Part shown: positions 1-64,000 of the stretch, in pieces
How positions within the stretch are numbered: the first letter of the stretch is position 1
How the letters are laid out: every line of letters begins with the position of its first letter
Assembly: GCF_003173615.1 (NCBI RefSeq)
Contig: NZ_QGNA01000004.1
Location: forward strand, 744,001 to 808,000
From: Falsiroseomonas bella
GTDB taxonomy: Bacteria > Pseudomonadota > Alphaproteobacteria > Acetobacterales > Acetobacteraceae
Length of the DNA stretch: 64,000 nucleotides
Reading direction: 5' to 3'
Program-made: the position numbers and the translations under genes
The notes under the pieces: generated by a model
What the model saw: only the letters and a program-made list of their open reading frames with translations
Database searches by the model: none
Told to the model about the DNA's origin: nothing

Positions 1-626
1 TTGCCGTTCGCATCCACGAAGACGCGCATCGCCGGGCCATGCGCATCGCGGACGAGCCGCACGCGCGCCGCATCGTCGGCGGCGCCGCGGCCGATCTTGA
101 TCTTGCAGGCGGGGAAGCCGGCGAAGCGTGGAAGCTGGCTTTCGATCCCGCGCGCCGGGTCGGCGGTGAAGTAGCCGCCCGAGGCGTAGCACAGCACCTC
201 CTCGCGCGCGCGGCCGCCGAGCAGCGCATGCACGGGCAGGCCGAGTTCCTTGCCGAGCGCGTCGTGGATGGCGATGTCGAGGCCCGACAGCAGCGCCATC
301 AGCCCGTTCTGCACGCCGAAATGGTAGTTCTGCGCGATCAGCGTGTGGAACAGCGCGGCGTGGTCGGTCAGCCGCGCGCCGCGCCACCGCGCCTCCACCA
401 TGCCGAGATAGGCGGCGGGGAAGTCGGGCGGGCCCCAGGCCTCGCCCCATCCGGTGACGCCAGTGTTGGTCTCGATCTCGACGATGGTCGCGCCGCGTGC
501 CGCGGTGAGGCCGCGCGCCATGCCGTAGGCGTGGCTGTCGGGCATCTGGTGCAGCACCGGATGCAGGCGGATGCGCGCGATGCGGGCAGCCGTGTCCCCG
601 GGCGGGGTCGGAGCAGGATCGGTCAT
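1..626 (-). CDS. Mandelate racemase/muconate lactonizing enzyme family protein (partial, 3' end outside window)
   Basis: Reading leftwards from an ATG at 626 gives 208 codons that remain open at the window edge. The product has an enolase-superfamily N-terminal cap (about residues 15-140) and the start of the barrel. A KIK pair at residues 175-177 fits the KxK catalytic lysine motif, and DAN at 205-207 fits the first metal-ligand strand. Family enzymes abstract the alpha proton of a carboxylate (racemases, sugar-acid dehydratases, cycloisomerases). The substrate cannot be told without the missing half. The ATG overlaps the stop of the upstream GntR gene (ATGA), so the two are translationally coupled and the regulator probably controls this enzyme. 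Confidence 0.85.
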   Translation of the reverse strand, partial: MTDPAPTPPGDTAARIARIRLHPVLHQMPDSHAYGMARGLTAARGATIVEIETNTGVTGWGEAWGPPDFPAAYLGMVEARWRGARLTDHAALFHTLIAQNYHFGVQNGLMALLSGLDIAIHDALGKELGLPVHALLGGRAREEVLCYASGGYFTADPARGIESQLPRFAGFPACKIKIGRGAADDAARVRLVRDAHGPAMRVFVDANG

Positions 627-1279
627 GGGACGAGGCGCTCCCGGGAGCCTTGGAGATGGGCGGTCATCGCCGCTTCCGCGGCCGCGGCGTCGCGGGCCTC
701 GAGGGCGGCAAGCAGACGCTGGTGCTCGGCCGCCGTCTCCTCCGCGCCGGTCTGCGCGGCGAGGTAGAGGCGGGAGACATGGATCTGCGCGTTCAGCGCG
801 GCGAGCGCCTGGCGCGCCGGCGCGTTGCCGGAGGCCTCGGCGATGGTGCCGTGGAAGTCCTCGTCGGCGGCGGCATGGGTGTGATGGCGCTGCCACGGCC
901 CGCGGCGCGATTCGGGCGCCATGGCGGCGAGCGCGCCGCGCAGCCGGCCGAGCTGTTCCTCGCTGATACGGGTGGCGGCGCGCGCGGCGAGCCAGGGCTC
1001 CAGCCGCAGCCGCGTGTCGAACATGGCGTGCAGGAACTCGGCGTCGGGCATCGGCGCCACCGAGAAGCCGAGGAACGCCTCGTTGCGCACCAGGCCACGC
1101 GCCGCGAGTGCGGCAAGGGCTTCACGGAGCGGCGACGAGCTGACGCCCATCTCGCGAGCCAGCGCGTCGATGTTCAGCCGGGCGCCCGGCGGGAGGTCGC
1201 GGTCCATGATGCGTTCGAGCAGCCGGGCGCGCACCTGCTCCGCCAGGCCGATCCTCGTAAGGCTTCGTGCATCCTGCAT
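623..1279 (-). CDS. GntR family transcriptional regulator, FCD subfamily
   Basis: A 218-residue protein from an ATG at 1279. An upstream in-frame start at 1414 would add 45 residues that look non-coding, so I prefer 1279. An N-terminal winged helix (about residues 10-75, with a PPGARLN turn and SSSPLREALAAL recognition helix) is followed by an all-helical FCD ligand domain (about 85-215) with conserved Asp and His typical of metal/acid-binding sensors. FadR/FCD regulators usually repress the adjacent catabolic operon until the substrate binds. The 4-bp overlap with the enolase-family gene supports local control. The effector is unknown. Confidence 0.88.
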   Translation of the reverse strand: MQDARSLTRIGLAEQVRARLLERIMDRDLPPGARLNIDALAREMGVSSSPLREALAALAARGLVRNEAFLGFSVAPMPDAEFLHAMFDTRLRLEPWLAARAATRISEEQLGRLRGALAAMAPESRRGPWQRHHTHAAADEDFHGTIAEASGNAPARQALAALNAQIHVSRLYLAAQTGAEETAAEHQRLLAALEARDAAAAEAAMTAHLQGSRERLVP

Positions 1280-1523
1280 CGTGCACGATCCTGCCTCCAG
1301 AGCACCGCACGCGCAAGGTGCCCTCCCCACCTGTGGCGTCCATCGGGCCGTGGATTGGGCCGAAGCTGCTCGCACCCGGACACTGTGGGGGGAATCATCG
1401 ATGGGCGCGCGCAAGGCGGCCTTTCACGTCCGCGCCTGCGTGCCGGCGCGGCGCATCGCCGCCATTGATCTGACCTGCTCCGCAGCGCACCGTTAGGGGA
1501 GACAGGCAGCGGAGGAGTGATGC

Positions 1524-2135
1524 ATGGCGGAGACGCTCGTCTTTCCTGGCACCGTGGAATGGTCCGGCGAGAACCCCGGCATCTCTCTCAAGGAGACGCC
1601 AGACGGCCCCTTCACGACCCTCGCCTCGTTCTTTCGCGTGGTGCTCTCGCCGCATGGACGCGGGCATGCGCTGGTGCTCATGCTGTCGCCGCAGGAGTCG
1701 GCGCCACCCGCTGACCGGGCAAACCTGTGCCTGACCGACAACGAACCGCTCGCCCGCTGGCTGGTGTCCGACTACGTGGCGCACTTCGGCGCGTGGCGGG
1801 CGCTGCCGGGCCTCCGGGCGCTCGAATACCGCAGCCTCGACAGCGTGACCTCAGGCGGCGACGCGATCAGCCGCTACAGCGAAACCGTGCGGGCAGGCGA
1901 CCTGACGCTGGTGCTGGAGTGGTCCGGGCTGGGCAAGCCCTTCTGCTTTGCGTTGCCGCCCGAGCAATCCGCCACCGGCCGCCACCACATGCCGAGCCTG
2001 TTCGTGGGCTGCGAGGCTGCCAGCGTGACCGTCAACGGGCAGAAGCGGCCGGGTGCGCCGATACCGCGCGAGATCGCCGGGCATCGCATCTCCACGGCGA
2101 TGCTGGCGTTCTCGGAGACCTGGATCCGCGCCTGA
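1524..2135 (+). CDS. Conserved hypothetical protein
   Basis: A 203-residue soluble protein whose start is supported by GGAGGAGTG just upstream. It has no signal peptide or membrane segment. Aromatic and glycine-rich beta-strand patterns run throughout (for example LVLEWSGLGKPF near the centre). I do not recognise the family. It lies divergent from the GntR gene and convergent with the acetamidase gene, so context gives only weak hints of a role in small-molecule catabolism. Confidence 0.7.
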   Translation: MAETLVFPGTVEWSGENPGISLKETPDGPFTTLASFFRVVLSPHGRGHALVLMLSPQESAPPADRANLCLTDNEPLARWLVSDYVAHFGAWRALPGLRALEYRSLDSVTSGGDAISRYSETVRAGDLTLVLEWSGLGKPFCFALPPEQSATGRHHMPSLFVGCEAASVTVNGQKRPGAPIPREIAGHRISTAMLAFSETWIRA

Positions 2136-2171
2136 TGGCACCGGACACCATGTGCGGCGTGACGCCCGATC

Positions 2172-3080
2172 CTAGCGCTTCGGGAGCCAGCGCCTGGCGA
2201 TGCGGCAGGCGACCGTGAAGGCAGGGTTGAAGACATTGCCGACATCGTAGCGGACGACCTGGCCCATCAGGTGGCTGGCGGCGCGGGCGTCCAGGCCGTA
2301 GTCCTCGCCGAGCCAGCGCGACATCTCGGTCGTCGCGTGCTGCAGCGCCTGGTCCAGCGGGCGGGCATTGCCGACCGTGAAAATGTCCTCGGCCGTCTCC
2401 CCGCGCGGCCAGGTGATCGTCCGCTTCAGGACGCGGAAGGTCACCTGCATCTCGAAGGAGGTCTCGATGCCGGTGCCGACGATCTCTCCGTCGCCCTGGG
2501 AGGCATGGCCGTCGCCGAGATAGAAAAGCGCGCCGGGCACCGCGACGGGAAACCAGGCCGTCGTGCCGGGTGCGAACAGGCGGTAGTCCATGTTCCCGCC
2601 GTTCTGCGCGCTGGTCGCGGTGGACAGCGCCTGCCCGCCCGCCGGCGCGACCCCGAAGCAGCCGATCATCGGCTGCAGGGGCGGGGCGAAATCCTCGAGC
2701 CCCTTCACCTTCTCCTGCAGCCGCACCGTCCCGGCCTCCCGGTCGATATCCCAGACGACGCGCTGCTGCGGTGGCCGGTTGAGGATCGCCGCCGGATCCA
2801 GCACGGTCAGGGCGAGCGGCGAGTAGGTCCAGCCGGTCGCGCGGCTCGGCGTCAGCCGATCGATCCGCACGGCGAGCGTGTCCCCGGGCTCGGCGCCCTC
2901 GATGAAGAATGGGCCCGTCATCGGGTTCGGCCGGCTGGCGACGGCCACCTCCCGCGCATCGAGGCCGGACGCGTCGATGGTGTCGGTGATCAAGGTGTCG
3001 CCATCCGCGACGCGCAGGCAGGGTTCGGCGACGCCGATCGCGTTGAAGTATCGCGTGGGACGGAAGCGGTGCGTGGCCAT
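2172..3080 (-). CDS. Acetamidase/formamidase family protein
   Basis: A 302-residue protein; ATG at 3080 is preceded by GAGG, and longer upstream starts add low-complexity sequence. The fold signature is the FmdA/AmdA beta-rich amidase: an early H-x-F-x-P-T-x-Y segment, a central GCFGVAP motif, then NGGNMDYR and a YLGDGHASQGDGE metal-site region around residues 195-207. The family hydrolyses short-chain amides such as formamide to ammonia and the acid, in the cytoplasm. Length matches the short bacterial type. Its neighbours (serine dehydratase, hypothetical) do not define the substrate. Confidence 0.88.
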   Translation of the reverse strand: MATHRFRPTRYFNAIGVAEPCLRVADGDTLITDTIDASGLDAREVAVASRPNPMTGPFFIEGAEPGDTLAVRIDRLTPSRATGWTYSPLALTVLDPAAILNRPPQQRVVWDIDREAGTVRLQEKVKGLEDFAPPLQPMIGCFGVAPAGGQALSTATSAQNGGNMDYRLFAPGTTAWFPVAVPGALFYLGDGHASQGDGEIVGTGIETSFEMQVTFRVLKRTITWPRGETAEDIFTVGNARPLDQALQHATTEMSRWLGEDYGLDARAASHLMGQVVRYDVGNVFNPAFTVACRIARRWLPKR

Positions 3081-3298
3081 GGGATCCTCGGGACATCTCG
3101 CTGGCATGGGCCGACCGGTCCGCGCCAAGGCTGCTCCCGGCACGCTAGGAACGGGTTCGGGCAGCGGTCAAGGCGCGGCCGGCCCGCCGCGCCGCTTGAC
3201 CGTCGCCGCCGCCGCGTGGAGCGTTGCGGGATGGAAGTCCCGCTCATCCGGCTGGCCGTCGCCCGGAACCATTGCCGGCTGATCGTGATGGCCGCGCG

Positions 3299-4654
3299 AT
3301 GAGCGAGGGCTGGATCGGACTCTTCGACCTGTTCCGCATCGGCGTCGGGCCGTCGAGCTCCCACACCGTCGGGCCGATGCTCGCGGCCGCGCATTTCGCC
3401 GCCTCGCTGGACATGCAGCCCGATGCGATCCGCGTGGAGCTGTTCGGATCGCTCGCCCTGACGGGGAAGGGGCATGGCACGGATACGGCGGTGATCCTGG
3501 GCCTTGGCGGCGCACGACCCGACACGCTCGACCCGGATGATGCGGCGGCGATCGCGGCGGAGGTCCGGCGGACGCGGCGACTGACGCTGCCGAGCGGCCT
3601 GCGTATCGGCTTCGATCCCGACAGCGACATCGTCTTCCGCCCACGCGAGACGCTGCCCTTGCACCCGAATGCGCTGCGGCTGACGGCGGGCGGCACGTCG
3701 CGCAGCTACTACTCGGTCGGCGGCGGCTTCGTCGTGGACGAGGCAGGCCAGCCGCTCGGCGGCGGTGGCGGCGATGCGGCGCAGGTGCCGCATCCCTTCA
3801 CGAATGCCGCCGAACTGCTGGCAGGCGCCGACGCGGCGGGCCTCTCGGTCGCTGGACTGATGCGCGCCAACGAGATCGCGCTACGCAGCCCCGCCGAGCT
3901 TTCGGGCGGCATCGCACGCATCCGCGAGGCAATGCGCGCCTGCGTCGCGCGCGGCCTGCGCGGCGAGGGCGAACTGCCGGGCGGCCTGCGCGTGCGCCGT
4001 CGCGCGCCTGGCCTGTTGCGGCGGTTGGAGGAAGCGTCGTCCCGCAACGAGGCCGATCCGCTCGCCGCGATGGACTGGACCAATCTCTGGGCGCTGGCCG
4101 TGAATGAGGAGAACGCCGCGGGCGGGCGCGTGGTGACCGCACCGACCAACGGCGCCGCCGGCATCGTGCCGGCCGTGCTGCACCACTACGAGCGCTTCGT
4201 GCCGGGCGCGAACCCTGCCGGCATCGAGGACTACTTCCTCGCCGCAGCCGCGATCGGCGCGATCATCAAGCGCAACGCCTCGATCTCCGGCGCCGAGGTG
4301 GGCTGCCAGGGCGAGGTGGGCTCGGCCTGCGCCATGGCCGCCGCCGGCCTCGCCGCGGCGCTGGGCGGGAGCAATGCGCAGGTGGAGAACGCCGCCGAGA
4401 TCGCGCTGGAGCACAATCTCGGCCTGACCTGCGACCCGGTCGCGGGGCTGGTCCAGGTGCCCTGCATCGAGCGGAATGCGATCGGAGCCGTGAAGGCGAT
4501 CAATGCCGCCCGCCTCGCACTGCATGGCGACGGCCGGCACCTGGTCTCCCTCGACCAGGTTGTCGCGACGATGCGCCAAACGGGCCTCGACATGTCGCAC
4601 AAATACAAGGAGACCTCGCTGGGCGGCCTCGCGGTCAATGTGATCGAGTGCTGA
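3299..4654 (+). CDS. sdaA: L-serine ammonia-lyase, iron-sulfur-dependent, single chain
   Basis: A 451-residue protein that deaminates L-serine to pyruvate and ammonia. The N-terminal beta domain begins with the classic GVGPSSSHTVGPM motif (about residues 15-27). The C-terminal alpha domain contains NEENAAGGRVVTAPTNGAAG and cysteines at about 336, 344, 378 and 389, three of which should bind the oxygen-labile [4Fe-4S] cluster. Length matches the fused single-subunit type. The start at 3299 is chosen because SEGWIGLFDLFRIG is the usual beginning. A longer in-frame extension upstream has no family similarity. Confidence 0.95.
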   Translation: MSEGWIGLFDLFRIGVGPSSSHTVGPMLAAAHFAASLDMQPDAIRVELFGSLALTGKGHGTDTAVILGLGGARPDTLDPDDAAAIAAEVRRTRRLTLPSGLRIGFDPDSDIVFRPRETLPLHPNALRLTAGGTSRSYYSVGGGFVVDEAGQPLGGGGGDAAQVPHPFTNAAELLAGADAAGLSVAGLMRANEIALRSPAELSGGIARIREAMRACVARGLRGEGELPGGLRVRRRAPGLLRRLEEASSRNEADPLAAMDWTNLWALAVNEENAAGGRVVTAPTNGAAGIVPAVLHHYERFVPGANPAGIEDYFLAAAAIGAIIKRNASISGAEVGCQGEVGSACAMAAAGLAAALGGSNAQVENAAEIALEHNLGLTCDPVAGLVQVPCIERNAIGAVKAINAARLALHGDGRHLVSLDQVVATMRQTGLDMSHKYKETSLGGLAVNVIEC

Positions 4655-4672
4655 GCGACCGCGACGGCTGTG

Positions 4673-5218
4673 TCAGGCTGCAGCCACGCCCGGGAGGAAT
4701 GACCTGAGTTCGTCGATCCGTTCGGCTGTCCAGGCGGCCAGCGCCGCGGCCAGCGCGTTCGGATCGGCCGGCAGTTCGAGCAACGGCCGCGACGCCGCGA
4801 GGAATGCCGCCTCTCCGCTGAGCGCCGACCATCCGCGCGGCAGCCGCGCCCGCAGCACCGTGCTCGGCGAGCCGGCCGGCACGCCGCTCGCGCCGACGGC
4901 GACGATGGCATGTGGCGTGGTCGGCAGACGGGGCTCGGCACCGTTCCACCCACTTCCTCCGTCGGGAAACCGGAGACCCCATCCGACGAACCACTCGGCC
5001 TCGACGCTGGGCGCGTAGGGCGGCCGGAGGAAGGCGTGCCCCCAGATCACGCCGCGTTCGGGATCGGTGACGTAGGTCGTGCGGCCTGTCGCGCGCATGC
5101 CGCGCAGGAGCGGCGCAATGGCTTCCTCGGTCTGCTCGAAGCAGGCGGCGATCCTCGCTTCCGCAGCGAGGAACCGCTCGGCAGCGAGCAGGTCATGGGC
5201 GTCCGGCATGGTTTGCAT
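4673..5218 (-). CDS. Hypothetical protein
   Basis: A 181-residue protein convergent with the serine dehydratase gene. It is helical at both ends with a central aromatic stretch (EAEWFVGWGLRFPDGGSGW). No signal peptide, transmembrane segment or familiar motif is visible. A modest AGGA lies about 11 bp before the ATG at 5218; an alternative ATG is three codons in. Codon bias and compact spacing suggest a real gene, but I can assign no function. Confidence 0.6.
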   Translation of the reverse strand: MQTMPDAHDLLAAERFLAAEARIAACFEQTEEAIAPLLRGMRATGRTTYVTDPERGVIWGHAFLRPPYAPSVEAEWFVGWGLRFPDGGSGWNGAEPRLPTTPHAIVAVGASGVPAGSPSTVLRARLPRGWSALSGEAAFLAASRPLLELPADPNALAAALAAWTAERIDELRSFLPGVAAA

Positions 5219-5252
5219 CGGTCTGGTCCTGCGCTGACTGCTGGATGGCCGA

Positions 5253-6297
5253 CTACGCCGCTGCGCCTGCGGGCGCGTGCACCTCGGCGAGGATCTCGAA
5301 GGATCGCACGCGAGCGGCGTGGTCGTGGATCTGGGCGGTGACCATCAGCTCGTCAGCACCGGTGCGCGCGACGAAGTCCGCAACGCCGCGCCGCACCGTC
5401 CCTGGCCCGCCGACGACCGAACAGGCGAGCGCATGATCGAGCATGGCGCGCGCATGCGGATCGAGCTGCGCGTCCAGCCCTTCCACCGGCGGCGGCAGCT
5501 TCCCCGGCCGACCACGGCGAAGGTTCAGGAAGGCCTGCTGCAGGGAGGAAAACAGGCGCCGCGCCTCGGCATCCGTCTCCGCGGCGAACACATTCAGGCC
5601 GAGCATGACGCGCGGTGCCGCGAGCCGCTCCGATGGGCGGAAGCGCTCGCGGTAGATCGCGATGGCATCCACCATCTGCGCCGGCGCGAAGTGCGAGGCG
5701 AAGGCGTAGGGAAGCCCGAGATACGCTGCGAGTTGCGCGCCGAAGGTGCTCGATCCCAGGATCCAGACCTCCACCTCTTGGCCCGCGCCCGGCACGGCCT
5801 GCAAGGCCTGGCCGGGCTCGGCAGGCCGGAAGTAGGCAATGAGTTCGACCACGTCCTGTGGGAACTCGTCCGCGTCGGCAGCCAGGTTCCGGCGCAGCGC
5901 GCGGGCGGCGACCTGGTCCGTCCCGGGTGCCCGGCCCAGCCCCAGGTCGACGCGACCGGGGTGGAGCGCCGCAAGCGTTCCGAACTGCTCGGCGACGATC
6001 AGCGGGGCGTGGTTCGGCAGCATGATTCCGCCGGCGCCAATCCGGATGCGCTGCGTCCCCTCCGCCGGCGCCAATCCGGATGCGCTGCGTCCCCGCGGCC
6101 ACATGGGCCAGGGCCACCGCCGTTGCGGCGCTGGCGATCCCGGGCATGTTGTGGTGCTCGGCCATCCAGAAGCGCCGGTAGCCGGCCGCCTCCGCATGGC
6201 GGGCGAGATCGAGCGAGTTTCGCAGCGCCTGGCCGGCGTCGCTGCCCTCAGGGACCGGGGAGAGATCGAGAACCGATAGGGCGACCATGCCTTTCAT
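5253..6297 (-). pseudogene. LLM class flavin-dependent oxidoreductase, frameshifted by a tandem duplication
   Basis: From ATG 6297 the protein begins [15 protein letters not shown] and continues to [13 protein letters not shown]. It then leaves frame, and the rest of the luciferase-like monooxygenase ([18 protein letters not shown] onward to the stop at 5253) continues in another frame. The break sits exactly on a perfect 34-bp direct repeat (6027-6060 and 6061-6094). Because 34 is not divisible by three, the extra copy shifts the frame; removing one copy gives one continuous ORF of about 336 residues, normal for the MsnO8-like group. The family uses FMNH2 to oxidise small substrates. The gene is broken as written, by recent mutation, reversible slippage or an assembly artefact. 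Confidence 0.85.
6027..6094. repeat. Perfect 34-bp tandem duplication inside the LLM oxidoreductase gene
   Basis: Positions 6027-6060 and 6061-6094 are identical for all 34 bases. Each unit starts TCCGCCGGCGCC and ends TGCGTCCCC. The unit encodes the conserved [10 protein letters not shown] segment, so the duplication is inside coding sequence and causes the frameshift. Confidence 0.95.
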
Positions 6298-6832
6298 ATG
6301 GGCGGGCGGCGCGTGCCTGGAAACCCGAAGCCGGTCGCGAGGCGACCAGCCAGCCCGCAGGCCACCGCTTCGCCAATATAAGCTGGAAGAGATTATGTGG
6401 GCGCAGCACCGTGGAAAGATGCCAGGCGGTTGCAACACGCGCGGTGCAACGGGCAACCATGGCGCTCGCAGGAGAGATGATGCCTTGGACTACGTCGGCA
6501 TCAACGGACGGCTTCGCTGGCACGGAGATCGCGCAGTCGCCGTCCCGCTTTGTCGGTCTTGCGGTCCGCCTCGCCCTCAGTCGGACCTCGCATTGACCGG
6601 CTTCCGGCTCTATCCGTGGCCGGAGCACGTCGCTCTGCGCAGCTGAGTCGACCGGCCTCCTGCGTGACCAACCGGGGCGTCCGGAACTACCCGATCGAAC
6701 TGCACGCCGCGGTCTCGGGCACGGCGGCGCGGGTGGGTTTCCCGCGCATTTCGACGCCAGCGGCTGCGTTCACATCTACCCTGTCGGCGCATAGAATCAT
6801 CCTGTGCTGATGCAGCGTGGAGAGTTCCGACC
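6298..6832. other. 535-bp intergenic region without recognisable gene
   Basis: It lies between the divergent LLM oxidoreductase and alpha/beta hydrolase genes. Short open frames exist on both strands, but none has family-like sequence or a convincing ribosome-binding site. It is locally less G/C-extreme (about 6370-6420 and 6770-6810) than the coding regions, as expected of promoter DNA. I see no tRNA, repeat or mobile-element end. Confidence 0.5.
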
Positions 6833-7750
6833 ATGAAGGCGATCCATCCCGACATGCGGATCCTGCAGGAGGCGCAAAAGGGCGCCTACGGCGGGACCAG
6901 CATCGAGGAGGTCCGCAAGGCCTGGTCGGTCTACACGAGCAGCCTTGCCGCGCCGCGCCCTCCCTCGCTTTCCGTGCATGACCGGCTGATCGCCGTGCCG
7001 GGCCATCCGGTGCCGGTGCGCGTGTACCGCCACGCCCAGCCCACGGGTGCCTGCGCGATCTACATGCACGGCGGAGGCTTCATGAAGGGCGATCTGGACA
7101 GCTCCGACCCGATCGCCTGGGGCTTCTGCGACCAGACCGGCGCGACGGTGGTCAGCGTGGATTACCGGCTGACGCCCGAGCATCCGTTTCCTGCCGCCTT
7201 CGACGATTGCTACGGCGTGCTCACCTGGCTGTCTGCGAACGCGGCCGAACTCGGAGCCGACCCGGCGCGGATCGCGCTGGTCGGCGACAGCGCAGGCGGC
7301 CAGCTCGCCGCCGCGATGTGCCTCGCCGCCCGCGACAAGGGTGGCCCGCGCATCGCTGCCCAGGTCGCGATCTACATGGCCCTCGGCTCGTCCATGGACA
7401 GCGGCTCCTATGTCGAGAACGCCACCGGCTACGGCCTCACGACCCAGTATTGCCGCGACTCCCTCGCGCTCCTGTTGCCCACTCCGGAGCACCAGGGCAA
7501 TCCCTATGCCCGGCCCTGGCTGGCGAAGAGCTTCGCCGACCTGCCGCCAGCCTTCGTGCATTCGGCAGAGCTCGACCCGGTGCGCGACGATGGCCGGTTC
7601 TATGCGGCGAAGCTCGCGCTGGCCGGCGTCGACGTGACCTACCGCGAGGCTCGCGGCATGCTGCACGGCTTCATGCGCGCCCGGTTCACCGGCAGCGCGG
7701 CCCGCGCGGAATACGACGCGATCTGCGAGTTTCTTCGCCAGCGTGTGTAG
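6833..7750 (+). CDS. Alpha/beta hydrolase, hormone-sensitive-lipase family esterase
   Basis: A 305-residue cytoplasmic hydrolase. The oxyanion-hole motif HGGGF is at about residues 79-83 and the nucleophile elbow GDSAGG at about 148-153. The acid Asp lies in the SAELDPVRDDG segment near 246 and the His in the MLHGFMRAR segment near 280. This is the catalytic layout of family IV esterases/lipases acting on short acyl esters. The start at 6833 has only a weak purine stretch upstream. A degraded dipeptidase remnant follows on the opposite strand. Confidence 0.9.
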   Translation: MKAIHPDMRILQEAQKGAYGGTSIEEVRKAWSVYTSSLAAPRPPSLSVHDRLIAVPGHPVPVRVYRHAQPTGACAIYMHGGGFMKGDLDSSDPIAWGFCDQTGATVVSVDYRLTPEHPFPAAFDDCYGVLTWLSANAAELGADPARIALVGDSAGGQLAAAMCLAARDKGGPRIAAQVAIYMALGSSMDSGSYVENATGYGLTTQYCRDSLALLLPTPEHQGNPYARPWLAKSFADLPPAFVHSAELDPVRDDGRFYAAKLALAGVDVTYREARGMLHGFMRARFTGSAARAEYDAICEFLRQRV

Positions 7751-7974
7751 GACGAGGTCGTCCGGCGGGCCGTGGCGACGGCCCCCCGAGCGGCAGCGAG
7801 ACCAGGCGTGCGACACCCGCAACAAGCGGCGCGAGGGCGCATGGCGCACGCTGCGGTGTCCATCGCGGGAAGGGCACCGCGGTGTCCGCCGCGCCGGGCG
7901 GGGATCCTGCCGGCACTCGGCCGACCAATTCCTCCTGCTGTCGCATGCAGCCGAGCCGGGACTGAGCCGCAGTT

Positions 7975-8407
7975 GAGCAGCAGGGCCGTCTTGCGCGAAA
8001 GGAAGCGCGCATTGTTCATCTCGTCAGGATGGCGCTTCTCGACGGTGCTTCCGAAGGCCCGGACGTAGTCCGCTGTGGCGCTGCCGTAGCGGGAGACGCT
8101 CATCTCCACGATCGCGTCGGCTTTCGAGCTGCTGGACAGCGCCGGCATGTCGTTGCCGAAGCCGACATGGTCGATGCCGACCAGGTTCATGATGTGATTC
8201 AGGTGCCGGAGGAGCAGGTCGAGCGTCGGCGGATCGGCGCAGAGACGCCGCCAGAAAGCGAAGCCATCGATGGTCTGCTCGAAATCGTCCATGGGCGAGC
8301 GCGGCATTCGCGGCGGCGACATCGCCCTCCCGCAGCCAACGCGGATCGCCGTCCGAGTGGAACACCAGACCGTCGATGACCAGCAGCCTGTCGTGAAACG
8401 GCGACAT
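7975..8407 (-). pseudogene. M19-type (membrane) dipeptidase remnant, copy A
   Basis: The ATG at 8407 starts a product nearly identical in plan to the intact gene at 17029-18036 (LLVIDGLVFHSDGDPRWLREG). About 5 bp are missing after codon 34, shifting the frame. About 160 residues of the middle are deleted: CADP joins straight to PTLDL, equivalent to loss of residues 62-223 of the intact paralogue. Homology stops at FLSRKTALLLNCG, so the last 25 or so residues are also gone. It cannot encode a working enzyme. It is divergent from the TctC gene at 8534, mirroring copy B. Confidence 0.88.
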
Positions 8408-8533
8408 GTCGGAGCCCTTTCCCGCAACGCTGTCCCGGCCGCCGGCCGGGCGTTGCGGATCGGATAGCAACGCGTTCATATTCAAAATGAGGTGCTGCTT
8501 TGTCAGGGCTTTGAAACGGCGAAAGGGGACACG
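8408..8533. promoter_or_regulatory. Divergent promoter region of duplicated pair, copy A
   Basis: This 126-bp spacer separates the dipeptidase remnant from the TctC gene. It contains GGATCGGATAGCAACGCG followed by TTCATATTCAAAATGAGG. The same layout, inverted, occurs in the spacer of copy B (16921-17028), showing the regulatory DNA was duplicated with the genes. TCATATT-C-AAAATGA is a near-perfect inverted repeat and a possible operator. Confidence 0.55.
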
Positions 8534-9571
8534 ATGACGACGGACTGCAACGGGCGGGCGCCCGGCGAAGCTGTACTGACGACGCGCGCAGCCGGGATCA
8601 CGCGGCGGCGCGCCGTCGCCGCCCTGGGGCTTGCGGCGCTGGCGCCCATCGGGCGCGGCGCCATGGCGCAGCAGCAGTGGCCGACGCGGCCGGTCCGCCT
8701 GGTCGTCGCCTATCCGGCCGGCGGCGGCACGGACATCGTCGCGCGGCTGTTCTCCGATCGCTTGGCGCAGCTGTGGGGCCAGCCGGTCATCGTCGAGAAC
8801 CGCGGCGGCGCGGCTGGCACGATCGGCGCGGAGAGCGTCGCCCGGGCGGCGCCCGACGGCTATACGCTTCTCGTCGCGGCCTCCCCCGAGATCGCGATCG
8901 CGCGCAGCACGCAGCGCAACCTGGCCTATGACCCCGTCAGGGATTTCGACGCGATCACGCTCATCAACCAGACCCAATTCGTGCTCTATGCCACGGCGAG
9001 GCTGGCGCCGAACAACGTGCAGGAGCTGATCGCCCTGGCCAGGGCGAGGCCGGGCGAGCTGAACTACGCGAGCTTCGGCAATGGCACTTCGAACCACTTC
9101 GTCGGCGAGCTGTTCAAGATGTCCGCGGGCGTGGACATCACGCATATCCCCTATCGCGGCGGCGGCCCGATGATGACGGACCTGATCTCGGGCACCGTGC
9201 AGCTCGCCTTCGAGGCCATCAACACCGGCCTGCCGCATGTGCGCGGCGGCCGGCTGAAGGCGCTGGGCGCCGCGATGATGCAGCGCTCCCCCCTGATGCC
9301 GGAGGTGCCCACCTTCGACGAGCAGGGCGTGAAGGGCTTCACCGGCGGAAGCTGGGTCGGCATGGTCGCGCCGAAGGGAACGCCGCAGCCCATCATCAAC
9401 CGCGTGGCGGCCGACATTAAGCGCCTTCTGGATGCGGGGCTGGCGGCCGAGTTCGAGCAGCGCGGCCTCACGCCTGACGGCCGGGGCCCGGCCGAGTTCG
9501 GCGCCTTCATCGAGGCGGAGGTGCTGAAATGGGGCTCCGTGGCGCAGCGGGCCGGGATCGCGGCGGGCTGA
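8534..9571 (+). CDS. Tripartite tricarboxylate transporter substrate-binding protein (TctC/Bug family)
   Basis: A 345-residue periplasmic binding protein. ATG 8534 is preceded by AAAGGGG. A long leader with an ITRRRAVAALG twin-arginine-like motif and a hydrophobic core ends at GAMAQ, so Tat or Sec export is likely. Mature features are the Bug-family WPTRPVRLVVAYPAGGGTDIV strand-loop (motif split here), ENRGGAAGTIGAE, and THIPYRGGGPMMTDLISG. These proteins bind carboxylates or related small solutes. No TctA/TctB membrane genes are near, which is common for orphan Bug proteins. A decayed paralogue lies at 16247-16920. Confidence 0.92.
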   Translation: MTTDCNGRAPGEAVLTTRAAGITRRRAVAALGLAALAPIGRGAMAQQQWPTRPVRLVVAYPAGGGTDIVARLFSDRLAQLWGQPVIVENRGGAAGTIGAESVARAAPDGYTLLVAASPEIAIARSTQRNLAYDPVRDFDAITLINQTQFVLYATARLAPNNVQELIALARARPGELNYASFGNGTSNHFVGELFKMSAGVDITHIPYRGGGPMMTDLISGTVQLAFEAINTGLPHVRGGRLKALGAAMMQRSPLMPEVPTFDEQGVKGFTGGSWVGMVAPKGTPQPIINRVAADIKRLLDAGLAAEFEQRGLTPDGRGPAEFGAFIEAEVLKWGSVAQRAGIAAG

Positions 9572-9686
9572 ACTGGTCGCGCAGGCCCGCAGGGAGCAGG
9601 ACCGGTAGCGCCGGGAACCGCCACCTCGCCGGGCCAGGCGATCCGCCGACGCTGATTCGGCCCCGCCCGGCCCTGATGGCCTGAGG

Positions 9687-9715
9687 CGATGCCCTCATGG
9701 CGTTCGAGGGCATCG
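9687..9715. terminator. Possible bidirectional terminator hairpin
   Basis: CGATGCCCTC (9687-9696) and GAGGGCATCG (9706-9715) form a perfect 10-bp stem with a 9-nt loop. It lies between the convergent TctC and peptide-binding-protein genes, where a terminator is expected. There is no clear T tract on either side, so intrinsic termination is uncertain. Confidence 0.5.
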
Positions 9716-9728
9716 CAGCGCGGGTGGG

Positions 9729-11312
9729 TCAGCCCTTCCGGAGGCCCTCGTAGCGCGTGTAATCGGCCGTCAGGCCGAGTTGCAGCCCGCTCACGCCACG
9801 CCGCAGCACCGCGATCTCGTTCCGTTGCAGCATGAAGGCCACAGGCGCGCGCTGCATGTGCTCGCGCTGCATCTGCTCGTAGATCGCGAGCCGCTTGGCA
9901 GGGTCGTGCTCCCGCACCGCGGCGCGCGCGCTTTCCGTCAGGCGCTGATCGATCCAGTGCAGCCGCCAAGCCATTACGCGAAGTCGGTTGTTCTCGGAGT
10001 TGTCGTCGTTCTCGCAGAAATACTGAGCGTTGGAGTTCGGGTCGAAATAGTCCGTGCTCCAGCGCAGCAGGACCATTTTCGTGGTGCGGTTGCGCGACTT
10101 GGTCAGCACCTGGCGCGGATCGGCGGAGAGCAGCGAGGCGCGGATGCCGACCTCCGCCAGGTTGCGCTGAAGCGCCTGCGCCACGTCGAAGAAGGGCGGG
10201 CTCCCATAGTGGTCTAGTTCGATCGCGAAGCCATCGGGATAGCCTGCTTCAGCAAGAAGGCGGCGGGCGCGAGGGATGTCCCGCGTGTAGGGCCGGTCGG
10301 TGATCGCGCCCGGCATGCCCGCCGGCAGGAAGGCCTGGTGGACGCTCCAGGTGCCGGGCGTGACATTTGCCGCGATGCCGTCGTAGTCGATCGCCCACTT
10401 CACCGCCTCATGTACCTGCGGCTTTGAAAGCTCCGGCACGGACGTGTTCATCGCGACATACATCTGCGTGCCCTGGCCGGACGACACCAGCGTGTAGTTC
10501 GCGTCGCTCCGCAGCGCACGAAGCCGGTCGGCATCGAGGTCGCGCGCGATGTCGGCATCGCCGCGCTGCAGCATCAGGAACTGCACGGAGCTGTCCGGCA
10601 CATGGCGGATCAGGATGCGCCGGACCGGCACCGGCTGGCCGTAGTTCGGGTTCGCCATCAGCGTGACCTGCTCGTTCGCGTTGTAGCCCGCGATCCGATA
10701 GGGGCCCGCGCCGGCGCTGTTGGTCTTCAGCCACTGGTTGCCCATGTCGCCGTCGCGCTCATTGGCCATCACGCGCGCCTTCTCGACGACGCTCGCGACA
10801 TTGGCGGAGAGGCAGTAGAGCACGAAGCTGGTCGCGCGCGCCTCCGGCAGTTCGACCGCGAGCGTGCGGTCGTCCGTGGCCCGGATCAGCTGGCGGACAT
10901 TGTCCTTGTTGAAGCCGAACTGCGTCAGGATGAAGCTCGACGCCTTGCCCAGGATCACGGCGCGCTGCAGCGAGAATGCCGCGTCCTCGGCAGTGACGGC
11001 GGCGCCGCCCGCGAAGCTCTGGCCGGCGCGCAGGTGGAAGGTGAAGCGCTTCGCATCCGGGGTGATGTCCCACCGCTCCGCCAGGTCGCCGCGGACGGTC
11101 GCGCCATCCGGCCGCACCAGCTTGCGATAGCAGTTGGTGCAGACCTCGTTGCTCGAGAACTCGTAGGCCTCGGCGGGATCGAGGCTGATGATGTCGCCGA
11201 TGTGGCGCGCCATCACGATGACGTCGCGCGGCGTCTGCGCATGGGCCAGCCCCGCATGGAACGCCGGCAGGGCGAGCGGGGCGGCAAGCACGCTACGACG
11301 GTGGAGGGTCAT
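9729..11312 (-). CDS. Peptide ABC transporter substrate-binding protein, family 5
   Basis: A 527-residue protein from ATG 11312. The leader MTLHRRSVLAAPLALPA ends in AHA-Q, a typical exported-protein signal with an RR pair. The mature part has the family-5 (DppA/OppA/NikA) pattern: an ISLDPAEAYEFSS opening, LAERWDITPDAKRFTFHLR near residues 95-115, and a C-terminal PVAFMLQRNEIAVLR region. It delivers peptides or related cations to the permease-ATPase genes transcribed in the other direction from 11508. The 195-bp gap between the divergent units must hold both promoters. Longer in-frame starts upstream are unlikely because the signal peptide would be internal. Confidence 0.92.
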   Translation of the reverse strand: MTLHRRSVLAAPLALPAFHAGLAHAQTPRDVIVMARHIGDIISLDPAEAYEFSSNEVCTNCYRKLVRPDGATVRGDLAERWDITPDAKRFTFHLRAGQSFAGGAAVTAEDAAFSLQRAVILGKASSFILTQFGFNKDNVRQLIRATDDRTLAVELPEARATSFVLYCLSANVASVVEKARVMANERDGDMGNQWLKTNSAGAGPYRIAGYNANEQVTLMANPNYGQPVPVRRILIRHVPDSSVQFLMLQRGDADIARDLDADRLRALRSDANYTLVSSGQGTQMYVAMNTSVPELSKPQVHEAVKWAIDYDGIAANVTPGTWSVHQAFLPAGMPGAITDRPYTRDIPRARRLLAEAGYPDGFAIELDHYGSPPFFDVAQALQRNLAEVGIRASLLSADPRQVLTKSRNRTTKMVLLRWSTDYFDPNSNAQYFCENDDNSENNRLRVMAWRLHWIDQRLTESARAAVREHDPAKRLAIYEQMQREHMQRAPVAFMLQRNEIAVLRRGVSGLQLGLTADYTRYEGLRKG

Positions 11313-11507
11313 CGCTGTCGCTTCCTCAATGCCCCGAGGGGCGTGGCTTGGCCCGGCGCGGTACCCGCGCCTCGATCCGGGCGCTTTCGTCAAAGATTGC
11401 AGCGCGCCGACCATCGCGGCAAGCATGCTGTGCATCTTGTCGGATGGCGGATGGCATGTGACCGTATAGCCCTGGGCCGCGTCGGCTGGAGGGGGAAAGC
11501 GGGCAGC

Positions 11508-12713
11508 ATGGCGAAGGCAGCATCTCGCGCCCGCGACCCGTTGAAGCGCGCGATCGCGCTGCTGGAGCGTGTGCCTCTGGTCGATGGGCACAACGACCTC
11601 GCCTGGGTGATCCGGCTGGACTCCGAAGCGCGTGGCGACGTGCTGCGCTACGACCTGACCCGCATCCACCCGGAGAGCGACACCGACATTCCGCGCCTGC
11701 GCGAAGGGCGCGTCGGCGCGCAGGTCTGGGCCGCCTATGTGCCGACGGACCTGCCCAACCCGGCGCGTGCCACGCTGGAGCAGATCGACACCATCCTCCG
11801 CATCGAGGACGCGCACCCGGATGTCTTCCTACCCGCGCGGAGGGCCTCCGACATCGTCCGCGCGCACCGGGCCGGCAAGATCGCCTCCATCATCGCGGTG
11901 GAGGGCGGCGTCGGGCTCGAGAACAGCCTCGGGCCGCTGCGTGTCTGGCATGCGTCCGGCGTCCGGCTTCTCACGCTCTGCCATAACGGCACGCTCGACT
12001 GGGTGGACAGCGCGACCGATGCGCCGCGCAGCAACGGCCTTTCGCCCTTCGGCCATGCGGTGATCCGGGAGCTGAACCGGCTGGGCATGATGGTGGATTG
12101 CGCGCATGTCGCGCCGACGGTGATGCACGACGTGCTGGACACCTCGACGGCGCCGGTCGTGTTCTCCCACTCCAACGCCTTCACGCTCTGCGCGCATCCG
12201 CGCAACGTGCCCGACGACGTGCTGGACCGCGTGAAGGGCACCGAGGGCATCGTGATGGCGACCTTCGTGCCGGACTTCACCAGCGAGGAGGTGCGCGCCT
12301 GGATGAAGCCCCTGCGGGAGGCCCATCTGCGCAGCACCGGCGGCGGCTGGCTGCAGGCGATCGAGGCCTGGGAGAAGGACCATGGCCCGCGCCCGCTGGC
12401 GACGCTCGAACAGGTCGCGGATCACGTGGAGTATCTGGCGAACCGGATCGGCACGCGCCGCGTCGGCATCGGGTCGGACTATTTCGGGGTGCCGACCAAG
12501 CCGGTCGGGCTCATGGATGTCAGCCGCTTCCCGCACCTCTTCGCCGAGTTGATCCGCCGCGGCTGGTCGGAGGATCACCTGGCCGATCTCGCCGGCGGCA
12601 ACTTCATCCGCGTGATGCGGGCGGTGGAGCGGGAAGGGCGGCGGCTGCGCGGGATCGCGCCGCCCGGCCTCGGCACGGTGCAGCAGCTTGACGCGCGCCC
12701 ACAGGCCGGCTGA
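11508..12713 (+). CDS. Membrane dipeptidase (peptidase family M19)
   Basis: A 401-residue zinc hydrolase; ATG 11508 is preceded by GGAGGGGG. The metal-binding HxD is present (VDGHNDL, about residues 26-32). The bridging Glu is in AVEGGVGLENS, and later His ligands are in FSHSNAF and CAHPRNV. The enzyme cleaves dipeptides, including those with a C-terminal D-residue, and related beta-lactam-like amides. It is the first gene of a unit continuing into dppB-F type genes with small gaps, so imported dipeptides are probably hydrolysed by it. No signal peptide is seen, so it is probably cytoplasmic. Confidence 0.93.
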   Translation: MAKAASRARDPLKRAIALLERVPLVDGHNDLAWVIRLDSEARGDVLRYDLTRIHPESDTDIPRLREGRVGAQVWAAYVPTDLPNPARATLEQIDTILRIEDAHPDVFLPARRASDIVRAHRAGKIASIIAVEGGVGLENSLGPLRVWHASGVRLLTLCHNGTLDWVDSATDAPRSNGLSPFGHAVIRELNRLGMMVDCAHVAPTVMHDVLDTSTAPVVFSHSNAFTLCAHPRNVPDDVLDRVKGTEGIVMATFVPDFTSEEVRAWMKPLREAHLRSTGGGWLQAIEAWEKDHGPRPLATLEQVADHVEYLANRIGTRRVGIGSDYFGVPTKPVGLMDVSRFPHLFAELIRRGWSEDHLADLAGGNFIRVMRAVEREGRRLRGIAPPGLGTVQQLDARPQAG

Positions 12714-12749
12714 GGCGGGCGGCGCGCCGCGGCGGCGCCCGGGCGCGCG

Positions 12750-13763
12750 GTGAAGGGCCGCTTACGTGCGCTCGCGGCCACCGCGGCCAGCGTGCCGATC
12801 ACGCTCTTCGGGCTGGTGCTCGTCACCTTCCTGATCGGCCGCGTCATGCCGCTCGATCCCGTGCTCGCCATCGTCGGCGACCGCGCACCACAGGAGGTGG
12901 TGGAGCGCGTGCGGGTCGAACTCGGGCTGGACCGCTCGCTGCCCGAACAGTTCCTGCGTTACCTCGGCCAGCTCGCGCAGGGCGATCTCGGGCGCTCCGT
13001 GATGACCTCAAACCTCGTCACGCAGGACATCGCGCGCTTCCTGCCCGCCACCTTCGAACTGGCGACGGTGGCGATCCTGCTGGCCACGCTGATCGGCGTG
13101 CCGCTCGGGGTCGCGGCGGCGGCCAGGCAGGGCAGCTGGCTGGACCAGTCGGTGCGGGTGGTCTGCATCGCGGGCCATAGCCTGCCGGTGTTCGTGCTCG
13201 GCCTCGCCTCGCTGCTGGTGTTCTACGCCTGGCTCGGCCTCGCACCGGGGCCGGGACGGCAGGGCGTGTATTTCCAGGACATGGTGGAGGTGCGCACAGG
13301 CCTGCTGACGGTGGATGCGGCGCTCGCGGGCGACTGGCCGGCGCTGCGCGACGCGCTGGCGCATCTGGCGCAGCCGGCGGGCGTGCTGGCCGCCTTCTCG
13401 GTGGCCTACATCGCCCGCATGACGCGCGCCTTCATGCTGGCCGAGCTGCAATCCGAATACGTCACCACGGCCCGCGCCAAGGGGCTGACGGAGGCGCGCA
13501 TCATCTGGCGGCACGCGTTCCGCAATACCGCCGTGCCGCTCGTCACGGTGCTCGCGCTGACCTATGCCGGGTTGCTCGAAGGCGCGGTGCTGACCGAGAC
13601 GATCTTCGCCTGGCCGGGGCTCGGCCAGTACCTCACCGCGTCGCTGCTCAATGCGGACATGAACGCAGTGCTCGGCGCCACCCTGGTCGTCGGGCTCATC
13701 TATGTGGCGTTCAACCTGCTGGCGGATGCGCTCTACCGCCTGCTGGACCCGCGCACGCGATGA
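12750..13763 (+). CDS. Peptide ABC transporter permease (DppB type)
   Basis: A 337-residue integral membrane protein with a GTG start. It has an N-terminal transmembrane helix, a periplasmic loop with the DppB-type LGLDRSLPEQFLRYLGQLAQGD segment (split motif), then about five more helices. The ABC-permease EAA loop is seen as YVTTARAKGLTEARIIWRHA (about residues 235-254). It forms a heterodimer with the next gene, whose ATG overlaps its stop. Confidence 0.93.
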   Translation: MKGRLRALAATAASVPITLFGLVLVTFLIGRVMPLDPVLAIVGDRAPQEVVERVRVELGLDRSLPEQFLRYLGQLAQGDLGRSVMTSNLVTQDIARFLPATFELATVAILLATLIGVPLGVAAAARQGSWLDQSVRVVCIAGHSLPVFVLGLASLLVFYAWLGLAPGPGRQGVYFQDMVEVRTGLLTVDAALAGDWPALRDALAHLAQPAGVLAAFSVAYIARMTRAFMLAELQSEYVTTARAKGLTEARIIWRHAFRNTAVPLVTVLALTYAGLLEGAVLTETIFAWPGLGQYLTASLLNADMNAVLGATLVVGLIYVAFNLLADALYRLLDPRTR

Positions 13764-14662
13764 GCGCGCCGTTCTCGCGCGAATGGCTGCTGTCGGACGC
13801 GCCGGAGTCGCGGCGGCAGGCGGCCTGGGGCCAGCGCTACCAGGCCTGGCTGGCCTTCCGCCGCAACGGGCTGGCGATGGCGGGCCTCGCTGTTGTCCTG
13901 CTGCTGCTGGCAATGGCGCTGCTGGCGCCCTGGCTCGCCACGCATGATCCCGGCGCGCAGAATCTCGGCGTGCGGCTTGCGCCGCCATCCGCGACGCACT
14001 GGCTCGGCACCGACGAACTCGGCCGTGACCTCTGGTCGCGCCTCGTCTTCGGTGCGCGGATCACGCTCGGCATGGTCGTCGCGGTGGTGCTGCTGGTGGC
14101 ACCCCTCGGGCTGATCGTCGGTTGCGCCGCGGGCTATGCCGGCGGCATGGTGGACCGGCTGCTGATGCGCGTGACCGATGTCTTCCTTGCCTTCCCGCGG
14201 CTGGTGCTGGCGCTGGCCTTCGTCGCCGCGCTGAAGCCGGGCGTGGAGAGCGCGGTGATCGCGATCGCGCTCACCGCCTGGCCGCCCTATGCCCGCCTTG
14301 CGCGCGCCGAGACCCTCACCGTGCGCAACGCGGACTTCATCGCGGCCGTGCGGCTGACCGGCGCATCCGCCACCCGGACCGTGCTGCGCCATGTGGCGCC
14401 GGTCGCGGTGCCGAGCCTCGTCGTGCGCGTCACGCTCGACATGTCATCCTTCATCCTCACCGCGGCGGGGCTCGGCTTCCTCGGCCTCGGCGCGCAGCCG
14501 CCGCTGCCGGAATGGGGGACGATGATCGCCACCTCGCGCCGCTTCATCCTGGAGCAGTGGTGGGTGCCGCTGATCCCCGGCATCGCCATCTTCCTCGCCA
14601 GCCTCGCCTTCAACCTGCTCGGCGACGGGCTGCGCGACGTGCTGGACCCGAAGCAGCGATGA
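13760..14662 (+). CDS. Peptide ABC transporter permease (DppC type)
   Basis: A 300-residue membrane protein whose ATG overlaps the dppB-type stop. A cytoplasmic N-terminus precedes the first helix (about residues 35-55). The HWLGTDELGRDLWSRL motif diagnostic of DppC/OppC follows near 75-90, and an EAA-type loop with FIAAVRLTGASATRTVLRH near 195. Together with the upstream permease it forms the membrane pore. The stop overlaps the next ATP-binding gene. Confidence 0.93.
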   Translation: MSAPFSREWLLSDAPESRRQAAWGQRYQAWLAFRRNGLAMAGLAVVLLLLAMALLAPWLATHDPGAQNLGVRLAPPSATHWLGTDELGRDLWSRLVFGARITLGMVVAVVLLVAPLGLIVGCAAGYAGGMVDRLLMRVTDVFLAFPRLVLALAFVAALKPGVESAVIAIALTAWPPYARLARAETLTVRNADFIAAVRLTGASATRTVLRHVAPVAVPSLVVRVTLDMSSFILTAAGLGFLGLGAQPPLPEWGTMIATSRRFILEQWWVPLIPGIAIFLASLAFNLLGDGLRDVLDPKQR

Positions 14663-15498
14663 CGCCGCTTGCCGAGATTCGCGGCCTGCACGTGGACTTC
14701 CCCGGCAGCACCGGCTGGCAGCCGGCGGTGCGCGGCGTCTCGCTCGTGCTGGGGCGCGAGAAGCTCGGCCTGGTGGGCGAGAGCGGGTCGGGCAAGTCGG
14801 TGACCGGGCGCGCGCTGATGCGGCTGCTGCCGCCCAGCGCACGCATCCGGGCGGAGACGCTCCGCGTGGCCGGGACGGACCTGCTGACCGCGACGCCGGA
14901 GGCGATGCGTCGGCTCCGCGGCGCGCGCATCGGGCTGATCCTGCAGGATCCGAAATTCTCCCTCAATCCCGTGATGCCTGCCGGCGAGCAGATCGCGGAG
15001 GCCTGGCGCGCGCATCACCGCGGCAGCCGGCGCGAGGCACGCGAGGCAGCACTCGAACTGCTGTCGCAGGTGCTGATCCGCGATCCAGCGCGCGTCTTCG
15101 CCGCCTATCCGCACGAGCTCTCCGGCGGCATGGGCCAGCGCGTGATGATCGCGATGATGCTCGCCCCCGGCCCCGACCTGCTGATCGCCGACGAGCCGAC
15201 CAGCGCGCTCGACGCGACCGTGCAGGCGGAGATCCTGCGGCTGCTCGACCGTCTCGTCTCGGATCGCGGCATGGGCCTCGTGCTCATCAGCCACGACCTG
15301 CCGCTCGTCTCGCGGTTCTGCGACAGGATCGTCGTGATGTACGGCGGCCGCGTGATGGAGGAACTGCGCGCCGCGGATCTGCACGCCGCACGCCATCCCT
15401 ACACGCGCGGGCTGCTGAACTGCCTGCCGCGGCTCGATGCCGCACGGCAGCGCCTGCCGGTGCTGGCGCGCGACCCGGCCTGGCTGGAGGGGCCGTGA
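14659..15498 (+). CDS. Peptide ABC transporter ATP-binding protein (DppD type)
   Basis: A 279-residue ATPase. Walker A GESGSGKS is at residues 40-47, a Q-loop at LILQDPKFSLNP, the signature LSGGMGQRV near 155, Walker B LLIADEPTSALD near 175, and the switch His in LISHDLPLV. The C-terminal HPYTRGLLNCLPRL region is the oligopeptide-binding extension typical of Dpp/Opp ATPases, although the conserved C-terminal cysteine cluster is shortened. The ATG overlaps the permease stop, and its stop overlaps the GTG of the second ATPase. Confidence 0.93.
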   Translation: MTPLAEIRGLHVDFPGSTGWQPAVRGVSLVLGREKLGLVGESGSGKSVTGRALMRLLPPSARIRAETLRVAGTDLLTATPEAMRRLRGARIGLILQDPKFSLNPVMPAGEQIAEAWRAHHRGSRREAREAALELLSQVLIRDPARVFAAYPHELSGGMGQRVMIAMMLAPGPDLLIADEPTSALDATVQAEILRLLDRLVSDRGMGLVLISHDLPLVSRFCDRIVVMYGGRVMEELRAADLHAARHPYTRGLLNCLPRLDAARQRLPVLARDPAWLEGP

Positions 15499-16235
15499 TC
15501 GAGGTCCGCGACCTGAATGTGCGCTTCGGCAAGGTGCATGCGGTGCGAGGCGCCTCCTTCACCGTGGCGGAGGGCGAGAGCTTCGGCCTGGTCGGCGAAT
15601 CGGGCTCCGGCAAGTCCACCGTGCTGCGCGCGCTTGCGGGACTGGTCACGGGCTGGACCGGCAGCATGTCGATGGCCGGCTGCGCGCTCGGGCGCCGACG
15701 CGATGCGGCCTTTCACCGCGCGGTGCAGATGGTGTTTCAGGATCCCTACGGCTCGCTGCACCCGCGCCAGACGGTGGATCGCATCCTGTCGGAGCCGCTG
15801 ATAGTCCATCGCATTCCCGATGCCGACCAGCGCATCGCCCGCGCGCTGGAGGAGGTGGCATTGCCGCGCGCCGTGCGCTTCCGCTTCCCGCACCAGCTCT
15901 CGGGTGGGCAGCGGCAGCGCGTGGCGGTGGCGCGCGCGCTGATCGCCGGCCCTTCGGTGCTGCTGCTCGACGAGCCGACCAGCGCGCTCGACGCGACGGT
16001 GCAGGCGGAGGTACTGAACCTGCTGGCGGATCTGCGCGCGGCACGCCGCCTGACCTGCATCCTCGTCAGCCACAACCTCGCGGTCGTTGCGCATCTCTGC
16101 ACGCGGCTCGCGGTGATGCAGCAGGGCGAGATCGTGGAGACGCTTGACGAGGCCGCGCTCCGCGGCGGGCGTGCGACGCACCCGCACACGAAGGAGCTGA
16201 TCGCGCTCTCCCGTGATCTCGACGGGACTGGGTAG
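15495..16235 (+). CDS. Peptide ABC transporter ATP-binding protein (DppF type)
   Basis: A 246-residue ATPase with a GTG start coupled to the previous stop. Walker A GESGSGKS is at residues 34-41, the Q-loop at VFQDPYGSLHPRQ, the signature LSGGQRQRV, and Walker B VLLLDEPTSALD. It pairs with the DppD-type subunit. At 246 residues it is shorter than typical DppF (about 320) because the C-terminal oligopeptide extension is largely missing (it ends soon after THPHTKELIALS). It is the last gene of the transporter unit and is followed closely by the decayed TctC copy on the other strand. Confidence 0.92.
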   Translation: MIEVRDLNVRFGKVHAVRGASFTVAEGESFGLVGESGSGKSTVLRALAGLVTGWTGSMSMAGCALGRRRDAAFHRAVQMVFQDPYGSLHPRQTVDRILSEPLIVHRIPDADQRIARALEEVALPRAVRFRFPHQLSGGQRQRVAVARALIAGPSVLLLDEPTSALDATVQAEVLNLLADLRAARRLTCILVSHNLAVVAHLCTRLAVMQQGEIVETLDEAALRGGRATHPHTKELIALSRDLDGTG

Positions 16236-16246
16236 TGCGCCCGTTC

Positions 16247-16920
16247 AGTCGAAGCGTTCGGCCGCAAACGGCGCAGAATCCGTGTTCGATGGCTGACCGA
16301 GTATGGATGGCGGCAGCAGCCGCGCAGTCGGCGCCGAGCCCGGCCGCCATCCTCGCCACAAGCGGCTTGGGTGTCCGGGCGGGCGCGACCAGGCCGACCC
16401 AGCTGCTGCCCGTGAATCCGCGCCGGCCCTGCTCATCGAGCGTCCCCACCTGCGGCGCCAGCGGCGAGCGGCGGGTCATCGCCGTGCCGACTGCCGTGAG
16501 CCGGCCGGGATAGTGTCAAAGGCAAGCTGCACGGTGCCAGCGATCAGATCCGTCATCATCGGGCCGCTGCCGCGATAGGGACATGGGCGATGTCCACATT
16601 CGCGGTGGCCTGGAACAACTCGCCGACGCCTGGCGACGCTCTCGGCACCTATGGTCCCCGCAGCGCCGGCACGATTTTCCACCACCACCGGCTGGCCCCG
16701 GGCGCGCCCGAGCGGCTCGGCGGCTGGCGGGCCACGATGTCGGCGCTGCCGCCGGCCGGATAGGCGACGATCAGCCGTACCGGGCGCGACGGCCAGTTCC
16801 CCTGTGCAAGCGCAGGGCGCCAAGTGCCCCGAGCGACGCGGCGCCCAGGGCAGCGCCGGTGAGCTGCCGCCGCCCAGCGGATGCGGTGGCTAAACCAAGC
16901 ACGGTGCCCCGCTGCTTCAT
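16247..16920 (-). pseudogene. Decayed TctC/Bug substrate-binding protein, copy B
   Basis: Reading left from ATG 16920 gives a signal-like leader (MKQRGTVLGLATASAG). Fragments recognisable from the intact TctC at 8534 follow in several frames: VVVENRAGAAGTIGAESVAR, then GSGPMMTDLIAGTVQLAFD, then TLDEQGRRGFTGSSWVGLV. About 80 residues between the first two fragments are missing and frameshifts separate the pieces. It is divergent from the intact dipeptidase at 17029, so this is the inverted counterpart of copy A with the opposite gene destroyed. Confidence 0.85.
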
Positions 16921-17028
16921 GCTGCTGCCTTCCTGTCCAGTTCGGAGCTTTCGACGCCCCCTTTTCAATATGGCCGTATTGCGATCCAATCCGTCTACGC
17001 CGAAGCGCGGAAGAGGGATCAGGACGGC
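16921..17028. promoter_or_regulatory. Divergent promoter region of duplicated pair, copy B
   Basis: A 108-bp spacer. Read on the minus strand it contains GGATTGGATCGCAATACGG then CCATATTGAAAAGGGGG. This aligns with the spacer of copy A (GGAT.GGAT.GCAA, then CATATT.AAAA.G.GG). The A+T-rich block is the likeliest -10 or operator region for one or both genes. Confidence 0.5.
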
Positions 17029-18036
17029 ATGAGTACGCTGCACGACCGGATGCTCGTTATTGACGGGCTGGTCTTCTACTCCGATGGCGACCCGCGCTGG
17101 CTGCGCGAGGGCAATGTCTCGGCGGCGAATGTGACTATCCGCTCGCCAATGGATAACTTCGAGACCACCTTCGACGCGTTCGCCAGCTGGCGCGCCCGTT
17201 GCGCCGATCCGAACTCCGGCTGGCTGCTGGTGGAGCGTGGCGCCGACATCGACCGCGCCAAGGCGGAGGGGAAGGTCGGGCTGATCATGGGCTGGCAGGA
17301 CACCAAGCTGCTGGGCGACAAGGTGGAGCGCATCGAGGCGTTCCATCGCCTCGGCCTGCGCATCGTCCAGCTCACTTACAACGAGGCGAGCGCCGTCGGC
17401 GATGGCTGCCTCGAAAAACGCAACGCCGGTCTGTCCAACTTCGGCCATGAGGTGGTGGCGGAACTCAATCGCCTCAACATGGCCATCGACCTGTCCCACA
17501 CCGGAGAGCAGACCTGCCTGGACACGGCCGCTGCGACGAAGCAGCCCATCCTGCTGACGCACGCCAACGCCCGCGCGGTCACCAACCGCGTGCGCAACAA
17601 GCCGGACGAGGTCATCCGGGCGGTGGGCCGCACCGGCGGGCTCGTTGGCGTCTCGCTCCACGGCTTCATGAACTGGGACGGCAATCCGGCGAACCCGCCG
17701 ACGCTCGACCTGTTCCTGCGCCATCTGAAGCATGTGGTGAGCCTCGTCGGCATTGATCATGTGGGCTTCGGCAACGACATGGCGGCGCTGGCGAGTTCCG
17801 AGAAGGCGGACGCCATCCTGGACATGAGCTTCACCCGGTATGCCGGCGCCACCGCCGACTTCATCCGCGCCTTCGGCAACACGCTCGAGAAGCGCTACCC
17901 CGACGAGTTGAACAATCCGCGCTTCCTCTCGCGCAAGACCGACGCGCTGCTGAGGGCCGGCTACAAGGAAAGCGAGGTGGAGAAGATCATGGGGCTGAAC
18001 TTCCGTCGCGTGCTCGGCGAAATCTGGCAGGGCTAG
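17029..18036 (+). CDS. Peptidase M19 family protein, intact copy B
   Basis: A 335-residue member of the membrane-dipeptidase family. Recognisable blocks are GLIMGWQDTKLLGD (bridging region), MAIDLSHTGEQTCLD, ILLTHANARAV and GIDHVGFGNDM. The N-terminal metal-binding HxD found in classical members (and in the 11508 gene) is absent: the equivalent segment is VIDGLVFYSDGD (residues 10-21). Metal stoichiometry or activity may therefore differ, and the substrate is uncertain. It shares an inherited divergent promoter region with the ruined TctC copy and is followed after 4 bp by a nitrilase-family gene, suggesting a shared transcript. Confidence 0.88.
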   Translation: MSTLHDRMLVIDGLVFYSDGDPRWLREGNVSAANVTIRSPMDNFETTFDAFASWRARCADPNSGWLLVERGADIDRAKAEGKVGLIMGWQDTKLLGDKVERIEAFHRLGLRIVQLTYNEASAVGDGCLEKRNAGLSNFGHEVVAELNRLNMAIDLSHTGEQTCLDTAAATKQPILLTHANARAVTNRVRNKPDEVIRAVGRTGGLVGVSLHGFMNWDGNPANPPTLDLFLRHLKHVVSLVGIDHVGFGNDMAALASSEKADAILDMSFTRYAGATADFIRAFGNTLEKRYPDELNNPRFLSRKTDALLRAGYKESEVEKIMGLNFRRVLGEIWQG

Positions 18037-18040
18037 GCGG

Positions 18041-18904
18041 ATGCAGCGCCTGTTGCGCGTCGGCCTGGCACAGACCGGGCCGGTGCTGACGGAGGGGTTC
18101 GATGCGGGCCTCGCCGCCGCCGAGGCGATGTTCGCCGATGCGGCCGCGCGCGGCGTGAAGTTGCTGCTTTTCTCCGAGTTGTTCCTTTCGCCCTTTTTCC
18201 CCAACCGGCTTGAGAAGGAGTTCGACCGCTTCTTCGTCACGCCCGACGGGCCCGAGGTCCGAAGGCTGCGTGAGGCCGCTGCACAGCACGGCGTCGCCGC
18301 CATCCTCGGACTTGGACTGCGCGAGAAGGCCGGCTACAGCAACGCGGCGCTGGTGGTTGATGAACGCGGCGCTGTCGTCGGCACTTATCGCAAGACGCAT
18401 ATCCCCGCTTATTTCCCGACCGACGCGCCGGGCGGTACCGGCAGTTTCGAGAAGCTCTACTTCACCCCGGGCAACACCCTGCCGGTGTTCGACCTGCTGG
18501 GCTGTCGCTTCGGCATTCAGATCTGCAATGACAGACTCTACCCCGAGCCCTCGCGGGTGCTCGCGCTGACCGGGGCTGAGGCGATCTTCATGCCGATCTG
18601 TTTCTCCACCTATGCCGATCCCGGCCGTCGCGCATCGATTTGGGAGGTGCCGCTGCGGGCCCGCGCCCATGAGAACGGGGCGTGGGTGGTGGCGGCCAAT
18701 CGCGTCGGTGTCGAGGGCCCGCGCCACCATCTCGGGCGCAGCATGGTGGTGGACCCGCGCGGCATGATCGCCGCCGAGGCAGGGATCGATCGCGACGAGC
18801 TCCTGGTGCACGACCTGGATCTCGACGAGCCGGCACGTGCTAGGAAGGACTTTCCTTGGTGGCGCGACCGCCGGCCCGATCTCTATCGCGCCATAGCGGA
18901 GTGA
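18041..18904 (+). CDS. Carbon-nitrogen hydrolase (nitrilase superfamily amidase)
   Basis: A 287-residue cytoplasmic enzyme with a complete Glu-Lys-Cys triad: E46 in FSELFLSPF, K118 in YRKTHIPAYFP, and C162 in GIQICND. The FP motif after the lysine and GRASIWEVPLRARAHENG near 205 resemble N-carbamoyl-amine or beta-ureidopropionase-type amidases, which release ammonia and CO2 from carbamoyl amines; aliphatic amidase activity is also possible. The 4-bp gap after the M19 gene suggests they act on one compound class. Confidence 0.88.
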   Translation: MQRLLRVGLAQTGPVLTEGFDAGLAAAEAMFADAAARGVKLLLFSELFLSPFFPNRLEKEFDRFFVTPDGPEVRRLREAAAQHGVAAILGLGLREKAGYSNAALVVDERGAVVGTYRKTHIPAYFPTDAPGGTGSFEKLYFTPGNTLPVFDLLGCRFGIQICNDRLYPEPSRVLALTGAEAIFMPICFSTYADPGRRASIWEVPLRARAHENGAWVVAANRVGVEGPRHHLGRSMVVDPRGMIAAEAGIDRDELLVHDLDLDEPARARKDFPWWRDRRPDLYRAIAE

Positions 18905-18984
18905 CCGAGGGCTCCCGCGGCGCGCGGAGGCCGTGAACAGACATCGGTTCGTAGGCCGCCTGGCAAAGGCGCCGCCGCGGCTCA

Positions 18985-19168
18985 CCGGGGTGCGGTGGTA
19001 GAGCGCCCGGTCGGTATTGTTTGGACCGCCGCGCTGTCCGGGCCGGATCGCAGCACGGCGCAGCGCGTGCTCAACACGCTGCGCGTCCTCGGCTTCCTGC
19101 GTCAGGTGCAGGGATCGCGACGCCATCTGCTGGCAGAGCAGCTCGCGTACCATGTTGGCCGGCGGTGA
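18985..19168 (+). pseudogene. Possible helix-turn-helix regulator scrap
   Basis: The frame ending at the TGA at 19166-19168 reads DRSTAQRVLNTLRVLGFLRQ, which resembles the recognition helix and wing of an IclR-like HTH. It has no proper start and stops almost at once. It lies next to the IS66 fragment, so it may be the stump of a regulator destroyed by insertion and deletion. Weak evidence only. Confidence 0.25.
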
Positions 19169-19200
19169 TGCCGGCGCCGACGGCATTGCCAGTCCACGGA

Positions 19201-19451
19201 TCTACGATCTTGCCTGCCGGGCCTGTGCCGGCGTGGTGGTGCAGCGACCTGCGCCGGTGCGCCTGATCGAGGGCGGGCTGCCGACGGAGGCGACGGTCGC
19301 GCATGTGATGGTCTCGCGCTACGCCGACCATCTGCCGCTGTATCGGCAGGCCGGGATCCTCGCCCGGCAGGGCATTCTCGTGGACCGCGCGACGCTGGCG
19401 GCCTGGGTCGGGACCGGTGCGGCCGAGCTCGTGCCCGTATTTCTCCGTTAA
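19201..19451 (+). mobile_element. IS66-family transposase (TnpC) internal fragment
   Basis: The frame reads YDLACRACAGVVVQRPAPVRL, then LPTEATVAHVMVSRYADHLP, then LYRQAGILARQGILVDRATLA (motifs split). This is the zinc-binding and following core of IS66 TnpC. Both ends are missing: there are no upstream TnpA/TnpB genes, no catalytic DDE region and no terminal inverted repeats that I can find. The frame stops at 19451 just after leaving homology. It is a relic of insertion between the nitrilase gene and the LysR fragment. Confidence 0.85.
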
Positions 19452-19540
19452 TGCCGGGTCGGGTCCGTTCCCGGATGTTGGCTCCCATCTGTTCCAGAAC
19501 GGATTCCGATCCGCGGAGCGCGTTCATCAGGAAGTGAGGC

Positions 19541-19836
19541 TTGATGAGGCGCGAACTGGACCTGATCCTCACGCCAGGCGCGGTGCCGATCGCCCAGGCG
19601 GTCCGTCTCGACCTGGGTGCGACGACCTATGCCTGGGTGGGCACGCGGGCGCAGATGCTGGGGCGCGACCACCTCTCACCGCGCGACCTCGCGGAGATGC
19701 CGGTGCTCATGGCGCCGCAGGGCTCCGACTCGCACCGCACGGTGGTCGACTGGTGCGAGACCGCCGGGACGCCGCTACGCCGCGCCAGTCTGTGCAACAG
19801 CCTCGCCGTGCTGGGCACGATGGTCCGCAAGAGCGT
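19541..19836 (+). pseudogene. LysR-type regulator, effector-domain fragment
   Basis: About 99 residues (from RRELDLILTPG through AVRLDLGATTYAWVGTRA and DLAEMPVLMAPQGSDSHR to LAVLGTMVRKSV) match the second half of a LysR substrate-binding domain. The DNA-binding HTH and first half are absent, and the usual C-terminal strand is replaced without a stop by the giant FG-GAP/RTX sequence. The regulator was therefore cut on the left, near the IS66 relic, and joined on the right to another gene's interior. It cannot work as a regulator. Confidence 0.7.
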
Positions 19837-22800
19837 CCTCGATCCCAGCGTCTCCGTCAGCTACCTGCAGGTCAGCGGCGGCGGGACGAAGACCGGCGGT
19901 CTGGTCAACCTCAACACGCAGAACGTCTTCGACGGCATCAGCATCACCGTCTCCAACCTGTACACGACCGATATCGTCTATCTCAGCGACCAGGTGACGC
20001 GGACGAGCTTCGTCGACATCCTGAACTATGTGGGCGTCTACCGCGTCAAGACCATCGCGGACGGGGTCCCCGTCTACCAGGAGACCGTCGTGAACGCCCA
20101 GCCCGTCCCAGGGCCGGACGCGGAGAAGAACCTCGGCCCCGACACCCTGGCCCTGATTCGGAACAGCGACGGCCCGATAGGGACCTTCGACTTCCGGGTC
20201 TGGGACCGTGTCGAGGGCGCCTGCACCGTCAACGGCGTTGCAGTGGACGGCGACGGCGAGGACCTGCAGATCGTGCTGCTCGACGTCCCGGCCTGGGCGC
20301 GCGAATTCGCCATCGGGCATGTGCTGCAGAACCTGGCCTTCGCGACGGTCAGCGATGCGCCGATTGTCGCGCGCACGCTGAAGATCGCCGTCGACGACCC
20401 GTACTATGCCGTCACCACGGCCAACATCACCGTCAACGTCACCCCGCAGAACGACGCGCCGGTCATCACCTCCAAGTCGCGCTGCGCGCCACCGATGGCA
20501 TGGCCGAGCGCACGGAGGCCCTGACCATCCGCGTGCTCGACCGCGCGGAGACCGCGCAGCTCAGCGGCTTCGGCCCGGTGACGCTGGCGGAGAACGCCGT
20601 GAGCGCCGGCCCCGTGGTGCTGGATTCCAGCGTCTTCCTGACCACCGGCGACACGCCGAAGCGCCTGACGCTGACCGGCGCGCTGGCAGAGGACACGCTC
20701 GGCATCCAGAACCAGGGCAGCGGCGCGGGGCAGATCGGCGTCAGCGGGAACACCGTGACGTGGCAGGGCGCGGCCATCGGCACCTTCACCACCGGGCCGG
20801 GCGCCCCGCTGGTCATCGACTTCCTGGACGACGTCCCCTCCGCCGCGATGCAGCCGCTGCTGCAGGCGCTGACGTTCAGCAACGCCAGCAACCAGCCCAC
20901 CGCCAGCCGCACCCTGCTGCTCGACATCGTCGATGCCGGGGGCACGCATCTCAATGCGCCGGTGGCGCCGGGCTTCACCCAGCTGACCGGCGCCGCCAGT
21001 CCCTTCGCCGGCTTGGCCGTGGCCGCCGGCAACAGCGCGCCGGCCTTCCTCGACGTGGATGGCGATGGCCGGACCGACCTGATCGCCGGCGGCAACGATG
21101 GCCGCGTGGTCTGGTGGAAGAACACCGGCAGCGGCTTCGTCGCGGTCGCGCCCGGCGGCGACAATTCGCTGCGCGACGTTGTCAATCTCTCCCAGCGCAT
21201 CGCCACGCCCGCCGTCGCCGACCTCGACGGCGACGGGCAGGCCGAGCTCGTGGTCGGCGACTTCGCCGGCGGCCTGCAGGTCTGGGAACGACGCGGCGAC
21301 GACTGGGTGCGGCAGAACGGTGCCGACAATGTCTTCCTTGCGCGATCCGTCACCGTCGCGGCGATCACGACCACCGAGGATCTCTTCGACTACAGCAACG
21401 GCATGTCCTTCGACAGCACCGTCACCTATACGCGGCCGACGCTGAGCACCGCGTCCAAACTCGGGCTGAGCGCGCCCGCCTTCGGCGACATCGACGGCGA
21501 CGGCATCGCCGACCTCGTCGTCGGCCGGGCCGATGGCGGCTTCGCCGCCTTCCGCGGCACCGGGCCCGACTTTCCCCGCTACGCGCCCGGCTTCCAGCCC
21601 TTCCTCGCCTTCGAGGTGGATCCCCTGGCAGGCATCGATGCCGGCTCGGCAAGCGGCGCGGCGCTGCTGGACGTCGATCTCGACGGACGCATCGACCTGG
21701 TCACGGGAAATGCCGCGGGCACGCTGACGGCCTATGGCATCGCCGGGACCGCCTTCGTCCCCTTCGCCACCAACCCCTTCGCCGGCGTCGTGCTGGATGC
21801 CAATGCGCGGCCTGCGGCGGCGGATGTCGATGGCGACGGGCTGCTCGACCTCGTCGTCGGCGGCGTCGGCGGCGGCTTCCAGGTGTTCCGCAGCACGCCG
21901 GCGCTCGGCGTGCCGATCGCCGTCACCGTGACGCGGCAGAACGACGCGCCGGTCATCACCTCTGCCAGCACGGTCTCGATCACCGAGGGCACGGCGGGAA
22001 TCTTCTACACGGCCCAGGCCACCGACCCCGACGGCGCCACCAACCTTGTCTGGACGCTGAGTGGCGAGGATGCGGGGCGCTTCACGCTCGACAGCTTCAG
22101 CCGCGGCCTGAAGTTCACCAATGCGCCGACCGTGAAGCCGGACTTCGAGGTGCCGACGGATGCCAATCGCGACAACGTCTACCGCGTCACGCTGAACGTC
22201 ACCGATGGCGCCGCCGTCGTCGCCAAGGACCTGACGATCACCGTGACCGACGTGCGGGAGACGACGACCCTGACGGAACTCGTCGCCAGCATGGCGGTGA
22301 CGGAAGGCGCCGCCGCGCAGCGCATCGATCCCGCCGTCACCTTCACCCAGGGCCAGTCGCTAGACGGGAAGCAGCTGATCGTCGGGGGGCTGCTGCCGGA
22401 GGACCGCGTCTCCCTGGTGAACGAGGGCTCCGGCGCCGGCCAGATCGGCTTCGACGGCAGCATCGTGACGTTCGGCGGCGACGCCATCGGCACGGCAACG
22501 GGCGGCGTCGGCGCGCCCTTCGTCGTCACGCTGAACGCGGGGGCGCACGGGCCGCAGGTAGATGCACTGATCCAGGCGCTGACCTACAGCAACGTCAGCG
22601 ACAACCCGGCCGCCACGCGGACCCTGACCTTCGACCTGATCGACGCGACCGGGCGGCACCTGAACGGCGTGGCGCAATCGACCTTCACGCTCGCCACCGG
22701 TGCGGCCAATCCGCTGGACGGGATCGATGCCGGGTTCGAGAGCGCGCCGGCGCTGGTGGACCTCGATGGCGACGGCCGCCTCGACCTCGTCTCGGGCAAT

Positions 22801-25800
22801 GACGAAGGCGCGCTGCTCGCCTGGCGGAACACTGGGACGGGCTTCGTGCCCTTCGCCGCCAATCTCTTCGCCGGCGTCGATGTGGGCCCCGTCACCGCGC
22901 CGACCTTCGCCGACCTCGACGGCGACGGCGATCCGGACCTGCTGCTTGGCGCCGGCGCGGCGACCTACCCCGGCGCCATCGTGACCGCGTGGCGGAACAC
23001 TGGCACGGCCTTCGTGCCGATGCTGCCCGACCCGTCGCCCTTCACCACCGCGACGAATGTCCTGACGCCGCAGTTCGTGCAGCTCGTGCCCGGCGGCGCG
23101 CCGGAACTGATCCTGGGCGACCTCAGCGGCAACCTGAACGCCTTCAAGCTGTTGCCCGAGGGCTACTACACCATCGATTCCGCCTACAACGCGGCGACCC
23201 CGCTGCCGACGCTGAACGGCAGCTCCGCGGCGACGCTGTTCGACCTGGACGGCGACGGCGTGGGCGAGCTGATCGCCGGCGATTCCGGCGGCGGGCTGCG
23301 CGTCTTCCGCCTGCAGGCCACCCTGAGCGGCGCGCCGAACAATGCCGCGATGGAGGCGCTGCTCGAGGCGCTGACCTACCAGAACACCAGCGCCGACCCG
23401 ACTGCGACGCGCACGCTGACCTACAGCTTCCGCGATCCCCGGCTCGCGGACTTCGCGGCCGGCTCGACGAAGCAGGTCCTCGTCACGGTGAAGGAGGTGA
23501 ACCAGGCGCCGGTCATCGACAGCCCGGCCGCCCCGACCACGATCGCCCATGCCGAGAACGGCACCGGCGCGGTCTTCACGCCGCAGGCGACGGACGCCGA
23601 CAGCGACGCGCTGACCTGGAGCCTGGTGGGCGGCGACGTCGCGTTCTTTGTCATCGATCCGCTCTCCGGCGCGGTGCACTTCGCCGCGCCGCCGAACTTC
23701 AGGGGCCCTCGCGACAGGGTCCGGCGGCAGCAACAGCTTCACGGTGGTCGTCGCGGCCAGCGACGGCATCGCCACGACACCGGGCGCGACGGTGACGGTC
23801 GAGGTGACGGATGTCGCCGAGCCCTATGCGCTGACCGGCCTCGGCGGCAGCCTGCTCGTCGGCGAGCAGGACTCGCCGACGCTTCTCGCCCCGGGCATCG
23901 GCGTGACGGGCGGCGATGCGCTGGTCGGCGCCGTGCTCTGGGTCAGCGGGCTGGCCGCGGGCGACGTGGTCTCGCTGGGCTCGCAGGGCGACGCCGCGGG
24001 CGAGATCGCGCTCGACGCCGGCATCGTCTCCTTCGGTGGCGTGCAGATCGGCACCGCCAGCGGCGGCGCCGGCAACGACTTCGTCATCGACCTCGACGAC
24101 GGCGCCACGCCCGAGGCGCTGCAGGCCCTGCTCTCCCGCCTGACCTTCGCCAATGCGGGCGAGACGCCGGCGGCAGACCGCCTTCCGACCATTGCGCTCG
24201 ACGGCAGCGGCGGCACGGTGCTGACCAGCGGCACCGTGCAGGTGCATGTTGCCGCCGTGGACGAGGCGCCGAGCGGGCCGGCGATCACGCTGGCGGCGGC
24301 GATCGAGGATAACGTCGTCCGGCTGACCGCTGCCGCGCTCCTCGCCGGCTGGTCGGACCCGGAGAGCCTCGATCTCGCCATCGCCAACCTGACGGCCTCG
24401 AAGGGCACGCTGCAGGACATCGGCGGCGGCCTCTGGGCCTACATCCCGCAGCAGGACGACGACAGCGGCGCGGTCTTCAGCTACGGCCTGTCGGATGGCG
24501 TGAACGTCGCGGATGGCAGTGCGACAATGGACCTGCTGCCGGTCAACGATGCGCCCTCCCGCCCCTTCGGCATGCCGCTGGCGGCGTTCACTGAGGACGT
24601 GGCCGCGCTGGTGACCGCGGAGCAGCTTCTCGCAGGCTCCACCGATCCGGACGGGCCCTCGCTGTCCGTCGTCAGCATCAGCGCTTCCTCCGGCACGCTC
24701 ACCGACCTCAGCGGCGGCCAATGGAGCTATCAGGGAGCGCCGGACGACGACGGTTCCGTCACCTTCATCTATCTCGTCACGGACGGCGTCGAGACGGTCC
24801 AGGGCGGGGCGGCGGCCGACATCCTCCCGGTGGACGACGCGCCGACCGGCCCCGCCGCCGCCGTGCTGCCGGCGCTCGCCGAGGATGCGAGCGGTTTGCT
24901 CCTCGCGGCCGACCTGCTCGCCGGCTGGAGCGACATCGACAGCGTGTCGCTGGAGGTGATCGACCTCGCGGCGTCCTCCGGCACGCTCGTCTTCCTCGGC
25001 GGCAGCACGTGGCGCTTCACCGGCGATGCCGACGACGACACCGCGGTGAGCTTCACCTACCAGGTCAGCGACAGCACGACGGGCGTCGCGGCCAGCGCGG
25101 TGCTCGATCGTCTGCCGGTCACCGCCGGGCTGATCCGGGCTGGCAACAGCAGGGCCGACAGCATCGCGGGCGGGGCGGACAACGACACGCTGAGCGGCCT
25201 GGCAGGCGACGACAGCCTGGTCGGCAACGGCGGCAACGACGCCCTGATGGGCTCCACCGGCAACGACCTGCTCGAAGGTGGCACTGGCCTCGACAGGCTG
25301 GTCGGCGGCAGCGGCGCCGACAGTCTCCATGGCGGCGAAGACGCGGATACGCTGATCGGCGGCGACGACATCGATCTGCTCGCCGGCGGCGCCGGCAACG
25401 ACGTCTATGACGGCGTGACGGCCGGCGACATCATCAGCGAGGCGCCCGGCGGCGGCATCGACATCGTCCGCGCCACGATCAGCTGGGCGCTGGCCGCGGA
25501 GGTGGTTAACCTCACGCTCGGCGGCCTCGCCGCGGTGAACGGCACGGGCAACGTCGGCGCCAACGTCATCATTGGCAACACCGGCGCCAACCTGCTCGAC
25601 GGCCTAGAAGACAACGACCACCTCTCGGGGCGCGACGGCAACGACACGCTGCGTGGCGGACTCGGTGCCGACACGCTGAACGGAGAGCGCGGTGCGGACG
25701 TGTTCTTCTATGGCGCGCCGGAGGAGGGCGGCGACCGCATCCTCGCCTATCGCGGCCTGGATGACACCATCCAGGTTTCCGGCACGGGTTTCGGCCTGGC

Positions 25801-26005
25801 CGTCGGCGCCGACCTCGTCGCGACCGGCCGATACGCCGCCAACACGGCAGGGGCACCGGTCGGCGTGCTCGGGCAGTTCGTCTACGACACGAACGACTTC
25901 ACGCTGTGGTGGGACGACGATGGCACTGATGCCGCCGGTCCGGTGCTGATCGCCAACCTCGCAGGCCTGAGGAACTGGTCGGGCGCGGAGATCGTGGTGG
26001 TCTGA
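19837..26005 (+). pseudogene. Giant secreted FG-GAP / cadherin-like / RTX calcium-binding protein, N-terminally truncated and frame-broken
   Basis: A coding stretch of about 2,050 codons. It contains at least eight FG-GAP/VCBS-like DxDGDGxxDLxxG units (for example near 21050, 21220, 21490, 21830, 22760, 22915 and 23245) and NDAPVITS cadherin-like domains near 20450 and 21945. Cadherin-like repeats with DDAPTGP linkers follow between 24280 and 25120. RTX nonapeptides (GGNDALMG, GNDLLEGG, GADSLHGG) run from about 25140 to 25700, with a C-terminal aromatic tail typical of type I secretion substrates. The reading frame changes twice: near 20475, where about 85-90 residues of a cadherin-like domain are missing, and near 23718, where a one-base indel in GACAGGG restores the FEGPRD-GSGGSNSF reading. 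The 5' end joins a LysR fragment. An adhesin or matrix role is likely for the ancestor. No secretion genes are adjacent. Confidence 0.8.
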
Positions 26006-26513
26006 CGCACGCGCCTGAACGCGCCACGGGTTGCCGAATTGCGTCAGGACCGGCCGTGTCCCCCGCGCGCATGCGTGCGGCAGCCCTGCGCTTCCTGCGC
26101 GGCCGCTTTCTGGCGGAACCCAGGGCCGCCCGTCTGCGCGCTCGACGGTCATCGGGCAACGCCCACGATCGGCCCGCAACACGCGACGCTGTCAGAGAAT
26201 ATCGCTCCACGGTTCCCACCGCTGCAGCAGTAGAAACCGGGAACACAACTCTCTCTGGGCTGTCGAAGACTGTCTCCGCGCCATCTTAGGGATGATCAGA
26301 AGCCGCGCTGGAATCGCCAGAATGCGCCTTCGATCTGCTCCCCTGGCGATGCCTGTCGGGGGAGGGCGGAATGGCTGGGCTGGCCGCGTTGCAACTGACC
26401 GTCCGCTTCGGGTTGCCCCGTGCTTGATCAAGGTCAAGGCCGGACGCGCCTTGCTTCGGGTCTAAGGTCTGCGTCTGCCCTGGCTTCTTCGCCAGCGCGG
26501 AGGGAGAACGCCC
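26006..26513. other. 508-bp intergenic region with FNR-type promoter at its 3' end
   Basis: Nothing gene-like is supported between the RTX gene stop and the 2-oxoacid dehydrogenase operon. Short frames on both strands lack family similarity. The last 100 bp hold an FNR/CRP-type box (26424-26437), a -10-like hexamer (26461-26466) and the ribosome-binding site of the downstream gene. The rest shows no repeat, RNA gene or mobile-element end that I can recognise. Confidence 0.5.
26424..26437 (+). promoter_or_regulatory. FNR/CRP-family box upstream of E1a/E1b/E2-dehydrogenase operon
   Basis: TTGATCAAGGTCAA matches the FNR/FixK/Dnr consensus TTGAT-N4-ATCAA with one mismatch. A -10-like TCTAAG begins 30.5 bp after the box centre, as expected for a class II (-41.5) activator site. 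This puts the transcript start near 26472 and leaves about 40 nt before the ATG at 26514. Confidence 0.65.
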
Positions 26514-27578
26514 ATGGTGACCACGACCGTCGCGCAGTTCTCGGTGACACTGCGGCGCCACCTGGATCGGGATGGCCGTTCCGTGGGGCCGCTGCCCGAT
26601 TGGGCGGCTCCATGCACGCTCATCCCGCTCTACCGCGCGATGGTGCGGACGCGCGCCTTCGACCAGAAGGCCGTCGCCCTGCAACGTACAGGGCGGCTCG
26701 GCACCTATGCCTCATCGTTGGGGCAGGAGGCGGTCGGCGTGGGCCTCGCCGCGGCGATGCGGGACGACGACGTGCTGGTGCCGAGCTTCCGCGAGCACGG
26801 CGCCCAGCTCTGGCGGGGCGTGACGATGCGCGAGCTGTTCCTCTACTGGGGCGGCGACGAGCGCGGCAGCGATTTCGGCGGGCCGCGCCAGGACTTCCCC
26901 GTCTCCGTCCCGGTCGGCAGCCACGCCCCGCATGCCGCAGGTGTCGCGCTGGCCTTTCGCCTGCGTGGCGAGCCACGTTGCGCCGTCTGCGTGCTGGGCG
27001 ACGGCGCGACCTCCAAGGGCGACGTCGCGGAGGCGCTGGTGTTCGCCGGCATCTGGCAGGTGCCGCTCGTGGTGGTGGTCAGCAACAACCAGTGGGCGAT
27101 CTCCGTCCCGCGCACCCGCCAGACCGCGGCGGCGACGCTGGCGCAGAAGGCGATCGCCGCGGGCATCGAGGGCGAGCAGGTCGACGGCAACGACGTGATC
27201 GCCGTGCGCGACGCCGTCGCCGAGGCGCTGGAGCGCGCGCGGGGCGGCGGCGGGCCGCGGCTGATCGAGGCGCTGACCTACCGGCTCTGCGACCACACCA
27301 CCGCCGACGATGCCAGCCGCTACCGCGACGATGCCGAGGTCTCCGCACATTGGCCGGAGGAACCGCTGCTGCGTCTGCGCGCGCATCTGCACGCCGCCGG
27401 CGCCTGGTCCAAGACGGAGGAGGAGGCGCTGCTGGCGGCATGCCGCGAGGAGGTCGAGCGTGAGGCGGCGGCCTGGCTCGCCACTCCGCCGCAGCCGGCA
27501 GCGACGATCTTCGCCCACACCTACGCCACGATGCCGGAGGAGCTGCGCCGCCAGGCGGCGGAGGCAGCGGTGGCATGA
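26514..27578 (+). CDS. 2-oxoacid (pyruvate/branched-chain type) dehydrogenase E1 alpha subunit, set 1
   Basis: A 354-residue TPP enzyme subunit; GGAGGGAG precedes the ATG. The thiamine-diphosphate motif starts at GDGATSKGD (about residue 162) and ends at the NNQ of VVVVSNNQWAIS. The SLGQEAVGVGLAAAM and FREHGAQLWRG segments are typical of the PdhA/BkdA family. With the overlapping E1 beta gene it decarboxylates a 2-oxoacid and hands the acyl group to E2. Pyruvate is likeliest in this stress context, but branched-chain oxoacids are possible because an amino-acid dehydrogenase sits in the same operon. No E3 gene is present. Confidence 0.9.
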   Translation: MVTTTVAQFSVTLRRHLDRDGRSVGPLPDWAAPCTLIPLYRAMVRTRAFDQKAVALQRTGRLGTYASSLGQEAVGVGLAAAMRDDDVLVPSFREHGAQLWRGVTMRELFLYWGGDERGSDFGGPRQDFPVSVPVGSHAPHAAGVALAFRLRGEPRCAVCVLGDGATSKGDVAEALVFAGIWQVPLVVVVSNNQWAISVPRTRQTAAATLAQKAIAAGIEGEQVDGNDVIAVRDAVAEALERARGGGGPRLIEALTYRLCDHTTADDASRYRDDAEVSAHWPEEPLLRLRAHLHAAGAWSKTEEEALLAACREEVEREAAAWLATPPQPAATIFAHTYATMPEELRRQAAEAAVA

Positions 27579-28561
27579 CCGCGGCGGAACTCACCCTGGT
27601 GCAGGCGGTCAACGCCGCTCTGGCGCGCGCGATGGCGGACGATCCCGCCGTCATCGTGCTTGGCGAGGATGTCGGCGTGGATGGCGGCGTGTTCCGCGCC
27701 ACCGAGGGCCTGCTGGCGCGCTTCGGCGATCGCCGCGTGCTTGACACGCCGCTGGCCGAGGCAGGCCTGGCCGGGCTCGCCATCGGCCTCGCCGCGCAGG
27801 GCATGCGGCCGGTGCTGGAGATCCAGTTCACCGGCTTCCTCTACGCCACGCTCGACCAGGTGCTGAACCACGCGGCGCGGCTGCGCAACCGCACGCGCGG
27901 GCGGCTCACCTGCCCGCTGGTGATCCGCGCGCCGAGCGGCGGTGGCATCCGCGCTGTCGAGCATCATTCGGAAAGTCCCGAGGCGATCTTCGCGCATGTC
28001 CCCGGCCTGCGCGTCGTCGTGCCGTCCTCCCCGGCGCAGGCCTATGGGCTGCTGCTCGCCGCCATCCGCGATCCGGACCCGGTGATCTTCCTCGAACCCA
28101 CGCGGCTCTATCGCGCGTCGCGCGAAGCGGTGGCGGACGACGGCGCGGCGCTGCCGCTCGACCGCTGCCGCATCCTGCGCGAGGGCGTGGACGCAACCCT
28201 CGTCGCCTGGGGTGGCCTGGTGCCGGAGGCGGTGGCGGCGGCGGACACGCTGGCGGCCGAGGGCATCGGCTGCGAGGTGATCGACTTGGCGACGATCAAG
28301 CCGCTCGACGAGGCGACGATCCTCGCCTCGGTCGGCCGCACCGGCCGGCTGGTCATCGCGCAGGAAGCGCCGCTGACCTGCGGCGTCGCGGCGGAGGTCG
28401 CGGCCCGGATCGCCGAGCGCGGTCTTGCCGACCTGCGCGCGCCGGTCCAGCGCGTTGCCGGCTGGGACACGGTGATGCCGCTGCCGCGGCTCGAAGAGGC
28501 CTACCTGCCCGGCGCGGCGCGGATCGCAGCGGCGGTCCGTCGCGCGATGGCCTGGTCATGA
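27575..28561 (+). CDS. 2-oxoacid dehydrogenase E1 beta subunit, set 1
   Basis: A 328-residue protein whose ATG overlaps the E1 alpha stop. It has the transketolase-like pyrimidine domain (VLGEDVGVDGGVFRATEGL, residues about 28-46) and PLAEAGLAGLAIGLAAQGMR, a central FMTGFLY-like FTGFLYATLDQVLNHAA helix, and a C-terminal transketolase fold with IDLATIKPLDEATI. These are the hallmarks of PdhB/BkdB. The heterotetramer with E1 alpha feeds acetyl or branched acyl groups to the lipoyl domain encoded next. Confidence 0.92.
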   Translation: MTAAELTLVQAVNAALARAMADDPAVIVLGEDVGVDGGVFRATEGLLARFGDRRVLDTPLAEAGLAGLAIGLAAQGMRPVLEIQFTGFLYATLDQVLNHAARLRNRTRGRLTCPLVIRAPSGGGIRAVEHHSESPEAIFAHVPGLRVVVPSSPAQAYGLLLAAIRDPDPVIFLEPTRLYRASREAVADDGAALPLDRCRILREGVDATLVAWGGLVPEAVAAADTLAAEGIGCEVIDLATIKPLDEATILASVGRTGRLVIAQEAPLTCGVAAEVAARIAERGLADLRAPVQRVAGWDTVMPLPRLEEAYLPGAARIAAAVRRAMAWS

Positions 28562-29664
28562 CCGTCTTCCGCCTGCCCGACCTGGGCGAGGGATTGCAGG
28601 CGGCGGAGATCGTCGCCTGGCATGTGGCCGTGGGCGATCATGTCGTCGCCGACCAGCCGCTCGTCTCGGTCGAGACGGATAAGGCGGTGGTTGAGGTGCC
28701 GTCGCCGCAGGCCGGCCGGATCGCGCGGCTCTGCGCCGCCGCGGGCGCCCGCATCCATGTGGGCGAAGCGCTGGTCGAGTTCGCCGATGCCGCGGCGCCC
28801 GATGCGGGTGCCGTGGTCGGCGCATTGCCCGAGGCCGCGAAGCCGCCACCCGCCCTGCCGGTAGCCTCACCTCAGCCGCGAGAGAGCGCGCCGCGTGCGA
28901 TGCCGGCCGCGCGTGCGCTGGCCGCGCGGCTCGGCGTGGATCTCGCGGGCATTGCCGGAAGCGGGGCAGGCGGAACGATCACGCTCGGCGATGTCGAGGC
29001 CGCTGCGGCACGGGCCGACGCAGGCCCGACGGGCTTCGTGCCGCTCTCCGGCGTCGGCCTCGCCATGGCGCGCAACATGGCGCGATCCCGCGACGCGGTG
29101 GCGCCGGCGACGGTCTGCGACGATGCGGATGTCGAAGCCTGGCCGCCCGACGCGGACTTCACGATGCGCCTGGCCCGCGCGGTTATCGCGGGCTGTCGCG
29201 CGGCGCCGGCGCTCAATGCCTGGTTCGACGGGGAGGCGCAGGCGCGCCGGCTGCACGCGGAGGTGGCGATCGGCATCGCCGTCGAGACCGAGGCCGGTCT
29301 GTTCGTGCCGGTGCTGCGCGAGGCCGCGCGCCGTTCCATGGCCGAGCTGCGCAGCGATTTCGAGGGGATGAAGCGCGGGCTGGCGGACCGCTCCCTGCCG
29401 GCGGAGGCGTTGCGCGGCGCCACCATCACCCTCTCCAATTTCGGGTTGCTCGGCGGGCGCTATGCCGTGCTCAGCATCCTGCCGCCGCAGGTCGCGATCC
29501 TCGGCGCGGGGCGCATCGCGCCGCGGCCGGCCGTGCATGGGGGACAACTCGCGATCCGCCGCCTGCTGCCGCTGTCCCTCACCTTCGACCATCGCGCCGT
29601 CACGGGGGCGGAAGCGGCGCGCTTCCTAGAAGCCGTCATCGCGGACCTGGCGACGGCGAGTTGA
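28558..29664 (+). CDS. 2-oxoacid dehydrogenase E2 (dihydrolipoamide acyltransferase), set 1
   Basis: A 368-residue protein. The lipoyl domain (residues 1-78) carries the lipoylation lysine K42 in VETDKAVVEVPSP. An Ala/Pro linker leads to a peripheral-subunit-binding domain (about 112-150, MPAARALAARLGVDLAGIAG). The catalytic acyltransferase domain ends with the active-site DHRAVTG (H345). It transfers the acyl group from lipoamide to CoA and forms the complex core. There is one lipoyl domain, and the E3 partner is not encoded in this window. The ATG overlaps the E1 beta stop. Confidence 0.92.
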   Translation: MTVFRLPDLGEGLQAAEIVAWHVAVGDHVVADQPLVSVETDKAVVEVPSPQAGRIARLCAAAGARIHVGEALVEFADAAAPDAGAVVGALPEAAKPPPALPVASPQPRESAPRAMPAARALAARLGVDLAGIAGSGAGGTITLGDVEAAAARADAGPTGFVPLSGVGLAMARNMARSRDAVAPATVCDDADVEAWPPDADFTMRLARAVIAGCRAAPALNAWFDGEAQARRLHAEVAIGIAVETEAGLFVPVLREAARRSMAELRSDFEGMKRGLADRSLPAEALRGATITLSNFGLLGGRYAVLSILPPQVAILGAGRIAPRPAVHGGQLAIRRLLPLSLTFDHRAVTGAEAARFLEAVIADLATAS

Positions 29665-29689
29665 CACGACGCAGGAAGGGCGCGCCGGC

Positions 29690-30796
29690 ATGACCGATCC
29701 GTTCAGCTTCGCCGACGATCTGGGGCCGGAGGCGGTGGTCCATGTCCACCACCCCGCGCTCGGCCTGCGCGCCGTGGTGGCGGTGGACAATACCGCCTGC
29801 GGTCCCGCGATCGGCGGGGTCCGCATGGCCGCCGATGCCGACGCGCAGGAGGCCTTCCGGCTCGCGCGCGCGATGACGCTGAAGAACGCCGCCGCCGGCC
29901 TGCCGCATGGCGGGGGCAAGGCGGTGATCATCGCCGATCCGTGGCAGCCAAGGGCGGCGAAGGAGGCGCTGGTGCGCGCCTTCGCGCGCGCGATCCGCTC
30001 GCTCGACGCCTACATCCCCGGTCCGGACATGGGCACCGACGAGACCTGCATGGCCTGGCTGCGCGACGAGATCGGCCGTGCCGTCGGGCTGCCGCGCGTG
30101 CTGGGCGGCATTCCGCTGGACGAGATCGGCGCGACCGGGCTTGGCCTCGCCACCGCCGTCGAGGTGGCGGCCGAGCGCATCGGGCTCACCTTGCGCGGCG
30201 CGCGGGTCGCCGTGCAGGGCTTCGGCGCGGTCGGGCGGAATGCCGCGCGCGAACTGGTCGCGCGCGGCGCCGTGCTCGTCGCGGCGAGCGACAGCACCGG
30301 CACCGTGGCCGATCCCGCGGGCCTCGACGTCGCCGCGCTGTGCCGCCTGAAGCTTGCCGGTGGCGCGCTGCGCGACCACGACCGGGGGCGGAAGGGGCCG
30401 CCCGACGATCTGCTGGCCGTGCCCTGCGACATCTGGATTCCCGCGGCGCGGCCCGATGTGGTGCGGGCGGACAATGTCGGCATGCTCGACGCGCGCCTGG
30501 TGGCGCAGGGCGCCAACATCCCCTTCACGCCGCAGGCCGAGGCGGCGCTGCAGGCGCGCGGCGTCCTCGTGCTGCCCGACTTCATCGCCAATGCCGGCGG
30601 CGTCATCTGTGCGGCGGTCGAATACGCCGGCGGCAGCGAGACGGAGGCGCTGGCCCGCATCGTCGAGCGGATCCGGCGCAACACGGCGGCGGTGCTGGAC
30701 GAGGCGGCGTCGGGTCGGACCGCGCCGCGTGCCGCCGCCGTCGCGCTGGCCGAGCGGCGCATCCGCCAGGCCATGGCGCTGCGGCGCTTCCGGTAG
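29690..30796 (+). CDS. Glu/Leu/Phe/Val dehydrogenase
   Basis: A 368-residue NAD(P)-dependent amino-acid dehydrogenase with AGGAAGG before its ATG. The catalytic pair is K65 (MTLKNAAAGLPHGGGK) and K77 in the same segment, and GPDMGTDE follows. The Rossmann motif GFGAVGRNAA begins near residue 179. Size and the short N-terminus are closer to leucine/phenylalanine dehydrogenases than to long glutamate dehydrogenases. Interconverting an amino acid and its 2-oxoacid could feed the E1-E2 complex upstream (25-bp gap, same operon) or recycle NADH under low oxygen. Confidence 0.9.
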   Translation: MTDPFSFADDLGPEAVVHVHHPALGLRAVVAVDNTACGPAIGGVRMAADADAQEAFRLARAMTLKNAAAGLPHGGGKAVIIADPWQPRAAKEALVRAFARAIRSLDAYIPGPDMGTDETCMAWLRDEIGRAVGLPRVLGGIPLDEIGATGLGLATAVEVAAERIGLTLRGARVAVQGFGAVGRNAARELVARGAVLVAASDSTGTVADPAGLDVAALCRLKLAGGALRDHDRGRKGPPDDLLAVPCDIWIPAARPDVVRADNVGMLDARLVAQGANIPFTPQAEAALQARGVLVLPDFIANAGGVICAAVEYAGGSETEALARIVERIRRNTAAVLDEAASGRTAPRAAAVALAERRIRQAMALRRFR

Positions 30797-30822
30797 CGTG
30801 CCCGGCCGCGTGACGGGCGGTC

Positions 30823-31665
30823 CTAATCGAACAGCAGCGGCACGCCGCGCGCCTCGGAGAGCTTCGCCGCACCCTGCCACGCCGCACCGCGTACGAAGCG
30901 GCGATCGAGCATCAGCAGCCGCTCGCCCACGTCGTCGAGCGCGCGCAGGAGTGCCTCGACGCTGGGCTCGCCGAGCCTCCGCACGGAAAGCCGCTGCTCC
31001 GCGCCGCCGGCGGAGCGGCCCGCCTCGCCCAGCGATCCGTCGGCCGCCTCCGCATCCTGCACCAGCGCGACGAGTGTCTCGCCGGTTGCCGCGGCAAGCG
31101 ACGCCGCCGCGCGCGCCCGCTGCTCGGTGCCGGTGCCCAGCACCGCCGCGACCGGGCCGCGCCGCCGCGCCAGCCTCGAGGGCAGCAGCAGCGTGGTCGC
31201 CGGCGATTCGATCGCGGCGCGCCAGGCGGCGGCGAAGCTGCCGCAGGCCCGCGCCGAGGCCTCGCGCGGGACGGCGAGCACCACGACATCCGCGCCGCCG
31301 GAGATCCCTGCCACATAGCCTGCCGGGTCCGCGCGCACTGTGTGGAACTCGCTCGGCACCTCGAAGCGGGAGGCCTGCTGGCGGAGCAGCGCCCGCAGCC
31401 TGTCGGCAGCGCTGCGGAATTCCGCGTCGAGCTGCGCCGGGTCGAGCGCCGACCAGGCTTGCGACGGCAGCCGCAGCTCGCGCGCGAAGGGCAGCGCCGC
31501 CAGGCGCTGCACCGCCTCGTCCTCGACATAGATGCCGAGGAGGTCGCGGTGCAGCAGGTGCGCAAGCTCGGCCGCCGTCGCGATCGCCTCCTGGTCGTGG
31601 GCGATGTGGCAGAGATCGAGCAGCAGCCGCGCCCGCCCCGCCGTGCCCTCGGGTGCGGTGGTCAT
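30823..31665 (-). CDS. Universal-stress-protein-like protein, two-domain
   Basis: A 280-residue soluble protein with alternating helices and strands. Its first half resembles UspA (LLLDLCHIAHDQEAI opening, HRDLLGIYVEDEAV, then ADVVVLAVPRE). The second half repeats the pattern less clearly (GPVAAVLGTGTEQRARAA). A clean G-2x-G-9x-GS ATP loop is not evident, so nucleotide binding is doubtful. It is the last gene of the five-gene unit under the 37446 box, with its ATG overlapping the Lon-like gene stop. USP proteins commonly accompany FNR- or DosR-type hypoxia regulons. Confidence 0.7.
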   Translation of the reverse strand: MTTAPEGTAGRARLLLDLCHIAHDQEAIATAAELAHLLHRDLLGIYVEDEAVQRLAALPFARELRLPSQAWSALDPAQLDAEFRSAADRLRALLRQQASRFEVPSEFHTVRADPAGYVAGISGGADVVVLAVPREASARACGSFAAAWRAAIESPATTLLLPSRLARRRGPVAAVLGTGTEQRARAAASLAAATGETLVALVQDAEAADGSLGEAGRSAGGAEQRLSVRRLGEPSVEALLRALDDVGERLLMLDRRFVRGAAWQGAAKLSEARGVPLLFD

Positions 31666-34127
31666 GGATATGCCTCGCGGCGCTCGCCGTCTCCGCCGAG
31701 CATGGCGCGGCGCTGCTCGGCGAAGGCGCCGAGGCGACGCTCGACCAGGGCGTTGATGCCGCCTTCGGGGAAGGCGCCATCCGGCCCGCGGACCCCGGCC
31801 TCCCGCCCGAGCAGCAGCGACGTGGCCTCGTCGATGCCGCGCACGGCGTGGACGGCGAAGCGCCCGGCTTCGCAGGCGGCCACCACTTCGCGATCGAGCA
31901 TGAGGTGCTGGACGTTCGACTCCGGAACCAGCACGCCCTGCGTGCCGGTCAGGCCGCGCGCGGCGCAGAGCTCGAAGAAGCCCTCGATCTTGTCGTTGAC
32001 GCCGCCGATGGCCTGGATGTCGCCATGCTGGTTGACCGATCCGGTGATCGCCAGGTCCTGCCGCACCGGCAGCTCCGCGAGCGCGGAGAGCAGCGCGACA
32101 AGCTCGGCGGCGGAGGCGCTGTCGCCCTCCACGCCGCCATAGGACTGCTCGAACACCAGGCTGGCATGCAGCGCGATGGGGGCCTGCAGCGCATAGCGGC
32201 CGGCGATGAAGCCCGCGAGGATCAGCACGCCCTTGGAGTGCATCGGGCCGCCGAGCTCGACCTCGCGCTCGATGTCGATGATGCGTCCGCTGCCCGGCCG
32301 CACGCGCGCGGTGATGCGGCTCGGGCGCCCGAATCCCTGGCTGCCGAGCGCAACCACGCTGAGGCCGTTCACCTGGCCGATGCGGCTGCCGGATGTGTCG
32401 ATCAGGGCGATGCCGCGACGCATCGCTTCCTGGGAGAGTTCGCGCAGCCGGCTGCCGCGGTGCCGCTGGGCCGCGATGGCCTGCTCGATGTCGTCGCGCG
32501 AGACGAGATCGCGACCGGCGCGCTTCGCCAGATGCGCCCCTTCGACCACCAGGTCGCGCAGCGCCTCATGCAGCAGCGTGAGCCGGGCCGAATCCTCGGC
32601 CAGCCGCGAAGCCTGCTCGACGACGCGCAGGACGGCGCCCTGCGCCAGCGGCGGCACTTCCTCCCGGCGGGCCAGCGTGGCGACCAGCCGCGCGAGCAGC
32701 GCCTCGTTCTCTGGCGTGCGCTCGATCGCGTCGTCGAAATCGGCCAGCACCTTGAAGTGGCGCTCCAGTTCCGGATCGAAGGCGGCGAGCAGGTGATAGA
32801 GCAGCCGGTCGCCCACCAGCACCACCTTGCAGTCCAGCGGGATCGGCTCCGGCTCCAGCGAGACGGTGGTGGTGAGCCCCACGAAGCGGGCGACGTCCTC
32901 GATCACGATGCGCTCCTGCGCCAGCGCGCGCTTCAGCGCGGCCCAGCTGAACGGCTCGGTCAGCAGCGCGCGGGCGTCGATCACCAGCGTGCCGCCATTC
33001 GCGCGATGCAGCGAACCCGCCCGCACCATGCGGAAATTGGTGACCAGCGCGCCCTGCACGGGCAGGTGCTCGATGCGCCCCAGCAGGTTGCTGAGCGTCG
33101 GATGCAGCTCCTCGACGACGGGCGCGCGCTCCCCGCTTCCCTCCGGCTGGGTGACCAGTACGTTGACGTCGTAGCGATCGAAGGGCGAGCCCATCCTGAG
33201 GCCGGCCGGCAGCGGCTCGGCTTTGTCGTTCTCGCCATCGAGAAACAGCGCGAAATTCTCCAGCAGGTCGGCCCGCACCGCATCGAAATGCGCGACGACG
33301 CGCGGCAGGTCGGCGAAGGGCGCGGAGGCCTCGGAGACGGCTTGGTCGATCACCACCATCGCGGTCTCGCGCTGCAGGGCGCGGATCGCGTCGCGCCGCT
33401 CCTTCTCGATGCGCGGCACCGCGCGCAGCGTCGTCTCCAGCTCCTTCTCGATTTGCTCGACCACGCCCCGCACCGCCTGCTGGCGCTCGGCGGGCCAGGC
33501 GTTGAAATCCTCCGGCGGCACCACCTTGCCGTCCTTCAGCGGCGCCACTGCGAACCCCATGGGCGTGCGGATGATCGCGACGCCAAGCTCCGACGCCTTC
33601 TCGCCGAGGCTCTCGAAGGCGCGCTCCGCCTCCCCGTGGAACCTCGCTTCGACGGCGCTGCGGCGGCGCTGGAACTCCTCGCTCTCGAGCGTCGCGGGCA
33701 GCGCGGCGCGAAGGTCGTCGATCATCTCCGCCGCCGCGGCATCGAGCGCCGGCGCGCGGCCTGACGGAAGCGCGATCGCCATCGGCTGGTGCGGCGCGGC
33801 GAAGTTGTAGACATAGACCCAGTCGCTCGGCGGGGTCCGGTGGCTCGCGGCCTCGTCCAGCAGTGGCCGGATCGCCTCGGCGATGCGGGCGCCGGTCTGG
33901 CCGATGGCGAAGATGTTGAAGCCGCGCGCGGCGATTCCGGTGCCGAAGCGGATCGCGGCGTCGGCGCGCTCCTGTGCTTCCATCCCGCGCAGCGGCTCGA
34001 GGTCGGCGCTGGTCGCGAAGCTCAGCCGGGAAAGGTTGGCCTGCCGATAGAGCGCGCCGGCGGGCAGCCCTGGCGGCAACTGCGAGAGGGACGATCGCAC
34101 CGCCCCGTCATCCGTTCCGGACGCCAT
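31662..34127 (-). CDS. Lon-family (S16) ATP-dependent-type protease, LonB/LonC-like
   Basis: An 821-residue protein. The C-terminal Lon protease domain has the Ser-Lys dyad: S670 in EGDSASAAELV and K713 in GGVNDKIEGFF. The 43-residue spacing equals that of classical Lon. The AAA+ part is divergent: the expected Walker A region reads FAIGQTGARIAEAI without the GKT/GKS lysine, while the NGGTLVIDAR region keeps a Walker-B-like strand. There is no membrane helix or classical LAN domain, and a long coiled region spans about 170-260. It probably degrades or unfolds stress-damaged proteins, possibly without ATP hydrolysis. It is coupled to the gene on each side. Confidence 0.87.
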   Translation of the reverse strand: MASGTDDGAVRSSLSQLPPGLPAGALYRQANLSRLSFATSADLEPLRGMEAQERADAAIRFGTGIAARGFNIFAIGQTGARIAEAIRPLLDEAASHRTPPSDWVYVYNFAAPHQPMAIALPSGRAPALDAAAAEMIDDLRAALPATLESEEFQRRRSAVEARFHGEAERAFESLGEKASELGVAIIRTPMGFAVAPLKDGKVVPPEDFNAWPAERQQAVRGVVEQIEKELETTLRAVPRIEKERRDAIRALQRETAMVVIDQAVSEASAPFADLPRVVAHFDAVRADLLENFALFLDGENDKAEPLPAGLRMGSPFDRYDVNVLVTQPEGSGERAPVVEELHPTLSNLLGRIEHLPVQGALVTNFRMVRAGSLHRANGGTLVIDARALLTEPFSWAALKRALAQERIVIEDVARFVGLTTTVSLEPEPIPLDCKVVLVGDRLLYHLLAAFDPELERHFKVLADFDDAIERTPENEALLARLVATLARREEVPPLAQGAVLRVVEQASRLAEDSARLTLLHEALRDLVVEGAHLAKRAGRDLVSRDDIEQAIAAQRHRGSRLRELSQEAMRRGIALIDTSGSRIGQVNGLSVVALGSQGFGRPSRITARVRPGSGRIIDIEREVELGGPMHSKGVLILAGFIAGRYALQAPIALHASLVFEQSYGGVEGDSASAAELVALLSALAELPVRQDLAITGSVNQHGDIQAIGGVNDKIEGFFELCAARGLTGTQGVLVPESNVQHLMLDREVVAACEAGRFAVHAVRGIDEATSLLLGREAGVRGPDGAFPEGGINALVERRLGAFAEQRRAMLGGDGERREAYP

Positions 34128-34129
34128 GC

Positions 34130-35755
34130 CTATGCTCGCTCCCCGTTGCTTGCCGCGCCTTTTGCGGGGCCGGCCGCCGCGGCACGGGCATACTCCTCCG
34201 CTATGGCGCGGATGGCGCGGCCGATCTCGTCATAGGCGGCGTCCGGCAGGTTCGCGAAGGACACGCGCGCGGACCACCCCGGCGCGTGGAAGCCGCCGCC
34301 ATTCAGCAGCACGATGCCGTGACGTTCCGCCAGGCGAAACACCAGATCGAGCGGATGCACGTTGCGCGCCACCCAGGCGGCGACCTCCTCGCCGAGATGC
34401 GTGCGCAGCCAATATCCGAGATCGATCAGACCATAGTAGTGGTCGAACAGCGGGTTCGGCTGCCCGTCGATGCCGAGTGCGTGCAGCAGCGCGTCGGAGC
34501 GCCGGCGCAGGATCGCCCGGCAGGCCTCGCGATAGTCGCCCGTCTCATCCATCAGCTCGGACAGGGCGAAGAGCGTCATCATCGCCTGCTGCGGCGGCGA
34601 CAGGCCCGCCGTGTGGTTCAGCCCGACATCGCGGCTGTCCGCCGCCATGCGGTCGAGGAGGGCAAGCCGCCTGGGTTCGGGTGAGAGCGCCGCGTAGCGC
34701 GCATCCTGCGCCTCGGCCGCCGCATCCGGCCGCGCCGCGAGCATCGCGTCGAGGATGTTGTCCTCCTGCAGGGCCACCACGCCGAGGCGCCAGCCGGTGC
34801 AACCGAAATACTTGGAGAAGGAGTAGAGCCCGATGGTGTTGCGCGGGGCCTCCGCCAGCAGCGAGCGGAAGCCCTCGACGAAGGTGGCGTAGACGTCGTC
34901 CGTCACCACCAGCAGGTCGGGCCGAGGCCCGCGCAAAATCGCGACGATCCGCTCCAGCACGCGCGGCTCGAGCGCAACCGAGGTCGGATTGCCCGGATTG
35001 ACCAGGAAGAACGCCTTGATGCGCGGATCCTCGAGCTTCGCGAGTTCCGCATCGGAGAACTGGAAGCGATCCTCCGCGCGCGCCTGCACATGCGTCACGC
35101 GAAGGCCGTACTCCGCCAGCCGCGTCAGCTCGATATAGGGCGTGAAGAGGGGGCAGCCGAGGGCGATGGCGTCGCCCGGCACCAGGATGCGGTTGGCGCG
35201 CAGCGACCGCAGCAGGTAGCAGATGCCCGCCGTCGCGCCCTCGGTCGCGAACAGCCGGAAGCGGCCCGGCAGCGTCGCCCCGCCGCAGACGACCTGCCGC
35301 AGATATGCCTCCACGATGGTCTCGGCATGGGGCAGCATGCGGACGGGCATCGGGTAGTGGCTGCCGGCGACCGCATCGGCGAGCTCGTGCACGAAGGCGT
35401 CGGCGCGGAAGCCGAACCGCGCGACGGCCAGCGCGATCGCGGCCTGCAGGAAGCCCGCGCCCGGCGCTTCCGCATGCTGCGCCAGCCATGCATCGCAGCG
35501 CGCGGCGATGCCGTCCGGCTGCGGCAGCCCGCCGAGGCCGGGCGGCTGGTCCATGCTGCGCCGGCTTTCCGCCATGGTGAACTGGCCGAGCAGGAAGAAG
35601 GCGTCGCGCGGCGCGGTGGCGAGCCAGTTCGGGTTGCCGCGCCCGGCATCGAGGAACAGCCGCGCGCCCTTCCGGTCGGTCGCGAGCCGGATCAACTCGT
35701 CCTTGATCTCGAACGGGCTCATCCGTTCATAGGCGGAGAGGGTCCTGGCCTGCAT
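34130..35755 (-). CDS. asdA: Aspartate 4-decarboxylase / aspartate aminotransferase, bifunctional
   Basis: A 541-residue PLP enzyme of fold type I; GAGGGAGG precedes the ATG. The Schiff-base lysine is K315 in YSFSKYFGCTGWRLG. NPGNPTS and DDVYATF bind substrate and cofactor. The long N-terminus starting near SPFEIKDELI and the overall length match the dodecameric L-aspartate beta-decarboxylases rather than plain aminotransferases. It makes L-alanine and CO2 from L-aspartate, consuming a proton. No AspT antiporter gene is in the window, so proton-motive coupling is not shown. It lies mid-operon between the BON and Lon-like genes. Confidence 0.92.
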   Translation of the reverse strand: MQARTLSAYERMSPFEIKDELIRLATDRKGARLFLDAGRGNPNWLATAPRDAFFLLGQFTMAESRRSMDQPPGLGGLPQPDGIAARCDAWLAQHAEAPGAGFLQAAIALAVARFGFRADAFVHELADAVAGSHYPMPVRMLPHAETIVEAYLRQVVCGGATLPGRFRLFATEGATAGICYLLRSLRANRILVPGDAIALGCPLFTPYIELTRLAEYGLRVTHVQARAEDRFQFSDAELAKLEDPRIKAFFLVNPGNPTSVALEPRVLERIVAILRGPRPDLLVVTDDVYATFVEGFRSLLAEAPRNTIGLYSFSKYFGCTGWRLGVVALQEDNILDAMLAARPDAAAEAQDARYAALSPEPRRLALLDRMAADSRDVGLNHTAGLSPPQQAMMTLFALSELMDETGDYREACRAILRRRSDALLHALGIDGQPNPLFDHYYGLIDLGYWLRTHLGEEVAAWVARNVHPLDLVFRLAERHGIVLLNGGGFHAPGWSARVSFANLPDAAYDEIGRAIRAIAEEYARAAAAGPAKGAASNGERA

Positions 35756-35767
35756 CGCCGGCCTCCC

Positions 35768-36487
35768 TCAGGGTTGCACGTCGAGCCGGTTCAGCACGGC
35801 ATCCACGCCGAAGACATACCAGGCATCGGCCTCCGCCAGGTGGCGTTCCTGCTCGCTCGGCACCGAGCCGAGCAGCGTCACCTCGCCCGCCCGCGTGCCG
35901 ACCTCGATGGCCGCGCTGGCGACCAGCGGATCCTTCTCCAGCACCTGGCGCACGGTGTCGGTGATGGCGCCGTCATCGTCCGTCTCGGGCGGGCTGACGC
36001 CGAGGCCGTTGACGACGTCGCGGCTGCCCGGCACCCACCAGGCGAGCACGCCGGCGAAGCGCTTGCGGCCGTGCCCCGCGACCTCGCCGTCCAGGGTCAC
36101 CACGCCGTCCTGCACGCGGACCTCGATACGCCCGGTCGCGCCGTCCGTGTCACGGATCGTCTCCAGACGGTCGCCGTTCCACGCTGCGATCGCGCAATCC
36201 GCCAGCACCGGCTCGCCAAGCAGCGCATCGCACAGATGCGTGCGGATGGCGCCATCGCCCATCGGCACCGCCGGGCGCACATGCAGCCGGTCCACGATGT
36301 CGGCGCCCGAGGCGCGCGCGGCCGCGCGCAGGGCCAGCTTCTTGCCCGTGACGTGGTCCACCTCGCCCTCGACCAGCAGGTCGCGGCCGAGGAAGGCGAG
36401 ATGGATCGGGCCGCCGGTCGGGCGGATGCGCGGCTCCGAGTCGATCGCGGCGCGGATGCGGGCCAGCCTGTCCGTGTCGCTGCTCAT
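35768..36487 (-). CDS. BON-domain stress protein
   Basis: A 239-residue soluble protein starting at ATG 36487 with GGAGG upstream; the ATG overlaps the preceding stop. Two BON-like modules are visible, about residues 85-165 (IEVRVQDGVVTLDGEVAG) and 175-235 (IEVGTRAGEVTLLGSVPS), after an N-terminal segment with similar strand pattern. BON domains bind lipids or mediate contacts in osmotic and envelope stress proteins (OsmY, BON-CBS proteins). No signal peptide is seen, so it is probably cytoplasmic, unlike OsmY. Confidence 0.85.
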   Translation of the reverse strand: MSSDTDRLARIRAAIDSEPRIRPTGGPIHLAFLGRDLLVEGEVDHVTGKKLALRAAARASGADIVDRLHVRPAVPMGDGAIRTHLCDALLGEPVLADCAIAAWNGDRLETIRDTDGATGRIEVRVQDGVVTLDGEVAGHGRKRFAGVLAWWVPGSRDVVNGLGVSPPETDDDGAITDTVRQVLEKDPLVASAAIEVGTRAGEVTLLGSVPSEQERHLAEADAWYVFGVDAVLNRLDVQP

Positions 36488-37344
36488 GATGCCTCCCTCC
36501 CTTGCCCGTAGGGCGCCATGGATTCGCATTCGGCCTCGCGTCCGCGCACGGTGCGCTGGCCGCGCAGCGCGCCATGTGTCTCCGTCACCACAGTGCGGCG
36601 ACCCTCGGGCCGGCCCTCGCGGTGGAAGTAGATGACTATCCAGTCCTCCACCTTGCCGAGCCGATGCGCGAGGGCGGTGTTGGAGCGCAGCGCGGTGAGG
36701 TGCCAGTCGCCGCGGCGCGTGTGCAGCACCGGCAGCGAGGCCTCGCCGGACGGATTGAATCGCTTCGGCGCGATCTGCGGCAGTTCATCGCGTGCCGCGC
36801 GCTCGCGGTACTCGCGGTCGATGTCGAGCAGCAGGTCGACCGGCGGCTCCTGCGTCGTGTCCAGGACGACGGCCGGACGCAGCCGGCCGAGCATGCCGGC
36901 AAGCGCGCCGCGCACCATCGCCGCGCGACGCTCGCCGAAGCCGCGCAGCCCGGCAAGACGGCCGTCATGCGCCGCGGTTTCAAGCGCCTCCAGCGTCTCG
37001 ATGTGCAGATCCTCATGGATGCGGTGCGCAAGCCGCGCGCCGATGCCGGGCACCAGGCGGAACAGATGCTCCGGGTCGGCGCTGCCGCGCAGGCGGTCGA
37101 GATAGGCCCAGCGGCCCGTGGTCAGCATCTCCGCGATCGCGGCGGCGATCGAGGGGCCGACGCCGGGAATGGCCTCCAGCGCCGGCCGGCCACCGGCCTC
37201 GGCGAGTGCGGGAAGATCCTCGCGCAGCGCCATCACCGCCTCCGCCGCGCGGCGATAGGCGTTGGCGCGGAAGGGACCGTCGCCCTGGGCGGCGAGGATG
37301 TCCGCCGCCTCGCGCAGGCGCTCGGCGACCTGGCGGTTCTGCAT
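36484..37344 (-). CDS. PolX N-terminal-type helix-hairpin-helix protein (no polymerase catalytic domain)
   Basis: A 286-residue protein from ATG 37344 (37386 is an alternative). Residues about 1-70 match the 8-kDa helical domain of family X polymerases (VAERLREAADILAAQG, PFRANAYRRAA). Two helix-hairpin-helix motifs follow (IPGVGPSIAAAI and VPGIGARLAHRI). The polymerase palm with its DxD and the PHP exonuclease domain of bacterial PolX are absent. Instead there is a strand-rich tail (WHLTALRSNTALAHRLGK). It may bind DNA gaps or 5'-phosphates in repair during stress. First gene of the operon. Confidence 0.8.
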   Translation of the reverse strand: MQNRQVAERLREAADILAAQGDGPFRANAYRRAAEAVMALREDLPALAEAGGRPALEAIPGVGPSIAAAIAEMLTTGRWAYLDRLRGSADPEHLFRLVPGIGARLAHRIHEDLHIETLEALETAAHDGRLAGLRGFGERRAAMVRGALAGMLGRLRPAVVLDTTQEPPVDLLLDIDREYRERAARDELPQIAPKRFNPSGEASLPVLHTRRGDWHLTALRSNTALAHRLGKVEDWIVIYFHREGRPEGRRTVVTETHGALRGQRTVRGREAECESMAPYGQGREAS

Positions 37345-37445
37345 CGTCGCGGTGCGCCCCGTTCGAGCTTCCTTGCTGCCAGGCATGGAGACCGCACTGC
37401 CTCAGGAGATCCGATGCATGCTAGGCTGGCGGCGCGGCCGGGTTC

Positions 37446-37459
37446 TTGCGCTGGCGCAA
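37446..37459 (-). promoter_or_regulatory. FNR/CRP-type palindrome upstream of PolX-N/BON/AsdA/Lon/USP operon
   Basis: TTGCGCTGGCGCAA is a perfect 6+2+6 palindrome fitting TTG-N8-CAA but with CG in place of AT in each half. On the minus strand TAGCAT (37424-37419) begins 28.5 bp from the box centre, matching four of six -10 consensus bases. No matching -10 exists toward the CapA gene, so I assign the box to the minus-strand operon. Confidence 0.5.
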
Positions 37460-37608
37460 TTCGCGCGGCCCCACGGCGCAGCGCATGGACCCTTCATGCC
37501 ATGCGGCGTGTCGCGGAAGCGCGCGTCACGCGATCGTGCTCGAAGGATGGCGAGGGAGGGGTGGCCGCCATCATGGACGATGCTGTGCCTGCGGGAGGAA
37601 CGACGCGG

Positions 37609-38712
37609 ATGCACAGCGTGGCGTTGACCGGCGACGTGATGCTCGGGCGCGGCATCGACCAGATCCTGCCGCATCCGGGCGACCCGGCGATCCATGAGTG
37701 CCACGCGCGCTCCGCGCTGACCTATCTCGCTTTGGCGGAGCGGCGGAACGGCCCGATCCGGCGCCCCGCCGGGTTCGCCTATGTCTGGGGCGACGCGCTG
37801 CCGGCCCTCCGCAGCGCCGCGATCCGCATCGTGAACCTCGAGACCAGCGTGACCACCAGCGACAGCCCCGAGGCGAAGGGCATCCACTACCGCATGCACC
37901 CCGACAACATCGGCTGCCTGCGGGCGGCCGGAATCGAGTGCTGCGTCCTGGCCAACAACCATGTGCTGGACTGGGGCCGCGGGGGGCTGCTGCAGACGCT
38001 GGGCACGCTGGCGCAGGCCGGCATCGCCACCGCCGGCGCCGGCCGGAACGCCGCGCAGGCGGAACAGCCGGCGGTGATGCCGCTCAGTGCTGGCGGGCGC
38101 CTCCTCGTCCTGGCCGCCGGGACGACGAGCAGTGGCATCCCCGCGGGCTGGGCCGCGACGGCGACGCAGCCGGGCGTGCATCTGCTGCAGGAGCCGCTCT
38201 CCGCCGCCGTCCCGCGCCTGGCGACGCTGCTGCGCGCGGCGAAGCGGTCCGGCGACATCGCGGTCGCCTCGATCCACTGGGGGCCGAATTGGGGCTACGA
38301 CATTCCGCGCGAACTCCGTGACGCCGCGCATGCGCTGATCGACGAAGCCGGGTTCGACGTCGTGCATGGCCATTCCTCGCATCACCCGCTCGGGATCGAG
38401 GTGCACCGCAATCGGCTGATCCTCTACGGCGCCGGCGATTTCATCAACGACTACGAGGGGATCGAGGGCTACGAGGAATTCCGCGGCGATCTCACGCTGC
38501 TCTACCTGCCCCGGCTCTCCGCCGCGACGGGCGAGCTGCTCGGGCTGACGCTGGTGCCGTTCCGCATCGGCCGGTTCCGGCTGAACCGCGCCTCCGCCGC
38601 GGATGCGGGATGGCTGCGCGACACGCTCGACCGCGAGAGCCTCCGCTTCGGGACGCGGATCGGCATGGCCGCCGACGGCACGCTCGACGCCGCCTGGCGC
38701 GGCGCCGCGTGA
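37609..38712 (+). CDS. CapA family protein (poly-gamma-glutamate-synthesis-type metallophosphoesterase fold)
   Basis: A 367-residue protein; GGGAGGAA precedes ATG 37609, and an in-frame ATG at 37573 is less well supported. CapA/PgsA features are an opening VALTGDVMLGRG, IVNLETSVT, CVLANNHVLDWG near residue 118, then VASIHWGPNWGYD and VVHGHSSHHPLG. These are metallophosphatase-like motifs with conserved His and Asp. No signal peptide or membrane anchor is visible, unlike capsule-associated CapA, and no other capsule genes are nearby. The function is probably a phosphoesterase-like activity of unknown substrate. Confidence 0.88.
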   Translation: MHSVALTGDVMLGRGIDQILPHPGDPAIHECHARSALTYLALAERRNGPIRRPAGFAYVWGDALPALRSAAIRIVNLETSVTTSDSPEAKGIHYRMHPDNIGCLRAAGIECCVLANNHVLDWGRGGLLQTLGTLAQAGIATAGAGRNAAQAEQPAVMPLSAGGRLLVLAAGTTSSGIPAGWAATATQPGVHLLQEPLSAAVPRLATLLRAAKRSGDIAVASIHWGPNWGYDIPRELRDAAHALIDEAGFDVVHGHSSHHPLGIEVHRNRLILYGAGDFINDYEGIEGYEEFRGDLTLLYLPRLSAATGELLGLTLVPFRIGRFRLNRASAADAGWLRDTLDRESLRFGTRIGMAADGTLDAAWRGAA

Positions 38713-38750
38713 CGCGCCGTCTTCCCTCTCGTCGACGCTCTACGCGGCGT

Positions 38751-39014
38751 TCAGTCCCTCTCGGGTTTGAGCTCTGCCGCCTCCAGGATCGCCATCACCG
38801 CGGTGACCGTTGCCTCCGCGCCGCGCCGCGCCGCCCGGCCGACGGCGTCATCCTCCTGCAGGCGCGTGAAGGCCTCCAGCACGTCCGCCGCACTCGCCCC
38901 GGTTCGCTGGATGTCGATGAGCAGCACCTCGTCCAAAGGACCCAGGATGCCGATGATCTCGTCGCGGCTGGCAGGCCCGGCTCCGGCGTTGCCCTCGCGC
39001 CGTTGTTCGTCCAT
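38751..39014 (-). CDS. Small hypothetical protein
   Basis: An 87-residue acidic, mostly helical protein (LDEVLLIDIQRTGASAADVL, EAFTRLQEDDAV). No known family is recognised. It sits 23 bp after the hibernation-factor/cold-shock gene on the same strand, so it is probably in the same FNR-box transcript. It is convergent with CapA. Confidence 0.65.
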   Translation of the reverse strand: MDEQRREGNAGAGPASRDEIIGILGPLDEVLLIDIQRTGASAADVLEAFTRLQEDDAVGRAARRGAEATVTAVMAILEAAELKPERD

Positions 39015-39037
39015 CGCGCTTCTCCCTCGCTGTCGCT

Positions 39038-39598
39038 TCAGGGGTTCCGGCCGGCCGGATGCACGACGCTGGCCTGCGGGCCCTTCTCGCCCTCGGTGAC
39101 GGACAGGCGGACCGGGTCGCCGACATGCAGGCGGTCGAAAGCGTGGCCGGCGACGCTGTTGCGGTGGAAATAGACCTCCTGCCCATCCGCGGTCTCGATG
39201 AAGCCGAAATCCTCGCCGGCGACGAAGCGGGCCACGCGACCATGCGCCAGCACCGGCGGGTTCGGGCTCGTCCGGTGGTCCTGCCGGCGCACATGGTCTT
39301 CCAGCTGCCGCACCACCGCATCGAAGGCGTCGCGCACCGCCACATAGGGATCCTCATGGGCGTGGTCATGCGGGCTCTCGCGGGTGACGACGATGTCGCC
39401 GCGCGGCACGAAGACCTCCAAGCGGGCACGGAAGAGCCGCCCCTGGCGCTGGTGGCGGTGGGGCGCCTCGACCGTGACGTGGCAGCGCAGGATGTCGCGC
39501 TCGAAGCGATCGAGGCGCGCCGCCTTCTCGCGGATGCGGTCCTCCAGCGCCGGCGATGCCTCGATGCCCTTGAAGGTGATCTGCAGCGGAACGGCCAT
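39038..39598 (-). CDS. Ribosome hibernation promoting factor (S30AE) fused to cold-shock domain
   Basis: A 186-residue fusion; GGGAG lies before the ATG. Residues about 1-105 are an S30AE/HPF/RaiA domain (ITFKGIEASPALEDRIREKA, DPYVAVRDAFDAVVRQLED) that binds the 30S decoding region and silences ribosomes. Residues about 118-183 are a cold-shock domain with RNP motifs (DFGFIE at 130-135, VYFH at 142-145) that binds single-stranded RNA. It lacks the C-terminal dimerisation domain of long HPF. An FNR-type box lies 91 bp upstream, consistent with ribosome parking on oxygen limitation. Confidence 0.9.
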   Translation of the reverse strand: MAVPLQITFKGIEASPALEDRIREKAARLDRFERDILRCHVTVEAPHRHQRQGRLFRARLEVFVPRGDIVVTRESPHDHAHEDPYVAVRDAFDAVVRQLEDHVRRQDHRTSPNPPVLAHGRVARFVAGEDFGFIETADGQEVYFHRNSVAGHAFDRLHVGDPVRLSVTEGEKGPQASVVHPAGRNP

Positions 39599-39688
39599 GT
39601 CTCGCTCCCTATGCCGCCGGCGCTGCGCCGCGCGACGCCCGGCGTGCCCGACACCGAGGAAAGCCTAGTCGCCCGGGCGCGGATTGCC

Positions 39689-39702
39689 TTGACCGACGTC
39701 AA
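39689..39702 (-). promoter_or_regulatory. FNR/CRP-family box upstream of HPF-CSD gene
   Basis: TTGACCGACGTCAA has inverted TTGAC/GTCAA half-sites with a 4-bp spacer. TAGGCT (39667-39662) starts 28.5 bp from the box centre on the minus strand, a plausible -10. The box lies between the FtsH stop and the HPF-CSD start, so that gene has its own promoter and is not just read through from FtsH. Confidence 0.62.
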
Positions 39703-39744
39703 GCCGGACGGCCGCTATCGTCGACAACCGGGCGCCCATGCACT

Positions 39745-41628
39745 TCAACGACGCGTGATCCCAGGCGGCGCGGTGTCGCCGCGCAGGGCGGGAAGATCCT
39801 CGGCCGTCACCGTCTCGCGCAGCAGAAGCTGGCCCACGCCTTCCTCCAGTTCCGCGCGCCGTGCGGCAACGATCGCCTCGGCACGGCGGGCCGCCTCATC
39901 CACCACGTCGCGCACCGCAAGGTCGATCTCGCGCGTGGTCTCCTCGCTGACCTCGGCGCGCATCGGCGGCAGCGCGACCTCGCCGAGGAAGGCGTGGCGC
40001 GGCGGCGCATAGGCGCGGCTGCCCAGCGCACCGCCCGCCATGCCGTGGCGCGTCACCATCTCCTGCGCGACCTCCGTCGCGCGCTGCAGGTCGTCCGCGG
40101 CGCCGGTGGAAACGTCGCCATCGAACACCAGCGCCTCCGCCGCACGCCCGCCCATCAGCACGGTGATCCGGTTCTCCAGGTCGCTGCGGGCCAGCAGGAA
40201 GCGGTCCCCGGTCGGCCGCTGCATGGTGTAGCCGAGCGCGCCGACGCCGCGCGGGATGATGGAGACCTTCAGCACCGGGTCCACGCCCGGCAGCGCGGCG
40301 GCCACCAGCGCGTGGCCCATCTCGTGCACCGCCACGCGGTGCCGCTCGGCCGGGCTCAGCACGCGGCTGCGCTGCTCGATCCCGGTGAGCACGCGCTCGA
40401 CGGCCGCCAGCAGGTCCTGCTGCGCCACCGCCTCCGCCCCTCGGCGCGTGGCGGCCAGCGCGGCCTCGTTGAGCATGTTGGCGAGATCGGCGCCGGTCGC
40501 GCCGGGGGTGACGCTCGCGACCATGTCGAGATCGGCCCCCGGTACCAGGCGGATGCGCCGCGCATGCACCTCGAGGATCTGCAGGCGCCCCCGCCGGTCC
40601 GGGCGGTCCACCAGCATCTGGCGGTCGAAGCGGCCGGCCCGCAGCAGGGCGGGGTCCAGGATCTCCGGCCGGTTCGTCGCCGCCAGCAGGATCACGCCGG
40701 CGCTCGGGTCGAAGCCGTCGAGCTCGGCGAGAAGCTGGTTCAGGGTCTGCTCCTTCTCGTCGTAGCCGCCGCCCATCAGGCCGCCAGCGGCGCGGCTGCG
40801 CCCAAGCGCGTCCAGCTCGTCGATGAAGATGATGCAGGGCGCGGCCTTCCGGGCTTCCGCAAACAGGTCGCGCACCCGCGCGGCGCCGACGCCCACGAAC
40901 ATCTCCACGAATTCCGAGCCGGAGATGGAGAAGAAGGGCACGCTCGCCTCACCGGCGACGGCGCGCGCCAGCAGCGTCTTGCCCGTGCCCGGTGGGCCGA
41001 CCAGCAGCACGCCTTTCGGTGCGCGGCCGCCGAGCCTGCCATATCCCTTCGGATCCTTTAGGAACGAGACGATCTCCTGCAGCTCGGCCTTCGCCTCGTC
41101 CACGCCGGCCACGTCGGCGAAGGTGACCTTCGTGTCGGATTCCACATAGGCCCTGGCGCGCGAGCGCCCGACGGACATGAGGCCGCCGAGGCCGTGCCGG
41201 TCGACGATGGACCGGCTCATGAGCATCCAGAAGACGTAGAGCAGCAGGAACGGCCAGACCCAGGAGAGCAGGGCGGCCAGTGGCCCCGCCGGCGGCTCCC
41301 CGCGGACGACCGTGACGCCGCGGCTGCGCAGCTGGTCGGCTAGCGCGGGGTCCACGCGCACCGTCGCCACTGCCCGCCTGCCGTCTGGCAGCGGCTCGGT
41401 AAGCCTCGCGCGCAACAGGTCATTCGCTACGGTGACCTCCGCGACCCTTCCCTCTGCGAGCAGGCGCTCGAACTCCGACCACGGCATCGGCGCGCCTTGC
41501 TGGCTGCCCGCCCAGAAGGCCTGGAGCACCACCGCCGCGACGACCGCGCCGATCAGGTACCACATCGCGGTCGGCGGCTTGCGGGCCTCCCGTGCCGGTT
41601 CGCGGCGGTTGCGCTGCGGCGTGTTCAC
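39745..41628 (-). CDS. ftsH: ATP-dependent zinc metalloprotease FtsH
   Basis: A 627-residue membrane AAA+ protease. Transmembrane helix 1 is at about residues 22-40, the periplasmic domain at 45-115, and helix 2 at about 118-138. Walker A GPPGTGKT is at 211-218, Walker B FIDEL at 268-272, the pore loop FVEMFVGVG near 240, and zinc motif HEMGH at 435-439. It extracts and degrades damaged membrane proteins and short-lived regulators. It ends the groEL-led unit, 27 bp after the acyl-carrier gene, so this is probably an accessory stress paralogue; a housekeeping ftsH is expected elsewhere (inference). Confidence 0.96.
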
Positions 41629-41655
41629 CTGGGCAGTCCCTTCGCGTGCTCCGCT

Positions 41656-41901
41656 TCAGTGCGCCTCAGCCTGGAAATAGGTCGCCAGGCCGTCCAGCGT
41701 CAGCAGCTTCGGATAGTCCGCCTCCGGGATCGGATGGCCGGTCCGCTCATGCAGCGCGGCGACGAAGTTGAGGATGTCCATCGAATCGAGGTCGAGCGCC
41801 TCGCGCAGGTCGGCATCGCCCGGCACCGTCGAGAGATCGGCTTCCGGCGCGATGCCGCCGAGAATGTCGGCGACCAGTGCCAGTGTCTCGTCCCGCGTCA
41901 C
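41656..41901 (-). CDS. Acyl carrier protein
   Basis: An 81-residue acidic four-helix protein with the phosphopantetheine attachment serine S40 in DLDSMDILNF. The length and motif fit ACPs of the fatty-acid/polyketide type. The ATG overlaps the stop of the E2 gene (ATGA), so it is co-translated with the 2-oxoacid dehydrogenase. No ketosynthase or acyltransferase gene is in the window. It may take acyl groups from the E2 core or serve a ligase such as the acetyl-CoA synthetase upstream. That is inference. Confidence 0.9.
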   Translation of the reverse strand: MTRDETLALVADILGGIAPEADLSTVPGDADLREALDLDSMDILNFVAALHERTGHPIPEADYPKLLTLDGLATYFQAEAH

Positions 41902-43052
41902 GGCTCCTCCGGCTTCTGCAGCAGCGCCTCGATCCGCGCCAGCAGCAGCCCGCCGCGATGGCCGTCCGAGGCGCGGTGGTCGCCAGCAAGCGTCAGCGTC
42001 GCGACGCGGCGCGGCACGACGGCGCCGGCGACCACCCAGGGCCGCTCCACGATGCGGCCGAAGCCGAGGATCGTGACCTGCGGCGGATGGATGATCGGCA
42101 GCACGCTCTCCGCCCCACGGTCGCCGAGGCTGGTCACGGTGATCGTCGCATCGGTCAACTCGGAGCCGCGCAGCCCGCCGCCGCGCGCCCGCGCAACCAG
42201 GTCGCGCATCGCCACCATTAGCGCGTCGAGTGAGAGGCGGTCCGCATCCCGGATCGCCGGCGCGACGAGCCCGCCGCCGCGCAGCGCCACCGCCCAGCCG
42301 ACATGCACGCCCTCGGCGGCGCGAAAGGCGTCATTCTCCCAGAAGCCGTTCAGCTCGGGCGTCTCTGCCACGGCACGGGCAGCCGCGTGCAGCATCATCG
42401 CCGCGGGCAGCAGGCGCTCGGGCGGTGCGCGCCCGGCATTCAGCCGCGCCAGCCGTTCCAGCCCGGGCGTGAGGTCCACGGTCTGGCTGAGATAGTAGTG
42501 CGGGATCTCGCGCTTGGATCGGCCCATCGCCGCAGCGATCGCCTTGCGCATCCCGACCGGGTCGAAGCCGCTACTACGGCGCGGTGGCGCCTGCGGCAGA
42601 TCGGCGAGGCAGATCGCGCCCTCCACGCCGGTGCCGCGCAGCCCTTCGAGCGGCAGGCCGAGCGCGGCGGCGCGGCGGCGCGCGGCGGGCGTCACGCGAT
42701 GCCGCGAGGCAGGTGGCATGGCTATGGGAGGCGGCGGTGGCGGGACCGGCGCGGGCGCGGCGGCCCTGGGCGGCGCGGCCGGTGCGGCCGCGCTGAGCGC
42801 CGGGGGTGGCCCGCCCGCCGCGACATCCAGCCTCGCGAGCAACGCGCCGACCGGCACGCGGCTGCCCGGCGCGACGACGAGGTCGCGCAGCACGCCATCC
42901 TCGAAGATCTCGATCTCGATCGCGCCCTTCTGCGTCTCCACCACCGCGACGATATCGCCGCGATGCACGCGCTCGCCCGGCGCGACCTTCCACTCGACCA
43001 GCGTGCCGGCCTCCATGTCCGCGCCGAGGGACGGCATGCGGAACTCGCTCAC
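41898..43052 (-). CDS. 2-oxoacid dehydrogenase E2 (dihydrolipoamide acyltransferase), set 2
   Basis: A 384-residue protein with a GTG start overlapping the E1 beta stop. The lipoyl domain carries K42 ([14 protein letters not shown]). A proline/alanine-rich linker covers about residues 85-115, and a subunit-binding domain is near 120-155 ([18 protein letters not shown]). The catalytic domain ends in the active-site DHRASDG (H359). The KGA lipoyl motif and overall plan resemble acetoin/pyruvate-type E2 proteins. It is followed with overlap by an acyl carrier gene, an unusual partner. No E3 gene is nearby. Confidence 0.92.
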
Positions 43053-44044
43053 GGGGCAGGCCTCGCCAGGCCGCGCGCCGCCTCCGCGATGCTCCCGGGC
43101 TGCGGCAGCGCGGCCTGTTCGAGATGCGCGGCATAGGGGATTGGCACCTCGCGCGAGCAGACGCGGCGGATCGGCGCGTCCAGCTCGAAGAACGCCTCCT
43201 CCATGATGCGCATCGCCACCTCGGCCGAGAGCGAGCCGGAACGCCAGCCCTCGTCCACGATCACCACGCGGCGGGTGCGCGCCACACTCTGCATGATCGT
43301 CGCGGTGTCCAGCGGGCGGAGCACGCGCAGGTCGATCACCTCCGACTCGATGCCCTCGCGCGCGAGCGCCTCGGCGGCGTCCAGCGTCTTGAACAGGCTG
43401 CCGCCATAGGTGACCAGCGTGACGTCGTGGCCCGGCCGCCGGATGCGCGCGCTTGCGATATCCACGCCCTGCACGGCGGGATCGAGCTCGCCTTCCATGT
43501 TGTAGAGCATGATGTGCTCGAAGATCAGCACCGGGTTGGGATCGGCCAACGCCGCGGCCAGCATGTGGCGCGCATCCTCGATGGTGGCCGGCGCCAGGAT
43601 GCGCAGGCCCGGGATGTGCGCGAACCATCCCTCCAGGCTGTGCGAGTGCTGCGCGGCGAGCTGGCGCCCTGCGCCGGTCGCCATGCGGATCACCAGCGGC
43701 ACGGCGAACTGCCCGCCCGACATGTGCGGGATGGTTGCGGCGTTGTTGAGAATCTGGTCCAGCGCGAGCAGGCTGAAGTTGCAGGTCATCACCTCGACGA
43801 TCGGGCGCAGCCCCGCGATCGCCGCGCCGATGCCGGCGCCCACGAAGGCGCTTTCCGACAGCGGCGTGTCGCGGATGCGCGCCTCGCCGAGCTCCTCCAG
43901 CAATCCCTTGGTTACCGCGTAGCAGCCGCCATAGCGGCCGACATCCTCGCCCATCAGGAAGACGCGCGGATCGGCCAGGATCGCCGCGCGGATCGCCTCG
44001 CGGCAGGCCTCGCGATAGGTGATGCGGGCGGGCGCGGTGCTCAT
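43049..44044 (-). CDS. 2-oxoacid dehydrogenase E1 beta subunit, set 2
   Basis: A 331-residue protein whose ATG overlaps the E1 alpha stop. Family motifs include [50 protein letters not shown] and the C-terminal [14 protein letters not shown]. This is the PdhB/AcoB type. Together with the preceding alpha subunit it forms a TPP-dependent dehydrogenase/decarboxylase. The wording of the motifs is closer to acetoin and alternative pyruvate dehydrogenases than to set 1, so the substrate could be pyruvate or acetoin. Confidence 0.92.
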
Positions 44045-45027
44045 TGCGGCACCTCGTCCATCGTCACGAAGCGTTCGAGTTCCTCCACCGGCTCCAGCGT
44101 GCCAGCCTCGGCGAAGGCGACGGCCTCGGCGACCTCCTGCTCCACCTCCGCCTCCAGTCTCTCCATGTCGCCGGCATGCAGGTGGCCGGCGCGTTCCATC
44201 CAGTCGCGCAGGCGCGGGATGGGGTCCTTGGCGCGCCAGGCCTCGATCTCCTCCTTCGTGCGGTAAAGCTGCGCATCGAACATCGAATGCGCGCGGAAAC
44301 GGTAGGTGCGGCATTCCAGGAAATGGGGCGTCCCGTCCGCGCGGATGCGCTCGACCGCGCGGCGCGCGGCGACCTCGACGGCCACGGGGTCCATGCCGTC
44401 CACCGCCTCGCCGCCCATTCGGTAGCCCGCCGCCTTGTGCCAGATGGAGGTCTCCGCCTCGGCGATGCCGAGCGGCGTGCCCATCGAATAGAGGTTGTTC
44501 TCGCAGACGAAGAGCACCGGCAGGCGCCAGAGCGCGGCGAGGTTCATGCTCTCGTGGAACTCGCCCTCATCGGCGGCACCTTCGCCGAAGAAGCAGGCGG
44601 TCACTGCCTGGCGCCCCTGCATCCGGTCGGCCAGCGCGAAGCCGAGCGCGAGCGGCAGCCCGGCGCCGACGATCGCGTTGCCGCCGCAGAACCGGCGCCC
44701 GTGGTCGAAGATGTGCATCGAGCCTCCGCGGCCGCGGCAGACGCCTTCCTGCATTCCGAACATCTCCGCCATGAGTGGGCCCATCGGGATGCCGCGGGCG
44801 AGCGCCTGGCCGTGCTCGCGATAGGTGCCGACGACCGCGTCCTCGGGCCCGAGCGCCTGCATGACGCCGACCGCGACCGCTTCCTGCCCGTCGTAGAGAT
44901 GCAGGAAGCCGCGGATCTTCTGCGCCTGGTAGAGTTCCGCGCACTTCCCCTCGAAACGGCGGATGCGCAGCATCTCGCGCAGCAGGCGCAGGCCATGCGC
45001 GCGGTCGAGATGGACCTTCGTGCTCAT
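44041..45027 (-). CDS. 2-oxoacid dehydrogenase E1 alpha subunit, set 2
   Basis: A 328-residue TPP enzyme subunit. The TPP site runs from [19 protein letters not shown] to the ENN of [25 protein letters not shown] and [20 protein letters not shown] are strongly conserved in pyruvate and acetoin E1 alpha. The ATG overlaps the acetyl-CoA synthetase stop and its stop overlaps the E1 beta start. The adjoining acetyl-CoA synthetase suggests both routes make acetyl-CoA in the same stress unit. Confidence 0.93.
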
Positions 45028-46835
45028 CGCTCGTCGCTCTCCAGGGTGGAGATGTCGCCTTCGGGCAGGCCGAGTTCGCGCGCCTTCAGCAGCCGGCGCA
45101 TGATCTTGCCGCTGCGCGTCTTCGGCAGGTTGGCGCGGAAGTCGATCTCCTTCGGCGCGACCGCGGAACCGAGGCGCTTGCGTGCATGGCCGAGCAGCTC
45201 GCGCCGCATCGCCTCGTTCGCCTCATGGCCCGGCTTGAGCGCGACAAAGGCCTTGACGATCTCGCCCGCCATCGGGTCGGGCTTACCGATCACGCCGGCC
45301 TCGGCCACCGCGGGGTGTTCCATCAGCGCGCTCTCGACCTCAAAGGGGCCGATCAGGTGGCCGGAGGATTTGATGACGTCATCGGCGCGCCCGACGAACC
45401 AGAAGTAGCCATCCTCGTCCCGCATCGCGAGGTCGCCGGTCATGTACCAATTGCCGACGAAGCATTTGCGGTAGCGCGCCTCCTCGTTGAGGTAGCCGCG
45501 CATCATCGAGGGCCAGCCCGCCTTCAACGCCAGCTCGCCCTCCTGCATCGGCGCGGTCACCTCGCTGACGCCGCCGTCCTCATCGCGCTTCAGGATGGCG
45601 GCGGTCACGCCGGGCAGCGGCCTGCCCATCGATCCGGGCTTCACATCCATCGCCGCGTAGTTCGCGATCATGATGCCGCCTGTCTCGGTCTGCCACCAAT
45701 TGTCGTGGAAGGGCATGCCGAAGGCCTCGACGCCCCACAGCACTGCCTCGGGGTTCAGCGGCTCGCCGACGCTTGCCATGAAGCGCAGCGCCGAGAGGTC
45801 ACGGCCGGCCAGCGCGGCCGTGCCGAGCTTCATCATCATCCGGATCGCGGTCGGCGCTGTGTACCAGACGCTGACCCGCTCGCGTTCCAGCACGTCGTAC
45901 CAGCTCTGGGCGTCGAACTCCGCCTCGACCACCAGGTTGGTCACGCCGTTGGCGAGCGGGGCGATGATGCCGTAGCTGGTGCCGGTGACCCAGCCAGGAT
46001 CGGCGGTGCACCAGAAGACATCGTCGGGATGCAGATCGAGCGCGTAGCGGCCGGTCATCGCATGCATCACCACCGCCTCGTGGACATGCACCGCGCCCTT
46101 CGGCCGCCCGGTGGTGCCGCTGGTGAAATGCAGCAGCGCCAGGTCCTCGGGGTCGGTGGGCGGGATGACGAAGTCCGTGCCCGCCGCCGCCATCATCGCC
46201 GTCCAGTCGCGCGTCCCAGGCACCGCGGTCGCGGCGCCGCCCTCGCCGATAAGGACCACATGCCGCAGCTGCGGCAGGCGCGGGCGCAGAGCCTCCACCT
46301 TGCGGCGATAAAGCGCCTCCGTAGTGACCAGCACCTCGGCCTCGCCGATCTCAAGCCGCATGGCGATCGGCTCCGGGCCGAAGGCGGAGAACAGCGGGCA
46401 GACCACGCAGCGCGCCTTCAGCGCGCCGAGCACGGCGAGGTAGAGCTCCGGGATGCGTCCGGCCATCACGAAGACCCGCGCGCCGGGCCGGAGGCCGAGC
46501 GATTGCAGCGCATCGGCGACGCGGTTCGACTCCGCGCGCAGGTCGCGCCAAGTGAAGTCGCGCTCGCGCCCGCGGCCGATCCAGCGCAGCGCCGTGCGGT
46601 CGGCGCGCGGGCCGGCGGCATGGCGATCCACGGCCTCATGCGCGATGTTGAGGCCGGCGCCGTTGGGCAGGCCGTCGAGCAGCGCGCGCGCCTTGTCCCA
46701 GCCGAAATCGCGGTAGGTCGCCGCGTAATCCGCGAGATTCGGCCGCATCCGCGCAGCCGCGGCCGCCTTCACGATGCGGGCATGACCGCCGAGCGGCGCT
46801 GCGGCACCGGGGGACGACGCTGCGGGTGGTTTCAT
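45024..46835 (-). CDS. acs: Acetate--CoA ligase (AMP-forming)
   Basis: A 603-residue adenylate-forming enzyme. The AMP-binding P-loop [11 protein letters not shown] is at residues 237-247. The NWWQTETGG motif, a [20 protein letters not shown] hinge and C-terminal [10 protein letters not shown] with its catalytic lysine (about 577) are all present. It activates acetate (possibly propionate) to acetyl-AMP and then acetyl-CoA. Shorter than the 650-residue housekeeping Acs, it resembles stress- or heterotroph-type AcsA. It sits between a flavin reductase and the E1 alpha gene. Confidence 0.92.
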
Positions 46836-46874
46836 AGCGCCTGCTCCCTCCCTTCGATCGCCGGCGCGCCGCGG

Positions 46875-47408
46875 TCAGCGTGCGCGCGAGGCCAGTCGGA
46901 TGCGCTCGGCGGCGATCGCGAAGCGTCCGTAGCCCTCGTGATGCAGCGTCCGCGGTGCCCGCACGCCCGGCTCGCGCCAGGCCTGCACCACCTCGAGGAC
47001 GAACATGTTGTAGCGGTCCACCCAGCGCGTGTCGGCGACGCGGCATTCCAGGTTGGCGAAGCACTCCGCCACCAGCGGTGCCGAGACATGCCTCGCCGGG
47101 CGCGGCGTGAGGCCGAAGGCCCCGAACTTGTCCTTGCCGCGGCCGGAGCAGTTGCCGATGCCGACGACCTGCCGGCCGAGATGCGCCTCCGGGATCGCGA
47201 GCACGCAGTCGCGCGCGCGGCGCAGGTTCTCGAAGCTGAGATGGCCGCCGCCGATGATGCAGCCGACCAGGGGCGGCTCGAACTCCATCATCATGTGCCA
47301 GGACATCGCCATCACATCGTGCTGGCCACGATGCGAGGTCGTCAGCAGCACGACCGGGCCCGGTTCGAGAAGCTGGTAGACACGGGAGAGGGGGAAGCTG
47401 CGCGGCAT
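46875..47408 (-). CDS. Flavin reductase-like FMN-binding protein
   Basis: A 177-residue protein from ATG 47408 (longer starts add a proline-rich stretch). The split-barrel flavin-reductase fold is indicated by VVLLTTSHRGQHDVMAMSWH, PPLVGCIIGG and NLRRARDCVLAIPEAHLG. Family members bind FMN and reduce free flavin or act as flavoprotein sensors or oxidoreductases. It lies 7 bp after the cyclic-DPG-synthetase-like gene and 39 bp before acs. Its role in this operon is unknown; redox sensing or supplying reduced flavin are possibilities. Confidence 0.85.
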   Translation of the reverse strand: MPRSFPLSRVYQLLEPGPVVLLTTSHRGQHDVMAMSWHMMMEFEPPLVGCIIGGGHLSFENLRRARDCVLAIPEAHLGRQVVGIGNCSGRGKDKFGAFGLTPRPARHVSAPLVAECFANLECRVADTRWVDRYNMFVLEVVQAWREPGVRAPRTLHHEGYGRFAIAAERIRLASRAR

Positions 47409-47415
47409 GGCGGCG

Positions 47416-48756
47416 TCACCTGCGTTCCGGCGCGGCGTGCCGGGCGAGGAAGGCGTCCACATGCGCTGCAAGTCCCGGTGATTCCAGCTCCTCGTAGTCG
47501 TAGCGGGCGCGGATGATGGGCAGGCCCGGCGCGATCAGGCGCGCGAGGTCGGCCGGCGTCGCGCTGACGACGACGTCGGCGCCGGAGCGCCCGATGGTCT
47601 CGCCCAGGTCGCGCAACTGCGCCGTATCGTAGCCCATCGCGGGCAGCACCGGGCCGAGATGCGGGAAGGCCGCATACACGGCGGCGATCGAAGGCGCCGC
47701 CTTGGCACGCGGATCCACGAGTTCTGCCGCGCCGGCCGCCAGCGCGGCGGCATGGCCCGCGCCCCACGGCATGCCGCCATGCGTCAGCGTCGGCCCGTCC
47801 TCCACCACCAGCACGCGCCGCCCGCGCACCGCGGCGGCGTCCTTTAGCGTGACGCGGGAGCCGGCGCGCAGCAGCGTCGCGCCAGGATTGAGCCGGCGCG
47901 CCGCCTCCAGCACCCGGCCCACATCCTCGGCCGGCGCCGCATTGGCCTTCGCGACGATGACGATGTCGGCCATGCGCAGCACCGCCTCGCCGGGGTGCCA
48001 GCCCTCGACATGGCCGGGCCGCAGCGCATCGGCCAGCACGATCAGCAGGTCCGGTCGGATGAAGGGAAAGTCGTTGTTGCCACCGTCCCAGAGGATGATG
48101 TCGGACTCCGCCTCCACCTGCGCGAGCACGCGCGCGGTGTCGACGCCGACATGCACCACGCCGCCGGCGGCGATGTGCGGCTCGTATTCCTCGCGCTCCT
48201 CCACGGTGCAGCCGGCGGCGTCCATGTCGGCAAGGCTCGCGAATCGCTGCACCACCTGGCGCGCGAGATCGCCATAGGGCATCGGATGCCGCACCACGCC
48301 GACGCGCAGGCCGCGTGCGCACAGATGTGCGGCGAGGTGGCGCGTGGTCTGCGACTTGCCGCATCCGGTGCGCACCGCACAGATCGCGACGACCGGCAGG
48401 CGGGATGGCAGCATGGTGCTTCGCGGACCGGGCAGCAGGAAATCCGCCTCGCCCGCCAGCGCGATCGCGCCCAGCCGCATCACATGCGCCTGCGGCACAT
48501 CGCTGTAGGCGAAGGCGACGGCATCCACGCCCTGGCGCAGCAGCGCGGGCAGCTCCGCCTCGTCGCGGATCGGGATGCCTGCCGGGTAGAGCGGCCCGGC
48601 GAGTTCGGGCGGGTAGCGGCGCGCGGCGATGCCGGGGATCTGCGCGGCGGTGAAGGCCACGACCTCCTGCGCCGGATCGTCGCGATAGAGCAGGTTGAAG
48701 TCGTGGAAGTCCCGCCCCGCAGCCCCCAGGATGACGACGCGGCGGCGCGGCGTCAC
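47416..48756 (-). CDS. Cyclic 2,3-diphosphoglycerate synthetase-like GTPase (COG2403 type)
   Basis: A 446-residue protein with a GTG start overlapping the groEL stop. An N-terminal Rossmann-like part ([20 protein letters not shown]) precedes a P-loop region [13 protein letters not shown] near residue 128, then [10 protein letters not shown] and [18 protein letters not shown]. These features match the family containing archaeal cPGS, which makes the thermoprotectant cyclic 2,3-diphosphoglycerate. Bacterial members are mostly uncharacterised. Coupling to GroEL suggests a stress-protective role (inference). Confidence 0.82.
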
Positions 48757-50420
48757 AACGGCATCTCCGCCGGTTCCGCGCGCGGCCGGGGCGGCTCGGG
48801 CAGCTCCGTCATCGTCGCCTCGGTCAGCAGCAGCACGCTGGCGACCGAGACGGCGTTCTCCAGCGCGACGCGCACCACCTTCGTCGGATCGATGATGCCC
48901 GCCTCGACCAGGTCCACATACTCCTTCCGCGCCGCGTCGAAGCCGCGGTTGCCCGTGCCCTCCATCATCCGCGACACCACCACGCCGCCATCGGCGGCCG
49001 AGTTCTCCGCGATCTGCCGCGCCGGCGCCTCCAGCGCGCGCTTCAGCAGCTGCACGCCAGTCCGCTCATCGGCCTCGCAGGCCTGTTCCTCGGCCGCCAC
49101 GGCCTCCACGCAGCGCAGCAGGGCGAGGCCGCCGCCGGGAACGATACCCTCGGCCACCGCCGCCTTGGTGGCGCTGATCGCATCGTCCAGCGCCTCTTTC
49201 CGCGCCTTCATTTCGGCCTCGGCCGGCGCGCCGACCCGGATCACCGCGACGCCGCCGGCGAGCTTCGCCAGCCGCTCCTGCAGCTTCTCCTTGTCGTAGT
49301 CGCTGGTGGCCTTCTCGATCTCGTGGCGGATCTCCTTCGTGCGCGCTTCGATCGCGGCGTGCTCGCCGCCGCCGCCAATGATGGTCGTGTTCTCCTTGTC
49401 CACCACCACGCGCTTCGCGCGGCCGAGCTGCGGCAGGCGCGCTGATTCCAGCTTCAGTCCGATCTCCTCGGCGATCACCATGCCGCCGGTCAGCACCGCC
49501 ATGTCCTGCAGCATCGCCTTCCGGCGGTCGCCGAAGCCCGGCGCCTTCACCGCGCAGCTCTTCAGCCCGCCGCGAAGCTGGTTGACGATCAGCGTCGCCA
49601 GCGCCTCGGCCTCCACATCCTCGGCCACCACCAGCAGCGGCCGGCCGGCCTTCACCACCTGGTCGAGCAGCGGCAACAGGTCGTTCAGGCTGCGGATCTT
49701 CTGGTCGGCGAGCAGGATGAAGGCGTCCTCCAGCTCCGCCTCCATGCGCTCCGGGTTCGTGACGAAATAGGGCGAGAGGTAGCCGCGGTCGAACTGCATG
49801 CCCTCCACGACATCGAGCGTCGTCTCGGTGGTCTTCGACTCTTCCACCGTGATCACGCCCTCGTTGCCGACCCGCTCCATGGCATCGGCGACCAGCTCGC
49901 CGATCGCCGGGTCGTTGTGGGCGGAGATGGTGGCGACCTGCGCCTTCTCGCGGCGGGATTCCACGGGGCGGGACAGGCGTTGCAGCGCCGCCACCGCCGC
50001 GCGCGTCCCGCGATCGAGGCCGCGCTTGAGGTCCACGGCGCTGGCGCCGGCGACGACGTTGCGGATGCCGTCGGCCAGGATCGCATGGGCGAGCACGGTC
50101 GCGGTGCTGGTGCCGTCGCCCACCGCGTCGCCGGTCCGCTCGGCCGCCTGGCGCAGCATCTGCGCGCCGAGATTCTCCTCCGCATCTTTCAGCTCGAATT
50201 CCTTGGCGATGGTGACGCCGTCATTGCAGACGATGGGCGTGCCCCAGCGCTTCTGGATCAGCACGGACTTCGAGCGCGGCCCGAGCGTGACCCGGACCGC
50301 ATCGGCGAGCGCACCGGCGCCACGCAGGATCTTCTCCCGTGCGGCGGAGCGGAACAGCACCTGCTTGGCCGGCAATTGGGCCTCCGTTCGGCTTGCCTGG
50401 CCGGCGGCCATGCCAGGCAT
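48753..50420 (-). CDS. groL: Chaperonin GroEL (accessory copy)
   Basis: A 555-residue 60-kDa chaperonin. Conserved blocks are [30 protein letters not shown] (ATP site), [17 protein letters not shown], and [14 protein letters not shown]. The C-terminus ends in a proline/charge tail, without the GGM repeats of housekeeping GroEL. No groES lies beside it. A second, canonical groESL is expected elsewhere. It heads a nine-gene minus-strand unit with an FNR-type box 84 bp upstream of the first ATG; an alternative ATG is three codons in. Confidence 0.95.
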
Positions 50421-50503
50421 TCCAGACGCTATGCGAACGCCCTTCTCCGCCGCGAAGGGCCTGTGGAGCGGAGGCAGTAGAGGACAGGCCGGCGCGAAGT
50501 GGC

Positions 50504-50517
50504 TTGACCCAGGTCAA
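50504..50517 (-). promoter_or_regulatory. FNR/CRP-family box upstream of groEL-ftsH unit
   Basis: TTGACCCAGGTCAA is a perfect 6+2+6 palindrome (TTGACC-CA-GGTCAA). TCTACT on the minus strand (50481-50476) starts 29.5 bp from the box centre, like TCTAAG at the 26424 box. The spacing fits class II activation with a start near 50469. Confidence 0.68.
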
Positions 50518-50578
50518 GCTGCGGGTCGGCCGCCATCACGGAACCGCGAGGCGACGCGGCCGCGGCATCTCGCCCCGA

Positions 50579-52951
50579 TCAGCGCGGGCCCGGCCGCCGT
50601 TCGCAGGCGAACCCCGCCGGCTCTACGGCCTCGCTGAGACCGGGGTCGCGGATGCCGGCAAGGATCGCGCGGAAGCGGGCCTCGTCCACCTCCTCTTCCG
50701 GCAGGTATTCGTGCCCCGCCGGCCCACCGGGCACGACCGGCAGCACGGCGCAGCCGCGCACCTTCGGCTGCTCCGCGAGCAGCAGGGACCGGAACGCGTC
50801 CAGGTCGTGCAGGTCGGTGCGCAGCTTCAGCGTGTAGCTGACCTGGTTGCCGCGCTCGGCGCCGATCCAGTGCCGCTCCAGCAGGCGCAGCCAGGCGAAG
50901 TGCTCCGCCGGTGTCGCCTCCGGCGCGGTGACCAGGCGGTCGCCGATGCCGAGGCGCAGGAACAGCGGCAGCGTCGGGAAGCCCACGATGCTCATGCCGG
51001 CGAAGGTCGAGAGGCTGCGCACCGGGTATCCGCGCGCCTCGTACTCCGCCAGCAGCGGGTCGCTGTCGCCGCGCCAGCCGCCGCCGGCCTCGCGCTCGCC
51101 GCGGAACTGCACCCAGCGGAGATACTGCCGCCGTGCCGGCAGGTGCGCCCCCTCGGTCAGGCCGAAGATCTTCGCCGTGGTGCCCGCGGGCTTCACGGTC
51201 GTGACCGTCAGCGGCGCCGTGAGGCCGAGTTCCGCCGCATAGGCCGTCGCCTCCGCCTTCGCGAGGCCGGAGAGGCGCGCCACCATGCTCCAGAAGGGCG
51301 CCGCGCCCCCGCCCGCGTCGAGCAGGTCGCGGAAGCCGAGCCCGAAGCGCAGCCAGGCCCATTCGTGCAGGCCGGTGGGGCCGATGCCGATGCGGTTGGT
51401 GCGGCGGACCTCGCGCGCATAGAGCGCATCCATCATGTTCACGCGGATGAGGAAGCGTACGCCGAGGCGCACGGCATCCTCCACGCGCGCGTCCCACGCC
51501 GCCGCCGTCGCCTCGTCCGGCGCGCCGGGCGTCACCGCCGCCAGGGGCTGCGGGCAGGCAAGCAGGGGCGCGAAATCCGCGACCACGCAATAGCCGCCGG
51601 TCACATGCAGCACGACCTCGCCGCAGGGATTGGTGGTCGCCGGGAAGCGGGCGCGGGCGGCGCAGCGCGAGAGTTCGCCGAGCAGCCCGGCCGACTGCTT
51701 CGCCTGGTAGCGACGGCTGCGCAGGTCGCTGCCGTCGTCGCAGACCGGCTTGCGCCAGGCGGAGCCGGAGCGGTGGTCCTCCAGCAGGTCGCCGTTGAGG
51801 AAGCCGGGCTCGCCGGTGGCATGGGCCGAGCGCGTCGCCGCCTCGAACACGGCCAGGGCATGACGGGTCCAGGGATCGTCCAGCGTCTCGCCGGCGCGGC
51901 CGCGGCCGACGCGATGCCAGAACTCCCGGTCCACCATGAGCGAGTGGTTCGCCGTCCAGAGCCCGCCTTCCGCCGCCAGCCGCACGAAGCGCAGCGCGCC
52001 GGGGTCGCGCCAGCTCTTGGTCGCCATGCGGGCCGCGCGCCGCGCGCCGCCGCCCTGCACCTCGACCGAGAGCAGGTGGTCGGCCAGCAGCGCCTGCTCC
52101 CAGGGCTGCATGGCCTCTCCTGCCGGATCGCGCCGGCGCGCCGCCCCGATCACCTGGCGTCGCAGCCGCGCAAGGCCCCGCAGCAGCGAGAGCGGGCCCG
52201 GCGCTGGCCGGCCCTGCATGCCACGGATCGGCGTGCCGCGCGGCCGGATCGCGGACAGGTCGAGCAGCAGCGTGCGCTGGCGCTCTCGGCGGAAGGCCAT
52301 CGCCTCCAGGATCTCGACCGCCTTGGCCCAACCCTCGCGGCTGTCCTCGACCGCATGGCGGATCGCATCCGGCGGGGCGAGCGCCGGATCGCGCAGCATC
52401 TCGGCATCGAGCGCGGCGCGGATCGCCTGCTCCTCGGCGGCGGCGATGCCGAAGTCGCGCGCGAACTGCCCGAGGCCGGCCGCATCGCGCGGGTAGTCCG
52501 GGTGGGACGGGGAAAGATGCAGCAGCAGCGCGGGCGCCTCCGCCCAGTCCACCGCCACCAACTCGTCGTCGTAGCTACGGCCGACGCCGCTGCCGTTCAG
52601 CAGCAGGTAGAATTTCGCGAAGGCGGTGATCGCGGTGGCGCAGTTGGTGAACACTTCCATGTTGCGCCCGGCTTGGCACGCATCGCCGTGTTGCAGATGC
52701 CGCCCCGAGGTGAGCAGCGCCCCGGTGGCGATGGCGTTGCGCAGCCGGGCGCATTCCGTCGCCGTACCGGCGCGCTCGCCGAGAAGCGAGACGTTGCCCG
52801 CCGCGACCCGGTCCGCGACGCGGCCCCAATCCTCAAGGTCCTCCGCCCGGAACACGGTGCGGCGCGCGACAGCGAGCCCCATGCCCCCCGCCGGCTCGCG
52901 AGGCGGCACGGGCGCCTCGCCGAAGCGCGCGCCGGGTTCCGGCCCGCTCAC
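50579..52951 (-). CDS. nrdJ: Adenosylcobalamin-dependent (class II) ribonucleoside-triphosphate reductase
   Basis: A 790-residue protein. The GTG start at 52951 overlaps the ATPase stop (GTGA) and has AGGAGG just upstream. The conserved NPCGE motif (residues 441-445, C443) carries a redox/radical-site cysteine, followed by NMMDALYAREVRRTNRIGIG (split motif) and VKPAGTTAK from residue 586. The layout matches monomeric NrdJ of the Lactobacillus type. It uses B12 rather than O2 or a glycyl radical to make dNTPs, so works with or without oxygen. Third gene of the CBS-MgtA-NrdJ unit. Confidence 0.92.
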   Translation of the reverse strand: MSGPEPGARFGEAPVPPREPAGGMGLAVARRTVFRAEDLEDWGRVADRVAAGNVSLLGERAGTATECARLRNAIATGALLTSGRHLQHGDACQAGRNMEVFTNCATAITAFAKFYLLLNGSGVGRSYDDELVAVDWAEAPALLLHLSPSHPDYPRDAAGLGQFARDFGIAAAEEQAIRAALDAEMLRDPALAPPDAIRHAVEDSREGWAKAVEILEAMAFRRERQRTLLLDLSAIRPRGTPIRGMQGRPAPGPLSLLRGLARLRRQVIGAARRRDPAGEAMQPWEQALLADHLLSVEVQGGGARRAARMATKSWRDPGALRFVRLAAEGGLWTANHSLMVDREFWHRVGRGRAGETLDDPWTRHALAVFEAATRSAHATGEPGFLNGDLLEDHRSGSAWRKPVCDDGSDLRSRRYQAKQSAGLLGELSRCAARARFPATTNPCGEVVLHVTGGYCVVADFAPLLACPQPLAAVTPGAPDEATAAAWDARVEDAVRLGVRFLIRVNMMDALYAREVRRTNRIGIGPTGLHEWAWLRFGLGFRDLLDAGGGAAPFWSMVARLSGLAKAEATAYAAELGLTAPLTVTTVKPAGTTAKIFGLTEGAHLPARRQYLRWVQFRGEREAGGGWRGDSDPLLAEYEARGYPVRSLSTFAGMSIVGFPTLPLFLRLGIGDRLVTAPEATPAEHFAWLRLLERHWIGAERGNQVSYTLKLRTDLHDLDAFRSLLLAEQPKVRGCAVLPVVPGGPAGHEYLPEEEVDEARFRAILAGIRDPGLSEAVEPAGFACERRPGPR

Positions 52952-55506
52952 GCCCCGCCTCCTGCGGCGCGGAGCCGATGCGCCCAGAAGCGCCGCTTCG
53001 TCCACTCCGTCGCGGAGAGATAGGCGGCCACGATCGCCAGCAGGACCAGCAACTCCGGCGGCGAGGACGGCACGAAGCCGAAGGCCGCCGAGAGGCCGTC
53101 CAGATATGGCAGGAACAGCGCTGCCGAGCCGACCGCGATCGTGCTCATCAGCAGGAGCCGGCCCGGACGGCTGCTAGAGGCCGGGCGCCGCGTGCGGAGC
53201 ACGAGCACGACGGCCACCTCGCTCAGCAGCGAGACCAGGAACCAGCCCGTCTGGAACGCGCCGGCGCTCGCCCCGAACAACCAGAGCAGCAGGCCGAAGG
53301 TGAGCACGTCGAAGGCCGAGCTCAGCACGCCGAACACCAGCATGAAGCGCTGCACTTCCGCCATGTCCCAGCGCTGCGGGCGCTCGCCATGCTCCGGGTC
53401 CACGTCATCCGCGGCCACGGTCATCATCGGGAGGTCGGAGAGGAAGTTGTTCAGCAGGATCTGCTTCGGCAGCAGCGGCAGGAAGGGCAGCAGCGGCGCC
53501 GCGATCGCCATGCTGAGCATGTTGCCGAAATTCGCGCTCGTCGTGATGTAGATGTATTTCAGGGTGTTGGCGAAGGTGCGCCGCCCGTCCTCCACGCCTT
53601 GCCGCAGCACGTCCAGGTCCGGGGCCAGCAGGACCACGTCGGCGCTCTCCCGCGCCACCTCCACGGCCCCGTCGACGGAGATGCCGACATCGGCCGCATG
53701 CAGCGCGGGCGCGTCGTTGATGCCGTCGCCGAGATAGCCGACCGCATGGCCCGCATGCTGCAACGCGCTCACGATGCGCTGCTTCTGCTGCGGGTCGATC
53801 TCCACGAAGAGGCTCGTGCGCGGCGCGACATGCCACAGCGCCTCGTCGCGCATCGCCGCGAGCTCCGCGCCGGTGAGCATCGCGGCGGGGTCGAGGCCGA
53901 CCGCCCGCGCCAGATGGCCGGCGACATGCCGGTTGTCGCCGGTCACGACCTTCACGGCGATGCCGCGTGCGGCCAGGTCGCGGACGGCGCGCGCAGTGTC
54001 GCGCTTCGGCGGATCGAGGAAGAGCAGGAAGCCCCGGAAGACGAGGTCCGTCTCGTCGTCCCGCCCATAGCGTTCCCGCGGCGGCCCGCGGCGGTCGGCC
54101 ACGGCCAGCACGCGATGGCCGGCTTCGCCCTGGGTCCTGAACAGCTCCGCCAGGGTCGCCCGCCCCGCCGAGCCCAGCGGTTCGACGCCCGCCGCGGTCG
54201 CGATCCGCGTGCAGGCGGCAAGCACCTCGGCGAAGGCTCCCTTGACGATCACCAGGTGTTCGCCGGGCCGCTCCTCCACGACGATGGTCAGGCGCCGCCG
54301 CTCGAAGTCGTAGGGGATCTCCTCGATCTTCCTCGCGGCGCCGGTTTCCACCTTCGCCGCCTCGCCCGCCGCGACCAAGGCGGCGTCGAGCGGGTTCTCG
54401 ATCCCGGTCTCCAGCGCGGCGTTCAGCACGGCGAGGCGCAGCACCTCCGGCGAGGGCTCGCCATCCGGCCCCAGCGCGGCCTGCAGCACGATCCGGCCCT
54501 CGGTCAGGGTGCCGGTCTTGTCCGTGCACAGGACATCCATGCTGCCCAGGTCCTCGATCGCCTCCAGCCTCCGCACCAGGACGCCGCGCGCGGCCAGCCT
54601 GCGCGCCCCGGCCGAGAGCGTGACGCTCACGATGGCCGGCAGCAGTTCCGGCGAGAGGCCGACCGCCAGCGCCACGGCGAACAGCAGGGAGTCCGGCAGC
54701 GGCCGCCCCAGCGCCTGGTTCACCGCCACGACGAACAGCACGATCCCGACCATGACGCGCAGCAGCAGCCCGCCGAAGTGACGAACGCCGCGGGCGAACT
54801 CGGTCTCCGGCGGGCTCTCGCGCAGACTGGCGGCGATCCCGCCGAAGGCGGTCCGCCGCCCGGTCGCGGCCACCAGCATCCGCGCCGCGCCGCTGCGCAC
54901 CGAGCTCCCCATGAAGACGGCATTGCTGCGCGCCGTGGGCGGCGCACCGGCCGCCACGGTCCCCGGACGCTTCTCGACCGGGAAGGATTCGCCGGTCAGG
55001 CCCGCCTCGCTGACCATGAAGTCGTGCGCCTCGAGCAGCAGGCCATCCGCCGGCACGAGATTGCCGGCGGAAAGCGCGACGACATCGCCCGGCACGAGCG
55101 CTTCGACGGGCACTTGCGCCAGCCTGCCGTCGCGGAAGACCCGCGCCTGGAGCGCCAGGCGCTGGCGCAGCGCCGCCATCGCCCGCGCGGCGCGATACTC
55201 CTGCAGGAAGCCCATGCAGGCGCTGCCCGTGACGATCGTCAGGATGATGGCGGCGTCCACCCACTCGTGCAGCACAAGCGACACCATGGCGCCGAAGACG
55301 AGCATCAGCACCAGAGGGCTCTCGACCTGGCGCAGCAGGAGACGCAGCGACGTCTCCCGCGCCTCCTCGATCCGGTTGGGGCCGTGCCGGTCCAGCCGGC
55401 TGCGCGCTTCGGCGGAAGCGAGGCCGTCGGGCGACGCCGCGAGGGCGGAGAGCAGCAGATCGGGCGATTGCGCCCAGAAGGCTTCCGGCGCCCGCGTCTC
55501 GGTCAT
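52948..55506 (-). CDS. P-type ATPase, magnesium-translocating (MgtA) type
   Basis: An 852-residue membrane pump. Cation_ATPase N-domain (residues about 10-75) and paired helices precede the actuator TGES loop in GLTGESFPVEKRPG. The phosphorylated Asp is D329 in DKTGTLTEG, and GDGINDAPAL lies in the hinge. The C-terminal helices include KYIYITTSANFGNML and LLNNFLSDLPMMTVAADDVD, the type IIIB MgtA signature. It probably imports Mg2+. It starts 26 bp after the CBS gene, with a poor Shine-Dalgarno, and its end overlaps nrdJ. Ca2+ transport is a less likely alternative. Confidence 0.9.
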   Translation of the reverse strand: MTETRAPEAFWAQSPDLLLSALAASPDGLASAEARSRLDRHGPNRIEEARETSLRLLLRQVESPLVLMLVFGAMVSLVLHEWVDAAIILTIVTGSACMGFLQEYRAARAMAALRQRLALQARVFRDGRLAQVPVEALVPGDVVALSAGNLVPADGLLLEAHDFMVSEAGLTGESFPVEKRPGTVAAGAPPTARSNAVFMGSSVRSGAARMLVAATGRRTAFGGIAASLRESPPETEFARGVRHFGGLLLRVMVGIVLFVVAVNQALGRPLPDSLLFAVALAVGLSPELLPAIVSVTLSAGARRLAARGVLVRRLEAIEDLGSMDVLCTDKTGTLTEGRIVLQAALGPDGEPSPEVLRLAVLNAALETGIENPLDAALVAAGEAAKVETGAARKIEEIPYDFERRRLTIVVEERPGEHLVIVKGAFAEVLAACTRIATAAGVEPLGSAGRATLAELFRTQGEAGHRVLAVADRRGPPRERYGRDDETDLVFRGFLLFLDPPKRDTARAVRDLAARGIAVKVVTGDNRHVAGHLARAVGLDPAAMLTGAELAAMRDEALWHVAPRTSLFVEIDPQQKQRIVSALQHAGHAVGYLGDGINDAPALHAADVGISVDGAVEVARESADVVLLAPDLDVLRQGVEDGRRTFANTLKYIYITTSANFGNMLSMAIAAPLLPFLPLLPKQILLNNFLSDLPMMTVAADDVDPEHGERPQRWDMAEVQRFMLVFGVLSSAFDVLTFGLLLWLFGASAGAFQTGWFLVSLLSEVAVVLVLRTRRPASSSRPGRLLLMSTIAVGSAALFLPYLDGLSAAFGFVPSSPPELLVLLAIVAAYLSATEWTKRRFWAHRLRAAGGGA

Positions 55507-55531
55507 GTCGGGCCGCGTCGCGGCCACGCAC

Positions 55532-55954
55532 TCATCGCAGGACCTCGAAGAAGCCGCTCTCCTCGTCGAGCCGCGCATGCTCCATGGCGCGGAAGTCGTA
55601 GCGCGAGACGATGCCGACCACGTTCCCGTCGCGGCAGACCGGCAGGTGGCGGAAGCCGCAATTGTCCAGCAGGCGCAGCGCCTCCATCGCCGATTGCCCT
55701 GGCGAGAGGGTCACCGGGTCCGCCGTCATCACCTCCCGCACCTTGGTGTGGCGCGCGTCCAATCCCTCCGCGAGGCAGCGCACCGCGTCGCGGCCCGTGA
55801 AGATGCCGAGAAGGCGCCCACCCGGCTCGGTGACCAGCACGGCGCCCACCCGGCGCGCATGCATCGCGGCGCAGGCCTCCGCGACGGTCGCAGCCGGGCC
55901 CATGGAGAGGGGACGCTGATCCCGGATGACCTCGGCCATGGTCCGTTCACGCAT
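55532..55954 (-). CDS. CBS-domain protein
   Basis: A 140-residue soluble protein with AGGAGGAGG before the ATG. It is a tandem pair of CBS motifs (MGPAATVAEACAAMHARRVG, about 17-70; LSPGQSAMEALRLLDNCGF, about 80-130). Such pairs bind AMP, ATP or NAD and sense energy charge. It is first gene of the operon with the Mg-type ATPase and nrdJ, so it may gate or sense adenylate or Mg-ATP status. An FNR-type half-perfect box lies 90 bp upstream. Confidence 0.9.
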   Translation of the reverse strand: MRERTMAEVIRDQRPLSMGPAATVAEACAAMHARRVGAVLVTEPGGRLLGIFTGRDAVRCLAEGLDARHTKVREVMTADPVTLSPGQSAMEALRLLDNCGFRHLPVCRDGNVVGIVSRYDFRAMEHARLDEESGFFEVLR

Positions 55955-56043
55955 GGCACTCCTCCTCCTGACGTTGCTGCGGCACCCTGCGGACAGCGAG
56001 GCCCGCCGCCCGCCCCCCTTAGCGGCGCAGGCGCTCCGCCGCG

Positions 56044-56057
56044 CTGCTCTGGATCAA
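56044..56057 (-). promoter_or_regulatory. FNR/CRP-family box (imperfect) upstream of CBS-MgtA-NrdJ unit
   Basis: CTGCTCTGGATCAA has one perfect ATCAA half and the frequent CTGG spacer, with two mismatches in the other half. CTAAGG on the minus strand (56022-56017) lies 28.5 bp from the centre. It is the weakest of the five boxes by sequence but has the same spacing to the start codon. Confidence 0.5.
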
Positions 56058-56120
56058 GCTTGCGCCCGGTTCGTCATCGGCCTGGTCGTCCCTCGCACGC
56101 TTGTTGACTCGCCCGAGCCC

Positions 56121-56798
56121 TCAGGCGTTGCTCCCCATGCGTTCCCGATACGCGGCGATCGAGGCGATCACCTCCTCATCCGTCAGCTGGTGGAAGTCGC
56201 GGTAGAAGGCGCCGATGCCGAAGAATACCTCCGCCTCGACAGCGCACACCGTGTCGTCGGCCTCCCCGCGCATCGCCTTGAGCGTCTCGGGCGGCGCCAC
56301 CGGCGTGGCCAGCACGAGCCGCGCCGCGCCACGCCGCCGCAGCGCGCGCAGCGCCGCCCGCGCGGAGGCGCCCGTCGCCAGGCCATCATCCACGACGACC
56401 GCCGTCCGGCCCCTGGGATCGACCGGCGCGAGACCGGTCAGGTAGCGCGCCCGCCGCCTCTCGATCTCCGCGAGTTCGCGCAGCCGCGCGGCGGCGATGA
56501 AGGCCTCGGAGGCGCCGGTGGCCGCGACGATGTCCGCGTTCAGCACGACCTCCGGCGCGTCGCCGTCGACGACGGCGCCGAGCGCCAGCTCGGGCTGGCC
56601 CGGCGCGCCGATCTTGCGGACGAGCACGAGATCCAGTGGGGCGCCCAGCGCTGCCGCCACCTCGGCGGCAACCGGCACGCCGCCGCGCGGCAGCGCGTAG
56701 ACGACCGGATCACGCGGCCCGAGGGCCTTCACCCGCTCCGCCAGCAGGCGGCCTGCCTCGGCGCGGTCGGCAAAGCGGGTGAGGTCAGACCGGAACAT
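56121..56798 (-). CDS. Phosphoribosyltransferase family protein
   Basis: A 225-residue PRTase-fold protein. ATG 56798 is preceded by GGAGGCGAAGG; the reading overlaps the hydrolase stop by 14 bp. The PRPP-binding loop is VVVDDGLATGAS near residue 120, and the hood begins with YALPRGGVPVAAEVA. This group is often found in stress clusters beside dienelactone-type hydrolases and its substrate base is unknown. It could use PRPP made by the synthetase encoded at 58626. Confidence 0.87.
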   Translation of the reverse strand: MFRSDLTRFADRAEAGRLLAERVKALGPRDPVVYALPRGGVPVAAEVAAALGAPLDLVLVRKIGAPGQPELALGAVVDGDAPEVVLNADIVAATGASEAFIAAARLRELAEIERRRARYLTGLAPVDPRGRTAVVVDDGLATGASARAALRALRRRGAARLVLATPVAPPETLKAMRGEADDTVCAVEAEVFFGIGAFYRDFHQLTDEEVIASIAAYRERMGSNA

Positions 56799-57459
56799 CC
56801 TTCGCCTCCGGCGCAAGCCAGCGTTGGAACCAGGCGGAGGTCAGGTGCGAGACCCGTTCCAGCGCGCCCGGCTCCTCGAACAGATGGGTCGCGCCGGGCA
56901 CCACCGCCAACTCGCTCGGGCAGGTCATCCTGCTCCGGGCCTCGGCATTGAGCGCCAGCACCTCGCGGTCCGCGCCACCGACGATCAGCAGGGTCGGCGC
57001 CACGACCCGGCCGAGGCTCGCCTCCCCGGCCAGGTCGGGCCGCCCGCCGCGCGAGACGACGGCGCCGACCGCCTCCGGCCTTGCGGCGGCCGCGACCAGC
57101 GCCGCCGCGGCGCCGGTGCTGGCGCCGAACAGGCCGAGCGGCAGGCCCGCGGTCCCCGGATGGCGGGCGGTGAACGCCATCGCCGTCCCGAGCCGCTCCG
57201 CGAGCAGCCCGATGTCGAACACCTTGCGCCGGTCCGCCGCTTCCTCCTCGGTCAGCAGGTCGAAGAGCAGCGTGGCCAGGCCGCAATCGTTGAGGGCGGC
57301 CGCGACCTGCCGGTTGCGCGGACTGAGCCGGCCGGAGCCGCTGCCATGGGCGAACAGGACGATGCCCCGGGCCCGGGGCGGGAGCTCGAAGCTGGCCTCC
57401 AGCCCAGGGGGGATGACGACGTGTTCGGTGCCTCTGCCCTTGCGATCGGTGCGGCTCAT
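56785..57459 (-). CDS. Dienelactone-hydrolase-type alpha/beta hydrolase
   Basis: A 224-residue protein from ATG 57459 (GGAGG upstream). Motifs are FAHGSGSGRLSPRN, the nucleophile elbow LFGASTGAAAAL (Ser in GASTG, about residue 112), PTLLIVGGAD with the acid, and ATHLFEEPG with the His. The small lid-less fold is that of the DLH-like stress hydrolases. The substrate is unknown. It is translationally coupled to the phosphoribosyltransferase downstream and divergent from the kinase-like gene at 57602. Confidence 0.87.
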   Translation of the reverse strand: MSRTDRKGRGTEHVVIPPGLEASFELPPRARGIVLFAHGSGSGRLSPRNRQVAAALNDCGLATLLFDLLTEEEAADRRKVFDIGLLAERLGTAMAFTARHPGTAGLPLGLFGASTGAAAALVAAAARPEAVGAVVSRGGRPDLAGEASLGRVVAPTLLIVGGADREVLALNAEARSRMTCPSELAVVPGATHLFEEPGALERVSHLTSAWFQRWLAPEAKDVPV

Positions 57460-57533
57460 CGCGCCCTGCCTCCGCCGGCCTGCCCAGGACTGCATTCCAT
57501 ACTCATGCTAGGGGATAGGCGGCCTTGGCGCGT

Positions 57534-57554
57534 CATCGCGATCATCACGCGATG
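57534..57554. promoter_or_regulatory. Inverted repeat in divergent promoter region
   Basis: CATCGCG (57534-57540) and CGCGATG (57548-57554) form perfect 7-bp arms around ATCATCA. The repeat lies between the divergent hydrolase and kinase-like genes and could be an operator. It does not match the FNR-type boxes of the neighbouring units. Confidence 0.4.
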
Positions 57555-57601
57555 CGGAGCGACGGCCGGGCATTTCCGGATGGCAAGGCAGCCCCGCGCT
57601 C

Positions 57602-58651
57602 GTGAACAGCCCGCAGCCCCCAGACCCCGCCGCCGGCCTTGCGGAGAAGGTCGCCTTCCTCCGCTCCCCTGCCGCCTACCCGCACGCCTGCGCTGCGGTC
57701 GAGGCGCGGGAGACGCACATGTCCTGGGTGTTCCTGGCCGACGGTTTCGCCTGGAAGCTGAAGAAGCCGGTGCGCCATCCCTTCCTGGACTACCGCGCGC
57801 CTGAGGCGCGCCGCCATTTCTGCGGCGAGGAGGTGCGGCTGAACCGCCGTCTCGCGCCCGGCATCTATCTCGGTGTCGAGCCCTTGCTGCGGCGCGCGGA
57901 CGGCACGCTCGGCATCGGCGGCGCGGGCGAGCCGGTGGACTGGCTGGTCAGGATGCGGCGCCTGCCGGTGGCGCTGCTGCTCGACGCCGCGCTGGAACAG
58001 CGAACGGCGACGCGCGCGGCCGTCACGCGAGCGGCCTTGCATGTCGCGGCCTTCTACGCCGCCGCCGCGCCCGAGCCGGTGCCGGAAGCGACGTTTCTCG
58101 GGCGGTTTCGCCGCGAACTCGCGCTGAACCGCGACATCCTGCACGACGGCGCCTACGGTCTGCCGGAGGATGCGCTCGCCGCGGTGCTCCGCACGCTGGA
58201 CGCGTTCCTCACCGAGGAGGCGGAGCTGCTGCTCGGGCCGCTGCGCTCGGGCGGCGTCGTGGAGGGCCATGGCGACCTGCGTCCGGAGCATGTCTTCCTG
58301 GGCGACCCGCCCGCGGTGATCGACTGCCTGGAATTCGACCGCGCGTTGCGCTTGCTCGACCCCTTCGAGGAGATCGCCTTCCTGGCGATGGAATGCCGCC
58401 TGCTGGGCGGTGCCTGGGCCGGCGGCATAGTCCTGCGCAGCGTCGCGGCCGCACTCGGCCGGCGGCCGCCGGCGCGGCTCCTTGCCTTCTACACCGCCTT
58501 CCGCGCCTGCCTGCGTGCACGGCTCTCGCTCGCGCATCTGCAGGAACCGCGGCCGCGCGAGCCGGCGAAGTGGCAGCCGCGCGCCCGGCGCTACCTGGCT
58601 GCCGCCGCGACAGCCTGCGCCAGGCTCAGCCGCCTTCCACGAGATCCGTGA
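57602..58651 (+). CDS. COG2187-type aminoglycoside-phosphotransferase-like kinase domain protein
   Basis: A 349-residue protein with a GTG start. The kinase-like Brenner motif is HGDLRPEHV (H223), with VIDCLEFDRAL serving as the DxE metal segment. The N-terminal THMSWVFLADGFAWKLKKP carries the ATP-site lysines. In many bacteria this domain is joined to a C-terminal P-loop ATPase (total about 520 residues); here the second half is absent and the gene stops at the convergent PRPP synthetase. The phosphoacceptor is unknown. Confidence 0.85.
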   Translation: MNSPQPPDPAAGLAEKVAFLRSPAAYPHACAAVEARETHMSWVFLADGFAWKLKKPVRHPFLDYRAPEARRHFCGEEVRLNRRLAPGIYLGVEPLLRRADGTLGIGGAGEPVDWLVRMRRLPVALLLDAALEQRTATRAAVTRAALHVAAFYAAAAPEPVPEATFLGRFRRELALNRDILHDGAYGLPEDALAAVLRTLDAFLTEEAELLLGPLRSGGVVEGHGDLRPEHVFLGDPPAVIDCLEFDRALRLLDPFEEIAFLAMECRLLGGAWAGGIVLRSVAAALGRRPPARLLAFYTAFRACLRARLSLAHLQEPRPREPAKWQPRARRYLAAAATACARLSRLPRDP

Positions 58652-59594
58652 CCGAGCCCCCCTCGTGCAGCCGCCGGATCGCCTCGGCGAGCAGTGGGGC
58701 GATGCCGACGACCTCCACCCGTTTCCCGAGCAGCGCCGGCGGCAGCCGGAAGGGCGGCACGCTGTCCGAGACCAGCACGCGGTCCAGGGCAGGGGAGCCG
58801 ATCGCCTCCGCCGCGCGGCCGGTGAACAGCCCGTGCGCCGCGACGGCGATCACGCCCCGCGCGCCCTGCGCCAGGCACGCCTCCGCGGCACGGACCATGG
58901 TGCCGCCGCTGGCGATCAGGTCGTCGACCACGATGACGGTGGCGCCGGCGACCTCGCCGACCAGCAGGTCGCCGCTGACCACGCCGGCGCTCCGCCGCTT
59001 CTCCATGAAGGCGCTGCCGACCCCGCGGCCGATCCGCCGCTCCAGATCCTCGCGGAAGAGCTGCGCACGCTTCACGCCGCCCGGATCGGGCGATGCGACG
59101 ACCAGCTTCCCATCGAGGGAAGCGAAGCGCGGGGCGAACAGGGCGCGGCCGTCCAGATGGACGGTCCGGCAGCGGAAGGCGTTCTCGAAGGCGACGATGT
59201 TGTGCACCTCGAGCGTCACGACGGCATCGGTGCCGACCGCTTCCAGCAGCTGTGCGACGTAGCGCGTCGTGATGGGATCGCGGGGCTTGGTGCGCCGGTC
59301 CTTGCGCGCATAGGCCAGGTAGGGAATCACCGCCGTCACGCGTGCGGCGCCGGCATCGCGCAGCGCGCCGAGGAAGAACAGCAGCCGGCAGAGCTTGTCG
59401 TTCGGGCTCTGCTCCGGCCCGCCATGCAGCGAATGCAGCACATAGGCATCGCCCCCGCCGACCTCGGCGAGCGGCCGCGCCTTGTGCTCCCCATCCTCGA
59501 ATTCCCGCTCCTCATGTGGCGTCAGCGCGGTCCCGAGCGCGGCGGCGACGCGCTTCCCGAGATCCTGGCTGTCGCCGAGCGCGAACAGGTGCAT
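58626..59594 (-). CDS. prs: Ribose-phosphate pyrophosphokinase
   Basis: A 322-residue enzyme from ATG 59594, where MHLFALGDSQDLG begins the family homology. Motifs include EDGEHKARP, YLAYARKDRRTKPRDPIT (catalytic flexible loop region) and the PRPP-binding VVVDDLIASGGTM near residue 220. It makes PRPP from ribose 5-phosphate and ATP. It differs from housekeeping Prs in several motif residues (class III-like), so it is probably an accessory copy. Divergent from nicotinate phosphoribosyltransferase, which uses PRPP. Confidence 0.92.
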   Translation of the reverse strand: MHLFALGDSQDLGKRVAAALGTALTPHEEREFEDGEHKARPLAEVGGGDAYVLHSLHGGPEQSPNDKLCRLLFFLGALRDAGAARVTAVIPYLAYARKDRRTKPRDPITTRYVAQLLEAVGTDAVVTLEVHNIVAFENAFRCRTVHLDGRALFAPRFASLDGKLVVASPDPGGVKRAQLFREDLERRIGRGVGSAFMEKRRSAGVVSGDLLVGEVAGATVIVVDDLIASGGTMVRAAEACLAQGARGVIAVAAHGLFTGRAAEAIGSPALDRVLVSDSVPPFRLPPALLGKRVEVVGIAPLLAEAIRRLHEGGSVTDLVEGG

Positions 59595-59694
59595 GACGGC
59601 CTCCTCGCTGAAGGGCGCCGGGCACTCTAGCATGGCTTCTGGGCGGCGGGCCGGACCGCGTCCGGCACGGCCGCCTCCCAGGGGAGCGTACGCC

Positions 59695-61059
59695 ATGCCG
59701 CCCGGCCCGTCCGTCGCAGCGCCGCCGCAGATCGCGCTCTTCGCCGACCTCTACGAATTGCGCATGGCCCACGCCTATCACGCGCTCGGGATGCGGGACG
59801 AGGCGGTCTTCAGCCTCTTCGTCCGGCGGCTGCCGCCAACGCGCAACTACCTGCTCGCCTGCGGCGTGGAGGATCTGCTCGACACGCTGGAGGCGCTGCG
59901 CTTCGGGCCGGACAGCCTGGACTATGTCCGCTCGCTCGGCGAGTTCCCGGAGGCGTTCCTCGACTGGCTCGCCGGGTTCCGCTTCTCCGGCACCGTCCAC
60001 GCCGTGCCCGAGGGCACGCCGGTCTTCGCCGAGGAGCCGCTGCTCGAGGTCGTGGCGCCGATCGCCGAGGCACAGATGATCGAGACGCTCGCGATGAACA
60101 TGGTCGGGCTGCAGACGCTGCTCGCCTCCAAGGCGTCGCGCGTCGTCGCGGCGGCGGCGGGCCGGCCGGTGGTGGATTTCGGATCGCGCCGCGCCCAGGG
60201 CATCGACGCCGCGGTCGCCGGCGCGCGGGCCTTCCACGTCGCGGGCGTCGCGGCCACGTCGAACACGCTTGCCGGGGCCCGCTACGGCATCCCGGTCGCC
60301 GGCACCATGGCCCACAGCTTCGTCCAGGCCTTCGACAGCGAGGCCGACGCCTTCCGTGCCTTCGCGCGCCTGCATCCGCAGACTATCCTGCTGGTCGACA
60401 CCTACGACACGGCCGAGGGCGTCCGCCGCGTGGTGGCGCTGGCGCGGGAGCTGGGCGAAGCCTTCCGCATCCGCGGCGTGCGGCTCGATTCCGGCGACCT
60501 GCTGGCGCTGTCGCGGGAGGCACGGGCGATCCTGGATGCAGCGGGGCTGCGGCAGGTGCAGGTCTTCGCGAGCGGTGGCCTCGACGAGGAGAGGATCGCG
60601 GCGCTGCTGGAGGCCGGTGCGCCGATCGACGCCTTCGGCGTGGGCACGGAGATGAGCGTCTCGGGCGACGCGCCGGCGCTCGACCTGGCCTACAAGCTGA
60701 CAAGCTACGCCGGCATCGGGCGCACGAAGCTCTCGGCCGGCAAGCGCATCCTGCCGGGCCGCAAGCAGGTGTTCCGCCGGATGGAGGACGGCCTGGCGGT
60801 GGGCGACATCATCGCGCGCGACGAGGAACACCTCGCCAGCAGGCCGCTGCTGCGACCGGCGATGCAGCAGGGACGGCGCCTCTACGCACGGCCGTCGCTC
60901 GGCGAGGCACGCGCCTGCGCCGCCGCGGAACTCGCCGCCCTGCCGGCGCGGCTGCGCGCACTGCACCCTGCCGACCCGCCCTACCCGGTGACGATCAGCA
61001 CTGCCCTCGCCGCGGAGGAGCGCGCGGTGCGCGCGCGCGTCACCGCCGCCGGCCAATGA
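59695..61059 (+). CDS. pncB: Nicotinate phosphoribosyltransferase
   Basis: A 454-residue enzyme that joins nicotinate and PRPP to give nicotinate mononucleotide. Family motifs are FADLYELRMAHAYHALGM, FVRRLPPTRNYLLACG, the central PVVDFGSRRAQG, GTMAHSFVQAF, and RLDSGDLLALSREAR. Its ATG lies 100 bp from the divergent PRPP synthetase ATG, so the two probably share a control region. The nicotinamidase gene is convergent just downstream. Together they form an NAD salvage set. Confidence 0.94.
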   Translation: MPPGPSVAAPPQIALFADLYELRMAHAYHALGMRDEAVFSLFVRRLPPTRNYLLACGVEDLLDTLEALRFGPDSLDYVRSLGEFPEAFLDWLAGFRFSGTVHAVPEGTPVFAEEPLLEVVAPIAEAQMIETLAMNMVGLQTLLASKASRVVAAAAGRPVVDFGSRRAQGIDAAVAGARAFHVAGVAATSNTLAGARYGIPVAGTMAHSFVQAFDSEADAFRAFARLHPQTILLVDTYDTAEGVRRVVALARELGEAFRIRGVRLDSGDLLALSREARAILDAAGLRQVQVFASGGLDEERIAALLEAGAPIDAFGVGTEMSVSGDAPALDLAYKLTSYAGIGRTKLSAGKRILPGRKQVFRRMEDGLAVGDIIARDEEHLASRPLLRPAMQQGRRLYARPSLGEARACAAAELAALPARLRALHPADPPYPVTISTALAAEERAVRARVTAAGQ

Positions 61060-61061
61060 AG

Positions 61062-61079
61062 GCGGATCACACGATCCGC
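61062..61079. terminator. Possible terminator hairpin between convergent NAD-salvage genes
   Basis: GCGGATC (61062-61068), loop ACAC, GATCCGC (61073-61079): a perfect 7-bp stem with a 4-nt loop. It overlaps the nicotinamidase stop and follows the pncB stop. No T tract is visible. Confidence 0.4.
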
Positions 61080-61651
61080 GCGCCGGCGGCTTGCATCTCG
61101 GCCAGCGCGCGGGCGCCGGCAGCCGCTTCGACCGGGCGCGTCCCGTCGCGGATCAGCCGCACCTCGAACCCCTCGCGCAGCGCTTCGAGCACCGTGGCCC
61201 GCACGCAGACATCGAGCGCGAGGCCCCCGATCCAGACGCGCCGGACGCCGCGCGCACGCAGCGCCGTGGCGAGGCCCGTCTCGTCGAAGGCCGAATACTG
61301 GTCCCGGTCGAGCCGCGTTCCCTTGGCGACATGGATCGTCCCGGCGGGCAGCCTCAGCGCATGGTGGAAGGCAGCACCCGGCGTGTCCTGCACGCAGTGC
61401 GCGGGCCAGGGACCGCCACCCTCGGCGAAGCTCGGATGCGCGCCCGGATGGTGGTCGCGCGAGGCGATGATCGGCACTCCCGCACGACTTGCCGCCTCGA
61501 TCCAGGCGTTCAGGACGGGCACCACGGCATCGCCGGCCTCGATCGGCAAGGCGCCGCCGGGGCAGAAATCCGCCTGTACATCCACCAGTAGCAGCGCGTC
61601 GCCCTGGCCGAGTTCCGGCGTCGCCCCGGCCGGCAGCGGCTTGACGCTCAT
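61067..61651 (-). CDS. pncA: Nicotinamidase
   Basis: A 194-residue isochorismatase-fold amidase that deamidates nicotinamide to nicotinate. The triad is D24 (DVQADFCPGG), K110 (VAKGTRLDRD) and C149 (ALDVCV). Metal ligands D66, H68 and H72 lie in SRDHHPGAHPSF. The ATG overlaps the upstream CBS-BON stop (ATGA), which fixes the start. Its product feeds the nicotinate phosphoribosyltransferase encoded convergently. Confidence 0.94.
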   Translation of the reverse strand: MSVKPLPAGATPELGQGDALLLVDVQADFCPGGALPIEAGDAVVPVLNAWIEAASRAGVPIIASRDHHPGAHPSFAEGGGPWPAHCVQDTPGAAFHHALRLPAGTIHVAKGTRLDRDQYSAFDETGLATALRARGVRRVWIGGLALDVCVRATVLEALREGFEVRLIRDGTRPVEAAAGARALAEMQAAGARIV

Positions 61652-62355
61652 AGCGCGGCGCCGACGCCGTAGAGGTAGGTGGGCCGCCACGGCCGGCTGC
61701 CGTCCTCCACGGAGCGCACGCCCTCGACGCCCTCGATCAGCACCCGTACGGCGCGCTGCGCCTCGGGCGAGCTGTGGAAGCCATGCAGCCGCACGACCCC
61801 GTTCTCGACCTCTACCGTCAGGTAGTGCACGTCGGCCCAGGGCTGTCGGCGTAGTTCCTCCATGATGGATCGCCGCAGCCTTTCGTCATCGACGGCGGCG
61901 GCGCCCTGCCGCCCGGGCGTCAGCAGCGCGAGCAGCAGATCGGCGCGGGATACGATACCGCGCAGTGTCCCGTCCTCGGCAAGTACGGGCACGCTGCGCA
62001 CGCCCCGTTCCTCCATGATGCGGGCGACGTGGTCCGCCGTCGCCTGCTCGGTGACGGTCGCCACATCCCGCGTCATCACGTCGCGCGCCTTCAAGCCGTG
62101 CGTCCGCGCGTAGCGGTCCGCGGCGGCGCGCTCGTCGGCGAAGAGGGAGGCGAGCCAGCCGGGCGGGGCCATGTCCCGCTCGGCGAGGCGGCGGATCAGG
62201 TCCAACTCGGCCACCATGCCGACCAGCCGGTGCGTCTCGTCCGTGACTGGCACGGCGGAGATGCCAGCCTCCGCGAGCACCCGCGCAACGGTCGCCACGG
62301 CCATGTCCGGCGGCACCGCCACCACGTCGCGCGTCATCAGGTCCTTCGCGATCAT
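61648..62355 (-). CDS. CBS-CBS-BON domain protein
   Basis: A 235-residue soluble protein from ATG 62355 (GAGGG upstream; an in-frame start at 62376 is possible). Two CBS domains (about 1-60 and 85-145, MTRDVVAVPPDMAVATVARV and MTRDVATVTEQATADHVARI) precede a BON domain (about 165-225, VENGVVRLHGFHSSPEAQ). A CBS pair can bind adenine nucleotides or NAD. Co-translation with nicotinamidase suggests a link to NAD or adenylate sensing (inference). This CBS-BON plan is widespread in stress clusters. Confidence 0.9.
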   Translation of the reverse strand: MIAKDLMTRDVVAVPPDMAVATVARVLAEAGISAVPVTDETHRLVGMVAELDLIRRLAERDMAPPGWLASLFADERAAADRYARTHGLKARDVMTRDVATVTEQATADHVARIMEERGVRSVPVLAEDGTLRGIVSRADLLLALLTPGRQGAAAVDDERLRRSIMEELRRQPWADVHYLTVEVENGVVRLHGFHSSPEAQRAVRVLIEGVEGVRSVEDGSRPWRPTYLYGVGAAL

Positions 62356-62454
62356 CGTCGCTCGTCCCTCTTCCATTGGAGCGGCTCGGCGGCACCGATC
62401 TGGCGCCGCCAGAATGATGTCGGAAGCTCCTCAGGCTAGCGCGCTGCGCATCCA

Positions 62455-63780
62455 TCATCCATAGGTGAATCGTTCTTCCAGGATCCGCGTGCGCGGCACG
62501 CCGAGCGCCCGCAGCCCCCGACGCGCCTCGCGCAGCATCGGCGGCGGGCCGCACAGCACGAAGAGCCAGCCTGCCCTGGCCGCCGCTTCGCAGTGCCGCG
62601 CAATCACCGCCGCGTCCAGTAGACCCGTCTCGCCGGTCCAGCCCGGCGAGGGCTCGCCGAGGACGTGCACGACCTGGAGCCGACTGGCAGCAGAAAGGCC
62701 GTCCAGTTCTTCTCGCGCGAGGATCTGGGTGGCGACCCGGTTGCCATAAAGCAGCAGCATCGGGCGCGGCGTTGATCGCCCCGCCTCCTCGCGCAAGATC
62801 GCCAGCGCGGGCGCGACACCGACGCCTCCGCAGAGGAAGGCGAGCCCCGGCTCAGGGCGATCCTTGACCACGAGATGGCCGTGCGGACCGTCGACGAAGG
62901 CCCGAGCGCCGTGCGGCAGTGCGCCAACGCTGCGGGTGAAGTCGCCAGCTTCCTTGATGAGGAAGCGTAGCCGCCCGGCCTCGGACGGCGCCGAGGCGAT
63001 GGAGAAGGGATGCTCCCGTCGCGCGAAGGGGCCGCGGTCGAGCTTCAGCCAAGCAAATTGCCCGGCTTGGAACCGAAGGCCGCCATGGCCCACCGGCTCC
63101 AGCACCACCTCCCAGGTGTGCAACGCCGCGGAACTGATGCTCGCGATGCGCCAGGGCCGGTGCGAGAGCGACAGCGGGCGGATGATATAGACCCAGACAA
63201 GGGTCAGCAGAGCGAGGCCCGCCAGCGACCAGAGAGCGCTCGCGACCGCCGGGTGCGCGGCATAGCGCCCCGCCGCCAGCGCGTGATGCAGGCCAAGCCC
63301 AACGATGAGCAGCGCGGTCAGCCCATGCATCCCGCGCCAGGTTTCATAGCAATAAGGCAGGTCGTCGCGGCGGATCGCCGTGATGATCAGCAAGGCGAGC
63401 AGGAACCAGGCCAGCATCCCGGTCACGATGGCCGCACCGCCGAGGCCGAGCCATGCCGCATGTGTCGGATCATCCGGGCGGTGGAAGGCCGGGCCATCCG
63501 GCAGTGAGTAGAAGAAGGGATGCAGCAGCAGCAGCGCAGCCAGGATCCGGCCAGCCAGTTGGTGCCAGCGCATCGTCCGGTCGATACCCGCGCTGCCGGA
63601 GACGGCGCGGAACCGGCCTGACAGCACGAAATCCAGCAACAGCGCTGCGAAGCCGATCAGCGCCAGCGCGCCGGCGAACTCGTCGCGCCAAGGCCGCGCC
63701 GGCCAGACCAGCGTCCAGCCGAGCGCCAACGGCGTCAGGGTACCGAGTGCGAGCAGGACGAGCAGAAGCGGTGCGGGCAT
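62455..63780 (-). CDS. Ferric reductase-like transmembrane / FAD-NAD ferredoxin-reductase fusion protein
   Basis: A 441-residue membrane flavoprotein from ATG 63780. About six transmembrane helices (residues 1-210) carry histidines suited to haem (RWHQLAGRILAALLLLHPF, then MHGLTALLIVGLGLHH). The C-terminal reductase has an FAD motif REHPFSIAS, a KEAGDFT strand, and the NAD-binding FLCGGVGVAPALAI and FVLCGPPPM. The plan is that of bacterial NOX/FRE-like oxidoreductases that pass electrons from NADH across the membrane. Its role (ferric reduction, quinone or O2) is not shown. Gene order with the symporter upstream is probably incidental. Confidence 0.85.
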   Translation of the reverse strand: MPAPLLLVLLALGTLTPLALGWTLVWPARPWRDEFAGALALIGFAALLLDFVLSGRFRAVSGSAGIDRTMRWHQLAGRILAALLLLHPFFYSLPDGPAFHRPDDPTHAAWLGLGGAAIVTGMLAWFLLALLIITAIRRDDLPYCYETWRGMHGLTALLIVGLGLHHALAAGRYAAHPAVASALWSLAGLALLTLVWVYIIRPLSLSHRPWRIASISSAALHTWEVVLEPVGHGGLRFQAGQFAWLKLDRGPFARREHPFSIASAPSEAGRLRFLIKEAGDFTRSVGALPHGARAFVDGPHGHLVVKDRPEPGLAFLCGGVGVAPALAILREEAGRSTPRPMLLLYGNRVATQILAREELDGLSAASRLQVVHVLGEPSPGWTGETGLLDAAVIARHCEAAARAGWLFVLCGPPPMLREARRGLRALGVPRTRILEERFTYG

Positions 63781-63788
63781 GGCGCTCC

Positions 63789-64000
63789 CTACACTGGCAG
63801 GTGGCCGAGCGCCGCCACCGCCAGGATCAGCCCCGGCACACCCCACCCGAGCAGCGCCCGCAACGCGGCCACGCGCCGCGCGGGCCAGCCGAGTTCCGCA
63901 GCCACCGCCGGCGTGCCCAGCAGGCGCGCCGCGAAAATTGCTAGCAGAAAGCCGGCCATGGGGAGTGCCAAGTTGGAGGTGGCGCGGTCCAGCGCTTCCA
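63789..64000 (-). CDS. Probable sodium-dependent (NSS family) transporter, C-terminal part only
   Basis: The frame is open at the right window edge and encodes the last 69 residues. EALDRATSNLALPMAGFLLA is reminiscent of the TSNILLPLGG segment before the penultimate helix of SNF/NSS symporters. A second hydrophobic helix (LLGWGVPGLILAVAALG) ends the protein. These carriers import amino acids with Na+. The identification rests on this short piece, so it is tentative. It ends 8 bp before the ferric-reductase-like gene, suggesting one transcript. Confidence 0.55.
   Translation of the reverse strand, partial: EALDRATSNLALPMAGFLLAIFAARLLGTPAVAAELGWPARRVAALRALLGWGVPGLILAVAALGHLPV

Follow-up and report, generated by a model that had tools for sequence, protein, structure and literature searches.

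Gene content of the island and its upstream boxes

Analysis of the window (the whole 64-kb stretch of Falsiroseomonas bella DNA studied here) revealed five units of genes, together with a CapA/PGA_cap gene and a group of adjoining island genes (Table 1). The operons of units 2 and 5 and the extent of unit 4 are deduced from gene spacing. The nearest solved chain to the HPF protein with a cold-shock domain (HPF-CSD) is 9t0z_9, a hibernation promoting factor, and the 87-aa protein encoded in the same unit had no Pfam match. The 446-aa protein of unit 4 matched no family over the cut-off, and the scores of the class II RNR of unit 5 to the RTPR and NrdJ models were below their cut-offs. USP-like is our own label for a protein of unit 2 that had no Pfam or NCBIfam match. 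Among the adjoining genes, one codes for a protein that we take to be COG2187-like and that had no library match, and the assignment of 59482-61059 to a thymidine phosphorylase was wrong, the product being a nicotinate phosphoribosyltransferase. Mycobacterial Rv0574c presumably has the CapA fold.

An initial annotation had described five FNR/CRP-type boxes of one common plan upstream of these genes. All five sequences were found in their places, and the plan is followed exactly, as TTGAY-N4-RTCAA, by boxes 26424, 39689 and 50504, while boxes 37446 and 56044 are degenerate. The 37446 box is a perfect TTGCG palindrome without the N-G-C extension and is placed between divergent genes, the start of the minus-strand HHH-BON operon (37386) being about 66 bp away and that of CapA (37573) about 120 bp; its -10-like element points to the HHH-BON operon and not to CapA. 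In the 56044 box the distal half is good and the proximal half weak, one side lacking even the TTG. The genes placed under the boxes had also been regarded as one dormancy or low-oxygen set, of which NrdJ, MgtA and CBS sit behind the degenerate 56044 box; judged by its orientation, the 50504 box belongs to GroEL2 and the genes that follow.

Table 1. Boxes, -10-like elements and genes of the island. Distances to genes (83, 97, 90 and 96 bp) run from the box centre and depend on our choice of start codons; offsets of -10-like elements are from the box centre; numbers after gene names are gene positions.
Feature	Position	Strand	Sequence	Description
Box 26424	26424..26437	+	TTGATCAAGGTCAA	Exact TTGAY-N4-RTCAA, FNR/FixK/DNR-type; ~83 bp 5' of E1-alpha (26514)
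-10-like	26461..26468	+	TCTAAGGT	For box 26424; TAAGGT begins at +32.5
Box 37446	37446..37459	-	TTGCGCTGGCGCAA; minus strand TTGCGCCAGCGCAA	Degenerate, half-sites TTGCG not TTGAY; 5' of unit 2; identity uncertain
-10-like	37418..37423	-	TAGCAT	+29.5 to +34.5 from box 37446
Box 39689	39689..39702	-	TTGACCGACGTCAA; minus strand TTGACGTCGGTCAA	Exact TTGAY-N4-RTCAA; ~97 bp 5' of HPF-CSD (39598)
-10-like	39662..39667	-	TAGGCT	+28.5 from box 39689
Box 50504	50504..50517	-	TTGACCCAGGTCAA; minus strand TTGACCTGGGTCAA	Exact TTGAY-N4-RTCAA; ~90 bp 5' of GroEL2 (50420)
-10-like	50476..50481	-	TCTACT	+29.5 from box 50504
Box 56044	56044..56057	-	CTGCTCTGGATCAA; minus strand TTGATCCAGAGCAG	Degenerate; ~96 bp 5' of CBS (55954)
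-10-like	56016..56021	-	TAAGGG	+29.5 from box 56044
Unit 1	26514..30796	+		E1-alpha (26514), E1-beta (27575), E2 (28558), Glu/Leu/Phe/Val dehydrogenase (29690); Pfam
Unit 2	30823..37386	-		HHH protein (37386), double BON (36529), aspartate 4-decarboxylase (35755), LonB-like protease (34127), USP-like (31665)
CapA/PGA_cap	37573..38712	+		PF09587; divergent from unit 2
Unit 3	38751..39598	-		HPF with C-terminal cold-shock domain (39038-39598; PF02482, PF00313), 87-aa protein (38751-39014)
Unit 4, first part	39745..50420	-		GroEL2 (50420), 446-aa protein (48756), flavin reductase (47471), AMP-binding enzyme (46835); Pfam
Unit 4, rest		-		Second E1-alpha/E1-beta/E2 set (45027 to ~41898), ACP-like (41901), FtsH (41628); Pfam
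Unit 5	50579..55954	-		CBS pair protein (55954), MgtA-type P-ATPase (55578), class II RNR (53005)
Adjoining genes	56121..62376			No exact box here; phosphoribosyltransferase, alpha/beta hydrolase, COG2187-like, PRPP synthetase, nicotinate phosphoribosyltransferase (59482-61059), isochorismatase, CBS-BON

Rarity, conservation and promoter geometry of the box

With up to two mismatches allowed, TTGAYCNNGRTCAA matched eight places in the window, a count that excludes 37446, against a mean of 2.51 in shuffled sequences, and none of 100 shuffles reached eight. The exact form TTGAY-N4-RTCAA was found at 22 places in the 5.94-Mb genome (reversed control, 1), three of them inside the window (Poisson P ~0.002). 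Other sites of this genome precede ccoN, hemA, bchE, OmpW-like, hsp20 and narK genes, the names being read from translations, and the regulon first described as a 30-kb island is on this count genome-wide and not confined to the island. A scan of TTGAYCNNGRTCAA with one mismatch (39 places; reversed control, 10) was too noisy for calling targets, and its reversed control is biased because the reversed form demands CTAG-like letters.

The initial annotation had named matches as frequent in coding sequence as in promoters as evidence against the regulon. In the genome itself the box was flagged within an ORF call in 7 of 18 loci, in five of which it lies, in our judgement, in the over-long 5' end of the call. 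The stretches taken from relatives, some of which have small segments in common (L201 with L247, L200 with L261) that hold no box, contain 44 boxes in 509 kb, and only two of these are deep within ORF calls though 87% of the bases belong to such calls; the box thus avoids coding sequence.

Conservation before orthologous genes, another check proposed at the outset, was examined for the core boxes and spoke for them. An exact box was present within 300 bp of the HPF-CSD gene in 19 of 27 loci, our own included, one of the 19 being 278 bp away, and was lacking in the other eight. Of 59 permuted half-sites run as controls, YTGAT and TYGAT (scores 5 and 4) were excluded here and for the two families that follow, since both contain TTGAT, and the 57 counted gave 0 for each of the three families. 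For E1-alpha an exact box was found within 300 bp in 3 of 9 loci, again including our own, and two of these three boxes (L238, L240) have no clear -10. A box accompanied LonB in 5 of the 24 loci examined, which are those of the 31 matches that were assigned loci; the LonB of the window itself has no box within 1500 bp. The E1-alpha and LonB boxes are accordingly kept in a minority of loci.

Exact boxes were also identified before groEL2, or before a preceding hsp20-like gene, in G005, G003, G049, L066 and G028, and none was found before groEL2 in L065. The BON orthologue of Caldovatus aquaticus (L067) has CTGATCCAGGTCAA 61 bp upstream, and in L066 an exact box precedes the CapA orthologue by 96 bp. 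Hydrolase orthologues carry an exact box within 100 bp in five of eight distinct loci (L066, L202, L210, L217 and L219), with none at that distance in L063, L200 and L201.

Alignment of 31 boxed promoters on the box centre placed a TA at +28.5 to +30.5 in 21 of them, against a mean of 1.2 and a maximum of 4 in 46 control windows, so that the -10 at class II distance described by the initial annotation was borne out. A G occupies +8.5 in 29 promoters and a C +9.5 in 26. The 31 rows remain after dropping the duplicate L063, which is the same place as L207, and 29 are exact (L214 has CTGAT and L064 has TTGAG). Since the rows were picked for having a box and are interrelated, only the flanks, and not the letters of the box, count as evidence. 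In the window, the hexamer of 26424 lies about 3 bp further out, and that of 50504 reads TCTACT.

The geometry bears on whether only the exact boxes (26424, 39689 and 50504) work, 37446 and 56044 being chance palindromes and units 2 and 5 otherwise controlled. About 2.5 two-mismatch matches per window are expected by chance, the half-sites of 37446 read TTGCG and lack the N-G-C extension, and 56044 is without its proximal half. In F. oryziterrae (L063) the aligned place of 56044 reads TTGATCCGCAGCAT, with no TA at the aligned -10. On the other hand, both degenerate boxes are correctly spaced from their -10-like elements, with TA at exactly +29.5/+30.5, F. oryziterrae retains the distal half of 56044, and some relatives carry a box before their BON or LonB orthologues. 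We regard this restricted set as a serious contender that falls a little short of even odds. Of the two weak boxes, 56044 thus has some support from one relative, and relatives give none for the sequence of 37446 itself. TTGCG is the half-site of NnrR in Rhodobacter, and 37446, with its perfect TTGCG palindrome and ideally placed TAGCAT, might be the site of an NnrR-like regulator that provides a second NO-linked input, which we consider improbable.

Intergenic DNA of GC-rich genomes is less GC-rich than their coding DNA, and functionless AT-rich palindromes could pile up in it. That the boxes are such an artefact of composition is very improbable: the 57 permuted half-sites of the same composition gave 0 in the same promoters, and the fixed distance to the -10 and a conserved 94-bp pair of sites, considered below, would be left unexplained.

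A candidate regulator of the Crp/Fnr family

The genome has 20 PF13545 matches, all of them outside the window, in agreement with the initial annotation, which had seen no regulator gene there. A PF00325 search of the same genome gave no match; this was not taken as absence because the 32-residue model missed proteins found by PF13545. The best candidate reader is a DNR-like protein (G000:C9:669542-670213), encoded 74 kb to the left of the window and adjoining narK-narGHJ-like genes whose names were read from translations. The reader had been expected to be FNR-like; a Crp/Fnr protein it appears to be, but not FNR in the strict sense, for the candidate has no N-terminal FNR cysteine set. Its nearest solved chains are 3H3Z and 3FX3, both uncharacterised, followed by DNR (3DKW, E 1.8e-14). 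The recognition helix is PETLSR, with E, S and R present, and PETLSR occurs in 12 of 13 DNR-like loci of at least 62% identity, our own included, with PATLSR in the remaining one. In all 13 of these loci two box-like sites (up to two mismatches) lie 94-95 bp apart upstream of the gene. Seventeen more distant regulator loci showed no fixed pair spacing, and 15 of them have at least one such site within 450 bp.

Two other proteins of this genome, which could bind the boxes, were weighed as the main reader of what would still be a real FNR-group regulon. L001 is FNR/FixK-like, its nearest solved chains being FNR (5CVR) and FixK2 (4I2O), but its helix VEHANR has N in place of S and only part of the N-terminal cysteine set is present. 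L002 keeps E, S and R in its helix RETVSR but is CRP-like and nearest to CRP-type proteins. Neither gene has any of the 22 exact sites within 20 kb, and the conserved double site belongs to the DNR-like gene; we therefore consider it unlikely that L001 or L002 is the main reader.

The HPF box is kept in 13 of 14 HPF genomes with a DNR-like protein above 150 bits versus 5 of 12 without one (Fisher P 0.009, kinship ignored), the 150-bit line having been drawn after a gap between 165 and 96 bits was seen. The exceptions are the five genomes with an HPF box and no DNR-like protein, and G256, in which the protein occurs without the box. The four-cysteine FNR set was found in two relatives (L288 of G135 and L291 of G210), and G210, despite its FnrN-type protein, has no HPF box. 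In G003, a genome of the same genus, the reader is instead FixK-like and encoded about 25 kb from the island there, and boxes may therefore persist while readers differ.

We propose, with a probability of about 0.8, that at these boxes a Crp/Fnr regulator of the FNR/FixK/DNR group acts as a class II activator, the DNR-like protein being the likeliest reader here. A dimer carrying an E-x-x-S-R recognition helix would occupy TTGAY-N4-RTCAA roughly 41.5 bp upstream of the transcript start and bring in RNA polymerase, and the island genes would probably turn on together when respiration fails. Respiratory arrest would then be met by ribosome hibernation (HPF-CSD), a chaperonin and proteases (GroEL2, LonB and FtsH), O2-independent dNTP supply through the class II RNR, 2-oxoacid dehydrogenases, and cation and nucleotide salvage. 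The DNR-like protein seems to act on the promoter of its own gene and on the divergent narK-narGHJ operon and, judging by position, may also control ccoN, hemA, bchE and hsp20. The signal sensed would, in the manner of DNR, be NO or nitrite acting on haem and not O2 itself.

Relation to known regulons and significance

The FNR/FixK/DNR regulons of Alphaproteobacteria have the same target group as the boxes here. The N-G found after the box in our genome is also part of the FixK/FnrN consensus TTGANCNNGATCAANG (PMC4999443), and the word Acetobacteraceae does not occur in that article. Members of a predicted DNR regulon include DNR, nitrate reductase subunits and a UspA (PMC2908626). In the parts of these two accounts of alphaproteobacterial FNR/FixK/DNR regulons that were consulted (PMC2908626, PMC4999443), HPF, GroEL, Hsp20, Lon and 2-oxoacid dehydrogenases were not seen as targets. 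In Sphingopyxis granuli, the FnrN/FixK box is TTGAc/t-N4-g/aTCAA, mostly at about -41.5, with nrdZ, uspA, ccoN, narU and an outer membrane protein among the targets (PMC7713065); there the listed targets form separate operons read by FnrN and FixK, whereas here one island holds many of the candidate targets and a DNR-like protein is the candidate reader. In the openly available literature searched, nothing linking an HPF with a cold-shock domain to FNR or Anr was found.

The lxa locus of Burkholderia cenocepacia is described as an island linked to low oxygen that contains USPs, a heat shock protein and BON, under a suspected Anr/FixK-type regulator (PMC6127331, PMC9104464, PMC9733578), and its resemblance to DosR has already been pointed out (PMC6127331). 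Its gene content overlaps partly with that of our island, judged by these descriptions and not by sequence comparison. The mycobacterial DosR regulon includes RafH (Rv0079), a B12-dependent RNR (Rv0570), a phosphoribosyltransferase (Rv0571c), nicotinamide recycling (Rv0573c), Rv0574c, NarK and alpha-crystallin (PMC5309233). Counterparts of these families, at the level of family and gene content only, are in the island or under the box elsewhere in the genome. The CBS protein matches Rv2626c at 1.2e-6, more weakly than it matches many other CBS proteins. The DosR regulon is run by the two-component DosR and not, as proposed here, by a Crp/Fnr protein. Among the matches listed in openly available literature on FNR in dormancy regulons and in Roseomonas, on DosR in Proteobacteria and on FNR sites at lxa, no title or beginning of an abstract describes the island.

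A wider reading, which we put forward tentatively and at clearly less than even odds, is that DosR-like survival genes have spread patchily in the Acetobacteraceae with their boxed promoters and plug into whatever reader the host has, sensor and trigger being swapped. Judged by sequence, the readers would be DNR-like here and in F. oryziterrae, FixK-like in G003 and of the four-cysteine FnrN type in G135; the cis code would stay, and the trigger (O2, NO or a two-component relay) would change with the sensor.

The analysis provides a sequence-defined, testable hypothesis for how a bacterium of the Roseomonas group goes into a resting state once respiration fails. Ribosome hibernation is the most often boxed of the three families counted across the family sample (HPF, E1-alpha and LonB). 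The gene set is in part similar to the mycobacterial dormancy regulon but stands behind another kind of regulator, a finding relevant to whether dormancy gene sets move between phyla and are re-wired locally. If the swap of readers is true, relatives of the same genus would constitute a natural experiment in which the trigger has changed and the response has been kept.

The five boxes and their rarity in the genome

Inspection of the window showed that all five boxes claimed by the initial annotation were present at the positions listed in the table. Judged by sequence, there is a real and conserved class II regulon of the FNR/FixK/DNR type. The earlier idea of an FNR-type regulon was right in kind, overstated for boxes 37446 and 56044 and imprecise on the regulator. 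Three boxes are exact TTGAY-N4-RTCAA sites, box 56044 lacks TTG on one side and box 37446 has TTGCG half-sites.

Boxes in the window, the candidate units behind them and their -10-like hexamers
Box (window position)	Candidate unit	-10-like hexamer	Position from box centre
26424	E1-alpha, E1-beta, E2, amino-acid dehydrogenase	TAAGGT	three bases further out
37446	Minus strand: HHH protein, double BON, aspartate 4-decarboxylase, LonB-like protease, USP-like protein (label without library support)	TAGCAT (read on minus strand)	+29.5
39689	HPF with cold-shock domain (HPF-CSD, 39038-39598), 87-aa protein	TAGGCT	+28.5
50504	GroEL2 (48753-50420), then a long minus-strand series as far as FtsH	TCTACT	+29.5
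56044	CBS protein, MgtA-type ATPase, class II RNR	TAAGGG (read on minus strand)	+29.5
	Past the 56044 unit: phosphoribosyltransferase, alpha/beta hydrolase, PRPP synthetase, nicotinate phosphoribosyltransferase, CBS-BON		

E1-alpha, E1-beta and E2 are present as two separate sets in the one island (window 26514-29664 and 41898-45027), and no E3 gene was detected among the island proteins scanned for domains. The window NrdJ is 85% identical to the NrdJ encoded on contig NZ_JAKJIB010000012.1 of the close relative Falsiroseomonas oryziterrae (Acetobacteraceae).

The genome comprises 5.94 Mb and the window (G000:C9:744001-808000) is 72% GC. Allowing up to two mismatches, TTGAYCNNGRTCAA matched the window 8 times; the shuffle mean was 2.51, and no shuffle out of 100 gave as many as 8. 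Its perfect form occurred at five places in the genome, two of them inside the window (Poisson chance about 0.0014). The TTGAY-N4-RTCAA form was found at 22 genome places, three inside the window (Poisson about 0.0019), and its reversed control at 1. The surroundings of all 22 sites (18, the regulator site and the three window sites) were inspected: C1:887648 and C12:235790 are situated well within an ORF call, five further sites were flagged within calls but fall in 5' ends that we judged over-long, and the remaining sites are intergenic, as the genes were read. A one-mismatch box, TTGATCCAGAGCAA, resembling the degenerate 56044 site, was observed on the minus strand at G000:C9:809360 (L032), 1.36 kb beyond the window end.

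Conservation and promoter geometry

Of the 249 genomes of the family, 26 (own included) encode HPF-CSD at E values up to 1e-30, and almost the whole of the window copy matches 9T0Z, a hibernation factor of solved structure. An exact box was located within 300 bp upstream in 19/27 HPF-CSD loci (18/26 without the own locus) and in the HPF coding stretch in 0/27; permuted half-sites scored 0 in these promoters for 57 of 59 permutations, and the other two contain a true half-site. Exact boxes also preceded E1-alpha in 3/9 loci, own included, and LonB in 5/24, own not among the five, with permuted controls giving 0 for both genes. For island-type GroEL2 the box was present in 6/7 loci (own, G003, G005, G028, G049 and L066, but not L065), a count that includes two loci with an hsp20-like gene between box and groEL2 and leaves out the GroEL2 fragment of G016. 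Within the genus, this GroEL2 has a patchy distribution: of the 14 same-genus genomes searched, two (G003 and G005) have it at about 90% identity. It is nevertheless 73% identical in G049, which belongs to another family, and this suggests horizontal transfer.

In 46 stretches from relatives (509 kb), where ORF calls cover 87% of bases, 44 exact boxes were found, two of them deep inside ORF calls, one of which (L212) is an HPF promoter already seen in another comparison; since the stretches were chosen for holding island genes, this box density is not a random sample. The genes behind these boxes, mostly named from translations, included HPF, GroEL2, Hsp20, hydrolase, CapA, LonB, USP, PolX-like, nicotinate phosphoribosyltransferase and archease-like.

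Alignment of 31 boxed promoters on the box revealed the letters N-G-C on its 3' side, with G in 29/31 and C in 26/31; the FixK/FnrN consensus TTGANCNNGATCAANG given in PMC4999443 already contains the extension G. In 21/31 promoters a TA dinucleotide falls +28.5 to +30.5 from the centre of the box; 46 control windows of the same three-base width elsewhere averaged 1.2, and none exceeded 4. The full TANNNT was present in 12/31 (shuffle mean 0.4, maximum 4). As read from the alignment, the box-to-TA spacing is that expected for a -41.5, class II arrangement. The initial annotation had placed a -10-like hexamer 28-31 bp from the centre of every box; the one at 26424 stands three bases further out.

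Candidate regulators

None of the 20 PF13545 matches of the genome falls inside the window, in agreement with the initial annotation; eight exceed the cut-off, two of which (L007, L008) are GntR-type by translation. Among these matches, the predicted protein of C9:669542-670213 best fits as candidate reader of the boxes. This DNR-like protein carries cNMP-binding and Crp-like HTH domains and the helix PETLSR, lacks the N-terminal cysteine set, and has 3H3Z/3FX3, then DNR 3DKW, as closest solved chains. Its gene is divergent from narK-like, then narG-, narH- and narJ-like genes (names from translations). In 13/13 loci with 62% identity or more, counting the own one (G000:C9:669542-670400; L010, L005), the regulator promoter contains a pair of sites, each with at most two mismatches, at 52-73 bp and 146-167 bp upstream and 94 or 95 bp from each other.

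Among the 26 HPF-bearing genomes, the HPF box was kept in 13/14 with a DNR-like protein above 150 bits versus 5/12 without (Fisher P 0.009, with the 150-bit line set after the gap was seen and genomes taken as independent, uncorrected for kinship). The same-genus genome G003 has genes of the island, with hsp20-groEL2 preceded by a box; its only regulator-profile match (E up to 1e-12; L297, G003:C4:35351-35908) shares a contig with the island at a distance of about 25 kb, has the helix TETVSR without the N-terminal cysteine set, and is FixK-like by the rule described in PMC2908626. Proteins with FnrN-type cysteines were found in G135 (box kept) and G210 (without HPF box). FixK-like Crp/Fnr genes share a contig with the island in three relatives (L297, G135:C222:418-969 and G268:C138:418-972); those in L217 and L219 (G135, G268) have the recognition helix ETVCR, not ETVSR.

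Related systems and candidate targets outside the island

FNR, FixK and DNR have one DNA target in common, and the DNR regulon predicted in the same source, whose members include DNR itself, nitrate reductase and a UspA, fits the present findings (PMC2908626). The FNR boxes described for Sphingopyxis granuli have the consensus observed here, lie mostly at -41.5 and precede nrdZ, uspA, ccoN and narU (PMC7713065). In Burkholderia, the lxa locus is a low-oxygen island that contains USPs, BON and a heat shock protein, and its resemblance to DosR has been pointed out (PMC6127331). At family level, HPF, class II RNR, phosphoribosyltransferase, nicotinamide recycling, NarK and others have counterparts in the DosR table of PMC5309233. 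The CBS protein matched Rv2626c (1Y5H) with E 1.2e-6, and many other CBS proteins ranked ahead of it; because sequence comparison covers this one protein, with many better CBS matches, the DosR resemblance is a lead, not proof of common descent.

Outside the island, exact sites of the own genome also precede, as read from translations, ccoN, hemA (ALA synthase), bchE, OmpW-like, hsp20, acetoacetyl-CoA reductase and acyl-CoA synthetase genes. The boxes before the hemA- and bchE-like genes (G000:C1:1535612 and C1:1541792) suggest that the strain makes bacteriochlorophyll. Since several of these boxed genes are known FNR/FixK-type targets, the regulon probably spans the genome, with the island as one of its parts.
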